A stretch of DNA of 64,000 nucleotides, taken from NCBI GenBank assembly GCA_032164295.1, contig JAJHTX010000013.1:620001-684000 (forward strand), given 5' to 3'. Below, piece by piece: positions 1 to 64,000 of this stretch. How positions within the stretch are numbered: position 1 is the stretch's first letter; every line of letters starts with the position of its first letter. The notes below the pieces were generated by a model. It had not been told where the DNA came from. It was given only the letters and a program-made list of their open reading frames with translations, and made no database searches. The DNA comes from Inonotus obliquus. Its lineage: Eukaryota; Basidiomycota; Agaricomycetes; Hymenochaetales; Hymenochaetaceae. Both the position numbers and the translations under genes were made by a program.

Positions 1-599
1 ATCACTCAATACAAGCTAGAGGTGTAAGTGAATGGTCGGGCTCCGCAGCGTCAGGATTAAGTAGTCGTCGACACGCGAGCAAGTTCTCGCGGTCAGGTCA
101 TCACCAGAACAACGGAGAACAAAACACAAGCGCCTGTTCCACCAAACAAGTAATAGCCGCCTACCAAAACCACTATCTGGTGACAAAAACACCAAATTCA
201 GATTCATGCCAACGGTTCTCTCGTGCGAGGCAAGGAGAAGTCCATTTCGGACTGGAGCGATAGAAGGTTCTTGGAGATGATATCAACGTACCTGTGCGCG
301 CTTCACTGCCAATAGGTACTAATAAACACAGCCCGCAAGCATTCATTCAGTATCAGTAGACGTCTTTCATGCTGTACTTGGGACACACCAGTGCATCAAA
401 CTCCATCGATATAGAGAATTCTCAACTTCTTCCTCATATTTCGCAATCTCTTTGACTATTTCAGTTCGTGTTCTACACGACTGATCCTCATGGCGGGAAA
501 AATATATAAGAATAGATCCCATTAGAGGGCCCTCGTAGTCGGTTCCCTCTCCTTATGTCGTTCTCAGAAGTCAGAAGTAGAAGTCGTCTAAGACTCGTA
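1..599. other. No gene recognised
   Basis: I see no convincing coding region, RNA gene or repeat here. Open frames are short and none resembles a known family. The right end may be the 3' flank of the minus-strand kinase remnant that follows. Confidence 0.4.
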
Positions 600-1265
600 A
601 TTGTACGAAGCTGATGTGAATGGAGTTACGGGCTAGAATCAGAGAAGGCGATGCCATCAACAGTGCGAAGCGCCTCTTCTGCCGTAGGACGAGATGTCGG
701 CACTGAGCCCAGCATTTCCTAATCAAACGCCTTAGTCCGTTAGAATATTCTCCGCCCTGGACCTTGTCGAAAAGTTCCCAGGCTCATAGTTCTCGATCGC
801 ATCCCAATAATCGTTGTAACAATTTAAAGGGGCATCACCTGTCAGAATTCTGGACTTATCTAGTGCTTCCGACAAGGACGGGAATGACTCACCTCAATAA
901 CAGTCATTGAGAATGCCCACATATCCGAATACTTCGTCACCTCGAGACCTGACTTGTCGGACTGTATGAGCGCAGTTACCGTCCAGGGGTGAGCCTGCCG
1001 AAGCCAGTGAGTTAGATATGTCACGGCCTCATCTTCAACGAAAGACGTTACATGCATGTAATTCGAAGCCAGTTAGCAAAGGCATGCTGTTATCCGAGAT
1101 CAAGCCTTATATGATGCCTTCGATCGTACCGTGTATCTACAACAAGTCATAGATTAACCTGAAATTACCTGCATGATAATCAAGAGTTACACACTATCAG
1201 CAATCACTGCGCTTTCATGGAGAACTTCAAGGTATCTGCGACCATGCAAGTTCTTCATCCAGGGT
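600..1265 (-). pseudogene. Remnant of a tyrosine-kinase-like (TKL) protein kinase domain
   Basis: Reading the minus strand from 1265 down, pieces of one protein kinase domain appear in order but in different frames. A WMKN piece of the hinge region comes first. A catalytic-loop-like HGTIEG is next, followed by LISDNSMPLLTGFE, which matches the usual 'NVLISDxGxPLLTDFG' stretch of agaricomycete TKL kinases. An ALIQSDKS piece stands where APEL is expected, then KYSDMWAFSMTVIEV, LTGDAP and NDYWDAIE follow, and finally LIRKCW and VPTSRPTAEEAL. In-frame stops flank the catalytic loop, and the frame changes at least three times between about 600 and 840. One candidate GT-AG intron after TVIEV does not restore the frame. 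HRD is HGT here, so catalysis looks lost. It is probably a decayed gene. Assembly errors or unusual splicing cannot be excluded. Confidence 0.55.
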
Positions 1266-1279
1266 AACACTGTATTTGC

Positions 1280-2480
1280 ACCTAGGTCACTGGCTCCGTC
1301 TCAAAATTCCCAGAAGCGGGCAGATGCTTTGGCGCCTTAGTGCGCTTTGAACGGCGCTTTCGTTTCTGAATCGCTACACATGCACGCTTCGACTCAGTAT
1401 TAGATAGTAACTGGGATGGTTGAGGAATACGATGTACCTTGCTCTCCTTCATGCCTTTATCCAGCTCTAGGCGGTCAGCACGCCTTATGATAGTTTTAAG
1501 TGCAATGTCTCTCTCGTCTTTCAACGTGAACGGCGAACGGCACCGAATCTGCCCCTGAACGACTTATGAGAAGGGACCACTGCACTCTGTGAGCTATCGA
1601 ATAAGCTACCCGTCCCGTCGGGGTTTTGTGCGTCTTGCCATTGATACCGCATGTCCAGGCTTCAGAAGGGCTAATCAATGACCCCGTCTATTCATGGATG
1701 AGGCTGAGTGAAACCGCGTGATGAACCAACTACCTGTTAGCGAAAATCCCGAATTGGACGTACCGAGTATTCTATCCATGGTGAGGCCTAATGATTCGAT
1801 CGTTTCTTCTCTCAGCACTCCAACTGGAAAGTAATTCGCAATGACCTGTGTTTGTTGGCCGTAGTTTGCTAGAACGACCTCGAGAAACTTCATCGCGGGC
1901 GCGGACATTCGTCATTCGCCTTAATAGAGATGGCGTCACCGCCAAAAGCTTCTGGTTCTCTGCCAGTGCGTTTCAGCCCTGGATTGCATTGCCGTAGCCT
2001 CTCGTATTCCTCGTCGCGGGGCACTGCTAATTTGAATTTCGTGGTAAACTCCGTTGACTCTTCTTCATCGGTAAATATCCAGATGGTACGAGAGCCATTG
2101 GAGATAACATTAGACCAACATGAACGGCAATGCTTGGGAGAATCACTCACAGCATCGGATAGGCGTATGTTCCCGTCTCGTCCACTTCTCTCATCTCGAT
2201 CATTATAGCAACCTTCGTCAACTCCTGTCGCCATGATATCTTTTTTGCCGCCCAAACATCTGCAAGATGTACCGAAAGCTGTCCGGCGCTTGACCTAATC
2301 TGACCTATACACAATTGAGGCGCCTTGAAGAACCCTCCAGTAAGGTATGTACAATTTCCGTGTCGCAGTACGAGACGGTCACAGAAGCAAATTATAAGAC
2401 TAATTGACTCGATCGAGAGTACTAGTCTTGTTGTGCAGGCAGGTCGCATCCTAGGAGCACGTTGATTCATTGTGACATGA
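1280..2480 (-). other. Unrecognised minus-strand coding pieces, possibly the 5' part of a decayed gene
   Basis: Several minus-strand open stretches have protein-like composition, and some end at plausible splice sites. One at 2147-2470 contains VHLADVWAAKKISW and ends near GTGAGT. One around 1950-2120 contains IWIFTDEEESTEF. One around 1730-1890 contains VLREETIESLGLTMDRILG. One at 1530-1680 contains GRVAYSIAHRVQWS, and one near 1440-1520 contains DERDIALKTIIRRADRLELDK. The last two read like one protein interrupted by a frame change. I do not recognise a family and could not build one continuous spliced frame. They may belong to the kinase remnant downstream on the same strand or to a separate gene. 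Confidence 0.25.
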
Positions 2481-2667
2481 TCAAAACCGCTTCATCATGT
2501 GAGATAGTCACGGGCTACGATAGGGATGCCAGCCGGTGTCGACGAAACGAGTCAAACGTTTCGGGGTCTGGTGAATACGATCGAAGCCGTAAGTGCCTGA
2601 TCGCAGCTTCGATTGTTAAAGTCACAGTACACTTAGGGTGATTATGATGATAACAGTATGAGAAAGT

Positions 2668-3218
2668 TCAAGCTTCATAGTAATCAGCTGCCACGAGCCT
2701 AGGAAGAGGAGAGGTCAGACGCCGCCGGCCTTTGTAAGGTGCAGTTACTCACAGTTCCAGTGCAATTTCGGGAATTATCCTTTCCTGGAAATCGGGAACA
2801 TCCTTCGGGTTCTGAGAGTTTTCGTACAGCTTCTTATACATAAGATATTCGAGAAGCTTCTCAACAATAATTCCCCTGTCGGTCGGGTCGTGTCCGCCGT
2901 GAGGAAAGAACGTGCAGAATGAAAAATGGGCGAAACAATACCTTTCACTGACGCGGCATATTCCAGACAGAGATTCTTCGAATCCACCATCTATTTTCTT
3001 CGGTCAGCCACAGAAAGAGTAACATCTCGGGACCGCTTACTCGAGTCATCAAGCATGCCCTTTAAAAGACCACTACCAATAGCTACTTCACGGTGCATAA
3101 CAAAGGAAAAGCCGTCACAGCTGACAATTTTAACCCAATCATCCTTGGTGTGTTGTCAGAGAGGTGTAAGGGTGTACTAATCAGTCCTACTTGCCTTCTC
3201 TGCGAGTTCTTTGCTCAT
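2668..3218 (-). CDS. ELC1: Elongin C (SKP1/BTB-fold adaptor)
   Basis: The gene has five exons on the minus strand: 3195-3218, 3041-3143, 2942-2990, 2753-2875 and 2668-2698. They join in phase to 109 aa, the usual Elongin C size. The protein begins MSKELAEK and continues with WVKIVSCDGFSFVMHREVA, equivalent to the first beta strands of Elongin C. RGIIVEKLLEYLMYK and PEIALELLVAADYYEA match the conserved helices and C-terminus. Elongin C links substrate receptors with a BC-box to cullin-type ubiquitin ligases, and in fungi it acts with Cul3 or Ela1-like partners. The first intron (3144-3194) starts GCAAGT and is a GC-AG intron. Reading it as GT-AG one base later breaks the frame. The gene is divergent from the polymerase epsilon gene and shares a 116-bp promoter region with it. 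The family call is firm. The start ATG rests on the 24-nt first exon. Confidence 0.88.
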
Positions 3219-3334
3219 GACGGTGGAACAAGACGATGTCGTCTTGGATGTGTGATGTGTTAGCGGTGTGACAATTCGCGTCTCCGCGTGACGAGCGTGC
3301 CGGCTCGTCACTCACCATCCAACCACCACCAACA
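3219..3334. promoter_or_regulatory. Shared divergent promoter of Elongin C and polymerase epsilon
   Basis: Only 116 bp separate the Elongin C start (minus) from the polymerase epsilon start (plus), so both genes must use overlapping promoter and 5' leader sequence. I see no clear TATA box. The polymerase start lies in a good context (CAACAATGTC). Confidence 0.5.
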
Positions 3335-6300
3335 ATGTCACGTCGTGGAGGCGGTAGCTTCGGGCTGTCTGCTTCGCGCCGAACGCGAGGGTCATTCCGA
3401 GGAAACAGTCGTGGCTCAAGCTCAGCAAGAGGAGGTCGAGGAAGAGGGGGTCGCGGCGCCTCGAACGCGAATGCTGTCGTTGCAGTGCCCACGAAGGATG
3501 AGGAGGGAACTCAGCTTGCCGAGAGATTCGAGCAAATCAGGATCAATGACGAAGTGGACGAGAAACTTGGATTTGCTCGAATACAGGAAGGACCAAGACG
3601 AGAAGGCTGGTTAATCAACATGCGTCCTGTAAGCTGAGCTCTGTTTCATCGCAACTAACTTCTCAAGAGTTTTTTTTAGACCCTTGTCCGAGATCCCGAC
3701 CACCCGTCCGGAAGGGCTGCAGTGGACTTCTACTTCATCGAAAACGACGGCGTCATGTTCAAAACCACGTTTCAATATGAACCTTATTTCTGTATTTCTT
3801 GCAAGGTGTGTGGTCGCTTCTACTCTCGTCATCAAGCCCCTGACTATTGGCATTTAGAGTGGAACAGAGACGATTGTAGAGGAGTGGCTCAACAAGAAAT
3901 ACGAGGGTGTTATTTGTCGAATAGTGCGCGAACGGAAAGAAGACCTTAAACTCCCCAACCATCTCATGGGTCATCGTCGCCTGTATCTCCAGCTGTGCTT
4001 CCGCAACGTCTCCGATCTGCTAGCCGTGCGCCGAGAGATTGTTCCACTCGCGATGGAGAATGGCTCAAAGCTCAACGCTGTCGATGCGTATGCCGAGGTC
4101 ATTAACATGTCAGAATCAAGTATGCGGGTCGAAGTTGAAACATCGTGGGCTGCCGAAGCGGATGCTTTAAACGGGCTCTCAAAAGCTGCTAAGGATATGG
4201 ACCCTCGTGACGCTATCATAGACGTACGAGAGTTCGATGTCCCTTATTACCTTCGTGTGGCTATCGATAACGAACTTCGTGTCGGTTTATGGTACACCGT
4301 TTCATTCACGGCAGGTCTACCGCAATTCACAGTCATGGATCGAGTGAAGCGAGCTGATCCTGTCGTTCTCGCTTACGATATTGAAACGACGAAGGCTCCG
4401 CTGAAGTTTCCTGACAGTGCTACGGATCAGGTTATGATGATTTCATATATGATCGATGGCCAGGGTTTCCTCATCATCAATCGTGAGATCGTCAGCGAAG
4501 ACATAGATGATTTCGAGTACACGCCGAAGGAAGGTATCGAAGGCCCCTTCTCCATTTTCAATGAATCCGACGAAGCGGCAACTATCACACGCTTCTTCCA
4601 GCACGTCCAGGAAGTAAAGCCAACTGTCATGGCCACTTTCAACGGTGATTTCTTCGATTTCCCTTTTCTATGTGCGCGAGCGAAGGTGCACGGTATCGAC
4701 ATGTTTCTTGAGATCGGCTTCGCGAAAGACTCAGAGGACGAGTTCAAGAGCCGAACTTGTGTGCATATGGACTGCTTCAGATGGGTCAAGCGAGACTCGT
4801 ATCTGCCTCAGGGTAGCCAGGGTTTGAAAGCTGTCACAACTGCGAAGTTGGGCTATGATCCTATTGAGTTAGACCCCGAGCTTATGACTCCGTAGGCTAG
4901 CTTTTTCTGATCGATTCAACTCTTACTAAACAATCGTTCAGTTACGCGATCGAGCAGCCTCAGACGCTTGCACAATATTCGGTCTCTGATGCCGTGGCGA
5001 CGTACTATCTATATATGAAATACGTACACCCTTTCATTTTCTCGCTTTGCAACATTATCCCTCTGAATCCCGATGAAGTGCTGCGAAAGGGTACAGGGAC
5101 TCTCTGTGAAACGCTTCTCATGGCAAGTTTTGTGCTTCTCGTATACCGAAAGAAGCTCACCCAGCATCCAGGTTGAAGCTTACAGAGCGCACATCATCAT
5201 GCCGAATAGGCATGAGGATCCCTATGGCAATATATTTGAAGGTCACCTGCTATCGTCTGAGACGTACGTCGGCGGACACGTCGAAGCCCTCGAAGCAGGG
5301 GTTTTCAGGAGCGACATTGCAACTAATTTCAAAATTGTTCCTGAGGCAGCACAAAAAGTAATTTGGTTTACTACTAATTTGGTTTACTACGAATATGATC
5401 AAATGACAGTTCTGACTGCCCATTTGTTAGCTTATCGACGAATTAGACGCGGCTTTGACTTTCCATATTGTCGAGGAATCCCATTGCCCCCTAGATGACG
5501 TTATAAATTATGACCAGGTAAAAGGCGAGATACGGTCTGCTCTGGAGCTCATGCGCGATAATCCTATTCGATTCGATAAGCCGCTTATATATCATCTGGA
5601 TGTCGCCGCAATGTATCCAAACATAATGTTATCGAATAGGCTACAGCCTGACTCAGTTGTCGACGAGTCGGTCTGTGCAGTTTGCGATTTTAATCGCCCT
5701 GGAAAGACATGTGATCGCCGCATGACATGGGCATGGCGAGGCGAGTTCTTCCCAGCTCAGCGAGACGAGTACAACATGGTTAGACACGCCCTAGATCAGG
5801 AGTCATTCCCGCCGAAGAAGCCTGGAGGACCCCAGCGACGTTTTTCGGATTTGTCGCCGAGCGAGCAAACTGCCTTGTTGCACAAGCGACTCGGGGACTA
5901 TTCTCGCAAAGTGTACAAGAAAATCAAGGAAACGCGCGTCGTGGAGCGCGAGACCATTATCTGTCAGCGAGAAAACCCTTTTTACGTCGACACTGTACGT
6001 CGTTTTCGTGACCGACGATACGAATACAAGGGTCTCCACAAAACGTGGAAGAAGACGCTTGATGGTCTATTGGGCTCCAGTGGTGCCATTACCGAGCTGG
6101 AAGAAGCGCAAAAGATGATTGTCATCTACGACTCAATGCAGCTGGCTCACAAGTGCATCCTGAATTCGTTCTACGGATATGTCATGCGCAAGGGTGCGCG
6201 ATGGCATTCTATGGAAATGGCTGGTATAACATGCTTGACGGGGGCAACAATTATTCAAATGGCACGGCAACTTGTCGAGCAGATCGGACGTCCTTTGGAA

Positions 6301-9300
6301 CTGGACACGGATGGTATTTGGTGCATGCTCCCAGGCGTCTTCCCCGAGAACTTCAAGTTTCAACTGACTAACGGAAAGACCTTGGCCATCTCATACCCGT
6401 GCACGATGCTCAACCATCTCGTTCATGCAAAATTCACGAACCATCAATATCATGACCTTGATGTGGAGACTGGCCAGTACAAAGTTCACAGCGAAAACTC
6501 GATCTTCTTCGAACTCGATGGGCCATATAAGGCAATGATTCTTCCATCGTCGAAGGAGGAAGACAAGCTATTAAAGAAACGCTACGCCGTATTCAACGAT
6601 AACGGATCTCTTGCAGAACTGAAAGGTTTCGAGGTCAAGCGGCGCGGGGAACTGCAACTCATCAAGATCTTCCAGTCTCAGATCTTTGAGAAGTTCTTAT
6701 TGGGCTCCACGTTACAGGAATGCTATGCAGCAGTTGCCGAGATTGCGGATCGTTGGCTTGATGTCCTATTCAGCAAAGCAGAAAGCCTCAGCGACGGGGA
6801 GCTCGTCGATCTTATTGCGGAGAATCGGAGTATGTCGAGGACTCTTGCAGAATATGCCGGCCAAAAGTCTACTTCAATCAGCACGGCAAAGCGTCTCGCC
6901 GAGTTCTTGGGTGACCAAATGGTCAAAGACAAGGGATTAGCCTGCAAGTTCATCATTTCTGCAAAACCGATAGGAGCACCCGTAACCGAGCGCGCCGTCC
7001 CCGTTGCCATCTTTTCCGCTGAAGAGAGCGTCAAGAGAATCTACCTCCGCAAATGGCTCAAAGACAACAGTCTATCGAATTTCGACCTGAGAGCCATATT
7101 AGACTGGGAGTATTACATCGAGCGCCTGGGTTCCGTTATACAGAAACTCATCACCATTCCAGCCGCAATGCAGAAAGTGCCTAATCCAGTACCGCGAATT
7201 CGGCATCCGGATTGGTTACATCGTCGCGTCACCGCTCTTGGTGATAAGTTCAAACAACACAAGATGACAGATTTCTTCAAGCAACCCGCTCTGCCGAATG
7301 AGTCCTCGCTCCAGACGCAAACGCTACCTGATCTCGAGGATCTCGGCCTTGAGGAGTCTCAGCGTGAGAGGGCTAATCGTGTTGCTGTTACCAAGAAGAT
7401 TTCGCGAAAAGGAACAGACACAGTCGATGCGCTCGAAAAGCCTCCCAATCCTTACGTGAGCTACCCTAAGTGGCTGAAGGTCATGAAAAGACGATGGATA
7501 GCGCATTTACGCGCAAGGGAGAACGAGGATAGCGATGATGCCGCAGTTCCGGCTATGTTCCGCGGAGTGAAGAATCCAGTCGCGCGTCACTGGGATATTA
7601 TCCAGATTCGTCCAATAAGCCGTAGCCGTTTCATCATGTGGCTATGGGTTAATGCTGAACTGGTGCCGGTGACGCTGCGAATTCCACGCGAATTTTATCT
7701 GAACTTCAAGACCCCGCCGAAGGAGGATGGGCATGAGGGACATTATTCGCGGGAGAAGGTAATCCGAACTCTTCCTCGTAATCGCCCTTGCATGTCTTTG
7801 TACAAGTATTCAATGTCGGAAGAGATGTTCCTACAAGGTGAAAGTTACTTTACGAACGAGATCAACAATCCGAACGTAGATGGTGCTTATGAGCTCCAGG
7901 TGCGTATTCTGACAATGCAAAGTACTTATATTCTGACAAAGTCCGTGAAGGTCCCTTTGGTAGTTCGAGCCCTTGTGAAGCTCGGCACCACGTGTACTAC
8001 TGACGTGAAGGGCCTGACTCTTAACAGAGCTCGCGATGATGGGGTCGACCTATGGCAGCTGGATAGATCCCCTCCTGCACCAATGCGGAAGTCTTACCTT
8101 GGTAGCGGGAAGCCATTGAAATACGTTTTCCTGTATCACGCCTTCACGCCCTCTACACCAGTCAATGTGTTCTCGTTGTTTTTTCCGAACGGAACGGTCA
8201 AAGTGCATGTTGTTGACCCTGCGACTCGACGACAGCCGATACCACGATTTGAAATGCTATATGAGGAACTATTAGGGAAGAAGCGAGCGGATCTGGATAA
8301 ACTCTCGACGTACACCTATCCTGACGAGCTCCGGTCCACGACGGATTATCATAGCAATGAAGTAATAGCCCTTAAAGCCATTTCTCGAGAATTGGGCCTG
8401 CTGGAGAAGAAGTCCTATACTGTCGTCTTATCGTCTGCGAGAGACTTATCATACTTCGATGGCATGGTTCCAAAGCTCACCAAGTTCCCTGTCCTACGCA
8501 TGCCTTCAACGCGTGCCAGTCATGCACTCGACATCTTCCCATGGCAAGCTGCAATTGCGAAAAAGATGTTTGCACGATATTTCGCTCTCGCGCCATGGCT
8601 TCGTCGGGTAATCACCCAAGCGGCTTATTATAATGTTCCCATTGGACATATTGAAGATGACCAGCCACTCTTCTTCTGCGACATTGAACTCTCCCGTCGC
8701 TTGTCAGCTCAAGAAATGGTGATATGGTGGTCAGCGGGAGAGAAACCTGATCTGGGAGGTTTCGAGAATGACATGGGCCCCGCCGAGGAACTCGTTAATC
8801 CCGAATTCTTGAATCCAGGCCTTTATTCCAATGTTTGTCTCTCCGTGCAGATCGGCAATCTTGCAATAGATGCGGTGCTCCAGTCAGCCCTTGTCAACGA
8901 ACTCGAAGGAAGCGGAGGAACTACCGCGTTTGATTCAACATCGCACATCCTGGATGATTACTCCACTGGAGATGCGCAGCCGAGCGTTACTATTGGGGAT
9001 TCCAATCTACCGCCACAGATATTCGCAATCATCAAGCAAATGGTTAGAAGTTGGCTACTTGATAAGGCAAAAGATCCCAGCGGACCTGCCTCTGTCACCC
9101 TGGATCACTTCTGGCGGTGGGTAAGCTCGAGTTCTGCTATGATGTACGAGCCTTGCATCCAGCGCTTCATCCATGGTCTCATGCGCAAGACGTTCATCCA
9201 ACTACTGGCTGAGTTCAAGCGTCTCGGCTCAAATGTCGTTTACGCCGATTTTTCCCGAATCATCCTCGTTACGTCGAAACCACCAGGTACAGCTCATGCA

Positions 9301-10474
9301 TACGCTACGTATATCAATACCGCGGTGACTTCGCATGAGCTATTCAAGCACATATACCTGCACACGGACCGATTCTATGATTTCCTCCTCTACATGGATC
9401 CGGCTAACAACGGAGCGGTCGTATGTGAAGACCCTTTGGCAATCGAACCGCCAGAAACACCATCGATCTCCTCAAACTGGAACATCAACAAATTTCTTCC
9501 TCCTGAAGTTCAACCGCATTTCCGAACCCTTGTACACTACTTCATCTTCCACATGTCAAAAATCAGACGCGAAGTCGAACAAACAACACGAACACCTTTA
9601 CGAATGGTACAAAATCTCGGACCAGATGTAACCCAAAGAGACAGCGGGAAGCTAAAAGAAATAGACCAATCCAAAACCTTCATCTCTCAAAAACTAATCC
9701 GAAAAATGCTCAGAGTCGTCTCAAACATCCAAGAAGACCACCGGAAGTCCATCATCGAAGGTGACGAATCCGCAAAGTTCGCATTCCCCATCCTTCCAGG
9801 ATCATACCTCCACATGACGGATCCGGCATTAGAATTCATCAAATTCGCATGTGCGGTCTTTGGTCTTGCGAAAGAGTATCAGATCGAGATTGGCCTTCTC
9901 AAGCGTAACTTACTCGAGTTGGTCGGTGTCCGAGAATTCTCGGACGATGCTATATTCAGAAACCCCTGTGATCCACTCAAGTTATCAATGGTAACCTGTA
10001 AATACTGTGACCACATCCGTGATTTCGATTTCTGTCGGGACGACGAACTCCTGCCCTCTCCCTCGTCCTCCTCTTCCAACGCCCTACAAGCACCACGCGA
10101 CCAAGCCCGCTGGTTCTGTCCTTCCTGTTCAGGCGAATACGACAAAACCACTATCGAATTCTGCCTAATTCAAATGCTCCACCGCATCGAACGTAACTTC
10201 TCCCAACAAGACCTTCGCTGTTCCCGTTGTAAACAAATTCAATCCGACAATGTTTCAAAACACTGCGAATGTTCCGGTAGTTACGTTTTGACTACGAGTA
10301 AAGTGGATGTTAGGAGGAAGTTGAGGACGATTATTAATGTGGCTATTACGCATAATTTGACTAGATTGGAGGTAAGCTCATCGATTCTTCGGGTCCAAGG
10401 ATGTTGCCAGCATACTCACTCTATTCCTTTCGTTTTGATAGGAATGCGCGCAGTTAATGTACGCGAATTGGTGA
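3335..10474 (+). CDS. POL2: DNA polymerase epsilon catalytic subunit
   Basis: This is the leading-strand replicative polymerase with 3'-5' proofreading. The seven exons are 3335-3628, 3680-3805, 3858-4891, 4942-5122, 5172-5357, 5431-10371 and 10442-10474. They join in phase to 2264 aa (yeast 2222, human 2286). The exonuclease has D314-I-E316, [11 protein letters not shown] and [11 protein letters not shown]. The polymerase has [12 protein letters not shown] (D664), the [15 protein letters not shown] helix and the ELDTDGIW box (D899, D901). CAVCDF and the following Cys match the iron-sulfur CysX site in the catalytic half. A PIP-box-like KMTDFFKQP lies near residue 1218. The long inactive second polymerase module follows, then CysA (C2130, C2133 and partners) and CysB (C2204, C2207, C2219, C2221). 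The N-terminus has an RGG-rich stretch. Intron 4 (5123-5171) is GC-AG. The reading frame continues open past 10371, but splicing at 10372-10441 gives the family-like end at a TGA codon. Confidence 0.96.
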
Positions 10475-11127
10475 AAATTCCACGGTTGACATTTTTCAGC
10501 TTTCGCTTGCTTATCGTAGTGTTGTTTTTCACCATTGGCATGTAATTTATCATACCGCATGTAGCGCAATTGTAGGAATATCACGATGCATGTATGTACA
10601 TAGATTGAGAACTTGATCTAATCTCCGATGCGTTCGCCACACATGAATCCACCTCCCGAGTATTCTGGTCTTCCACCCCATGGCCACTATAAAGGTCACT
10701 TTCATCAGATATTCTACTGATCCTACATTTGTATAGTGTTGACTGCTCTGCTCTTACTCGTCTAAGTAAATACAAAAGAACTAATAAAGTAATAAGATAG
10801 TTGGAGTAATGGGATAGGGACAGGATTCATCATTTCATAAAGTACTCAATAAGAGGCTCGTTCATGAGGTATAGGTACGGATCAACGTAGCAGAAGCAAA
10901 AGACAAAAAAAAAGAAAAAGGCAAAAGTGATAAAATACAAGTAATCTGCTCTGAATGACGAATGGAGCGAAGTCATGTACACCAAATCAAGCGAAAGCAA
11001 TGCAAAGCAAAGGTGGAAAACTCCAAGTTCGACGTATGAAACAAAAGAAACGTCAAAAGAACTATTGAACAACAGCAAGAGAACGAAGGAAAAGGTAAAA
11101 GCACGAGGACAAAGAAAAGGAGAAGGC
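10475..11127. other. Convergent intergenic region
   Basis: This is the 3' flank shared by the polymerase epsilon gene (plus) and the Ase1 gene (minus). Short open frames on both strands have no family resemblance. The part near 10870-10930 is A-rich, which fits 3' untranslated sequence and polyadenylation signals. Confidence 0.5.
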
Positions 11128-13814
11128 TCAATACCCCTCCTCCTCTTTCAATGTAAATGCGAAGGGACCTCCGAACCTACTTGGTGGCGGCCCACCGAGA
11201 GGCTGATCAGCCATACTCGGCCTTGGTCTGAAGCTCTCTCTTCTCCTATTCCTCGCGCTCCTCGCTGGAGTCCTCCCAGGCGTTCGCCTGGCCTTACCCG
11301 GGGAGCTGAACCCACCCTTCCGAGTTGATGCTGCTCCCCGAGTACGAGAAGCGACCGCAGTAACACCCATCAACGTGAACGTCTTGCCAGAAGTTGTCCC
11401 GGTGGATGCAGAGGCTGATGCAGGACGTCCAACACCTCGTTGCAAAGAGGATGGATGTCCAAGGCCTATTGCACCCACTCCACGCGCGCTTTTCTGCTTT
11501 GTTGGTATAGAAGATGGAGGATGACTCTTGGCCGCACTGCTTCCAGGGCGAGGAGCAGAAGCAGCCGAAGGTGTCCTCATAGTCTTCTTCAGAGTACCAG
11601 TCCCGCTGCTACCAGCTCCGGCATTGATATTTCCGGCTCGAATATTCCCAAGGGGTGCCCTACTCGATGGAGCGGTAGATCCTTCATTCTTCGTAACAGA
11701 CCTGGTGACCGGACGCGCCTTTACAGTCCCACTTGTTGTCGACACCACTCGCGCTCGCTTCGCAGGGTTCGACTCCGAATCTGAGCTCGTGCTTCTTGAC
11801 ACGGTTCGCTTTGATCCTATTTGAGGGGTCGTAGATCGAGGAGGAACAGACCCCGCTCTTGGCTTGGTGCGTGAATTGTCTCTAGCTGTCGCACCGAGGG
11901 ATTCGAGAACCTCCAGCATACGGGCTCCGTTGACAAGGAAAGGCTTGCCTTCAGACTCTTCCCATGCAGGTAAAGATAACAGTAGTTCTTGCTCAAGCTG
12001 ATATAAGGCATCAACCAATCAGATATTACTCGCGAGAGCGGCATAGATTTTTACTTACTCTTGGTTTCTCCCTAGAAACGCGTTTTCGCATCTTCTCTTC
12101 ACGAAGTAATCTGCCGGGATCCCGAGGGCCCCTGCCGAGTAACCTGCTCTGATCTTGGGCTGCAGCCACAAGCTCCTTTTCTCCTTCACAAATTTCGAAG
12201 TACTTTCGGATACTTGTTAGTAACGGAGCCTTTCTTCGTCGTTCCTCTTTCAGACGTTGGATCTCCTCTTCGTGAGTAGTTAGAAGATCCTCAGAGTGCT
12301 CGTCTAAGAGAATAAGTCAGCGAGTTATGAGCCTTGAAAGAAGAGGGTGAACGAACCATCAGTGAAAGGCGTAAACTCCGCTCTCTCGTCCTCACCGTAC
12401 ATGAGCTCATCCCAAAGTGCCTCAACTTCCACACGCGCATTACCAATGAAGACGCCCATCCGTTCTCTCTTCAACTCTAACATCCTCTCTAATTCTTCCT
12501 CATACGCCCTGACAATCGCTTCCGTACTTCCGCGGTTATTCTCCACGAACTCATCAATATCCGCGTCCTCAACGCCTAATCGCTTCCAGAGCGCTTCGAG
12601 CTGGTCGTACATTGCCTGGATATGCGTCTCGCGTCGCTTCTTGATGTCTTCCAGCTCTGCCCTGGCCTGCTCCGCCCACTGCATTAATTCAACCGTGGGT
12701 TGAACGCCTTCAAGACCGAGGAGTGGATTGGATTCTACCGATTTACCTTCCGCCTCCGCTTCGTCCACCCGGGCCAGGAACTTGACATATATCCCATTAT
12801 AGTTGGGAGCAGGTTCGGGATCCAGGACTAGTGAAGCACCGCTGCCTCGATGACAAGGTGTAGGAGTCGCGAGAGACGAACTGGAAGGCACGGAAGACAC
12901 AAAGGGGTCTCCAGGTTTGAAAGAAATGGAAGGGACTCGGGGTGGAGGTGGCTTTAAAGATGTAGATGGCGCAGAGAATAAATCTTCGTCGTCACAAGAA
13001 AGCGGTGGAATATCCAGTTCTGAGTACAGCCAGTCCATCTGTAGGAAAGTGGCCGACAACTGTTGAAGTCGGCGATTCTAGAAAAGTCACATTAGCGAGA
13101 TCCTCCAGAAGCAAAGTATACAGATGTACTGACGATCTCGCCCTTTCCACGGGCTAGCTCCTTCTCGACCTTGGAGAATCGCTCGGGAGTGACTTCGCGA
13201 AGTGGCTGGTTGTCCGAGACACTTTCGCCATACGCTGGAGGAGGCTCGGTCAAGTCCAAGGAAAAGAACTCAGGTCCGAGGGTGTTCGAGAGCGATGATA
13301 TCCTATTCGAGAGGTTGGTAAGCTGTTCCACTTTGGCCCTGTATAACTGCAAGCGATGAACCGAAGATGAGTGGGTATTAGTGCGCGGATCCTGCAATTA
13401 GCTCGAATAGAGACTCACATGATCGAGCTTCTCGAGATGTTGGTTCAACATCTCGTGCCGCACGGGCAGTACTTGTTGCTTTCTTAACTCCCCTACACTG
13501 GCAGAAACGACTTTGACGTGACCGCCCAGTGCCTTTGCGTACTTGAGGCATTCACGTTCCACACCGTCACACTTCACCATCCAGTTGTCGACCTCCTGTC
13601 GCCGCAGATCGATCTGCTCCTCCACGCAGGTTGCTAGCCGTTGATGAAGCGAGTTCAGCTCATCCGTGAGTGCGGACTGTGGTAGACCGAGCTGAGCATG
13701 GAGGGTCGGTAGCAGCTCAGTTTGTGTCTGAAGGTGCTTATGTAGTGAGTCAAGCAGAGATGAGATGGTCAGCGGTGGCTCTGTGGCCGATCTTGATGGC
13801 GAAGAGTCGCCCAT
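11128..13814 (-). CDS. ASE1: Ase1/PRC1/MAP65-family microtubule bundling protein
   Basis: The protein crosslinks antiparallel microtubules at the anaphase spindle midzone. The five exons are 13419-13814, 13134-13346, 12357-13077, 12303-12356 excluded as intron so that exon four is 12059-12303, and 11128-11997. They join in phase to 814 aa. The N-terminal ~200 residues are helical and fit the dimerising rod. MDWLYSELDIPP, LEALWKRLGVEDADIDEF and a VEALWDELMYGEDERAEF stretch match the spectrin-like microtubule-binding core of the family. The PRC1-like signature continues as EEEIQRLKEERRKAPLL and LLREEKMRKRV up to about residue 525. The last ~290 residues are basic, Ser/Thr/Pro-rich and probably disordered, with SPGKARRTPGRTP-like sites that would suit Cdk control, as known for Ase1. 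The gene is divergent from the kinase gene across 307 bp and convergent with polymerase epsilon. Confidence 0.88.
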
Positions 13815-14121
13815 CGCTCTGTTGGTTGTTTGTGAGGATGTCGCTGTTGAGAATGAAGAGTGGCAAGTACGCGACGATGAACAACTGAAGTTGCCATATT
13901 AAGCAGACGTGTTTATTACATAATCAATGGCACGCTGTCGGCACTAACTATTGAACAGCACTCTTTCTTCCTCAACGTCGTCTACAAACGACACTCACAT
14001 CTGGTCCTCTCCGGACACTCGGCGCTGAACTACTTAATACCTCTCATCTTCCTCTTCCTTTAGGCCCCCGCGCCTGTTCCATTCTCTTGTTTCCTTTTCT
14101 CTGTCTGTAATATCATCCTTT
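13815..14121. promoter_or_regulatory. Divergent promoter between the Ase1 and kinase genes
   Basis: This 307-bp region separates two divergent start codons. The stretch just before the kinase ATG is pyrimidine-rich (about 14040-14120), which is common upstream of fungal start sites. No specific binding site was identified. Confidence 0.5.
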
Positions 14122-17100
14122 ATGTCGAGCCAGGGCCATAAATACTCTGCCTCCGTTTCCCAAAACCATAAAGCTCAGCTCGCAAATGCGTACAATGAGC
14201 TCGGAAAGGAGCTTTCTTCGACAAAAATAAAGGTCGTCGGGAACTATACCCTTGGGAGAGTCATCGGTGAAGGTAAGAGTGATAGAGCCCACGAGTGTTA
14301 CATCTGTTTACCCGACCGATTACAGGCACCTATGGCACGGTGAGGTTGGGTACGCACAGGCTCACCTCAACCCGGGTCGCCATCAAACAGATACCAAAGG
14401 CGATGTCTGCTGCCCTCACTCGTGAAATACATCATCATCGCCGCCTTCACCACCCTCATGTATGTAAATTGTACGAAGTCATTGCAACAGAGTCCTATAT
14501 TTGGCTCGTCACCGAGCTTTGCTCTGGTGGCGAGTTATTCGATTACCTCGCTGAGAAGGGGCGCCTATCCGAGGAAGAGTCGCGTACCATCTTTGGTCAA
14601 CTCTGTCTCGCTGTTGCATACATTCATGAGAAGGGCGTAGTTCATCGAGACCTCAAATTGGAAAACGTCCTCCTGGACGAACGATGCAGAGTCAAACTCG
14701 GAGACTTTGGCTTTACTCGAGAGTTCGAACGAGGTTGCTTGCTTGATACATATTGTGGCACTACTGGGTAGGCCCTGTTATGCACCAAAAGTTATGTCGC
14801 CTTTTCTAAAATTCATCCAGCTATGCTGCACCGGAGATGTTAATGGGCAAAAAATACCTCGGACCAGGTGACGTCACGCATCCTCTCCCGCATTGAAACT
14901 TGATGTACTCAACGTGCTATTGATTCGCAGAGGTTGACATCTGGTCAATGGGCATCATCCTATACTGCCTCTTAACAGGGACATTGCCCTTTGACGACGA
15001 CGACGAGTCTATCATGCGAGAAAAGATCATCATCGGCGAGTTCGACAATCCAGAATGGCTATCTGCAGGTATGGCATTGCTTATTAAACGTGTCTATGTA
15101 TCCTGAATCGATGTCATTCGCCACGTAGACGCGCAAGACCTAATCCACAACCTACTCCAGCATGACCCTGCGAAACGCCTAGCGATACCCCAAATCCTTG
15201 CTCACCCGTGGTTTTCACGCCCTTCTGATCCCACGTCGGCCACGAGTGCTACCTTCCCTGTTACGTCAAATGGATCATTACCTGCACCCTCTGACACGTC
15301 AAACTCAGCACAACACCTCCCGTCACCATCCACTTCGGAAGCCAGCTTCCACTCCGCTCCCTCCCAGCCCGCACAGGCCTCGCCGATTACTCCAAATGGC
15401 TCCTTCGCTACTGTAGATGATGTAAGCTTCGACAGCAATGCGAGCCAGGCTACCGTAAGACAAAAGCCGAGGAAACATGATGCTACCGAATCATGGAGCA
15501 AGAAGTCCATGAAGGACAAGGGAAGCAAGAAATCGACAGCCTTCGAAGAGGTAGACATTTCAAAGCTCGACAATACATCCAGGGATGCTTCGCGCTCACG
15601 AGAGCCTTCTCCATCACAGAAACCGCTTCCAAGTCCCTTCACAAGTCACTCAGCTCCGCCACCTACGTACCCTCCTCGGACACCCGCTCGCACCAAGCGT
15701 CGTTCAGTCTCGTCTATTCTTTCACAACCTTCCTCGCCCGTATCAGATATCCATCAGATCAATTATCCTCCGCAAGACTTTGCCGCACTGCTTCGTACAC
15801 CAGCTCCGCTTCTCTTCTCTACTCCACTTGAGCGTTCTTTGTTGAATAGCTTGAGTACACTCGGATTTGACATTGGGCAGATGGTGCACTCTGTCCTGAG
15901 CGATGCATGCGATGCGAGTGGTGCCATCTGGTGGATGCTTAAACGCAAGGCCGAGAAGAAAGCACTAGATTCGACCTTTAAGAAGTCCAAAGAATCCGAA
16001 GCACATGGAGAAGTAGAAACGGAAATCGAAACAGAGCTCGAAGTCGGTCCAAACCCGACTCCCAGCCTTGGTCATGGTTCAAGTGTACCTGACTCTCCGG
16101 CAGCAGTGGACTTGGCAATGAAGAGCAAGATTGACCAATCACACTCTGCGCCCGAGCTGACATTTGTTCCGCCAACGCCAACTGCGCCGGTTACTCAAAG
16201 AGAGCAGCAAGAGCAGCAGAGGAGCAAGGCGGCTTCTCCACCCGTAACACCTCCGCGTTCCAAGTCTCCACGTTCATATCTTTCTCCTACACCAACGTCT
16301 ATGGATTCGAGTAAATCCACTCCATCTACACCCGGTGCAAAAGACAAGGATGGCTCAAAGGTACGGAGTAATGGTAAACCACGCTCAGGCAGCGTAAGCA
16401 TCGTACAACGCGCAACGATGACAGCTCTGGAGGCGGCCGGTTTGGTGCGTAAACGATCCACTGAGGCAGTCAAGGAGAAGGAGGACAGGAAGAAGGAAGA
16501 AGACAAGGAGCGCGATCGAAGGGAGAAAGATGATAAGCGAGAGCGCGCGTCCTCGTCTTTAGAATCTCGCAACGGACAAACGAATGGACCCGCACGTCTT
16601 ACGAAGTCACCTCCAATTCGCCCGGTGAGGGATACTCCACCACCGCCTTCAACTCCGGAGCATGAAAGGATGGTTCCGACACACCTCCCTAGCTCGTCTC
16701 CTTGGGTCCCAGTTGCCAGATCCTCTACCTTTGCCGCACCAACACCTGCCAACTCTCCCGGAAATACTAACGACTTTGGTGACAACAAATTCTCAGCTCC
16801 TATGCGCAACCGCAGCAGCCTCCTCACAACCTTCCGTATGTGGTTTAATGAGGACCGGAAAGGCAAGAGAAAGGCTGCAGTTCCTGCTCCGGTAAATATT
16901 TCCGCCAACCCCGCAAGCGGTGGTGTTCCTGCTTCACCTAGAGGGGCTCGCGGTGGCGGTGGAGGAACGTTCAAGCGACGTGGTGGGTGGAATGGGCCGA
17001 AACCACGTGCGAAAAGGGCATCTATCTCTTCACGTCGCTCGAGCAGTGTGAACTCACGCCGGTCGTCCGTTGCGTCCATGCAGATGATTCTGGAAGCACA

Positions 17101-18175
17101 TCACCACGGGATGGTCGACATCTCACGCCAAAGAAGCGACGCGAGCCGACGTTCGTTCACGCCAAATTCAGAAGCGGAACGAGAGGTTCACTCGTCTAGA
17201 CCTTCGTCGATACGAAGCTATAGTATGCAAGGCCGTCATAGGAAGTCTCCGTCCGGGGGATCGAGTGGCTCAACGGCGCGGTATGGACGTGGGACGTCTC
17301 CGCTCAACAAGTACCACCGTCGTGCAGGGTCGAGCTCATCGACTCGCGTTGTGAGACAAGCGAGAGCATCTCAGGGTGCGGCTAATCGTCCGGCTCATGT
17401 TCGTTCAAACTCGACCACGTCGTCAATCCACTCACTACCGTCATCTCGTCCAGGATCGTTTTACGATGCCTCGGAAGGTGAGGGCCAAAGGACAGCTTCT
17501 CCCTTCAGATCACAAGACGACGGTTCCAGACGATCAAGCTACAATACTGTCCTTCTTGCGCAAAAGAAGCACACTCCGCTGGGTGCACCGAGCTTCATGA
17601 CGTCCGTAAGCAGATCAAGCTGGAAGAAGGCATGGGGAATTGAGCCTCCCGGGTGGCAATCCCGTCCTTCCCAATTCCCGGTGGAAGTCCTCGCAATCTC
17701 ACCTGCTCCAGATCAACCAATGACAATCCGAGACGTCTTCTCCGGTCGACAATCCATCAACCTCGGGGACGAATCGGACTGGGTAGACGAAGACGACGAT
17801 TTCCCTGCTTTCGCAGGCGGATTAGGACAAATCCCGACTAACAAATCGTCTTCTTTATCCACCACTTTCAAAGTTCGGCAGAACTTCGAGCCTACAGTGC
17901 AACTTTCGCCTGCTCCGAGGACGGGTGGACGTGCTACGAGGAGAGGTGGAAGAGGTGGCGCTGGACGTGGAGGCACACGTGCGAGGGCGGGACATTCACC
18001 GATTACGGGTACTATGCCTTTGCCTGGATCCGATGGTATATTTGACGTCCAGTCCGAACCGTCCAAGACGTCTATTAATGAGTCGCGAATGAGTCGTCGA
18101 ACTCTTCCCAATGGTCGATCTGCTCCTGCGTTCAGATCCGCCATCGTCGAGGAGGACGAAGAGGAGGAGGAGTGA
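14122..18175 (+). CDS. CAMK-type Ser/Thr protein kinase with a long disordered tail, possibly Kin4-like
   Basis: The five exons are 14122-14272, 14326-14767, 14821-14867, 14931-15068 and 15129-18175. They join in phase to 1274 aa. The kinase domain (about residues 40-295) is complete: GEGTYGTV glycine loop, VAIKQ lysine, HRDLKLENVLL near residue 158, DFGFTRE near 177, YCGTTGYAAPE activation segment, VDIWSMGIILYCLLTG and a closing AHPWF. This pattern is CAMK/CAMKL. The YCGTT-YAAPE segment and the DDDDE stretch remind me of Kin4-like kinases, but the subfamily is an inference. The remaining ~980 residues are mostly Ser/Pro/Arg-rich and disordered. A short conserved-looking helical island stands near residues 505-560 (FSTPLERSLLNSLSTLGF, then IWWMLKRKAEKK). 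A GIEPPGW island and an acidic DEDDDFPAF lie near the end, before an RGG-rich patch. The last codons are a run of Asp/Glu. Confidence 0.85.
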
Positions 18176-18827
18176 ACTATCCGTCTATTCATCCATACAC
18201 TCGAATGACTATCCGTCTATCACCCGCATTCTTGCCATCGCTTCACTTCATCATCATGATTAGCATCCACACGCATATGAATATGAAGAACTTATCATTT
18301 CCTCTCCGTCTACTATCCTCCCTACATTTCCACCCATTTCTTGGATACGTACGTATTTGCATTTTATTCGCTTTCGTCGACATGAAACAATCGTACTATA
18401 TTTATTCCTTTTTCCACTTCGTTCTTCCTCTTACGTCTTAACCTAACCTTTTCTTTTTCTTTTCCTCGAGCTGTCTCACAATCACACAATCGCACGCTTT
18501 CGTCTTCCTTCTCCTTCTACTCTACATAGTTGCTATTATTTTCTACCTCCTCTTCCTAGTTCCCCCCTCTTTAACTCTTTCTACGCGGCGGACGGTTCTC
18601 GCTGGCGGACCATTTTCTCCTCGATACACCTCCCGGATTCCCTCTTACTATCACAGTTACCAGTATCTATCAGTCTTACATTGCTTTCGATCGCCTTTTG
18701 GCCTTTGCTTCTTGTATATCTGGAACAATAATATTATGTAATAGAATTGCCGCTGCACATTTCTCTCTCTTGTCCCAGGGCATATACATAATAGATCGGA
18801 TAGCCGACTCTGTTCTATTCATGCCTG
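18176..18827. other. Convergent intergenic region, pyrimidine-rich
   Basis: This lies between the kinase stop and the F-box stop and is strongly T/C-rich on the plus strand. Open frames here are compositional and resemble no family. It most likely holds the two 3' untranslated regions. Confidence 0.5.
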
Positions 18828-20051
18828 TCATCCATATAACTGGGCTGCAACCCTCGTCCAATCATCTTCAAAATCGCACATCCGCATAAACCCCCACACC
18901 ACCTTCCTAAGACTCGAAGGCACACTCCTATTCCTATTCCTACCCTCCGCTTCCTCTTTACGATCCCTATCACTGCTACGATCAAGACGCTTGCCCTCCA
19001 GACAGGTCTCACGAAAGCCTTCATCATTATCCATCATCGATAGACACGAATGGCATTCTCCCGACCAGAGGTAAGTGTCCTGAATATTCTCGAAGGAACG
19101 AATGCCATTCTCGACGCCTACTGTAACCTCAACGGTGTGTAGATTTGAGAGTGGGGAGAGGCGGGAAGCATAGAGTGTCTAACAACAACAATCAAAGCAG
19201 AGATATGAGCTCGGATTAACTCCAGTTAGATAAGATATACGAGAGAAAAGAACGTACAGGTAATCCATTCCCATCTTCATAAACAATCCTTCTCCCAACC
19301 ACACTCCTCGGGTCCGCAAACCATGGTATCGAACATGTAAAACAATAATTACACCATACAGCCGGTTGTCTTAACCTTAATATCTCGAGGTTTGGGACTG
19401 CCTCTGCAATGAGGCGCATCACTTCCGGACTCGGGTACATCTCATAGTAAATCTCCAACAGTCTTATCGACGACTGCGATTGCGAGGTAGAGGCGGCAGG
19501 GATGGGCGACTGGTTGAATGCGGAAAGATGAATACGACATTGAGCCAACGCCTTCATATAATCCGCGAAAGCAGGTCTATAATCGATATCGAGGAAAAAG
19601 TCGCCCGGCACAGGAAGGACAACTCGAACATCTCTCAACTTCCGAAACCTCCCAAGAAACGTTCTTGCTCCTCTCAATTCCTGGTCTGAGTCCATGGATC
19701 CATGCCAAACAACCGACCTATAACATTAACTGATCTGCAAACCCATACAAATAGGTAATATTACTTGCTCACTCACGTCGTATATCTAAAAACAAACGCA
19801 TACTTCTCCGAGTAAACCTCCCAATCATCTTCACTCAAAATCTTCAATACCCTAAACCAATGCCTCAAGGTCATATCCCTCAGAGCTCTGGAAGCCATCG
19901 AGAAACCTTCTACATCTTTCCAAGACGACTTGACAAAGTTATCACTATTCGACATCTCCGAGTCTTGAGATGCCTCAGTCGACCTGTTTCCTGAAGGTGA
20001 CGTCAAGAAGTACGATATCCTCCATAATAGTTCATCAGGGAGAGATAGCAT
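18828..20051 (-). CDS. F-box protein of the fungal F-box/LRR-like type
   Basis: The three exons are 19777-20051, 19258-19717 and 18828-19178. They join in phase to 361 aa. The N-terminus MLSLPDELLWRISYFL is an F-box start, which binds Skp1 in SCF ubiquitin ligases. The second exon opens with SVVWHGSMDSD and runs into RKLRDVRVVLP and VPNLEILRLRQP, a weak leucine-rich-repeat-like pattern typical of expanded agaricomycete F-box families. The third exon (TLYASRLSPLSNLHTVEVTVG onward) continues the same pattern and ends DDWTRVAAQLYG. Introns are 59 bp and 79 bp with good GT-AG ends. The substrate is unknown. The start codon lies only 79 bp from the 3' end of the LINE array, so most of the native promoter has been displaced. 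Confidence 0.72.
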
Positions 20052-20129
20052 GCGGATATTCGCTATACGTGATTTAAGGACGTTTGTTCAACTTCCAGGT
20101 GATGGCAGCGAAGTTCTGGATGGGATGGT
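20052..20129. promoter_or_regulatory. Residual 5' flank of the F-box gene
   Basis: This 78-bp stretch is the only host sequence between the F-box start codon and the 3' end of LINE E1. The last bases (GGATGGGATG) abut the GTGTGGGTT junction motif. Confidence 0.5.
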
Positions 20130-20163
20130 GTGGGTTCAACAATATTTCATTTGTATTAATAAG

Positions 20164-20180
20164 AATGGCTTGTGACCATT
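20164..20180 (-). other. 3' tail hairpin of E1
   Basis: In element sense AATGGT-CACAA-GCCATT forms six pairs, the last being T-G, 28 nt before the junction motif. Confidence 0.75.
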
Positions 20181-20437
20181 TACAAACTAAGCCTTAGCAG
20201 GGTAAACTAAAACGAGCAAAGCAAAAGAAAAGAAGACCTCCCACATTTCAAGTGCGAAAAACGGGTACAGTCAGAAACCTCCCACATTCCAAAAAGAAAA
20301 ACGGGTACAGTTAGAAACCTCCCACATTCCAAACAAGAAAAACGAGTACAGTCACCCTCCGCTCTGTTCTTCACTGTAGCCATGAGTCGGGACAAAGAAA
20401 ACATCACCCCCGCGGGGATGTAAAACCGTATCCTACT

Positions 20438-23400
20438 TCACGGTGGTTTGAACACTTCAACCAAGCGAGTAGTCGAAGCGAGCATGTTGTTGAAACGGTG
20501 GAACCAATCCAGCGTCCGTGCTTGAGGAAAGAAGCCCCAATATCTTGGGCACTCCAGTAAACGATGAGATATCGTATCCAGGACTTCGCAGTCTACACAG
20601 TCCGCGTTCGCGTCGGTAAGGCGTGACATGAATTCCCCTATTGCTGAAACTCCAGCCAAAAGGCGGAGAGCCGTAGTTTCTCCTACTCGGGAGATGGTTG
20701 CATGAGTAATGTAAATGGGGACCGGGCGCGGGTTAGAAATGATAAGCCTTTGCGATGGTGTCTCTATGGTGTGGTATGACGCAGTTCGCGCTTGAAGTAG
20801 GAGCGTCTTCCATGCCTCGATCGTGTCTTGTCGGGCGGAAATCTTGACGCCATTGACCGAGACGGCCGGAAATAAAACGTACTCGTCCTCCTCTAAGGGA
20901 GGCTTGGCGGGGAAGGAGCGAGTGGGGCAAACTCGAAAGGAAAAAAAGGCCCCAGACTGTGCCGTCGCACTAGTGAACTGTTCAATAATAGCTAGGACTG
21001 TAGAGTCCGGTGAAAGTAGATCCGTTCGAAAAGAAACTGGAACGTAAATACGAATGGGGATTATGCGTACGTATGTAAACAGGTGAGTCAGAAAAAGAGA
21101 CATAAACTTAGCCAAGGAGACTAAAACTAAAGAAAAAGAATCCAAGTCCTGCGTTGCCTGGTAAGCGATCTGCTTTTCCAGCATACCATTACCATTATCC
21201 GACCAGACCTCCACTCTTCTCGGCCTTTCAGATGAAAATACCCATACGGTTGGGCCTTGCTCCCTCTGTGGATGCTCCAGTATATGGGCCGTAGCCCTGT
21301 GCCACCTTGAACGGTGTTCCGGACTCGGGAAATGTGTAATGGGAAGCATGGGGCGACGCACGATACTCCTCCAATATTCTATCCGCACCGGTGGGGATCC
21401 AAGTCGGCTAGCCTCTATCCTGGCATTCTGAGTTTCCGCGGTGTAGGCCATAGTAAGGACTATCGGGGGAACACCTGCGAGGACTTCCATAATGTCCGTC
21501 CTGGTGAGTGGGAGCCAGTCGCCCATGTCCATAAGCGCCCGCCTGTGAATCGCCTCAAAGCGGACCGCAAGTTCCGGCTGCTTAGTCATCCAGATAGGCG
21601 CTCCCCACGCCATAACCGGGACCAGCACGTTCTGGTAATACTTTCGCATCGTCTTGAGTCGAGCGCCCCGCGCACGACTAGTCATCCACCGAAGCGCGTT
21701 CCACGTGTGTTTAGCCGCATTACATCTGGAAGTAATGTGCGGTTTGAAGCTCCCTGTGTAGGACATCTCTATGCCCAGCCACTTCAACACATCCCCCGCC
21801 CATTCAATCTGCATGCCATTCAAGTTCAAAGGGGCGTTTAGGATGCTTCTGTGCCTTCCCTTAACGATGCCCTTGATAGACGCCGGGTCAATATGCAGGC
21901 CTATAGCTGTCAGCGCTGCCTCTACTCTTCTCATGCCTTCCTGGGTGGAGAGGAGAAGTCGGAACGCGTTCCTCCCGTGAGTGAGGAGCAGGCCGTCATC
22001 CATGTAGAAGAAAAGTGTCAGGTCGAGATGTCTGAGCGCTATATTGGCTGCTATGTTAGCCAAAACTGGGGACATGGGGGATCCCTGCGGGACGCCTATG
22101 TTCAGCTTGATAAACCAGGCCGACCGTTGACCGTTGAAGGAGAAAGCAATTTGGCGCTGCTCCGTGAAACGAGTAATAACGTTCGTCCACGATTGCGGGA
22201 CCCCTAACTCGTCCAGGCTGTTTCGTAAAACTTCCGGACGGACTGTATCGAAGAAGCCCTGAATGTCAAAGCCCACCATTGCATACGTTTCCTCCTCGTC
22301 CTGAGATGCCGCCAACAGCGCATGCCATGCCGTCATGACCGATGCGCCGCGTCTCCCTCCAAACTGTCTCTTGTCAAAGAGAGGATTATAGTGGAGCATG
22401 GCCTGCAGCCGTGTCGCAATCACTCTCTCGAAGACCTTCGCTAGGACTTCCTCAACGCAGATGGGGCGATAGGCCCTAGGCGTGTCTAGTGGGTATGGTT
22501 TGGGTTTACGTACCATGGCCACGACCGATCGTTTCAGTTCCGCAGGAAAACAGCCCGTGTCTATCATACCGTTGAAGAGATGTGTGAAACATGCGAGGTG
22601 ACGCCGGATAACCCACTCCAGTGCCTGAAAGGACATGCCGGAGGGACCTGGCGCACTATTAGTAGGCATGCCGCTGAGAGCGATAAGGACCTCGCTTTCA
22701 GTTATGTCGTGCTGCCGCCCGATTGAGCGAAGGGGGACGTCCACAATAGAGTCCCTTCTTTCCGGAAAGTAATGTTGACGGAAAGCCTGAGCGATTTCGA
22801 CATGTCTAACCGCTCTAAAAGGAGCCACCAAGGAAGGGATGTTGACCTTTCGTCGTGGTAGGCCTGCCCTATGGAAAGACCATGGGGATGCGTTGCCCGC
22901 TTCTTCGCGCCGCTTGCAATACCATGCCTCACGTCTGTCGCGCAACCAGAACAAGAGATCCGGGGCATTCTCCCTCACCCGACGGTCACACTCCTCATCC
23001 CACCATTTCTCCTTCCTTTGGGAGGTTGTCTCATAGGTTAGGGCGCTTGTTGCTTGTTGAGCGCTAGTCCAGAACCTCGACACCCAAGCAGAAACAGACG
23101 CCTCACTTCGAAAGCTATCTTCCCAAAACACGCTTGGGACCATGTATTCCAGTTCCGCCGCCCATGCTTCAGCTTTGTCATTGGGAATGCCCATGCGAAC
23201 CAGGCTGGCCCGGTTGAATACTCCAGTAAAGTCTGCGACCAAAATTTTATGTTGTCGAGCCGTACCGGTATTCCTGACAGCGCGCCACGTCGACCGCAAG
23301 TCTGGAAGCGTGCCTGGTGTGAAGAACATAACATCTGGGTGAGTACCACTACCTCTTTGCATTCCATGACACGTGATGACTCTAGGATCATCAGCGCATG

Positions 23401-23962
23401 AGATTTCAGGGAAGTCATCAAGCCAGGACTCAAAGAAATCTGAGCACGTACGCGTATCAGCCCGCAGTAAAGTAGGGAAATCGGACCATCTCCCAGTTGC
23501 ATTGACATCCGCTCCAATAACCGTACGGGCAGGGAAACCTTGGGTGAAACGGCGTGACGTAGCGTCCCAGGTAGACATGTGTGTTGTATATGGGCAGTAT
23601 ACCGAGAAGATGTGTATGTCTCCAGTGTCAAAGTGCAACTCGACATGAACCATTGTATCAAGCGGGACGTCCGTGTGCTGAGACCATCGAATGCCGTTCG
23701 GGACTGCTATTGCTACCCATGGGTTCGATCCAGCAGCCAGGATGATTCTGTGACCGTTAAATAGAGGAGCTCCAGTGTCCTGGACTTCTCGCTCGCCGGT
23801 AGTTCTCGCAACGCCAACCATGGAGACTGGAACCTCCTGGATGCACCATACATCCAGATCCCACGCAGATAGGACCTGCCTTTGCAGCTTATGCTGAGCC
23901 ATAAATAAAGCAAGACGCGAACGACCAGCATTATAAGATATGATTCGGAGTTCGCCCTTCAT
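20438..23962 (-). CDS. LINE ORF2 (endonuclease and reverse transcriptase), copy E1
   Basis: This frame of 1174 aa is uninterrupted. The N-terminal ~235 residues are an AP-like endonuclease: ISYNAGRSR, WCIQEV, a GADVNATGRWSD motif near residue 150 and a THPDVMFF near the end. The reverse transcriptase covers about 420-720, with APGPSGMSF, YPLDTPRAYRPICVEEVLAK, the motif A stretch GFDIQGFFD, motif B GVPQGSPMSP and an FFYMDD active site near 652. The C-terminus has a C-x2-C-x7-H-x4-C finger (about 1122-1138). The middle part (about 850-1100) has no domain I can name and no clear RNase H. The start ATG overlaps the ORF1 stop in TAATG. The protein is open, but its partner ORF1 in this copy is broken. 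The family is Tad-like or a related fungal LINE clade by inference. Confidence 0.92.
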   Translation of the reverse strand: MKGELRIISYNAGRSRLALFMAQHKLQRQVLSAWDLDVWCIQEVPVSMVGVARTTGEREVQDTGAPLFNGHRIILAAGSNPWVAIAVPNGIRWSQHTDVPLDTMVHVELHFDTGDIHIFSVYCPYTTHMSTWDATSRRFTQGFPARTVIGADVNATGRWSDFPTLLRADTRTCSDFFESWLDDFPEISCADDPRVITCHGMQRGSGTHPDVMFFTPGTLPDLRSTWRAVRNTGTARQHKILVADFTGVFNRASLVRMGIPNDKAEAWAAELEYMVPSVFWEDSFRSEASVSAWVSRFWTSAQQATSALTYETTSQRKEKWWDEECDRRVRENAPDLLFWLRDRREAWYCKRREEAGNASPWSFHRAGLPRRKVNIPSLVAPFRAVRHVEIAQAFRQHYFPERRDSIVDVPLRSIGRQHDITESEVLIALSGMPTNSAPGPSGMSFQALEWVIRRHLACFTHLFNGMIDTGCFPAELKRSVVAMVRKPKPYPLDTPRAYRPICVEEVLAKVFERVIATRLQAMLHYNPLFDKRQFGGRRGASVMTAWHALLAASQDEEETYAMVGFDIQGFFDTVRPEVLRNSLDELGVPQSWTNVITRFTEQRQIAFSFNGQRSAWFIKLNIGVPQGSPMSPVLANIAANIALRHLDLTLFFYMDDGLLLTHGRNAFRLLLSTQEGMRRVEAALTAIGLHIDPASIKGIVKGRHRSILNAPLNLNGMQIEWAGDVLKWLGIEMSYTGSFKPHITSRCNAAKHTWNALRWMTSRARGARLKTMRKYYQNVLVPVMAWGAPIWMTKQPELAVRFEAIHRRALMDMGDWLPLTRTDIMEVLAGVPPIVLTMAYTAETQNARIEASRLGSPPVRIEYWRSIVRRPMLPITHFPSPEHRSRWHRATAHILEHPQREQGPTVWVFSSERPRRVEVWSDNGNGMLEKQIAYQATQDLDSFSLVLVSLAKFMSLFLTHLFTYVRIIPIRIYVPVSFRTDLLSPDSTVLAIIEQFTSATAQSGAFFSFRVCPTRSFPAKPPLEEDEYVLFPAVSVNGVKISARQDTIEAWKTLLLQARTASYHTIETPSQRLIISNPRPVPIYITHATISRVGETTALRLLAGVSAIGEFMSRLTDANADCVDCEVLDTISHRLLECPRYWGFFPQARTLDWFHRFNNMLASTTRLVEVFKPP

Positions 23963-24579
23963 TAATACGTGGGCAGGGAGCCAGAATGCGAAGCGTTACT
24001 AGTGGGGCATCTGGGGCAGCGCGAATCGTTGGCCCTGTGCGGGCCCTGGCAGTTAGCGCATTTGATAACATGCTTGCACACGTTTGCGTCTGGGCAGTCG
24101 TCACATTTCTTTTCGCATAACTCCGTTTGATGAGGTTCCGCACATCGAGCACAGCGGAATAGCTCAATGCAATCCTGGTCACTGTGGCAGTAGCGCCAGC
24201 ACTTACGACACTGAATTGGTCCCGTTCTAACCTGTTGTTCCACCGCGTATTGATAGCGGCCGTAGTATCAAATGGCCCGCTTAACAATGCCGTTGTTGTG
24301 GAAAATAGCGTCCCTAGCCTTGAGTGGGTGCGAGACAGCCACGAAGACCGACGCAGTTGCCTTCCCGTTTCTGTCCACCAGACGTTGGAGGGTGGCTTCC
24401 GAGCCAGCAAAGCGAGGCGCTTCGGTGAAAGGGAATTCGACAAACACCGGATTGGATAAGCGGAGTTCTTCGGCAATCTCCACAGGTGTGTGAATCTTTC
24501 GGGTTATCGGGTGGATGATGGGGAAGCCCGGGACTATGAACTGGAAGCTTTCAACGTGAGGAACGAACTCCACTGACGT

Positions 24580-25880
24580 TAAATGTGCAAGATCGCGTCC
24601 GGTACCGGAGGTACCGAGACGAGGGGTGTATGGTTTTAAGTGGGGGAGGGCTAATACGTGCCGGTACTTAACCAGTACGGTCACGGTACTTGTTGTCTAT
24701 GAAAAGGGGGAGTTAATGGATGGGCCGGAAGTGAAGGGTATGTGATTCTGGTATGAAAAGGACAGGTTAGAATGTGGAAAAACTTCGGTACAGGTCGGTA
24801 TGGGAGAGAACGTAGCAAAACAAGAGTCTAATACCGTGGGAAAAACCTCGGTACAGGTCGGTACAGAAAGAAAGGGGTCGGTACCGTGGGAAAAATGTCG
24901 GTACAGGTCGGTACTTGAACGAACGGGTTCGGTATGTGCAGAAACGTTGTAAAACAAAAGCTCAGTACAGAAACGAAAGGTGGATGTGCAGAATACAAAG
25001 GATAACAAAATGTCGGTACCGTGGGAAAAACGTCGGTACAGGTCGGTACTGCAAGGAAACAGCTAGCACGGGGTGGTATAGCAAGAAACAGACTAGGGGA
25101 GGCTGGTGGCTGAGAGTGTTGACTGGACTGGGAAGGAAACCTGAGCCCTCACACGGGAGGCTAACTCTGAAGGTTCACTTGAGCAGAACTGGGATAGAAC
25201 TTGAGACGAAGCTGAGATGAGACTAAGAAGGGGGTGAGGAAACCCGAGCCCTCACGCTAGAGGCTAGCTCCTAAGATTACCTGGAGAGCTACTACGTACA
25301 GGAGGAGATATTTATACTACTGTACCGTAGTTAGCTCATAAATCCAAAAGGAGAAAGTAGAAAGGAAGATCAAAACAAAGAAAAGTCTGAATAAAAATGT
25401 AACAAGGAAAGTGAACATTGCAGCGCCATCAGGGGGACAACAAGAAAGGGTTAGGGAGGACAAGATACCAATGAAAACGTAGCATATAGTACCCTTGGAT
25501 GAAAAGTCCTCAGGACAAGAGATATGCGCCCCTGCTGATTGATACCGACACGTTCCTGGTGGTACCGGACCTGAAAACCTTAATGGATACTGACCCTGAG
25601 CTTCCCCAAAGAACCGGCATGCATAGTCCAACCATCAGGAATGAATACCAGAGAGGAAGACATCTGATCCATGTCATGAGAGCATGTCGAATTGTCAAAT
25701 TGTCTCGGTACCGGGTTTCTCGGCACTCGGTACTCTCGGTATTCTCGGTACCAGGTTTCTTGGCGCTCGGTACCGGTACTCTCGGCGTTCGGTATCTTGA
25801 GAAATGGGACCGACGTTTTCTCTAGGTGTGCTGGTGGATACGGGCTTGATACCGAGCTCAGCTGCACGTAGTTCTCTTCA
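24580..25880 (-). repeat. 3' LTR of the gag-only element
   Basis: This is a direct repeat of 28986-30286 with the same length (1301 bp). I counted about 19 GGTAC pentamers. A ~30-bp unit (GTGGGAAAAA followed by TCGGTACAGGTCGGTA) recurs at about 24776, 24837, 24886 and 25021. A second pair of related blocks (GAGCCCTCAC, then GAGGCTA) is at about 25140 and 25226. Confidence 0.92.
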
Positions 25881-26254
25881 TCTCCCGGGCACTTTAAATA
25901 GTGACTGTCCTCAGTCATCCTCCATAGCCAAGGTGCATCGGTAACGTGAGGCGGCACAAGGAGAGGTAAACCAAAGAGTCCTTTCTCCAACCCAATCCAT
26001 CATCGAGTTGACTCGGCATCTCCGGTACCAGTGATTAGTAAGCTTCGGTACCGGGAGTGGTAGTGGAATGCAACTGCAGTGTCATCGAATAGGAACCAAT
26101 ACCGAAATTCGAACAAAGGATAGAAGAACTTGAATAAGTGAGACAGTGGAAGAATGTATAAGATAATTTGAGAATGGGATGAGGGTATAGGTACAGAAGG
26201 TAAAACAATCAAATACCGACCGTGCAAACGGGTTTCAGAAGTAGAAGTTCAAAA
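25881..26254. other. 3' internal untranslated region of the LTR element
   Basis: This lies between the Gag stop and the 3' LTR. In element sense the last bases before the LTR are GCCCGGGAGA, a weak candidate for the polypurine tract. No coding capacity is evident. Confidence 0.4.
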
Positions 26255-28714
26255 TTATCCATAATCAGAAAGGAGAGGGTGGAATAGAAGAAAGAATAGC
26301 TGGGAAAGGAGTAGCAACCAGTCCACAGCCATACCGAGGTATGTTCCACCATTGATACCATAGCCCCGTCCGGTACCGAGCTTATGTAAGTGGTACCGAG
26401 GCGGTACTGAGAACAGGAGAGAGTCTTGCGCAGTACTCTGGTACCGGTAGTTGCTGCGAGCCGTCGCTAGTTGCTTGCCTGGGTCGGCAGGGAACGTCTG
26501 GCTGAGTTGTCCTAAAATGAGCAAGCCATAGTCGTCCTTGAACCATAGTCCATCACGTGTACCAGATACCGACGACCCCTTGGTGCTTGTAGAATTTACG
26601 GTCGCCACGTTTCTCAACTCGAGAGCCCTTACTGAAGTACCGGAAATGCTTTGATGGGTCGTAGAATGAGTTCCAAGAGCTGCTGCCACCACTGAACGAA
26701 CTACCGAGCCAATACCAGGGGGTTGGTACCGATGCCGAGAGAAAAGTACCGGTACCGGTACCGGAAATCGATCGAATAAGCCAAAACGTGCAACTTCTCC
26801 AATACCGATAGAAGCTCTACTAGTTCCAGTAGATGTCGTACAGCTGACCTGAGACTCCTGAGCTGAATTCTGCCTGACACCATAGTCCAAATGGCTGGCG
26901 TCTACCGACTCGATGTGGCTGTGCCCGGTACCGAGAGGCTGGGGAATCCCGGGTGACGAGACTCGCATGGGGGAGCAACCAATAAACGCCTTTCGAAATT
27001 CATATACCGGATCCAAAACCTGAGGATGAGCACCGACTAGACAAAAGATTGACATGGGGGCCTTCCTAGCTATCCCAACGACTGGGAGAATGGGTACCGA
27101 AGATTCTGGAGCATGTACTGGGGCCTCGACGATTGCATTCTGCACTGGAACGATTGGTACCGGGGACTTGACAATTTCATCTGGCACCAGAATAACTGGT
27201 ACCGGAGCCACCAATGACACTAACGAGTCATCAGCTGGATCCATATCCTGACTGATACCAGGGTCCGGTATGTGGCTGTGCACCTCAATTCCGATTGATA
27301 CTCGATGCTCGTCCACCAGACGTATGCCTTCTAGACACTGCATTACTTCCTGACCTAACACGTCTCCTCCTGCAACCGAATCCGCTGGTCCTTCTTCAAC
27401 TAACGACCTGGAGCTGAGTACCGGGAGATCTTCTTCCTTCTCTGACGGCTCTCCTGCTGCCTCGGTACCAACTGTATACGCACTCCTGGGACCTCCACAC
27501 TCAACTGAAACCAACTCGCTCATCTGCCTTCTAAGCTCCTGCGACAACGCCAACAACTCGCGTTGAGATACCGTAAGCCCAGATCCAAGAGGCTGATCTA
27601 CCGGGGCCAGTACCGGAGACTTCCAGCCAGCTACCGAGGGCTCATACACATCTTCTTTGGGTTTCGGGAGTGGGTCCGGCATTGCTAAGACTCTGCTGGG
27701 AGACGTGTCCTCCATATAGTAGTACTCCGGTATGGATGATCTCTCGGCACTCCGGTACTCCGGTACTTGTGATCTCTCGGCACTCCGGTACTTCCTCCTG
27801 CGTGCTTCCTCTGCCTTCCTTCGAGCCTCCTCAAGCAGAATCTCCAACCTAATGACCTCCTGATCATCTCCTACCTCCTCTGCAATTCTCTGCCTTGCAA
27901 CTGGGGACTCTCGGCGTTGCTGGATCGGTACCGAGACTGATACCGGAGGTGAATGGGCCACAACTACGTTTACCGAAGGCAACTCCAATGGTTCCAGTAA
28001 CAACTGCTGCTCCTGCTCCAGTTCCTCTACCTGTAACTGAAGGACCTGCAACGTCTTCCAGAGTGTACCAAGCTCCGGCTTCTCCTCGACTGGCTGCGAC
28101 TCAGCATTACGTAATCCGGTACGAGGTGATTCATCAAAAAAGTCGGTACCGAGAACGTAATCAGCATGCTTATGGATCTGCTCCACTGTATATGTCGTTC
28201 CAGGCTGGGGATCGGCTTCTTTTGTCTCGAGACGTAAACGAATGCGATCCCGAAGGCTACCGGTGAATACTGAGAAGTAGTACTGGGCTGCTTCCTCTAC
28301 CGAGAGGGTACCGAGACTCTTCAGATAGCTCCAATGCACGAAAAATTCGTTCCGGTACTGGGCCAGATCGAGTCGTGTCTTGATCCCTTCGCATCTCCAG
28401 AACTCTACAAGCTGAGCAACATCTTCTCGAGTATACCGGGCTCCTTCAGACAAAATTGGGTAAAACGACTTGATAGCTGCTTTGGCCTTCGACCAATCGG
28501 TAGCGGTATCTGACGCATCTGGTGAGGTCTTCCAAAGCTCGGCTACGGTGCGAGATGCATAGTATCCAGCATACCAAATCATCTGGGCTGGGTCTAGGTT
28601 GTATTCAGCAGCTAGGTACTCTATGTCTTCAAGGTACCGGGGCAGTTCTCGTGGTTCGGTACCATCGAACGAAGGAGTGTCTTCGGTTCCGCGTCTGGGA
28701 GGACGTGCGACCAT
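26255..28714 (-). CDS. Gag-like protein of the LTR element
   Basis: This 819-aa frame begins MVARPPRRGTEDTPSFDGTE. Residues ~15-200 look like a Ty3/Gypsy-type Gag capsid region: FDGTEPRELPRYLEDIEYL, WSKAKAAIKSFYP, ARYTREDVAQLVEFWR, LDLAQYRNEFFVHW and YFSVFTGSLRDRIRLRL. Predicted coiled-coil stretches follow (about 218-250 and 285-315, EEARRKAEEARRRKY). The rest is Pro/Ser/Val-rich low complexity. A short internal duplication (YRSAERS) is visible near residue 315. No CCHC knuckle and no aspartic protease motif are seen, and the end is a Leu/Phe-rich hydrophobic stretch. Many Gly-Thr, Val-Pro and Tyr-Arg pairs are simply the translations of GGTACC-containing DNA. It probably supplies or imitates the capsid that packages the element RNA. 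Confidence 0.7.
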   Translation of the reverse strand: MVARPPRRGTEDTPSFDGTEPRELPRYLEDIEYLAAEYNLDPAQMIWYAGYYASRTVAELWKTSPDASDTATDWSKAKAAIKSFYPILSEGARYTREDVAQLVEFWRCEGIKTRLDLAQYRNEFFVHWSYLKSLGTLSVEEAAQYYFSVFTGSLRDRIRLRLETKEADPQPGTTYTVEQIHKHADYVLGTDFFDESPRTGLRNAESQPVEEKPELGTLWKTLQVLQLQVEELEQEQQLLLEPLELPSVNVVVAHSPPVSVSVPIQQRRESPVARQRIAEEVGDDQEVIRLEILLEEARRKAEEARRRKYRSAERSQVPEYRSAERSSIPEYYYMEDTSPSRVLAMPDPLPKPKEDVYEPSVAGWKSPVLAPVDQPLGSGLTVSQRELLALSQELRRQMSELVSVECGGPRSAYTVGTEAAGEPSEKEEDLPVLSSRSLVEEGPADSVAGGDVLGQEVMQCLEGIRLVDEHRVSIGIEVHSHIPDPGISQDMDPADDSLVSLVAPVPVILVPDEIVKSPVPIVPVQNAIVEAPVHAPESSVPILPVVGIARKAPMSIFCLVGAHPQVLDPVYEFRKAFIGCSPMRVSSPGIPQPLGTGHSHIESVDASHLDYGVRQNSAQESQVSCTTSTGTSRASIGIGEVARFGLFDRFPVPVPVLFSRHRYQPPGIGSVVRSVVAAALGTHSTTHQSISGTSVRALELRNVATVNSTSTKGSSVSGTRDGLWFKDDYGLLILGQLSQTFPADPGKQLATARSNYRYQSTAQDSLLFSVPPRYHLHKLGTGRGYGINGGTYLGMAVDWLLLLSQLFFLLFHPLLSDYG

Positions 28715-28966
28715 CTTGCTAGAATCGAATTACTTCTCGATGGGACTGTAGTGGTAATAAAATTAACTGAAAGGGGGAATGAACTAATGGCTGGGGGACT
28801 GCGAAATGATGATAAAGGTGGAAGCTACTCTCCGGTACCGAGGTACCGGTCTGCCGAGACTTTTACTGAGACGAAACTGGACAAAGCAAACTGTCGGTAT
28901 TGAAAGGGAATGAAAGAGGAGTAGTCAGAATAATCAATTAGACAACAAGGCACCTTGAAAACCCTC

Positions 28967-28983
28967 CCTCGCGGTGGGCTCCA
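28967..28983 (-). other. Candidate primer-binding site of the LTR element
   Basis: Two bases inside the 5' LTR, in element sense, the sequence reads TGGAGCCCACCGCGAGG. Its complement ends in CCA and looks like a tRNA acceptor end (CGCGGTGGGCTCCA). The tRNA was not identified. Confidence 0.5.
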
Positions 28984-28985
28984 GA

Positions 28986-30286
28986 TAAATGTGCGAGATC
29001 GCGTCCGGTACCGGAGGTACCGAGACGAGGGGTGTATGGTTTTAAGTGGGGGAGGGCTAATACGTGCCGGTACTTAACCAGTACGGTCACGGTACTTGTT
29101 GTCTATGAAAAGGGGGAGTTAATGGATGGGCCGGAAGTGAAGGGTATGTGATTCTGGTATGAAAAGGACAGGTTAGAATGTGGAAAAACTTCGGTACAGG
29201 TCGGTATGGGAGAGAACGTAGCAAAACAAGAGTCTAATACCGTGGGAAAAACCTCGGTACAGGTCGGTACAGAAAGAAAGGGGTCGGTACCATGGGAAAA
29301 ATGTCGGTACAGGTCGGTACTTGAACGAACGGGTTCGGTATGTGCAGAAACGTTGTAAAACAAAAGCTCAGTACAGAAACGAAAGGTGGATGTGCAGAAT
29401 ACAAAGGATAACAAAATGTCGGTACCGTGGGAAAAACGTCGGTACAGGTCGGTACTGCAAGGAAACAGCTAGCACGGGGTGGTATAGCAAGAAACAGACT
29501 AGGGGAGGCTGGTGGCTGAGAGTGTTGACTGGACTGGGAAGGAAACCTGAGCCCTCACACGGGAGGCTAACTCTGAAGGTTCACTTGAGCAGAACTGGGA
29601 TAGAACTTGAGACGAAGCTGAGATGAGACTAAGAAGGGGGTGAGGAAACCCGAGCCCTCACGCTAGAGGCTAGCTCCTAAGATTACCTGGAGAGCTACTA
29701 CGTACAGGAGGAGATATTTATACTACTGTACCGTAGTTAGCTCATAAATCCAAAAGGAGAAAGTAGAAAGGAAGATCAAAACAAAGAAAAGTCTGAATAA
29801 AAATGTAACAAGGAAAGTGAACATTGCAGCGCCATCAGGGGGACAACAAGAAAGGGTTAGGGAGGACAAGATACCAATGAAAACGTAGCATATAGTACCC
29901 TTGGATGAAAAGTCCTCAGGACAAGAGATATGCGCCCCTGCTGATTGATACCGACACGTTCCTGGTGGTACCGGACCTGAAAACCTTAATGGATACTGAC
30001 CCTGAGCTTCCCCAAAGAACCGGCATGCATAGTCCAACCATCAGGAATGAATACCAGAGAGGAAGACATCTGATCCATGTCATGAGAGCATGTCGAATTG
30101 TCAAATTGTCTCGGTACCGGGTTTCTCGGCACTCGGTACTCTCGGTATTCTCGGTACCGGGTTTCTTGGCGCTCGGTACCGGTACTCTCGGCGTTCGGTA
30201 TCTTGAGAAATGGGACCGACGTTTTCTCTAGGTGTGCTGGTGGATACGGGCTTGATACCGAGCTCAGCTGCACGTAGTTCTCTTCA
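28986..30286 (-). repeat. 5' LTR of the gag-only element
   Basis: This copy is the same length as the 24580-25880 copy. Differences I noticed are GCGAG for GCAAG near the start, ACCATGGG for ACCGTGGG near 29289, and ACCGGG for ACCAGG near 30158. The element-sense promoter should lie here. The GGTAC-containing units are candidate enhancer repeats, by inference only. Confidence 0.92.
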
Positions 30287-32022
30287 ACGTCATGGCGTCA
30301 GATGTAACGCGCAGTTTCTTCTGAAGCTCCTCGGCCCAGACCGGACCATATTCTGCAATATCCGGCCGCGCGTCAACCTCAATGTTGAAGTCTCCTTTGA
30401 GACTCCACTGACCCTTTCGTAACGTAATAGCGCCTCCCTTATTGGGAGTCGGCTTGGAGGCTCGAGCCGCGATGTACATCTCCTCTCGTGAAAGAGAGAG
30501 GTGAGGTTTGATACGGAAACCCAGAGTCGCAGCCACCTTTGCCTTGTTCTGGCGAGCCTGGTTGATGGTAATGGGCTTCTTCTTCTTAGCCGGAGCTGCC
30601 GCGTCAGCGGGACGTCCCGCCGCCTGGGCGTAGGAATGGGAGGCCGCGTTCTTCTTGGTGACCTGGACAAAGGGTTGAGCTGCCGGAGCCAGAGCCGGGA
30701 TGTACCTTATGTAACGGTCCGGAATACCGTGTGACTCATTTGCCGAGTTAATCGCGTCTACATCGATAACGTCAGCGGGCGGGTTCTGCGGAACCTGTCT
30801 CCCCTTGCCTTTTCCAGGCCTAGGAGGGGCAACCACCTGGTGGGTAGTATTATGCGTGACCTGCGCGCCGGGGGCCACTACCTGCTCGCCCGGGCGTCGA
30901 TTAGCGGTCACAATCTGGGGTGCTTTATGCTGTCCACCTCCCGGGGCAGCACCCTGCGCAGCGGGGGGTTGTGCCCACCGAGACACCTGGAGCCCTTGGA
31001 CTCCTATGGTCGTCTGGTGGACGGGACCCGGCAAACGTCCCTGTTCAACCTTCTTTAGCCTCTCCCCTAGTACGGCTAACTGCTTCCTAGTCTCATCCGC
31101 CGCCTCCCGTGCCTATCGTCCGGCCACCATCTGCTCCTCACTCATCAGCTTGAGGCGGTCCAGGATAGCATACATCTGCAGGTCAACATCCTTCCCGTGA
31201 GTCGGGTAGACGGCCGGCGTGATGGCGCAGTCGTCGGCCAGGTGACGTAAGCCGTCCTCGAAGCCGCCCGGAAAGAGGGACTCCTTTGAATATCCCCCGG
31301 AAAAGCCCCACATGAAGCGGTCCATAACGTCGTTCTGGGCGAACGGGCTGTCTTCCCGAGACTGGGAGATGGCCAAGAATAACATGGCTGTGACCTTGCC
31401 GAGGGTAAAACCCATCTGTTCGTAGTTATGCGCTGCAGAGCCCGGTTGCGACCCGACTGATTCAGCGACCAATTCCGGGGTACGGAGTTCCGCTTCCACC
31501 CGATCAAACACTTCTCCCACATATGTGTAGGTTCTCTTGTAGGCGGCCTGTGCGTCAAAAACGCTTTCCACCTCCATCTGTTCATCCCACGTCTTCTTCC
31601 CAGGCTCAGGGGCCTCCCTAGCCGGAGCCTCCCCTGATGCCTTACGTTTCCCTAGGCGTTTCGCCAGGGCATCTTGAGCATTGAGAGCGTCTGCCACTGC
31701 TGTGTCTACGCTGTTACCCGTGGGAACGTCCCAGCCTGAGTCTGCTGTGTGTGCCCGCAGGTCCTCCAAGGATTCCTGGGACATCTGAGACCTCACCAAA
31801 GCAGGGTCCGGGACGAAAGACGGTGCCCCCACAGACTGAGAGACACGGCCGATGGCAGGTTTCGGTGGCGCAGGGGGTGCCCCTTTGCTAGACAATGCTG
31901 CCTGAATATGTTTCACTCCTCCTCTAGTCACCGATCGCAAGCTACGAGACTCGCCATTATCAGACATGGCGGTAAGAGAGAAAGTGGTGTGGGTTCAACA
32001 ATATTTCATTTGTAATAATAAG

Positions 32023-32039
32023 AATGACTTGTGGTCATT
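32023..32039 (-). other. 3' tail hairpin of E2
   Basis: In element sense AATGAC-CACAA-GTCATT. Relative to E1, the fifth pair changed from G-C to A-T on both sides and the sixth from T-G to C-G, so pairing is kept. Confidence 0.75.
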
Positions 32040-32290
32040 TACATACTAAGCCTAGCAGGGTAAACTAAAACGAGCAAAACAAAAGAAGACCTCCCACATC
32101 TCAAGTGAGAAAAACGGGTACAGTCAGAAACCTCCCACATTCCAAAAAAGAAAACGGGTACAGTTAGAAACCTCCCACATTCCACACAAGAAAAACGAGT
32201 ACAGTCACCCTCCGCTCTGTTCTTCGCTGTAACCAAGAGTCGGGACAAAGAAAACGTCACCCCCGCGGGGATGTAAAACCGTATCCTACT

Positions 32291-35200
32291 TCATGGTGGT
32301 TTGAACACTTCAACCAAGCGAGTAGTCGAAGCGAGCATGTTGTTGAAACGGTGGAACCAATCCAACGTCCGTGCTTGAGGAAAGAAGCCCCGATATCTTG
32401 GGCACTCCAATAGACGATGAGATATCGTATCCAGGACTTCGCAGTCTTCACAGTCCGCGTTCGCGTCTATGAGGCGTGACATGAATTCCCCTATTGCTGA
32501 AACTCCAGCTAAAAGGCGGAGAGCCGTGGTTTCTCCTACTCGGGAGATGGTGGCATGAGTGATGTGAATGGGGACCGGGCGCGGGTTATAAATGATAAGC
32601 CTTTGCGATGGTGTCTCTATGGTATGGTATGACGCAGTTCGCGCTTGGAGTAGGAGCGTCTTCCATGCCTCGATCGTATCTAGTCGGGCGGAAATCTTGA
32701 CGCCATTGACCGAGACGGCCGGAAATAAAATGTACTCGTCATCCTCTAAGGGAGGCTTGGCGGGGAAGGAACGAGTGGGGCAAACTCGAAAAGAAAAAAG
32801 GGCCCCAGACTGTGCCATTGCACTGGTAAACTGTTCAATAATAGCTAGGACTGTAGAGTCTGGCGAAAGTAAATCCGTTCGAAAAGAAACTGGAACGTAA
32901 ATACGAATGGGGATTATGCGTACGTATGTAAACGGGTGAGTCAGAAAAAGAGACATAAACTTAGCCAAGGAGACTAAAACTAAAGAAAAAGAATCCATGT
33001 CCTGTGTTGCCTGGTAAGCGATCTGCTTTTCCAGCATACCATTACCATTATCCGACCAGACCTCCACTCTTCTCGGCCTTTCAGATGAAAATACCCACAC
33101 GGTTGGGCCTTGCTCCCTCTGTGGATGCTCCAGTATATGGGCCGTAACCCTGTGCCACCTTGAGCGGTGTTCCGGACTAGGGAAATGTGTAATGGGAAGC
33201 ATAGGGCGACGCATGATACTCCTCCAATACTCTATCCGCACCGGTGGGGATCCAAGTCGGCTAGCCTCTATCCTGGCATTCTGAGTTTCCGCAGTGTAGG
33301 CCATAGTGAGGACTATCGGGGGAACACCTGCGAGGACTTCCATAATGTCCGTCCTGGTGAGTGGGAGCCAGCCACCCATGTCCATAAGCGCCCGCCTATG
33401 AGTCGCCTCGAAGCGGACCGCAAGTTCCGGCTGCTTAGTCATCCAGACAGGCGCTCCCCACGCCATAACCGGGACTAGCACGTTCTGGTAATACCTTCGC
33501 ATCGTCTTGAGTCGAGCGCCCCGCGCACGACTCGTCATCCACCGTAGCGCGTTCCACGTGTGTTTAGCCGCGTTACATCTGGAAGTAATATGCGGTTTGA
33601 AGCTCCCTGTGTAGGACATCTCTATGCCCAGCCACTTCAACACATCCCCCGCCCATTCAATCTGCATGCCATTCAAGTTCAAAGGGGCGTTTAGGATGCT
33701 TCTGTGCCTTCCCTTAACGATGCCCTTGATAGACGCTGGGTTGATATGTAGGCCTATAGCTGTAAGCGCTGCCTCCACTCTTCTCATGCCTTCCTGGGTG
33801 GAGAGGAGAAGTCGGAACGCGTTCCTCCCGTGAGTGAGGAGCAGGCCGTCGTCCATGTAGAAGAAAAGCGTCAGGTCAAGATGTCTGAGCGCTATGTTGG
33901 CTGCTATGTTAGCCAACACTGGGGACATGGGGGATCCCTGCGGGACACCTATGTTCGGCTTGATGAACCAGGCCGACCGTTGACCGTTGAAGGAGAAAGC
34001 AATTTGGCGCTGCTCCATGAAACGCGTAATGACATTTGTCCACAATTGTGGGACCCCTAGCTCGTCCAGACTGCTTCGTAAGACTTCCGGACGGACTGTG
34101 TCGAAGAAGCCCTGAATGTCAAAGCCCACCATTGCATACGTTTCCTCTTCGTCCTGAGATGCCGCCAGCAGCGCATGCCATGCCGTCATGACCGATGCGC
34201 CGCGTCTCCCTCCAAACTGTCTCTTGTCGAAGAGAGGATTGTGATGGAGCATGGCCTGCAGCCGTGTCGCGATCACTCTCTCGAAGACCTTCGCTAGGAC
34301 TTCCTCAACGCAGATGGGGCGATAGGCCCTTGGTGTGTCTAGTGGGTATGGTTTGGGTTTACGCACCATGGCCACGACTGATCGTTTCAGTTCCGCAGGA
34401 AAACAACCCGTGACTATCATACCGTTAAAGAGACGTGTGAAGCATGCAAGGTGACGCCGGATAACCTGCTCCAGTGCCTGAAAAGACATACCGGAGGGAC
34501 CTGGCGCACTATTAGTTGGCATGCCACTGAGAGCGATAAGGACCTCGCTTTCCGTTATGTCGTGCTGCCGCCCGATTGAGCGAAGGGGAGCGTCCACAAT
34601 AGGGTCGTTTCTTTCCGGGAAGTAATGTTGACGGAAAGCCTGAGCGATTTCGACGTGTCTAACCGCTCTAAAAGGGGCCACCAAGGAAGGGATGTTAACC
34701 TTTCGTCGTGGTAGGCCTGCCCTATGGAAAGACCATGGGGATGCGTTGCCCGCTTCTTCGCGCCGCTTGCAAAACCATGCCTCATGTCTGTCGCGCAGCC
34801 AGAACAAGAGATCCGGGGCATTCTCCCCCACCTGCCGGTCGCACTCCTCGTCCCACCATTTCTCTTTCCTTTGGGAGGTTGTCTCATAGGTTAGGGCGCT
34901 TGTTGCTTGTTGAGCGCTAGTCCAGAACCTCGACACCCAAGCAGACACAGACGCCTCACTTCGAAAGCTATCTTCCCAAAACGCGCTCGGGACCATGTAT
35001 TCTAGCTCCGCCGTGTTACGACGTCTTTTCTCTTTTCCTCATACGGCCATTCTTTCTATTCGTCGATGCATATTTACTTTCATTTTAATCACGTTCCTTA
35101 CTTAATCCCTACTGGCTGAGCTAATCACAATCTATAACAACTTTATCCCGCCATTCCCCTTCTTCCCTTGTCTCTATTTGTCTTTGTTTATACTGTACAG

Positions 35201-36269
35201 TTTATGTAAAGCTTTCCCGCGGCGTCTGGGTATATAAGGCTGGACTAGAGAGTGATCGTCTCTTCACTCTCTTGTTCTAGTACTATCACCTACGTCGCAG
35301 GTAAGTCGTATTCCCCTTGTACGTTATATAGACGTGCTAAAATCTAGTACTATCACCTACGTCGCAGACTCCGGTCTCTTGTGATTAAGTGGTAGCTCGT
35401 CTTCTTGCTCGTCGACGTCTCTGATCCCGTGATCGACGTCTCTGACTGCGCAAGGCGTAACACGCCGCCCATGCTTCAGCTTTGTCATTGGGGATACCCA
35501 TGCGAACCAGGCTAGCCCGGTTGAATACTCCAGTAAAGTCTGCGACCAGAATTTTATGTTGTCGAACCGTACCGGTATTCCTAACAGCGCGCCATTTCGA
35601 CCGCAGGTCTGGAAGCGTGCCTGGTGTGAAGAACATAACATCTGGGTGAGTACCACTACCTCTTTGCACTCCATGACACGTGATAACTCTCGGATCATCA
35701 GCGCATGAGATTTCAGGGAAGTCATCAAGCCAGGACTCAAAGAAATCTGAACGTGTACGCGTATTGGCCTGTAGTAAGGTGGGGAAATCAGACCATCTCC
35801 CAGTTGCATTGACATCCGCTCCAATAACCGTACGGGCAGGGAAACCTTGGGTAAAGCGGCGCGACGTAGCGTCCCAGGTAGACACGTGTGTTGTATGTGG
35901 GCAGTATACCGAGAAGACGTGTATGTCTCCAATGTCAAGGTGCAACTCGACATGAACCATCGTATCAAACGGAACGTCTGTGTGCTGAGACCATCGAACG
36001 CCGTTCGGGACTGCTATTGCTACCCACGGATTCGGTCCAGCTGCCAAGATGATTCTGTGACCGTTAAATAGGGGAGCTCCAGTGTCCTGAACTTCTCGCT
36101 CGCCCGTAGTTCTCGCAACGCCGACCGTGGAGAATGGAACCTCCTGGATGCACCATACATCCAGGTCCCACGCAGATAGGACCTGCCTTTGCAGCTTATG
36201 CTGAGCCATAAATAAAGCAAGACGCGAACGACCAGCGTTATAAGATATGATATGGAGTTCGCCCTTCAT
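32291..36269 (-). pseudogene. LINE ORF2, copy E2, split by a solo LTR
   Basis: The N-terminal part (endonuclease) is at 35468-36269 and the remainder (reverse transcriptase and C-terminal finger) is at 32291-35013. The span minus 449 bp (LTR) and 5 bp (CGCCG duplication) is 3525 bp, exactly the length of intact ORF2. Apart from the insertion I saw no stop or frameshift. The insertion falls near residue 267, between the endonuclease and reverse transcriptase domains. Confidence 0.9.
35014..35462. repeat. Solo LTR (449 bp) with CGCCG target duplication
   Basis: The repeat starts TGTTACG and ends CGTAACA, a 7-bp inverted terminus with canonical TG...CA, and is flanked by CGCCG at 35009-35013 and 35463-35467. 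A TATA-like GGTATATAAGG is at about 35229. A ~25-bp block (TCTAGTACTATCACC...) occurs twice, near 35276 and 35345. No internal region remains, so this is the product of LTR-LTR recombination. It is unrelated to the LTR in E1. Confidence 0.9.
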
Positions 36270-38563
36270 TAATATGTGGGCGGGGAGCCAGAACGCGAAG
36301 CGTTACTCGTGGGGCGTCTGGGGCAGCGCGAATCGTTGGCCCTGTGCGGGCCCTGGCAGTTAGCGCATTTGATTACGTGCTTGCACATGTTTGCGTCTGG
36401 GCAGTCGTCGCATTTCTTTTCGCATAGCTCCGTTTGATGCGGTTCCGCACATCGCGCACAGCGGAAAAGTTCAATGCAATCCTGGTCACTGTGGCGGAAG
36501 CGCCAGCACTTGCGGCACTGAATTGGCCCCGTTCTAACCCGTTGTTCCACCGCGTATTGATAACGGCCGTAATATCGAATGGCCTGCCTAACAATGCCGT
36601 TATTATGGAAAATAGCGTCCCTCGCTTTGAGTGGGTGCGAAACAGCCACGAAGACCGACGGAGTTGCCTTCGCATTTCTGTCTACCAGACGTTGGAGGGT
36701 GGCTTCTGAGCCAGCAAAGCGAGGCGCTTCGGTGAAAGGGAATTCGACAAACACTGGATTGGATAAGCGGAGTTCTTCGGCAATCTCCACAGGCGTGTGG
36801 ATCTTTCGGGTTATAGGGTGGATGATGGGAAAGCCCGGGACTATGAACTGGAAGCTTTCGACGTGGGGGACGAACTCCACTGACGTCATGGCGTCAGACG
36901 TAACGCGCAGTTTCTTCTGAAGCTCCTCGGCCCAGACCGGACCATATTCTGCGATATCTGGCCGCGCGTCAACCTCAATGTTGAAGTCTCCTTTGAGACT
37001 CCACTGACCCTTTCGTAGCGTAATGGCACCCCCCTTATTGGGAGTCGGCTTGGAGGCTCGAGCCGCGATGTACATCTCTTCTCGTGAAAGAGAGGGGTGA
37101 GGTTTAATGCGGAAGCCCAAAGTCGCAGCCACCTTGGCTTTGTTCTGGCGAGCCTGGTTGATGGTGATAGGCTTCTTCTTCTTAGCCGGAGCTGCCACGT
37201 CAACGGGGCGTCCCACCGCCTGGGCGTAAGAATGGGAGGCCGCATTCTTCTTGGTGACTTGGACAAAAGGTTGAGCCACCGGAGCCGGAGCCGGGATGTA
37301 CCTTATGTAACGGTCCGGGATACCGTGTGACTCATTTGCCGAGTTAATCGCGTCCACATCGATAACGTCAGCGGGCGGGTTCTGCGGAACCTGTCTCCCC
37401 TTGCCTTTACCAGGCCTAGGGGGGGCGACCACCTGATGGGTAGTATTATGCGTGACCTGCGCACCGGGGGCTACTACCTGCTCGCCCGGGCGTCGATTAG
37501 CGGTCACAGTCTGGGGTGCTTTATGCTGTCCACCTCCCGGGGCAGCACCCTGCGCAGCGGGGGGTTGTGCCCACCAAGACGCCTGGAGCCCTTGGCCCCC
37601 TGTGGTCGTCTGGTGGATGGGACCCGGCAAACGTCCCTGTTCAACCTTCTTAAGCCTCTCCCCTAGCACGGCTAGCTGCTTCCTAGTCTCATCCGCCGCC
37701 TCCCGTGCCTGTCGTCCGGCCACCATCTGCTCCTCACTCATCAGCTTGAGGCGGTCCAGGATAGCATACATCTGCGGGTCAATGTCCTTCCCGTGAGTCG
37801 GGTAAACGGCCGGCGTGATAGCGCAATCGTCAGCCAGGTGACGCAAGCCGTCCTCGAAGCCGCCCGGAAAGAGGGACTCCTTTGAATATCCCCCGGAAAA
37901 GCCCCACATGAAGCGGTCCATAACGTCGTTCTGGGCGAACGGGCTGTCTTCCCGAGACTGGGAGATGGCCAAGAATAACATGGCTGTGACCTTGCCGAGG
38001 GTAAAACCCATCTGCTCATAATTGTGCGCTGCAGAGCCCGGTTGCGACCCGACCAATTCCGTGACCAATTCCGGGGTACGGAGTTCCGCTTCCACCCGAT
38101 CAAACACTTCTCCCACATATGTGTAGGTTCTCTCGTAGGCGGCCTGTGCGTCGAAAACGCTTTCCACCTCCATCTGTTCATCCCACGTCTTCTTCCCAGG
38201 CTCAGGGGCCTCCCTAGCCGGAGCCTCCCCTGATGCCTTACGTTTCCCTAGGCGTTTCGCCAGGGCATCTTGAGCATTGAGAGCGTCTGCCACTGCTGTG
38301 TCTACGCTGTTACCCGTGGGAACGTCCCAGCCTGAGTCTGCTGTGTGTGCCCGCAGGTCCTCCAAGGATTCCTGGGACATCTGAGACCTTACCAAAGCAG
38401 GGTCCGGGACGAAAGACGGTGCCCCCACGGACTGAGAGACACGGCTGATGGCGGGTTTCGGTGGCGCAGGGGGTGCCCCTTTGCTAGATAATGCTGCCTG
38501 AATACGTTTCACTCCCCCTCTAGTCACTGATCGCAAGCTACGCGACTCGCCATTATCAGACAT
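36269..38563 (-). CDS. LINE ORF1 (Gag-like, zinc knuckles), copy E2
   Basis: This is an intact frame of 764 aa. It has a charged N-terminus (MSDNGESRSLRSVTRGG), a Pro/Ala-rich segment and a helical segment around residues 275-312 (ETRKQLAVLGERLKKVEQ) that may form a coiled coil. A basic KKKKPITINQARQNKAK follows, then an RRM-like region (about 555-670), then three Cys/His knuckles at about 683-748: C-x2-C-x4-H-x4-C, C-x2-C-x3-H-x4-C and C-x2-C-x3-H-x6-C. Such proteins bind LINE RNA into the ribonucleoprotein. The stop TAA shares its last A with the ORF2 ATG. Confidence 0.9.
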   Translation of the reverse strand: MSDNGESRSLRSVTRGGVKRIQAALSSKGAPPAPPKPAISRVSQSVGAPSFVPDPALVRSQMSQESLEDLRAHTADSGWDVPTGNSVDTAVADALNAQDALAKRLGKRKASGEAPAREAPEPGKKTWDEQMEVESVFDAQAAYERTYTYVGEVFDRVEAELRTPELVTELVGSQPGSAAHNYEQMGFTLGKVTAMLFLAISQSREDSPFAQNDVMDRFMWGFSGGYSKESLFPGGFEDGLRHLADDCAITPAVYPTHGKDIDPQMYAILDRLKLMSEEQMVAGRQAREAADETRKQLAVLGERLKKVEQGRLPGPIHQTTTGGQGLQASWWAQPPAAQGAAPGGGQHKAPQTVTANRRPGEQVVAPGAQVTHNTTHQVVAPPRPGKGKGRQVPQNPPADVIDVDAINSANESHGIPDRYIRYIPAPAPVAQPFVQVTKKNAASHSYAQAVGRPVDVAAPAKKKKPITINQARQNKAKVAATLGFRIKPHPSLSREEMYIAARASKPTPNKGGAITLRKGQWSLKGDFNIEVDARPDIAEYGPVWAEELQKKLRVTSDAMTSVEFVPHVESFQFIVPGFPIIHPITRKIHTPVEIAEELRLSNPVFVEFPFTEAPRFAGSEATLQRLVDRNAKATPSVFVAVSHPLKARDAIFHNNGIVRQAIRYYGRYQYAVEQRVRTGPIQCRKCWRFRHSDQDCIELFRCARCAEPHQTELCEKKCDDCPDANMCKHVIKCANCQGPHRANDSRCPRRPTSNASRSGSPPTY

Positions 38564-38585
38564 GGCGGTAAGAGAGTAAAGTGGT

Positions 38586-39871
38586 GTGGGTTTAACAATG
38601 TATCATTTGGAATAGTAAGAATGGCTTGCGGCCATTTACATCAAACCTTAATAAGGTAAACTAAAACGAGCAAAGCAAAAGAAAACCTCCCACATCCCAA
38701 GTGAGAAAAACGGGTACAGTCCGAAAACCTCCCACATTTCAAACAAGAAAAATGGGTACAGTCACCCTCTACTCTGTTCTTCACTAAACGTTGTGGGGAA
38801 AATAAAAGAAAAAACCCCCGCTAACAATAGTCGGGCACCCGCTCGAAAACAACCCAGTGGGAAAAAACTCACAGGGCCGACCATATCAAAGGCAAAGTAT
38901 CGGACGCGAGACTCAGCAGGAGATGCCTGACAAAGACCTGTGCCGACATGAAATTCCAAACCCAAAGAAGAGTGCGCCGCCCCTACTTTTAATACTGCAT
39001 CCTCACTTCCCCACTTCCTCCCCGCTGACAGACCCCGTGCGCCACGTTTGAGGGAGCAGCTGCATCCGGCAGCATCCGGCCTGGTTACCGGCGTGGTGTC
39101 CTGGGTCGCTACATCCGGTAGCATCCGGCCTGGTTACCGGCGTGAAACCCACGTATAGCGCAAGGGACCTCTTGAACTCGTCCAGCCCGTAGGCCGGAGT
39201 AGATTGTTCGGCTTCGGGAGATATTCGGGCCTGCCCGTACTCGAGACGCTGCCCAGCGCCCTAAGGACAGTGAGCAAGAATTCAGGGCATCACCCCTAAA
39301 CCCCCGCTACCCTATGTGGAAGGCCGTGCGATCGTCTTTTCGGAGTGTCGCAAACTTCGGGTATAAGATAAGCTCCGGACCGGAGAACCGACCGTGTGAG
39401 CGTGAAAGACGAAACCGGAGCCCGAGAAGACGGACGTGAGAGAGTCGTCGACAGCCAATCAATGACTGCCATAGAAAAAGCACTGAGCAGGGGGTGACGA
39501 CCCCGCCCTAGAATATGCGCCGATGCGCTTCGAGTCGTGGTGCGCCGAGGCGCAGGTAAGCCGTATCGTGGACGAACGGGAGCACCTCAGTCTAAGGGAA
39601 GGCTATAGCCCTGCCGGTTTTGACAAACTGGACGGTCGCCAGCATAGTTTCCATCAGAGAGTAAGAGGCGAACAGTCGCGGAGAACAGGGACAACAGCCT
39701 GTCTCCCACTGCAGTCGACCAGGTCCTATGAAGGAGACTGGGTTTACGACGCCCACTGCTCATAAGGCAGCGAAGCGGAGCCGTCCCACCACGTCCACGC
39801 AGGACAGCGCACTCACACAGAGAGGCTCACCCCATGCTACAGGCGATGATGGTGGTTAAAGAGAAAACGGG
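38586..39871 (-). mobile_element. Non-autonomous element S1 sharing both ends with the LINEs
   Basis: The element is 1286 bp. In element sense the first ~18 nt (CTTTCTCTTT-ACC-CCAT type) resemble the LINE 5' end. The last ~200 nt (38586-38790) match the LINE 3' tail, with the 3' hairpin and two copies of the ~40-bp repeat. The ~1.05 kb body matches nothing else here except S2. It has no protein-coding frame of note in element sense. It contains a 33-bp block present twice (39063-39095 and 39112-39144). I could not find a convincing tRNA- or 5S-like pol III promoter. Mobilisation by the LINE reverse transcriptase is inferred from the shared tail and the shared target. Confidence 0.8.
38620..38636 (-). 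other. 3' tail hairpin of S1
   Basis: In element sense AATGGC-CGCAA-GCCATT. The sixth pair is C-G and the loop has one change (CGCAA). Confidence 0.75.
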
Positions 39872-39905
39872 GTGGGTTTAACAATATATCATTTGTAATA
39901 ATAAG

Positions 39906-39922
39906 AATGGCTTGTGACCATT
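39906..39922 (-). other. 3' tail hairpin of E3
   Basis: Identical to the E1 hairpin. Confidence 0.75.
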
Positions 39923-39969
39923 TACAAACTACACCTAAATAAGGTAAACTAAAATGAACAAATAAAGGA

Positions 39970-40085
39970 AAACCTCCCACATCCCGAATAAGAAAAACGG
40001 GTACAGTCATCAACCTCCCACACTCTGAAGAGAACGAGTACAGTCAGCAACCTCCCACATTCCAAACAAGAGAAACGAGTACAGT
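39970..40085 (-). repeat. Three ~40-bp tandem repeats in the LINE 3' UTR (E3)
   Basis: On the plus strand each unit reads CCTCCCACAT, a variable A-rich linker, then CGGGTACAGTC or a close variant. The same block is at 20235-20362 (E1), 32089-32206 (E2), 46115-46230 (E4) and 53565-53681 (E5) with three units each. In S1 (38685-38763) there are two units, and in S2 two units (52246-52323) plus a separate third (52396-52432). Confidence 0.85.
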
Positions 40086-40136
40086 CCCCTTCGCTCTGTT
40101 CTTCACTGTAGCCATGAGTCGGGACAAGGAAAACGT

Positions 40137-40152
40137 CACCCCCGAAGGGATG
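40137..40152 (-). other. Stem-loop just after the ORF2 stop (E3)
   Basis: In element sense CATCCC and GGGGTG form six pairs (one G-T) around a TTCG loop, 18 nt after the stop. The same stem is at 46283-46298 (E4) and 53733-53748 (E5) with TTCG, and at 20405-20420 (E1) and 32258-32273 (E2) with a CGCG loop. Confidence 0.7.
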
Positions 40153-40169
40153 TAAAACCGTATCCTCCT

Positions 40170-43100
40170 TCATGGTGGTTGGAACACTTCAACTAAGCGA
40201 GTAGTCGAAGCGAGCAGGTTGTTAAATCGGTGGAACCAATCTAGCGTCTGTGCCTGAGGGAAGAAACCCCAGTATCTCGGGCACTCCAGTAAACAATGAG
40301 CGATCGTATCCAGGACGTTGCAGTCAGCACAATCCGCGTCCACGTCAATGAGACGAGACATGAATTCCCCCGTTGCTGAAACTCCAGCCAGAAGGCGGAG
40401 GGCCGTAGTTTCTCCGACACGGGAGATGGTCGTATTCGTGATATGGATAGGGACCGGGCGCGGGTTCAAAATGAGAAGCCTCTGCGACGGCGTTTCAATG
40501 GTGTGGTAAGATGCTGTCCGAGCTTGCAGTACGAGCGTCTTCCATGCTCTGATCGTGTCCAGGCGAGCGGAGTCCTTGACCCCATTGACCGAGACGGCCG
40601 GAAATAACACAAACTCGTCATCCTCCAACGGAGGCTTGACGGGGAAAGAGCGAGTAGGGCAAATTCGAAAGGAGAAAAAGGCCCCAGACTGCGCCATTGC
40701 ACTAGTAAACTGTTCAATAATAGCCAAGACTGAGGAGTCCGGAGAAAGTAAATCCATTCTAAAAGAAACTGGAACGTAAATTCGAATAGGAATCGCGCGC
40801 ACATCCGTGAACGGGTGAATCAAAAAGAGAGACATAAACTTAGCCAAAGAAACTATAACTAAAGAAAAGGAGTCCAAATCCTGAGTCGCCTGATAGGCGA
40901 CCTGTTTATGCAGCATACCATCGCCGCCATCTGACCAGACCTCCGCCCTCCTCGGGCTGTCAGATGAGAATACCCACACAGTTGGGCCTTGCTCCCGTAA
41001 GGGATGCTCCAGTATATGCGCCGTAGCCCTGTGCCACCTTGAACGATGTTCTGGGCTCGGGAAATGCGTAATAGGGATCGTAGGGCGACGAGCGATACTC
41101 CTCCAGTACTCTGTCCGGACCGGTGGGGACCCAAGTCGACTAGCCTCTATCCTGGCATTCTGAGTTTCGGCCGTATAAGCCAGCGTCAGCACTATCGGGG
41201 GAACGCCCGCGAGGATTTCCATGATGTCCGTCCTAGTGAGTGGGAGCCAACCGCCCAAATCCATAAGCGCCCGCCTATGCGCCACCTCGAACCGGGCCGC
41301 AAGCTCCGGTTGTTTAGTCATCCATATAGGCGCTCCCCACGCCATGACCGGGACTAACACATTCTGGTAGAACCTCCGCATCGTCTTGAGCCGAGCGCCC
41401 CGCGCACGACTCGTCATCCACCGCAGCGCATTCCACGTGTGTTTCGCCGCATTCCGCCTGGAAGTCACGTGCACTTTGAAACTTCCTGTGTAGGACATCT
41501 CTATGCCCAACCACTTCAAGACGTCGCCCGCCCACTCGATTTGTAGGCCATTCAAATTTAGCGGGGCACTCAGCACGTCCCTATGCCTGCCTTTGGCGAT
41601 GCCCTTGATGGACGTCGGATCGATGTTCAAGCCTATAGCTGTCAGCGCTGCGTCTACTCTTCTCATACTCTCCTGAGTGGTGAGGAGGAGTTGGAAGGTG
41701 TTCCTGCCGTGAGTGAGGAGTAAGCCGTCATCCATATAGAAGAAAAGCGTCAAGTCGAGGTGCCTGATCGCAATATTAGCTGCTATATTAGCCAAAACCG
41801 GAGACATAGGGGAACCCTGCGGGACGCCTATGTTCGGCTTGATGAACCAGGCCGAACGCTGACCGTTGAAGGAGAAGGCGATTTGCCGCTGCTCCGTGAA
41901 GCGCGTGATAACGTTCGTCCACGATTGCGGAACTCCCAGTTCATCCAAACTGCCCCGTAAGACTTCGGGCCGGACTGTATCAAAAAAGCCCTGAATGTCA
42001 AAGCCTACCATGGCGTACGTTTCCTCCTTATCCTGAGATGCCGCCATCAGCGCATGCCATGCCGTCATGACCGAGGCGCCGCGCCTGCCCCCAAACTGCC
42101 TCTTATCAAAAAGAGGGTTGTTGTGAAGCATAGCCTGCAGCCGAGTCGCTATCACCCTCTCGAAGACTTTCGCTAAGACTTCTTCGACGCAGATGGGGCG
42201 ATAGGCCCTGGGTGTGTCTAATGGATATGGCTTGGGTTTGCGCACCATGGCCACGACAGATCGTTTCAATTCAGCCGGAAAGCAACCTGTGTCTATCATG
42301 CCATTGAAGAGGCGCGTGAAACAGACCGTGTGACGCCGGATAACCCGCTCCAGCGCCTGGAACGACATACCAGAGGGACCTGGCGCACTATTGGTTGGCA
42401 TACCGCTGAGCGCGATAAGGACCTCGCTCTCCGTAATGTTGTGTTGGCGTCCAACCGACCGAAGGGGAACATTTACAATATGGTCCCTTCTCTCCGGGAA
42501 GTAATGTTGCCGGAAGGCCTGCGCGATTTCAACATGTTGAACCGCCCTAAAGGGAGCAACCAGCGAGGGGATATTGACCTTGCGCCGCGGTAGGCCCGCC
42601 CTATGGAAAGACCATGGGGACGCATTCCCCGCCTCCTCCCGTCGTCTGTGGAACCATGCCTCTCGTCTGTCACGCAACCAGAACAGGAGGTCCGGAGCAT
42701 TCTCCCTCACCCGACGATCGCAATCCTCATCCCACCACTTCTCCTTCCTTTGAGAGGTAGTTTCATAGGTTAAGGTGCTTGTTGCTTGCTGAGCGCTGGT
42801 CCAAAACCTTGTCACCCAGGCAGACACCGACTCTTCGCTTTGAAAGCTCTCTTCCCAGAATACGGCCGGGACGATGTATTCAAGTTCCGCCGCCCATACC
42901 TCGGCTTTGTCATTAGGAATACCCATGCGGACCAGACTGGCCCGATTGAATACTCCGGTAAAGTCCGCAACTAGAATTTTATGTTGTCGAACCGTACCAG
43001 TATTTCTGACAGCACGCCACGTCGACCGCAAGTCTGGGAGCGTGCCCGGTGTGAAGAACATGACATCCGGGTGAGTACCTCTGCCCCTTTGCTCACCATG

Positions 43101-43694
43101 ACACGTGACAACCCTTGGATTGTCAGCGCATACGATCCCAGGGAAGTCGTCTAGCCAAGCTTCGAAGAAATCCGAGCGCGTGCACGTGTCCGCCCGCAAT
43201 AAGGTAGGGAAATCCGACCATCTCCCAGTCGCATTAACATCCGCCCCAATGACCGTGCGAGCCGGGAAACCTTGAGTGAAACGGCGCGACGTAGCGTCCC
43301 AAGTAGAGTTGTGTGTTGCATGTGGACAATATACTGAGAAGATATGTATGTCCCCAGCATCCAGGTGCAGCTCCACATGCACCATAGTATCAGGCGGGAC
43401 ATCCGTGTGCTGAGACCATCGCATGCCATTTGGGACCGCTATTGCCACCCATGGGTTCGTTCCAGCAGCCAAGATTATTCTGTGACCATTAAAGAGAGGA
43501 GCTCCAGTATCCTGAACCTCCCGCTCACCCGTCGTTCTCGCGACGCCAACCATAGAGAAGGGAACCTCCTGAATGCACCATACATCCAGATCCCATGCAG
43601 AGAAAACCTGCTCCTGCAGCTTGTGTTGAGCCATAAATAAAGCCAGACGCGAACGACCAGCGTTATAAGATACGAAACGAAGCTCGCCCTTCAT
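40170..43694 (-). CDS. LINE ORF2 (endonuclease and reverse transcriptase), copy E3
   Basis: This intact frame of 1174 aa has the same architecture as E1: endonuclease (1-235), reverse transcriptase (about 420-720) with FDIQGFFD near 563, GVPQGSP near 621 and FYMDD at about 651-655, and a C-terminal C-x2-C-x7-H-x4-C finger. Protein sequence is between the E1/E2 and E4/E5 types. Most substitutions lie in the middle C-terminal region (about 850-1100), while the catalytic motifs are unchanged. With the intact ORF1 next to it, this copy could be active. Confidence 0.93.
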   Translation of the reverse strand: MKGELRFVSYNAGRSRLALFMAQHKLQEQVFSAWDLDVWCIQEVPFSMVGVARTTGEREVQDTGAPLFNGHRIILAAGTNPWVAIAVPNGMRWSQHTDVPPDTMVHVELHLDAGDIHIFSVYCPHATHNSTWDATSRRFTQGFPARTVIGADVNATGRWSDFPTLLRADTCTRSDFFEAWLDDFPGIVCADNPRVVTCHGEQRGRGTHPDVMFFTPGTLPDLRSTWRAVRNTGTVRQHKILVADFTGVFNRASLVRMGIPNDKAEVWAAELEYIVPAVFWEESFQSEESVSAWVTRFWTSAQQATSTLTYETTSQRKEKWWDEDCDRRVRENAPDLLFWLRDRREAWFHRRREEAGNASPWSFHRAGLPRRKVNIPSLVAPFRAVQHVEIAQAFRQHYFPERRDHIVNVPLRSVGRQHNITESEVLIALSGMPTNSAPGPSGMSFQALERVIRRHTVCFTRLFNGMIDTGCFPAELKRSVVAMVRKPKPYPLDTPRAYRPICVEEVLAKVFERVIATRLQAMLHNNPLFDKRQFGGRRGASVMTAWHALMAASQDKEETYAMVGFDIQGFFDTVRPEVLRGSLDELGVPQSWTNVITRFTEQRQIAFSFNGQRSAWFIKPNIGVPQGSPMSPVLANIAANIAIRHLDLTLFFYMDDGLLLTHGRNTFQLLLTTQESMRRVDAALTAIGLNIDPTSIKGIAKGRHRDVLSAPLNLNGLQIEWAGDVLKWLGIEMSYTGSFKVHVTSRRNAAKHTWNALRWMTSRARGARLKTMRRFYQNVLVPVMAWGAPIWMTKQPELAARFEVAHRRALMDLGGWLPLTRTDIMEILAGVPPIVLTLAYTAETQNARIEASRLGSPPVRTEYWRSIARRPTIPITHFPSPEHRSRWHRATAHILEHPLREQGPTVWVFSSDSPRRAEVWSDGGDGMLHKQVAYQATQDLDSFSLVIVSLAKFMSLFLIHPFTDVRAIPIRIYVPVSFRMDLLSPDSSVLAIIEQFTSAMAQSGAFFSFRICPTRSFPVKPPLEDDEFVLFPAVSVNGVKDSARLDTIRAWKTLVLQARTASYHTIETPSQRLLILNPRPVPIHITNTTISRVGETTALRLLAGVSATGEFMSRLIDVDADCADCNVLDTIAHCLLECPRYWGFFPQAQTLDWFHRFNNLLASTTRLVEVFQPP

Positions 43695-45991
43695 TAATAC
43701 GTGGGCGGGGAGCCAGAACGCGCAGCGTTATTTGTGGGGCGCCTGGGACAGCGCGAGTCGTTAGCCCTATGCGGGCCTTGGCAATTGGCGCACTTGATAA
43801 CGTGTTTGCATGCGTTGGCGTCTGGGCATGCATCGCACTTCTTTTCGCATAGCTCGGTTTGGTGAGGTTCCGCACATCGGGCGCATCTGAATAGCTCGAT
43901 GCAGTCCTGGTCGCTGTGGCGATAGCGCCAACACTTGCGGCACTGGATTGGTCCCGTTCTGACCCGCTGTTCCACTGCATACTGGTAACGGCCGTAGTAT
44001 CGAATAGCCCGCTTGACAATCCCATTGTTATGGAAAATAGCTTCCCTAGCTTTGAGTGGGTGGGAAACCGCCACGAAAACCGAAGCAGTAGCCTTCGCGT
44101 TTCTGTCCACCAGGCGTTGAAGGGTGGCTTCCGAGCCGGCGAACCGAGGTGCTTCCGTAAAAGGAAATTCGACGAATACCGGGTTGGATAATCGAAGTTC
44201 CTCGGCGATCTCCACCGGAGTGTGAATCTTTCGGGTCACCAGGTGGATAATAGGAAAGCCCGGGACTATAAATTGAAAGCTCTCTACATGCGGGACGAAC
44301 TCTACTGACGTCATGGCATCCGACGTAACACGTAGCTTCTTCTGCAACTCCTCGGCCCAAGCCGGACCGTATTCTGCAATATCCGGTCGCGCATCGACCT
44401 CAATGTTGAAATCTCCCTTGAGACTCCACTGACCCTTTCGCAGCGTGATAGCGCCTCCCTTGTTGGGGGTCGGCTTTGAAGCTCTAGCCGCGATGTACAT
44501 TTCCTCGCGTGAAAGAGTTGGGTGAGGTTTGATGCGGAAGCCCAGAACTGCGGCCACCTTCGCCTTGTTCTGGCGAGCCTGATTTATGGTGATGGGTTTT
44601 TTCTTCTTCTGTGCCGGAGCTGCAGCGCCCGCAGGACGTCCCGCCGCCTGAGCATAGGAATGAGAGGCCGCGTTCCTCTTTGTGACCTGAACGAACGGTT
44701 GAGCCGCCGGAGCCGGAGCTGGGATGTACCTTATATAGCGATCCGGAATGCCGTGTGACTCGTTCGCCGAGTTGATCGCATCAACGTCAATGACCTCGAC
44801 GGGCGGATTCTGTGGGACTTGTTTCCCCTTGCCTTTTCCAGGCTTAGGAGGGGCGCCCCCCTGATGGGTAGTATTATGCGTGACCTGCGCACCGAGGGCT
44901 ACTACCTGCTCGCCCGGGCGTCGATTAGCGGTCACAGTCTGGGGTGCTTTATTCTGTCCACCTCCCGGGGCAGCACCCTGCACAGCGGGGGGTTGTGCCC
45001 ACCGAGACGCCTGGAGCCCTTGGCCCCCTGCGGTCGTCTGGTGGACGGGACCCGGCAAACGTCCCTGTTCTACCTTCTTCAACCTCTCACCCAGCACGGC
45101 AAGTTGCTTCCTCGTCTCATCCGCCGCCTCCCGTGCCTGTCGACCGGCCGCCATCTGTTCCTCGCTCATCAACTTGAGGCGGTCCAGGATCGCATACAAC
45201 TGTGGGTCCACGTCCTTCCCGTGCGTTGGATAAACTGCCGGCGTGAGCGCGCAGTCGTCGGCCAGGTGGCGTAGACCGTCCTCAAAGCCACCCGGCCAGA
45301 GGGATTCCTTCATGTAGCCTCCGGAAAAACCCCACATGAACCGGTCCATGACGTCATTCTGTTCAAACGGGCCGTCCTCCCGTGACTGGGAAATAGCCGA
45401 AAACATGATGGCCATGACCTTACCCAAGGTATACCCCATCTGCTCGTAGTTATGCGCTGACGAGCCAGGCTGAGATCCGGGCGATTCCTCGACCGGGTCC
45501 GGCATGCGGAGTTCCGCTTCGATCCTGTCCATGCATTCTCCCACGAACGCATACGTCCTCGAGTAGGCGGCCTGTGCGTCAAAAACGCTTTCCACCTCCA
45601 TCTGCTCGTCCCACGTCTTCTTCCCAGGCTCAGGGGCATCCCTAGCAGGAGCCTCCCCAGAAGCCTTGCGCTTCCCCAGTCGTTTCGCCAGGGCGTCTTG
45701 CTCGTTGAGTGCGTCTGCCACTGCTGTGTTGACGCTATGACCGGTGGGGACGTCCCACCTCGAGTCGGCTGTGCGAGCCCGCAGGTCCTCTAAGGAGGCC
45801 TGGGACATTTGAGACCTCACCAAAGCAGGGTCCGGGACGAAAGACGGTGCCCCCATGGACTGGGAGACACGGCCGATGGCTGGTTTAGGTGGCGCAGGGG
45901 GTGCCCCTTTGCCAGACAATGCTGCTTGAATGTGTTTTACCCCTCCCCTAGTCACCGATCGCAAACTACGAGACTCGCCAGTATCAGACAT
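43694..45991 (-). CDS. LINE ORF1 (Gag-like, zinc knuckles), copy E3
   Basis: This intact frame of 765 aa has all three Cys/His knuckles (about residues 683-748), the basic linker and the RRM-like region. It starts 24 nt inside the unit, so the 5' leader is only about 20 nt (CTTTCTCTTTTACCGCC before the ATG). It ends in TAA overlapping the ORF2 ATG by one base. Confidence 0.92.
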   Translation of the reverse strand: MSDTGESRSLRSVTRGGVKHIQAALSGKGAPPAPPKPAIGRVSQSMGAPSFVPDPALVRSQMSQASLEDLRARTADSRWDVPTGHSVNTAVADALNEQDALAKRLGKRKASGEAPARDAPEPGKKTWDEQMEVESVFDAQAAYSRTYAFVGECMDRIEAELRMPDPVEESPGSQPGSSAHNYEQMGYTLGKVMAIMFSAISQSREDGPFEQNDVMDRFMWGFSGGYMKESLWPGGFEDGLRHLADDCALTPAVYPTHGKDVDPQLYAILDRLKLMSEEQMAAGRQAREAADETRKQLAVLGERLKKVEQGRLPGPVHQTTAGGQGLQASRWAQPPAVQGAAPGGGQNKAPQTVTANRRPGEQVVALGAQVTHNTTHQGGAPPKPGKGKGKQVPQNPPVEVIDVDAINSANESHGIPDRYIRYIPAPAPAAQPFVQVTKRNAASHSYAQAAGRPAGAAAPAQKKKKPITINQARQNKAKVAAVLGFRIKPHPTLSREEMYIAARASKPTPNKGGAITLRKGQWSLKGDFNIEVDARPDIAEYGPAWAEELQKKLRVTSDAMTSVEFVPHVESFQFIVPGFPIIHLVTRKIHTPVEIAEELRLSNPVFVEFPFTEAPRFAGSEATLQRLVDRNAKATASVFVAVSHPLKAREAIFHNNGIVKRAIRYYGRYQYAVEQRVRTGPIQCRKCWRYRHSDQDCIELFRCARCAEPHQTELCEKKCDACPDANACKHVIKCANCQGPHRANDSRCPRRPTNNAARSGSPPTY

Positions 45992-46049
45992 GGCGGTAAA
46001 AGAGAAAGGAGGCGGGTGGGTTTAACAATATATCATTTGTAATAATAAG

Positions 46050-46066
46050 AATGGCTTGTGACCATT
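46050..46066 (-). other. 3' tail hairpin of E4
   Basis: Identical to the E1 hairpin. Confidence 0.75.
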
Positions 46067-46315
46067 TACAAACTGAACCTAACTAAGGTAAACTAAAACG
46101 AGCACGCAAAAGAAAACCTCCCACATTCCAAGTAAGGAAAACGGGTACAGTCAGCAACCTCCCACACTCCGAAGAGAACGGGTACAGTCAGCAACCTCCC
46201 ACATTCCAAACGAGAAAAACGAGTACAGTCCCCGTCGCTATGTTCTTCACTATAGCCATGAGTCGGGACGAAAGGAAAATGTCACCCCCGAAGGGATGTA
46301 AAACCGTGTCCTCCT

Positions 46316-49300
46316 TCATGGTGGCTGGAACACTTCGACTAAACGAGCAGTCGAAGCGAGCAAATTATTGAATCGGTGGAACCAATCCAACGTCTGCGCA
46401 TGAGGAAAGAAACCCCAGTATGTCGGGCACTCCAGTAAACGATGAGCGATCATATCCAGTACATTGCAGTTGGAGCAATCTGCGTCCACGTCAATAAGAC
46501 GCGACATAAATTCCCCTGTTGCTGAAACTCCGGCCAGAAGGCGGAGCAACGTAGTTTCTCCTACACGAGAGAGGGTTGTGTGCGTAATGTGGATAGGAAC
46601 CGGGTGCGGGTTCGAGATGATGAGCCTCTGCGACGGTGTTTCTATAGTATGATAGGAAGCGGTTCGCGCCTGGAGTACGAGCGTCTTCCATGCCCTGATC
46701 GTGTCCAAGCGAGCAGAGGCCTTGACCCCATTGACCGAAACAGCCGGGAATAAAACAAACTCGTCGTTCTCCAGAGGAGGCTTGACGGGGAAGAAGCGAG
46801 TAGGGCAAACACGGAAAGAAAAGGAAGCCCCAGACTGCGCCATCGCACTAGTAAACTGTTCAATAATAGCCAGGACTGAAGAGTCCGGTGAAAGTAAATC
46901 CGCTCGAAAAGAAACTGGGACGAAAATACGAATAGGAATCACGCGCACAAATGTAAACGGGTGAGTCAAAAAGAGAGACATAAACTTGACCAAAGAAACC
47001 AGAACTAAAGAAAAGGAGTCCAAATCCTGGGTTGACTGGTAAGCGACCTGTTTGTGCAGCATACCATCGCCGTTATCCGACCAGACCTCTACTCTCCTCG
47101 GGCTGTCCGATGAAAATACCCACACAGTCGGGCCATGCTCCCGTGGTGGATGCTCCAGTATATGAGCCGTAGCCCTGTGCCATCTTGAACGATGTTCTGG
47201 GTTTGGGAAGTGCGTAATAGGGAGCGTAGGACGACGTGCAATACTCCTCCAATATCCTGTCTGGATCGGTGGAGACCCGAGCCGACTGGCCTCTATCCTA
47301 GCGTTCTGAGTTTCAGCAGTATAGGCCAACGTCAGAATTATCGGGGGAACACCTGCGAGGATTTCCATGATGTCCGTCCTGGTAAGTGGGAGCCAACCGC
47401 CCAAGTCCATAAGCGCTCGTCTGTGAGCCGCCTCAAACCGGACCGCAAGCTCCGGCTGCTTAGTCATCCAAATAGGCGCTCCCCACGCCATGACCGGAAC
47501 TAAAACGTTCTGGTAAAACCTCCGCATCGTTTTGAGCCGGGCGCCCCGCGCACGACTCGTCATCCAGCGCAGCGCGTTCCACGTATGTTTCGCTGCATTC
47601 CATCTAGAAATCACGTGCGCCTTGAAACTCCCCGTGTAGGACATCTCTATGCCCAACCACTTCAACACGTCACCCGCCCACTCAATCTGTAGGCCGTTCA
47701 AGTTTAACGGGGCGCTCAGAACGTCCCTGTGCCTTCCTTTCGCGATGCCTTTAATGGACGTCGGGTCAATATTCAAACCTATCGCTGCCAACGCTGTATC
47801 TATTCTTCTCATGCCCTCCTGAGTGGAGAGGAGGAGTCGGAAAGCATTCCTCCCGTGAGTGAGGAGCAAGCCGTCGTCCATGTAAAAGAAGAGCGTCAAG
47901 TCCAGATGTCTGATCGCTATGTTGGCTGCTATATTAGCCAAAACTGGAGACATGGGGGATCCCTGCGGGACGCCTATGTTCGGCTTGATAAACCAGGCTG
48001 ATCGCTGACCATTGAAGGAGAAGGCGATTTGGCGCTGCTCCGTGAACCGCGTAATAAGATTCGTCCACGATTGCGGAACTCCCAACTCGTCCAGACTGCT
48101 CCGTAGCACTTCAGGGCGAACTGTATCGAAGAAGCCCTGTATGTCAAAGCCTACCATCGCGTACGTTTCCTCCTCATCCTGAGATGCCGCCAATAGCGCA
48201 TGCCATGCCGTTATGACCGAGGCGCCGCGCCTACCCCCGAACTGCCTCTTGTCAAAAAGTGGGTTGCCGTGAAGCATAGTCTGCAACCGAGTCGCGATAA
48301 CCCTCTCAAAAACTTTTGCTAGGACTTCTTCGACGCAGATAGGGCGGTAGGCCCTGGGCGTGTCTAATGGATATGGCTTGGGTTTGCGCACCATGGCCAC
48401 GACAGATCGCTTTAATTCCGCCGGGAAGCAACCTGTGTCTATCATGCCGTTGAAGAGGCGCGTGAAACAAGCCAAGTGGCGCCGAATAACCCGCTCCAGT
48501 GCCTGGAACGACATACCAGAGGGGCCTGGCGCACTATTGGTTGGCATTCCGCTAAGCGCGATGAGGACCTCGCTCTCCGTGATGTCGTGTTGGCGTCCGA
48601 CCGACCGGAGGGGAGCATTTATAATAGGGTCCCTCCTCTCTGGGAAGTAGTGTTGCCGAAAGGCCTGCGCGATTTCGACATGTCGAACCGCCCTAAAAGG
48701 GGCAACCAACGAGGGGATGTTGACCTTCCGCCGTGGTAGGCCCGCCCTGTGGAAAGACCATGGGGACGCATTTCCCGCCTCCTCACGCCGTTTGTGGAAC
48801 CATGCCTCCCGCCTGTCACGCAGCCAGAAAAGGAGGTCCGGGGCACTCTCCCTAACCCGACGATCGCACTCCTCATCCCACCATTTCTCCTTCCTTTGAG
48901 AGGTTGTTTCATATGTTAAAGCGCTCGTTGCCTGTTGGGTACTGGTCCAAAACCTCGTCACCCATGCAGACACAGCCTCCTCGCTTCGAAAGCTCTCTTC
49001 CCAAAACACGCCCGGGACCATATATTCAAGCTCCGCCGCCCATGCCTCAGCTTTGTCATTAGGAATACCCATACGAACCAAGCTAGCTCGGTTAAAAACT
49101 CCGGTGAAGTCCGCGATTAAGACTTTATGTTGTCGAACCGTACCAGTATTTCTAACAGCGCGCCACGTCGCCCGCAGGTCTGGAAGCGTGTTCGGTGTGA
49201 AGAACATGACGTCCGGGTGAGTACCACTGCCCCTTTGTTCCCCATGACACGTGATTACCCTTGGATCATCAGCGCATGCGATCTCAGGAGAGTCGTCCAG

Positions 49301-49840
49301 CCAAGACTCAAAGAAGTCCGAGCGCACGCGAGTATCCGCCCTCAGTAACATAGGGAGATCAGACCATCTTCCAGTTGCATTAATATCCGCCCCAATAACC
49401 GTGCGGGCCGGAAAACCTTGAGTGAAACGGCGCGACGTAGCGACCCAAGTGGAGTCGTGTGTTGTATGCGGGCAATACACCGAGAAGATGTGTATGTCCC
49501 CAGCGTCCAAATGCATCTCGACATGCACCATAGTGTCAGGCGGGACATCCGTGTGCTGAGACCATCGAATGCCATTCGGGACCGCTATTGCCACCCATGG
49601 GTTCGGCCCAGCAGCCAAGATAATTCTATGTCCATTAAAAAGAGGAGCTCCAGTATCCTGGACTTCTCGCTCGCCAGTAGTTCGCGCTACGCCAACCATA
49701 GAAAAGGGAACCTCTTGGATGCACCATACATCCAGATCCCATGCAGATAGGACCTGCCCCTGCAGCTTATGCTGAGCCATAAATAAAGCCAGACGCGAAC
49801 GACCAGCGTTATAAGATACAAATCGGAGCTCGCCCTTCAT
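46316..49840 (-). CDS. LINE ORF2 (endonuclease and reverse transcriptase), copy E4
   Basis: This intact frame of 1174 aa keeps all endonuclease and reverse-transcriptase motifs listed for E3, including FYMDD and the C-terminal finger. It is very similar to the E5 ORF2, which differs mainly by a nonsense codon near residue 1059. Confidence 0.93.
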   Translation of the reverse strand: MKGELRFVSYNAGRSRLALFMAQHKLQGQVLSAWDLDVWCIQEVPFSMVGVARTTGEREVQDTGAPLFNGHRIILAAGPNPWVAIAVPNGIRWSQHTDVPPDTMVHVEMHLDAGDIHIFSVYCPHTTHDSTWVATSRRFTQGFPARTVIGADINATGRWSDLPMLLRADTRVRSDFFESWLDDSPEIACADDPRVITCHGEQRGSGTHPDVMFFTPNTLPDLRATWRAVRNTGTVRQHKVLIADFTGVFNRASLVRMGIPNDKAEAWAAELEYMVPGVFWEESFRSEEAVSAWVTRFWTSTQQATSALTYETTSQRKEKWWDEECDRRVRESAPDLLFWLRDRREAWFHKRREEAGNASPWSFHRAGLPRRKVNIPSLVAPFRAVRHVEIAQAFRQHYFPERRDPIINAPLRSVGRQHDITESEVLIALSGMPTNSAPGPSGMSFQALERVIRRHLACFTRLFNGMIDTGCFPAELKRSVVAMVRKPKPYPLDTPRAYRPICVEEVLAKVFERVIATRLQTMLHGNPLFDKRQFGGRRGASVITAWHALLAASQDEEETYAMVGFDIQGFFDTVRPEVLRSSLDELGVPQSWTNLITRFTEQRQIAFSFNGQRSAWFIKPNIGVPQGSPMSPVLANIAANIAIRHLDLTLFFYMDDGLLLTHGRNAFRLLLSTQEGMRRIDTALAAIGLNIDPTSIKGIAKGRHRDVLSAPLNLNGLQIEWAGDVLKWLGIEMSYTGSFKAHVISRWNAAKHTWNALRWMTSRARGARLKTMRRFYQNVLVPVMAWGAPIWMTKQPELAVRFEAAHRRALMDLGGWLPLTRTDIMEILAGVPPIILTLAYTAETQNARIEASRLGSPPIQTGYWRSIARRPTLPITHFPNPEHRSRWHRATAHILEHPPREHGPTVWVFSSDSPRRVEVWSDNGDGMLHKQVAYQSTQDLDSFSLVLVSLVKFMSLFLTHPFTFVRVIPIRIFVPVSFRADLLSPDSSVLAIIEQFTSAMAQSGASFSFRVCPTRFFPVKPPLENDEFVLFPAVSVNGVKASARLDTIRAWKTLVLQARTASYHTIETPSQRLIISNPHPVPIHITHTTLSRVGETTLLRLLAGVSATGEFMSRLIDVDADCSNCNVLDMIAHRLLECPTYWGFFPHAQTLDWFHRFNNLLASTARLVEVFQPP

Positions 49841-52128
49841 TAGTAAATAGGCGGGGAGCTAGAACGCGCAGCGTTATTTGTGGGGCGCCTGGGGCAGCGC
49901 GAATCATTAGCTCTGTGCGGACCTTGACAGTTGGCACACTTGATGACGTGCTTGCACGCATTGGAATCCGGACATGCGTCGCATTTCTTCTCGCATAACT
50001 CCGTTTGGTGAGGTTCCGCGCATCGGGCACATCGGTATAGCTCGATGCAGTCCTGGTCACTGTGGCGGTAGCGCCAGCACTTGCGACACTGAATTGGTCC
50101 CGTTCTGACCCTCTGTTCCACCGCATACTGGTAGCGGCCATAATATCGAATGGCACGCTTAACGATACCGTTGTTATGGAAAATAGCCTCCCTGGCCTTC
50201 AGTGGGTGCGAAACCGCCACGAAAACTGACGCAGTAGCCTTCGCATTTCTATCCACCAAGCGTTGAAGAGTGGCTTCCGAGCCAGCGAAGCGGGGTGCTT
50301 CTGTGAAGGGGAATTCGACAAATACCGGGTTGGATAGGCGAAGTTCCTCGGCGATCTCCACCGGCGTGTGAATTTTCCGGGTCACTGGGTGAATAATAGG
50401 GAAACCTGGGACTATGAACTGGAAGCTTTCGACATGCGGGACGAACTCCACTGACGTCATGGCGTCTGACGTAACGCGTAGCTTCTTCTGCAGTTCCTCG
50501 GCCCATGCCGGACCGTATTCTGCGATATCCGGTCGCGCGTCGACCTCAATGTTGAAATCTCCCTTGAGATTCCACTGACCCTTCCGCAACGTGATAGCGC
50601 CTCCCTTGTTAGGGGTTGGCTTGGACGCTCTCGCCGCGATGTACATTTCCTCGCGTGAGAGAGTAGGGTGAGGTTTGATGCGGAAACCCAAGACTGCCGC
50701 GACCTTCGCTTTGTTCTGTCGAGCCTGGTTTATAGTTATAGGCTTCTTCTTCTTCTCAGCCGGAGCTGCTGCGCCCGCAGAACGTCCCGCCGCCTCAGCG
50801 TAAGAATGAGAGGCCGCGTTCTTCTTTGTGACCTGAACAAAAGGTTGAGCCTGAGCTGGGATGTACCTTATATAGCGTTCCGGAATGCCGTGAGACTCGT
50901 TCGCCGAGTTGATCGCATCCACGTCAATAATGTCAACGGGCGGATTCTGTGGGACTTGTTTCCCCTTGCCTTTTCCAGGCTTAGGAGGGGCGCCCCCCTG
51001 GTGGGTAGTATTATGCGTGACCTGCGCAACGGGGGCTACTACCTGCACACCCGGGCGTCGATTAGCGGTCACAGTCTGGGGTGCTTTATTCTGTCCACCT
51101 CCCGGGGCAGCACCCTGCACAGCGGGGGGTTGTGCCCACCGAGACGCCTGGAGCCCTTGGCCCCCTGTGGTCGTCTGGTGGACGGGACTCGGCAGACGTC
51201 CCTGCTCTACCTTCTTCAACCTCTCACCCAGCACGGCAAGTTGTTTCCTCGTCTCATCCGCCGCCTCCCGTGCCTGTCGACCGGCCGCCATCTGTTCCTC
51301 GCTCATCAACTTGAGGCGGTCCAGGATCGCATACAACTGTGGGTCCACGTCCTTCCCGTGCGTTGGATAAACTGCCGGCGTGAGCGCGCAGTCGTCGGCC
51401 AGGTGGCATAGACCGTCCTCAAAGCTGCCCGGCCAGAGGGATTCCTTCATGTAGCCTCCAGAAAAACCCCACATGAACCGGTCCATGACGTCATTCTGTG
51501 CAAACGGGCCGTCCTCCCGTGACTGGGAAATAGCCGAAAACATGATGGCCGTGACCTTACCCAAGGTATACCCCATCTGCTCGTAGTTATGCGCTGACGA
51601 GCCAGGCTGAGATCCGGGCGACTCCTCGACCGGGTCCGGCATCCGGAGTTCCACTTCGATCCTGTCCATGCATTCTCCCACGAACGCATACGTCCTCGAG
51701 TAGGCGGCCTGTGCGTCAAAAACGCTTTCCACCTCCATCTGCTCGTCCCACGTCTTCTTCCCAGGCTCAGGGGCCTCCCTAGCAGGAGCCTCCCCAGAAG
51801 CCTTGCACTTCCCCAGTCGTTGCGCCAGGGCGTCTTGCTCGTTGAGTGCGTCTGCCACTGCTGTGTTGACGCTGTGACCAGTGGGGACGTCCCACCCCGA
51901 GTCAGCTGTGCGAGCCCGCAGGTCCTCTAAGGATTCCTGGGACATCTGGGACCTCACCAGTGCAGGGTCCGGGACGAAAGACGGTGCCCCCACAGACTGG
52001 GAAACACGGCTGATGGCGGGTTTAGGAGGCGCAGGGGGTGCCCCTTTGCCAGACAATGCTGCTTGAATACGTTTTACCCCTCCCCTAGTTACTGATCGTA
52101 AGCTACGTGACTCGCCATTATCAGACAT
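49840..52128 (-). CDS. LINE ORF1 (Gag-like, zinc knuckles), copy E4
   Basis: This intact frame of 762 aa is three residues shorter than E3 and E5, because of a small in-frame deletion before AQPFVQVTKKN. The knuckle cysteines and histidines are all present. The stop/start overlap with ORF2 is TAATG. Confidence 0.92.
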   Translation of the reverse strand: MSDNGESRSLRSVTRGGVKRIQAALSGKGAPPAPPKPAISRVSQSVGAPSFVPDPALVRSQMSQESLEDLRARTADSGWDVPTGHSVNTAVADALNEQDALAQRLGKCKASGEAPAREAPEPGKKTWDEQMEVESVFDAQAAYSRTYAFVGECMDRIEVELRMPDPVEESPGSQPGSSAHNYEQMGYTLGKVTAIMFSAISQSREDGPFAQNDVMDRFMWGFSGGYMKESLWPGSFEDGLCHLADDCALTPAVYPTHGKDVDPQLYAILDRLKLMSEEQMAAGRQAREAADETRKQLAVLGERLKKVEQGRLPSPVHQTTTGGQGLQASRWAQPPAVQGAAPGGGQNKAPQTVTANRRPGVQVVAPVAQVTHNTTHQGGAPPKPGKGKGKQVPQNPPVDIIDVDAINSANESHGIPERYIRYIPAQAQPFVQVTKKNAASHSYAEAAGRSAGAAAPAEKKKKPITINQARQNKAKVAAVLGFRIKPHPTLSREEMYIAARASKPTPNKGGAITLRKGQWNLKGDFNIEVDARPDIAEYGPAWAEELQKKLRVTSDAMTSVEFVPHVESFQFIVPGFPIIHPVTRKIHTPVEIAEELRLSNPVFVEFPFTEAPRFAGSEATLQRLVDRNAKATASVFVAVSHPLKAREAIFHNNGIVKRAIRYYGRYQYAVEQRVRTGPIQCRKCWRYRHSDQDCIELYRCARCAEPHQTELCEKKCDACPDSNACKHVIKCANCQGPHRANDSRCPRRPTNNAARSSSPPIY

Positions 52129-52153
52129 GGCGGTAAAAGAGAAAGGCAGGCAG

Positions 52154-53463
52154 GTGGGTTTAACAATATACTTTCATTTGATAATAATGGCTTGTGACCA
52201 TGTTACAAACGAAAACGGGAAGAACTATATGAGCAAAGCAAAGGCAACCTCCCACATCCCCAGTGAGAAAACGGGTACAGTCCGAAGACCTCCCACATTC
52301 CCGACCAGAAAAACGGGTACAGTCACCCTCGATTAGCCCTTCAAAATAACTATATGCGGGGAAAAAAGAAAACCCCACGCAACTAACTAGTCGGCGCGTA
52401 AAACGGGTACAGTCCAAAGACCTCCCACATTACCTGTTGTAAAAACCGCCCCTTGGATAAAAAACAACAGGGCCGACCATATCAAAAACGAAGTATCGGA
52501 CAGGAGACTTCGACAGGATGAAGCCCGACCGTGCCCCGAGTCCGACATAAAATACCGACCCAAAGAAGAGTGCGCCGCCCCTACTTTTAATACTGCATCC
52601 TCACTTCCCACACTTCCTCCCCGCTGACAGACCCCGTACGCCACATTTGAGGGAGCAGCTGCATCCGGCAGCATCCGGCCTGGTTACCGGCGTGATGTCC
52701 TGGGTCGCTACATCCGGTAGCATCCGGCCTGGTTACCGGCGTGAAACCCGCATATAACGTGCGAGACCTCTTGAACTCGTCCCCCCGGAGGTAGGAGTAA
52801 ATTGTTCGGCTTCGAGAGGAATTCGGCCTACCCCATTGGGTCGCCTGCCAAGCGCCCTGGCGTAGTGAACAGGAATCTAAGGCATCACCCCTAAACCCCG
52901 CTACCTATGTGGAAAGGCTGTGCGATCGTCTTTTCGGAGTGCCGCAGACTTCGGGTAAACGATGAGCTCCGGACCGGTAAACCGACCGTGTGAGCGTAAA
53001 GGACGAAACCGGAGTCCGAGAAGACGGACGTGAGAGAGTCGTCGACAGCCAATCAATGACCGCCATAGAATATGAACAGAGCAGGGGGTGACGACCCCGC
53101 CCTAAGGAATGCGCCGATGCGCTTCGAATCGTAGTGCGCCGAGGCGCAAGTAAGCCGTATCGTGGACGAACGGACACACTTAGTCTAAGGGAAGGCTATA
53201 GCCCTGCCGGTTTTGACGAACTGGACGGTCGCCAGCATAGTTTCCATCAGAGAGTAAGAGGCGAACAGTCGCGGAGAACAGGGACAACAGCCTGTCTCCC
53301 ACTGCAGTCGACCAGGTCCTATGAAGGAGACTGGGTTTATGACGCCCACTGCTCATAAGGCAGCGAAGCGGAGCCGTCCCACCACGTCCACGCAGGACAG
53401 CGCACTCACACAGAGAGGCCCAACCCATGCTACAGGCGATGATGGTGGTTAAAGAGAAAGCAG
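52154..53463 (-). mobile_element. Non-autonomous element S2 sharing both ends with the LINEs
   Basis: The element is 1310 bp. It is the same type as S1, with the 33-bp block again present twice (52662-52694 and 52711-52743). Its 5' part in element sense (about 53180-53460) is almost identical to S1, while the middle (about 52740-52960) has many substitutions and small indels. The 3' hairpin stem is kept at 52187-52201. Confidence 0.8.
52187..52201 (-). other. 3' tail hairpin of S2
   Basis: Same stem one pair shorter (ATGGT-CACAA-GCCAT) although the flanking bases differ by small insertions. Confidence 0.7.
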
Positions 53464-53498
53464 GTGGGTTTAACAATATATCATTTGTAATTAATAAG

Positions 53499-53515
53499 AA
53501 TGGCTTGTGACCATT
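53499..53515 (-). other. 3' tail hairpin of E5
   Basis: Identical to the E1 hairpin. Confidence 0.75.
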
Positions 53516-53765
53516 TACAGACTAAACCTGAGTAAGGTAAACTAAAACGAACTTCACACAAAGAAACCTCCCACATCTCAAGCACGAAAAACGGGTACAG
53601 TCAGCAACCTCCCACACTCCGAAGAGAACGGGTACAGTCAGCAACCTCCCACATCCCATACAAGAAAAACGAGTACAGTCCCCCCCGCTCTGTTCTTCAC
53701 TATAGCCATGAGTCGGGACGAAAGGAAAACGTCACCCCCGAAGGGATGTAAAACCGTGTCCTCCT

Positions 53766-56700
53766 TCATGGTGGCTGGAACACTTCAACTAGACGAGCAG
53801 TCGAAGCGAGCAAATTATTGAATCGGTGGAACCAATCCAACGTCTGCGCATGAGGAAAGAAGCCCCAGTATGTCGGGCACTCCAGTAAACGATGAGCGAT
53901 CGTATCCAGTACATTGCAGTTGGAGCAATCTGCGTCCACGTCAATAAGGCGCGACATAAATTCCCCTGTTGCAGAAACTCCAGCCAGAAGGCGGAGCAAC
54001 GTGGTTTCTCCTTCGCGAGAGAGGGTTGTGTGTGTAATGTGGATAGGGACCGGGCGCGGGTTCGAGATAATGAGCCTCTGCGACGGAGTTTCTATAGTAT
54101 GATAGGAAGCAGTTCACGCCTGTAGTACGAGCGTCTTCCATGCCCTGATCGTGTCCAAGCGAGCAGAGGCCTTGACCCCATTGACCGAAACAGCCGGGAA
54201 TAAAACAAACTCGTCGTTCTCCAGAGGAGGCTTGACGGGGAAAAGGCGAGCAGGGCAAACACGAAAAGAAAAGGAAGCCCCAGACTGCGCCAACGCACTA
54301 GTAAACTGTTCAATAATAGCCAGGACTGAAGAGTCCGGTGAAAGTAAATCCGCTCGAAAAGAAACTGGAACGAGAATACGAATAGGAATCACGCGCACAA
54401 ATGTAAACGGGTGAGTCAAAAAGAGAGACATAAACTTGACCAAAGAAACCAGAACTAAAGAAAAGGAGTCCAAATCCTGGGTTGACTGGTAAGCGACCTG
54501 TTTGTGCAGCATACCATCGCCGTTATCCGACCAGACCTCTACTCTCCTCGGGCTGTCCGATGAAAATACCCACACAGTCGGGCCATGCTCCCGTAGTGGA
54601 TGATCCAGTATATGAGCCGTAGCCCTGTGCCATCTTGAACGATGTTCCGGGCTTGGGAAGTGCGTGATAGGGAGCATAGGACGACGTACCACACTCCTCC
54701 AATATCCTGTCTGGACCGGTGGGGACCCGAGCCGACTGGCCTCTATCCTAGCGTTCTGAGTTTCAGCAGTATAGGCCAACGTCAGAATTATCGGGGGGAC
54801 ACCTGCGAGGATTTCCATGATGTCCGTCCTGGTAAGTGGGAGCCAACCGCCCAAGTCCATAAGCGCTCGTCTGTGAGCCGCCTCAAACCGGACCGCGAGC
54901 TCTGGCTGCTTAGTCATCCAAATAGGCGCTCCCCACGCCATGACCGGAACTAAGACGTTCTGATAAAACCTCCGCATCGTTTTAAGTCGGGCGCCCTGCG
55001 CACGACTCGTCATCCAACGCAGCGCGTTCCACGTATGCTTCGCTGCATTCCGCCTAGAGATCACGTGTGCCTTGAAACTCCCTGTGTAGGACATCTCTAT
55101 GCCCAACCACTTCAACACGTCACCCGCCCACTCAATCTGTAAGCCGTTCAAGTTTAACGGGGCTCCCAGAACGTCCCTGTGCCTTCCTTTCGCAATGCCC
55201 TTAATGGATGTCGGGTCGATGTTCAGGCCTATCGCTGCCAAAGCTGTGTCTATTCTTCTCATGCCCTCCTGAGTGGAGAGGAGGAGTCGGAAAGCGTTCC
55301 TTCCGTGAGTAAGGAGCAAGCCGTCATCCATGTAAAAGAAGAGCGTCAAGTCCAGATGTCTGATCGCTATATTGGCTGCTATATTCGCCAAAACTGGAGA
55401 CATGGGGGATCCCTGCGGGACGCCTATGTTCGGTTTAATAAACCAGGCTGATCGCTGACCATTGAAGGAGAAGGCGATTTGGCGCTGCTCCGTGAACCGC
55501 GTAATCAGATTTGTCCATGATTGCGGAACTCCCAGCTCGTCCAGGCTGCTCCGTAACACTTCAGGGCGAACTGTATCGAAGAAGCCCTGTATGTCAAAGC
55601 CTACCATCGTGTACGTTTCCTCCTCATCCTGAGATGCCGCCAATAGCGCATGCCATGCCGTTATGACCGAGGCGCCGCGCCTGCCCCCGAACTGCCTCTT
55701 GTCAAAGAGGGGGTTGCCGTGAAGCATGGTCTGCAGACGAGTCGCGATGACCCTCTCGAAAACCTTCGCTAGGACTTCTTCAACGCAGATAGGGCGGTAG
55801 GCCCTAGGCGTGTCTAATGGATACGGCTTAGGTTTGCGTACCATGGCCACGACAGATCGCTTTAGTTCCGCCGGGAAGCAACCTGTGTCTATCATACCGT
55901 TGAAGAGGCGCGTGAAACAAGCCAAGTGGCGCCGAATAACCCGCTCCAGTGCCTGGAACGACATACCAGAAGGGCCTGGCGCACTATTGGTTGGCATTCC
56001 GCTGAGCGCAATAAGGATCTCGCTCTCCGTGATGTCATGTTGGCGTCCGACCGACCGAAGGGGAGCGTTTGTAACAGGGTCGCGCCTCTCCGGGAAGTAG
56101 TGTTGCCGAAAGGCCTGCGCGATTTCGACATGTCGAACCGCCCTGAAAGGAGCAGCCAACGAGGGGATATTGACCTTTCGCCGTGGTAGACCCGCTCTGT
56201 GGAAAGACCATGGGGACGCATTTCCCGCCTCCTCACGTCGTTTGTGGAACCATGCCTCCCGCCTGTCACGCAGCCAGAAAAGGAGGTCCGGGGCACTCTC
56301 CCTGACCCGACGATCGCACTCCTCGTCCCACCATTTCTCCTTCCTTTGAGAAGTTGTTTCATATGTTAAGGCGTTCGTTGCCTGTTGGGTACTGATCCAA
56401 AACCTCGTTACCCAGGCAGACACAGCCTCCTCGCTTCGAAAGCTCTCTTCCCAAAACACGCCCGGGACCATATATTCAAGCTCCGCCGCCCATGCCTCAG
56501 CTTTGTCATTAGGAATACCCATGCGAACCAAGCTAGCTCGGTTAAAAACTCCGGTGAAGTCTGCGATTAAGACTTTATGTTGTCGAACCGTACCAGTATT
56601 TTTAACAGCGCGCCACGTCGCCCGCAGGTCTGGAAGCGTGCCCGGTGTGAAGAACATAACGTCCGGGTGAGTACCACTGCCCCTCTGTTCCCCATGACAC

Positions 56701-57290
56701 GTGATAACCCTTGGATCATCAGCGCATGCGATCTCAGGGGAGTCGTCCAGCCAGGACTCAAAGAAATCCGAGCGCACGCGAGTATCCGCCCTCATTAACG
56801 TAGGAAAATCAGACCATCTTCCAGCTGCATTAATATCCGCCCCGATGACCGTGCGGGCCGGAAAACCTTGAGTGAAACGGCGCGACGTAGCGTCCCAGGA
56901 GGAGTCGTGTGTTGTATGCGGGCAATATACCGAGAAGACGTGTATGTCCCCAACGTCCAAATGCATCTCGACATGCACCATAGTGTCAGGCGGGACGTCT
57001 GTGTGCTGAGACCATCGAATGCCATTCGGGACCGCTATTGCCACCCATGGGTTCGGTCCAGCGGCCAAGATAATTCTATGTCCATTGAAAAGAGGAGCTC
57101 CAGTATCCTGGACTTCTCGCTCGCCAGTAGTTCGCGCTACGCCAACCATGGAAAAGGGAACCTCTTGGATGCACCATACATCCAGATCCCATGCAGATAG
57201 GACCTGCCCCTGCAACCTATGCTGAGCCATAAATAAAGCCAGTCGCGAACGACCAGCGTTATAAGATACAAATCGAAGCTCGCCCTTCAT
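53766..57290 (-). pseudogene. LINE ORF2, copy E5, with a TGA codon
   Basis: The span is 3525 bp, the same as the intact ORF2, with no frameshift. A TGA at 54114-54116 stands where other copies have CGA. It truncates the protein after residue 1058, so the endonuclease and reverse transcriptase remain and the C-terminal Cys/His finger is lost. The copy may therefore keep polymerase activity, but this is untested inference. Confidence 0.9.
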
Positions 57291-59587
57291 TAGTAAGTAG
57301 GCGGGGAGCCAGAATGCGCAGCGTTATTTGTGGGGCGCCTGGGGCAGCGCGAATCGTTAGCTCTGTGCGGGCCTTGACAGTTGGCGCACTTGATGACGTG
57401 CTTGCACGCGTTGGCGTCCGGGCATGCGTCGCATTTCTTCTCGCATAGCTCCGTCTGGTGAGGTTCCGCGCATCGGGCACATCGGTATAACTCGATGCAA
57501 TCCTGGTCACTATGGCGGTAGCGCCAACACTTGCGGCACTGAATTGGTCCCGTTCTGACCCTCTGTTCCACCGCATACTGGTAGCGGCCATAATATCGAA
57601 TGGCTCGCTTAACGATGCCGTTGCTATGGAAAATAGCCTCCCTGGCCTTGAGTGGGTGCGAAACTGCCACGAAAACCGACGCAGTAGCCTTCGCATTCCT
57701 ATCCACCAGACGTTGCAGAGTGGCTTCCGAACCAGCGAAACGAGGAGCCTCTGTAAAGGGGAACTCGACGAAAACCGGGTTAGATAAACGGAGCTCCTCG
57801 GCAATCTCCACAGGTGTGTGGATCTTCCGGGTAACCGGGTGGATAATGGGGAAGCCCGGGACTATAAACTGGAAACTCTCGACGTGCGGTACGAACTCTA
57901 CTGACGTCATGGCATCTGACGTAACGCGTAGCTTCTTCTGCAGCTCCTCGGCCCACGCCGGTCCGTATTCCGCAATGTCTGGTCGTGCGTCAACCTCAAT
58001 GTTGAAGTCTCCTTTGAGACTCCACTGGCCCTTCCGCAGCGTAATCGCGCCACCCTTGTTAGGGGTCGGCTTAGAAGCTCGGGCCGCGATGTACATTTCC
58101 TCCCGTGAAAGAGAGGGATGGGGTTTGATACGGAAACCCAGGACCGCGGCCACCTTTGCCTTGTTCTGGCGAGCCTGATTGATGGTGATAGGCTTTTTCT
58201 TCTTCTGAGCCGGGGCGGCTGCGCCAACAGGACGTCCCGCTGCCTGAGCGTAAGAGTGGGAGGCCGCGTTCTTCCTCGTGACCTGAACGAAGGGTTGGGC
58301 TATCGGGGCCGGGGCTGGAATGTACCGTACGTAGCGGTCCGGGATGCCATTCGACTCATTAGCCGAATTAATCGCATCTACGTCAATGACGTCGACTGGC
58401 GGGTTCTGCGGAGCCTGTCTACCCTTGCCTTTGCCAGGCTTGGGAGGGGCGACCGTCTGATGGGTAGTATTATGCGCAACCTGCGCACCGGGGGCTACTA
58501 CCTGCTCGCCCGGGCGTCGACTAACGGTCGCATTCTGGGGTGCTTTATTCTGTCCACCTCCCGGGGCAGCACCCTGCACAGCGGGGGGTTGTGCCCACCG
58601 AGACGCCTGGAGCCCTTGGCCCCCTATGGTCGTCTGGTGGACGGGACCCGGCAAACGTCCCTGCTCTACCTTCTTCAGCCTCTCACCCATAACAGCAAGC
58701 TGTTTCCTAGTCTCGTCCGCCGCCTCCCGCGCCTGACGAGCGGCCGCCATCTGTTCCTCGCTCATCAACTTGAGGCGGTCCAAAATCGCATACAGTTGAG
58801 GGTCCACGTCCTTCCCGTGCGTCGGGTAAACGGCCGGCGTGAGAGCACAATCGTCGGCCAGGTGGCGCAAACCGTCCTCAAAGCCGCCCGGCCAGAGGGA
58901 TTCCTTCATGTAGCCCCCAGAGAAGCCCCACATGAACCGATCCATAACGTCGTTCTGTGCAAACGGTCCGTCCTCCCTCGACTGGGAGATGGCCGAGAAC
59001 AAGACGGACGTAACCTTACCTAAGGTATAACCCATCTGTTCATAATTATGCGCTGACGAACCGGGCTGCGATCCGGGCGACTCCTCGACAGGATCCGGCA
59101 TTCGAAGTTCCGCTTCTATCCGGTCCATACACTCTCCCACGAAAGCGTAGGTTCTGGTGTAGGCGGCCTGTGCATCAAAAACACTTTCCACCTCCATCTG
59201 CTCGTCCCACGTCTTCTTCCCAGGCTCAGGGGCCTCCCTAGCAGGAGCCTCCCCCGACGCCTTTCGTTTCCCTAGCCGTTTCGCCAGAGCGTCTTGTTCG
59301 TTGAGAGCGTCCGCCACTGATGTGTTGACGCTGTGACCAGTGGGGACGTCCCAGCCTGAGTCAGCCGTACGAGCCCGCAGGTCCTCTAAGGATTCCTGGG
59401 ACATCTGGGACCTCACTAATGCAGGGTCTGGGACGAAGGACGATGCCCCCACCGACTGGGAGACACGACCGATGGCGGGTTTCGGTGGCGCAGGGGGTGC
59501 CCCTTTGCCAGACAATGCTGCTTGAATACGTTTTACGCCTCCTCTAGTTACTGATCGCAAACTACGTGACTCGCCATTATCAGACAT
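57290..59587 (-). CDS. LINE ORF1 (Gag-like, zinc knuckles), copy E5
   Basis: This intact frame of 765 aa has the same layout as E3, with three Cys/His knuckles at the C-terminal end. It starts 22 nt after the junction motif and overlaps ORF2 in TAATG. Confidence 0.92.
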   Translation of the reverse strand: MSDNGESRSLRSVTRGGVKRIQAALSGKGAPPAPPKPAIGRVSQSVGASSFVPDPALVRSQMSQESLEDLRARTADSGWDVPTGHSVNTSVADALNEQDALAKRLGKRKASGEAPAREAPEPGKKTWDEQMEVESVFDAQAAYTRTYAFVGECMDRIEAELRMPDPVEESPGSQPGSSAHNYEQMGYTLGKVTSVLFSAISQSREDGPFAQNDVMDRFMWGFSGGYMKESLWPGGFEDGLRHLADDCALTPAVYPTHGKDVDPQLYAILDRLKLMSEEQMAAARQAREAADETRKQLAVMGERLKKVEQGRLPGPVHQTTIGGQGLQASRWAQPPAVQGAAPGGGQNKAPQNATVSRRPGEQVVAPGAQVAHNTTHQTVAPPKPGKGKGRQAPQNPPVDVIDVDAINSANESNGIPDRYVRYIPAPAPIAQPFVQVTRKNAASHSYAQAAGRPVGAAAPAQKKKKPITINQARQNKAKVAAVLGFRIKPHPSLSREEMYIAARASKPTPNKGGAITLRKGQWSLKGDFNIEVDARPDIAEYGPAWAEELQKKLRVTSDAMTSVEFVPHVESFQFIVPGFPIIHPVTRKIHTPVEIAEELRLSNPVFVEFPFTEAPRFAGSEATLQRLVDRNAKATASVFVAVSHPLKAREAIFHSNGIVKRAIRYYGRYQYAVEQRVRTGPIQCRKCWRYRHSDQDCIELYRCARCAEPHQTELCEKKCDACPDANACKHVIKCANCQGPHRANDSRCPRRPTNNAAHSGSPPTY

Positions 59588-59609
59588 GGCGGTAAAAGAG
59601 AAAGAGCAG

Positions 59610-59617
59610 GTGGGTTT
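59610..59617. other. Spare target motif at the outer edge of the array
   Basis: GTGGGTTT stands here next to host sequence (GTAATGCTTAGGGG) with no element tail attached. It therefore looks like the second half of a target-site duplication and identifies GTGGGTT as target rather than only as the element's own end. Confidence 0.7.
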
Positions 59618-60105
59618 GTAATGCTTAGGGGCACGAGGATCCGATCTTGTCGATCTTCATATGTCGATCAATGATCGGCGTATCACTCTAACCCTCACAT
59701 TCTATCCTAGCTTCCTACAAGACTCGGTGGTGCATTTCCTGAACGAACCTCTCGAAAACATTCGTCGTTAATCATCCTCTCCAAACATGAATGACATTCG
59801 CTCGACCAGGTATACGAATACCGTAGTTGAAGGTACGAACACTCCCACAACGAGAGGCACAAGTCATCAGAATAACCACCTTCACACCATGTAATATCAA
59901 CCTCGAATACTGTCGAAAGCCAAGACTATCAATTATGTTCGAATAGCCAGCACAGCAAAAGAAGAAAGCAAAACAGGAAAAGTGCTCAATATATAAAGTT
60001 GGTCCATCCATCTGGTCCTTCAAGCATTTTGAAAGAGGCAAAGGCGAAACTTGAACCTATGGCAAAAGATCCAATTTTATACCAATAGTGTCCCATCCTA
60101 CAGTT
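59618..60105. other. Intergenic region right of the array
   Basis: This is host sequence between the array and the 3' end of the peroxiredoxin gene. No gene, repeat or RNA was recognised. Confidence 0.5.
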
Positions 60106-61395
60106 TCAAGAAGCTTCCGTCACCTCACTGACAGGTGCGGGCGCACTCTCCGCGTTCGTCTGTTCAGCCGAACCAGTGGCAGCATTTTGCCCAGAAGGTT
60201 CGACAGCCGCACTGGCGGCTGCGCTTGCAGCAGCTACGTCAGCAATATCCGGTTCTTTGACTTCCTCTGGGGCATCCGTTTTACCGATCTCGAGGGCCTT
60301 GATGAACTCAAGCGCGAGATGCGGGCTGCAATCCAGCGAATCAGCAACAGCTTCCACTTATGATAGCATCCAAGACGCTAGAAAGCAACGGTGAAAAGGG
60401 GGGAACAAATAAAACTGACCTATCTGCGGGCTTAACGGGCATTCGTTTGTCCACGAGCTTACCGCCAGCGAAGACGAAATGACTCCTTGCTGTCTTCTTA
60501 CCGCTCCCAGTCAGTTTCTCGATGAGAGTGCGCTCCGGGTCAGAGAGAAGTGGGAATGGGAGGGATTTCTGTTTATATCCTCATCAGTAAGTAAAGACGT
60601 GCAAGATTTTGGATCGACTTATACCTTGTCTTTCCACTTCTTCTGCTTGTCCGGTGCGTCAGCCGAGAGACAGTATACCGCAAAGTCAACCGAGGTGAAG
60701 TCCGCACTCAAATCTCGATAACCACAAGCTTGAGTCGTACAGCCCGCTGTGAGGAAAAGAAATCGGCGGCAATCAGAATCGTTAACTCCCCATTGATCCG
60801 TCATCCAAGAGAGGTTCCAACGTACGCGTATCAGCCTTCGGAACCAAGAATAGTACAACACCCTTCTTGTTTCCCGCCAGGTCCTGGACCTTGACCTCCT
60901 CGCCTTGTTCATTCTTGAGGACGAGATCCGGAAGAGGCTCGCCGAGCTTCAGACCCTCTTCCTCTCCTTCGCCTTTCTTTGCCTATTCCAATCGATCCTC
61001 ATGTTCAGACAGATGAGAAATAATGTAGAAATGAGGCAACACCGTACCTTCTTTGCCTTCCCATCGGTGGCACCTTCATCAGCGAGGTCCTCAGCAGAAC
61101 GTTTCTTCGCCGCCCTTCCGCCGCCTCTCTTGCCCTTGGCTGGTGTGCCGTTGCTTGCCACCTGAGTCGTAGTTGAACTAATGCGTGATGAACGACGAGG
61201 AGTAACCGCTCCCTTCTTCCCTTCCTCCTTATTTTCACCCTCCTCTTTCTTGTCCTCTCCCTCTCCCTTGTTTTCCTCTTCCTTCTTGTCCTCCTCCTTA
61301 GTCTCCTCTGTATTCTCCTTCGGTTGCTCGTCTACGCTCATCTTTTCATCCTGAGAGGTAGTCGCTGCCACAGCCTCAGCTTCTACAGTTGACAT
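60106..61395 (-). CDS. DOT5: Dot5-like (PrxQ/BCP-type) nuclear thiol peroxidase
   Basis: The enzyme reduces hydroperoxides with a Cys thiol recycled by thioredoxin. The five exons are 61048-61395, 60826-60982, 60625-60746, 60420-60568 and 60106-60325. They join in phase to 331 aa. Residues 1-115 are a Glu/Lys-rich low-complexity region with basic clusters (TPRRSSR, KGKRGGGRAAKKR) that suit nuclear targeting. The peroxiredoxin fold follows: [38 protein letters not shown], with the peroxidatic C171 and a resolving C176 five residues on as in PrxQ. SFPLLSD-like and SHFVFAGGKL stretches follow, and PADSPHLALEFIKAL closes the domain. An Ala/Ser/Glu-rich tail of ~55 residues is added. The last intron (60326-60419) was chosen because only the acceptor before CCCGCATCTC keeps the frame. 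Confidence 0.9.
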
Positions 61396-61989
61396 CGTTT
61401 GTTGGCCTCGTTAGATCAGAACAAGAGAGACGCGTGCGTGGCAAAGAAGAAGTGTGAAAGATCGGCTAGAAACACATCGTAAAGTCTCTCAGTCAGCAAG
61501 ATGCTTCTCCCATTTTCACACAATCCTTTCTATTCTCCCAAGGAACGAACAAACAAATTTGGCCATCAAGCTCACCTGGGGTCTATTTGTCTCGACTCAC
61601 AGCCGCCACAGACTATACTGGTTCTCAGGCGGTTGGTAGAAGGTCAAACTGCAATAGGACGGTGGGAGCGGTGCAACCGGGTTCACGACTTCGGGTTCGG
61701 GATGAGGGAGAACCGTGACACGAGACACGCCCAGCGCGTACGTAACGCGTTTTGTGACAGATTTTTCAATTTGTTATGTAAGTTTAGGGATATATATATA
61801 TCGATTCGGTCTGGAATAGATAGTACTACAGATATACACAGTAAATACAGAAAATCGTGGGAGAACATCAGGTCTGCACGAGAACTCCGCACTCTAACAC
61901 TGGGGTACCACTTTCGTATTATTTGATTCGTGTCAAAGGCAGACTTGTACCAGGACGAACGGAACTCAAATGCCCAAACTCAAACCAGA
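61396..61989. other. Intergenic region upstream of the peroxiredoxin gene
   Basis: This contains the peroxiredoxin promoter and the 3' flank of the repeat protein. A short TA run is at about 61789-61801. No gene was recognised. Confidence 0.5.
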
Positions 61990-64000
61990 CTAGATCGTTG
62001 AGACCACGGGACTGGGATTACTGGCACTTGACACTTCCGCACCGAAAGCGCTTGTCGGGACAGAAGTCGAAGTCGAAGTCGATGCCCCACTGTCTGTGAC
62101 GCCCGCGGCCACAGAAACACCTACACCAGCTACTAGACCCGCAGTGATATTTGGAAGCGTAGTTGTCTCCGTACTGGTAGGATTCTCTAGAATGCTAGTC
62201 ACATTGACACCCCCTGAGACAGACGCAGATGCGCAGACGACCGCGGTTGCGCCTAAGTCACGGCGTTGACTTCCGCAAGATGATGTGCCGCCTGTTGAGT
62301 TCTGATTGACAGCTGCAACAACACCAGAGAGAGTAGAGTTCAGTGCACCGGACACGTTTTGAGGCCCGCTACCTTCACCAGCTCCAGTTCCAGAGGACGC
62401 TCCACCCCCCAGAATAGCAGAAGCGTTTGCACCAGCTAGACTCGTGGCATTATTCAGAAGCGTAGTTGCATTCGTACTCAGGCTGTTGGGTGAGCGCAAG
62501 TTTTCTAGAATTCTAGTCGCATCGCCATTCCCTGCGACAGATGCAGATGCGCAGACAGTGGCGTTCCCGCCCAAGTCACGGCGTTGGCCACAAGAAGATG
62601 TGTTGCCGGTTGAATTGGAAGCTGCAGAGGCGCCAGAGAGAGTAGAGTTTAATGCACCGGACACGTTTTGAAGCCCGTTACCTCCACCAGTTCCAGCTCC
62701 AGAGGGCAACCCACTCCCCGTAACACGTGCAGAAGTACTTACACCAACTCGAACCGCGGCATTATTCAGAAGCGTAGTTGTATTCGTACTGTTTGGCGAG
62801 CTTGGGTTTTCTAGAATGTTAGCCGCATTGTTATTCCCTGCGACAGATACAGATACGCAGCCAGTAGCGTTCGCGCCCAAGTCACGGCGTTGGTTCCCAC
62901 AAGATGTTGTACCGCCGGTTGAGTTCTGATTGACAGCTGCAGCAGCAGAGAGAGTAGTGTTTAGTGCACCGGACACATTTTGAGGTCCGCTACCTTCACC
63001 AGCTCCAGTTCTAGAGGACACTCCACTCCCCAGAATAGCAGAAGCGTTTGCACCAGCTAGACTCGTGACATTATTCAGAAGAGTAGTTGCATTCGTGCTG
63101 TTGGGTGAGCTTAAGTTTTCTAGAATGCTGGTCTCATTGCCATTCCCTGCGACAGATACAGATACGCAGCCAGTAGTGTTTGCGCCCAATCCACGGCGTT
63201 GACTTCCGCAAGATGATGCGCCGCCGGTTAAGTTGACAGTTGCAAGGCGCAAAGCGCCAGAGAGTGTAGAGTTGAATGCACTAGTGACGTCTTGGAGCCC
63301 GCTACCTCCGCCAGTTCCAGCTCCAGAGGGCAATCCACTCCCTGAAATACCTGCAGAAGCACTTGCACCAGCTAGACCCACGACATTTAGAGGTGTAGTT
63401 GTATTCGTGCCGGTTGCGTTTAAGAGAACAGATGCAGTTGCGCAGACATCTACAGTTGCACTCAAGTCACGGCGTTGTCGGCTTCCACAAGCTGATGCGT
63501 TGCCACCATCATCAGAAAAACCGCCCTGGAACCGTCCAAGCCTACCCCTGGGTCCATTTTCATCGCCTTGATCTCCCGCCATTTCGGGACCGTTTCCAGG
63601 ACCTGTTTCTGACGTGAGAAACACGACGCTGTAGGCGGAAGCAAAGGTTGACTCACCAGATGCGTTTGAACCTGACTCACCACCTGCATTTGAATCTGCG
63701 CCAGGACCAGAGTTAGAATTTGGCGCCGCGTCAGACTCAGTTGTCTGGTCATTATTCGCATCCGTAGAGGCGACAGCGGGACCTCCAGATCCTGGTGACG
63801 GCGAAACGGGATCAGGAGGGGATCCTGGGACAGGAGCGGAAGATGTTGGAGCGTCCTCAGGTGGAGAGGTTGGATTGGGAGAAGCGAAGGAGGAGGAAGT
63901 AGAAGAGGTGAAGGCGTTCTCGGTCGAGGTTGAATCAGAACCAGCGAAGCCTGACGAAGTACGAGTAGAAGGTGCGTCCTCGTTCGATTCTGGTGGTGTC
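61990..64000 (-). CDS. Ser/Thr/Asn/Gly-rich tandem-repeat protein, 5' end outside the window
   Basis: The frame is open from the window edge to the stop at 61990 (at least 669 aa), with no start codon in view, so the N-terminus lies beyond 64000. The first visible ~150 residues are Pro/Ser/Thr-rich. Then come five repeats of about 100 aa, whose CGxQRRDLG-type motifs lie near 63470, 63196, 62886, 62580 and 62262. Each repeat has a Cys in this motif and a second Cys ~13 residues on (GCVSVSV or VCASASV), many Asn-x-Ser/Thr sites, ATTLLNN, and NVSGALNSTLSG. Repeats 1 and 3 share SGLPSGAGTGGG, repeats 2 and 4 share SAILG and GTGAGEGSGPQ, so the unit order is ABAB plus a diverged last repeat. I do not recognise a family. 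Composition suggests a secreted or cell-surface glycoprotein. The RR pairs could be Kex2 sites. Confidence 0.65.
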   Translation of the reverse strand, partial: TPPESNEDAPSTRTSSGFAGSDSTSTENAFTSSTSSSFASPNPTSPPEDAPTSSAPVPGSPPDPVSPSPGSGGPAVASTDANNDQTTESDAAPNSNSGPGADSNAGGESGSNASGESTFASAYSVVFLTSETGPGNGPEMAGDQGDENGPRGRLGRFQGGFSDDGGNASACGSRQRRDLSATVDVCATASVLLNATGTNTTTPLNVVGLAGASASAGISGSGLPSGAGTGGGSGLQDVTSAFNSTLSGALRLATVNLTGGASSCGSQRRGLGANTTGCVSVSVAGNGNETSILENLSSPNSTNATTLLNNVTSLAGANASAILGSGVSSRTGAGEGSGPQNVSGALNTTLSAAAAVNQNSTGGTTSCGNQRRDLGANATGCVSVSVAGNNNAANILENPSSPNSTNTTTLLNNAAVRVGVSTSARVTGSGLPSGAGTGGGNGLQNVSGALNSTLSGASAASNSTGNTSSCGQRRDLGGNATVCASASVAGNGDATRILENLRSPNSLSTNATTLLNNATSLAGANASAILGGGASSGTGAGEGSGPQNVSGALNSTLSGVVAAVNQNSTGGTSSCGSQRRDLGATAVVCASASVSGGVNVTSILENPTSTETTTLPNITAGLVAGVGVSVAAGVTDSGASTSTSTSVPTSAFGAEVSSASNPSPVVSTI

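Follow-up and report, generated by a model that had tools for sequence, protein, structure and literature searches.

In the fungus Inonotus obliquus, a family of non-LTR retrotransposons (LINEs) and its short non-autonomous partner are stacked in head-to-tail arrays, each array carrying its own duplicated word. From sequence comparison, the sites appear to share a target signal that lies outside the array: a hexamer resembling CACGTG, situated about 21 nt upstream of the target-site duplication. We consider it probable that the arrays arise by repeated target-primed insertion guided by this external anchor.

The array in the window and its elements

The window, a stretch of 64,000 nucleotides, contains an array of seven head-to-tail units, five LINEs of about 6.15 kb and two non-autonomous partners of about 1.3 kb, with the minus strand as element sense (table 1). 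This array is called C13 in the counts and trees below, and the others are named likewise (C1, C3, C12A and so on). The initial annotation described eight copies of GTGGGTT delimiting seven units in one orientation; all eight are present on the plus strand, at 20130, 31989, 38586, 39872, 46016, 52154, 53464 and 59610. The raw count of this heptamer is weak evidence. Both strands of the window hold 14 copies where 7.9 are expected, and at least 14 were reached in 4 of 100 shuffles. Its placement is not chance: all eight junctions of the array carry it, and at seven it immediately follows the TTGTT(A/G) with which the element ends.

Measured between GTGGGTT coordinates, three of the LINE units are 6144, 6138 and 6146 bp long, the fourth (6597 bp) includes a 449-bp insert and the fifth (11,859 bp) includes an LTR element of about 5.7 kb. 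None of the five is 5′-truncated, in agreement with the initial annotation. The short units measure 1286 and 1310 bp. Could the array be an artefact of assembly? Since its units differ from one another by up to about 16% and the 36.07 Mb genome is assembled in 30 contigs, this is unlikely. The four bases that follow AACCCAC drift stepwise along the array; in element sense and beginning at the 5′ side, they read CTGC, CTGC, CTGC, CCGC, CCCG, ACCA, ACCA and ACCA.

Table 1. Features of the array in the window, and the words of the other arrays. Genome-wide copy counts are to be read as 'at least'.
Feature	Position	Strand	Remarks
C13 anchor, CTCGTG in element sense	59632..59637	−	flank read; positional enrichment over 29 sites
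Outer 5′ target-site duplication copy, AACCCAC in element sense	59610..59616	−	
Unit 1, anchor-proximal full-length LINE	53471..59609	−	ORF1 frame 57290–59656; ORF2 frame 54114–57323
Unit 2, short non-autonomous partner, ~1.3 kb	52161..53463	−	
Unit 3, full-length LINE	46023..52153	−	ORF2 open frame 46316–49858
Unit 4, full-length LINE	39879..46015	−	ORF1 frame 43694–46021 and ORF2 frame 40170–43727, both open
Unit 5, short non-autonomous partner	38593..39871	−	
Unit 6, LINE	31996..38585	−	449-bp solo-LTR-like insert at 35014–35462
Unit 7, 3′-most LINE	20137..31988	−	~5.7-kb LTR element inside, with a single gag-like ORF
~40-bp tandem repeats, 3′ part of unit 7	20231..20354	−	
Outer 3′ target-site duplication copy	20130..20136	−	
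ATG-initiated ORF downstream of C13	19776..20051	−	F-box-like start, by eye
C1 array word, ACATCCGTTGCT			11 copies, 10 units
C3 array word, TGCCGC(A/C)AAAC			two or three copies
C12A array word, TGCCCATG(T/C)CC			11 copies, 10 units
C12B array word, TTGATAAGCTT			7 copies, 6 units
C5a array word, GGAACCCACGACC			two or three copies
C5b array word, AGACTCAGACT			two or three copies
C5c array word, CTGTAAGCACCC			two or three copies
C6a array word, AGCCATGGCG			two or three copies
C8a array word, TCCTTCCCTT			4 copies
C8b array word, GAGTTATTTGGCT			two or three copies
C3b array word, TTTTACATGGC			two or three copies

What kind of element is this? The reverse transcriptase of ORF2 (PF00078, E 2e-26) is of the LINE/R2 type, and by sequence it matches the PDB entries for LINE-1 ORF2p and R2. 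The N-terminal part of ORF2 has an AP-like endonuclease fold, as initially annotated; Foldseek/VIA matches to TDP2, exonuclease III and further enzymes that share this fold reflect the fold in common. LTRs are absent, while a target-site duplication and a defined 3′ end are present, so that the element is an APE-type LINE. In unit 4 both parts of the ORF2 protein, endonuclease and reverse transcriptase, are encoded, and CCHC-type knuckles were recognized by eye in ORF1. Only about 20 nt of leader precede the first ATG. The short element is distinct and non-autonomous; what it shares with the LINE is confined to ~10 nt at the start and ~180 nt at the end. Element 3′ ends are invariant (TTGTTA or TTGTCA, nearly equal in both families), whereas their flanks vary. 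Tandem repeats resembling those of unit 7 also occur in units 1, 3, 4, 5 and 6. Fungal LINEs include the clades Inkcap, Deceiver, Tad1, L1 and CRE, of which Inkcap and Tad1 are named in one report (PMC9674265). The same genome holds many more copies, among them those of a second LINE family whose ORF2 is 57–59% identical.

Private words and a shared anchor

Is AACCCAC the sequence that the endonuclease recognizes? The initial annotation proposed that it is, and all eight junctions of C13 carry it. However, at least 11 further arrays of related elements in the same genome use other words, each array having its own of 10–13 bp, unrelated to AACCCAC and confined to that array: ACATCCGTTGCT recurs 11 times on C1, and TGCCCATG(T/C)CC 11 times and TTGATAAGCTT seven times on C12. 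The initial annotation had itself named unrelated flanks at copies elsewhere as evidence that would refute it, so the idea of an endonuclease specific for AACCCAC is rejected and we give it almost no credence. In the six arrays of which both ends were read (C13, C1, C3, C12A, C12B and C8a) the word is present at both outer ends, although C13 retains the 7-base core only and the words of C12A and C3 differ by a single base. The word is therefore the target-site duplication of that site, and AACCCAC is that of C13 only. In C12A the changed base is restricted to the two anchor-side copies. When five of the words were searched for across five arrays, none lay at a foreign junction-like place, except for one match of AACCCAC in C3.

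Each of these six arrays combines LINEs with short partners, all joined through its one word. One unit of C1 is a 5′-truncated LINE of about 0.56 kb. A possible further array at 2076–2084k of C6 was left uncounted, its words giving no clean alignment. A centromeric reading, suggested when the clusters at first seemed to number about one per contig, was dropped on finding three arrays on C5 and two each on C3, C8 and C12.

If the duplicated words are private, what do the sites share? To address this question we examined the outer 5′ flanks at 29 sites, some occupied by arrays and some by single copies, picked by element position alone. Loci without a usable element start (C10_224, C8_1515, C3_2507, C9_1782, C9_1705, C5_155, C2_1989s and C6_2141) were dropped, as were the internal junctions C8_42, C6_2084, C6_2079s and C5_1605s; other internal junctions were likewise not counted as founders. 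Within a 13-nt slot before the element, fixed after the pattern had first been noticed, exact CACGTG occurs in 12 of the 29 flanks, CAYGTG in 19 and either CACGTG or a one-mismatch variant of it in 25, one of these (C6_2076s) being counted solely via GACGTG at the slot's edge. The corresponding means for 2000 shuffles of the same 60 nt are 0.23, 0.53 and 2.9, with maxima of 3, 4 and 9, and slots moved by −20, 15, 30 or 45 nt contain at most 2, 3 and 7. In the other four flanks the slot lacks a hexamer this close to CACGTG. C8_89 and C12_745s are two mismatches away from CACGTG; C11_134, with a duplication of only 2–5 nt, has an exact CACGTG that falls outside the slot because the copy lacks its first ~20 nt; and the slot of C10_1351s holds nothing similar.

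At the 15 sites with a second copy of the duplication, the distance from the start of the hexamer down to the duplication is 21 nt in 12 (among them C8_89, with its two mismatches), 20 nt in two and 19 nt in one. In C13 the anchor, one mismatch from CACGTG, precedes the first AACCCAC by the same 21 nt, counted from its start. The site at −19 is C1, whose outer 5′ flank ends in the element-tail-like sequence TTATATTGTTA; an anchor at this offset beside such a sequence suggests a rearrangement. When the 15 sites are aligned on the cut, position −13 is C in 12 of them and positions −14 and −11 are biased too, while no column from −10 to −1 rises above 0.7 bits, and the duplications vary between sites. 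A weight matrix built from these sites matched nine of the 14 held-out flanks at a background P < 0.05, six of them at P < 0.01; two of the nine (C2_1988s and C8_295s) owe their match to a box that lies too far upstream. The remaining five flanks fail.

Searched genome-wide, CACGTG followed by N17–40 and CTCTTTNACC gives 16 matches against two for the reversed-pattern control. Fifteen of the 16 resemble element starts, ten already in the set and five new. The CATGTG version gives six matches (five in the set, one new) against three, and the scrambled GTGCAC version none against one. With the spacer lengthened to N41–64, CACGTG has ten matches and its control none; two of the ten are additional E-boxes at sites already included, and another (C6:537k) has an ending that resembles an element start. 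ARAGORN found no tRNA genes in the window and 37 loci, a sample that covers every one of the 29 flanks, bearing in mind that under the bacterial settings used intron-containing tRNAs may be missed and that many flanks span only ~100–200 nt. A limited search of titles and the beginnings of abstracts in the open-licence PMC literature found no report of a LINE targeted to an E-box.

How the arrays grow

Do the arrays grow by insertion or by copying of their own units? The initial annotation favoured independent LINE insertions that duplicate the target, leave it usable and so let the array grow, and our results support this. Segmental amplification of a LINE unit and its motif by unequal exchange could account for certain near-identical neighbours, and may have added some units: p2 and p3 of C12B are identical over 1001 bp, and the 5′-most pair of C12A (p1 and p2) is 99.8% identical over 1 kb. 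But the 5′-most unit of C12B (p1) is nearest to the 3′-most (p6) at the far end, at 99.7% identity, and not to its neighbour. In the ORF2 tree the LINEs of C13 are not a clade (lnL 344 lower, p-AU 2e-38), nor do the short units of C1 form one (lnL 173 lower). For these two arrays the tree comparisons reject local duplication. As a general account it fails because of them and because of the mixing of LINE and short units at one word in the arrays listed above. A C13 clade is not rejected by the shorter, 600-bp ORF1 tree alone (p-AU 0.10), nor is a C12A clade by ORF2 (p-AU 0.42). We regard segmental amplification as a very improbable origin of the arrays.

If growth takes place on the anchor side, copies on the 3′ side are predicted to be older. 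The LINEs of C1 branch off in sequence beginning at the 3′ end, with the final two as sisters, and the distance from outgroup to tip increases towards the anchor (rho −1.0, p 0.042). The LINEs of C13 behave similarly (rho −0.9, p 0.042). The values for C12A are rho −0.55, p 0.085 and for the short units of C1 rho −0.3, p 0.34; C12B has no trend (rho −0.05, p 0.45), and the 5′-most short unit of C1 branches before its neighbours, contrary to age order. The near-identity of the 5′-most pair of C12A fits such an order, and that of the two outermost copies of C12B speaks against it. In the ORF1 tree the 3′-most copies of C12A, C5a and C5b lie outside the group of their 5′-most copies, a pattern from which the 3′-most copy of C12B departs. 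Both foreign inserts of C13 are in its two 3′-most LINEs; C1 also has one in an inner LINE. We conclude from these trees and inserts that growth at the anchor side is likely rather than proven, and that age order within the arrays is not universal.

Might the elements instead target themselves? The endonuclease would then recognize the 3′ terminus of the element itself (...TTGTTA), any resident 3′ junction could receive a new copy, and the sequence next to it would be duplicated, so that the E-box would matter for the founder only. All internal junctions that were read do lie exactly at a resident 3′ end, near-equal in both families, and CAAATG or CAAATA is found near −16 to −20 in element tails. 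The tail-like end of the C1 flank adds slightly to the weight of self-targeting and takes slightly from that of the anchor. On the other hand, TTGTTA precedes none of the 14 founder sites with a known duplication other than C1. Resident 3′ ends at the anchor position score strongly negative for the founder motif (−8 to −27), and the best score within the last 45 nt of the tails, 4.8, is below the background 95% level of 5.8. The 3′-most copies, moreover, tend to be basal in the trees, the opposite of what a 5′-most founder implies. On balance we think self-targeting unlikely. A read-through RNA that carries the array's word as a 3′ tail, an 'address label' steering copies home, was also considered; it should produce array-specific clades, and the mixed C13/C1 trees disfavour it.

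A proposed mechanism and its precedents

How might an external anchor generate such arrays? In the anchor-guided scheme the LINE protein, or a host factor carrying the LINE, would engage the CACGTG-like site, which consists of CAYGTG and, more weakly, an NYCNY extension. A nick would be made in the bottom strand some 21 bp, or two helical turns, downstream from where the anchor starts, and the 3′ end of the element RNA (...TTGTTA or ...TTGTCA) would be reverse-transcribed from the nick. Cleavage of the second strand about 10–13 bp further on would give the target-site duplication. The element would come to lie with its 5′ end towards the anchor, and the anchor and its 15-nt spacer would not be consumed; the position would therefore be reusable, with the same word duplicated again for each copy. 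The next LINE or short partner would thus enter at the same position, between the anchor and the older copy. The expected outcome is a head-to-tail array with one private word and its youngest copies nearest the anchor.

The nearest mechanistic precedent, by working principle, would be TRE5-A of Dictyostelium, which with its relatives is an APE-type non-LTR element targeted to tRNA genes (PMC5391098, PMC5911963). According to the same reports, TRE5-A has in common with the present LINE an ORF2 with APE endonuclease and reverse transcriptase, a target-site duplication, a fixed offset from a surviving external anchor that the 5′ end faces, tandems in which the new copy lies between anchor and older copy, and a non-autonomous partner. 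The anchor of TRE5-A, however, is a tRNA gene read via Pol III factors at ~47 bp with some spread (PMC5391098, PMC5911963), whereas here a hexamer resembling CACGTG takes its place, at a distance of 21 bp that varies little, and ARAGORN detected no tRNA genes in the loci given above. TRE5-A has its own Pol II promoter module (PMC5633606), unlike the short leader found here. The arrays described here, which reach ten units, also differ from those of TRE5-A in length.

Other systems share parts of this behaviour. TRAS1 and R1 are sequence-specific APE LINEs that use one repeated target sequence; here, in contrast, the sequence that is cut varies from site to site. McGurk and Barbash reportedly proposed in 2018 that tandem arrays arise when an element inserts twice at a site that it favours. 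The general idea of tandem copies through site preference applies here too, but the preference is for an external anchor at constant distance, with a private spacer word for each array. Zepp of green algae likewise forms nested LINE clusters, with one cluster per chromosome that is probably centromeric (PMC3446292); here several arrays occur on each of C3, C5, C8 and C12, some beside genes. Hebe of bdelloid rotifers resembles the present elements in its 3′ UTR tandem repeats, its duplications of 7–12 bp and its lack of 5′-truncated copies, although C1 has one such unit; the portion of the Hebe report available describes subtelomeric elements with a poly(A) tail and mentions no fixed anchor (PMC2861651).

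If the anchor-guided scheme is true, it represents a new mode of LINE addressing, a transcription-factor-type DNA word at rigid spacing as against rDNA, telomeres or tRNA genes, and a natural model for targeted insertion by an APE-type element. The arrays may then record the order of insertion. The prediction is clear: mutating or moving the six bases should change targeting.

Host genes beside the sites

Where do the anchors lie with respect to host genes? We inspected 17 of the 3′ flanks and ran Pfam on nine ORFs from seven 3′ flanks and one 5′ flank. Three 3′ flanks contain a Pfam-supported host gene in the same sense that starts 23–54 nt after the beginning of the duplication: an RWD-domain protein at C1 (3e-12), the mitochondrial ribosomal protein bL28 at C12A (1.8e-20, with PDB matches as well) and a Crinkler-type N-terminus at C8 82k (3.6e-5, barely over the cut-off). 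On the anchor side of C12B a DUF1688 gene (1e-10) starts and points away. At least four sites are thus at the starts of host genes, and some sites are promoter-proximal. Plausible ORF starts without Pfam support lie 85–90 nt downstream at C13, C8b and C2; that of C13 starts 85 nt downstream, in element sense, of the start of the outer duplication, and no Pfam match was found for it at E 0.1. The ORF in the C9 3′ flank likewise gave no Pfam match, and inspection of the rest of the 17 flanks gave nothing clear.

Why should a LINE read such a word? Because its ~20-nt leader is too short for an upstream promoter and the anchor lies ~35 bp above the start of the element, the element may capture a host promoter. 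More tentatively, and with rather less confidence than we place in the anchor itself, we suggest that the LINE uses a bHLH-type CACGTG word of Pol II promoters as its address. It would cut two helical turns downstream in the 5′ regions of host genes and so park its 5′ end under the host promoter, ~35 bp below an element able to transcribe it; since the anchor would never be destroyed, each site would then be an ordered archive whose newest copy always lies beneath the promoter. The host encodes bHLH proteins, its genome giving nine HLH matches, and the candidate readers of the anchor are one of these or the element's own protein.

The LINE arrays and families

At 99.7% identity, the 5'-most and 3'-most LINEs of the C12B array, a related array in the same genome, are close to one another, and two of its inner copies are identical over 1001 bp. 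On these sequence comparisons we conclude that the C12B array has been recently active.

Might the two related LINE families have exchanged sequence? Their DNA is about 80% identical in the 5' 600 bp of ORF1, whereas identity between their ORF2 proteins reaches only about 58%. Moreover, the copies of the C1 and C13 arrays change group between the ORF1 and ORF2 trees. Recombination between families 1 and 2 is thus possible.

In the C1 array, the outer 5' flank carries the variant anchor hexamer followed by a sequence resembling an element tail, as if units on the anchor side had been deleted.

Features of the arrays and of the window
Feature	Location	Strand	Remarks
C12B LINEs	G000 C12:459-491k		L126-L130
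C1 array outer 5' flank	C1:3130870 (L116)		CATGTG at -19, then element-tail-like TTATATTGTTA
LTR element	window 24580-30286		inside 3'-most LINE (unit 7)
Solo-LTR-like insert, 449 bp	window 35014-35462		in unit 6
ORF, 530 aa	window 61990-63582	minus	~309-bp tandem repeats

Other elements of the window

The LTR element is young; its LTRs, 1301 bp each, are 99.77% identical. It is apparently non-autonomous. Its one ORF (824 aa), gag-like by eye, had no match in a Pfam search, and no second ORF of 150 aa was found within the element. In array C5a, the 3'-most unit (L079) holds what looks, on inspection by eye, like a sequence resembling the solo-LTR-like insert. A Pfam search with the 530-aa ORF returned nothing over the cut-off; its repeats are rich in Ser, Thr, Asn and Gly.
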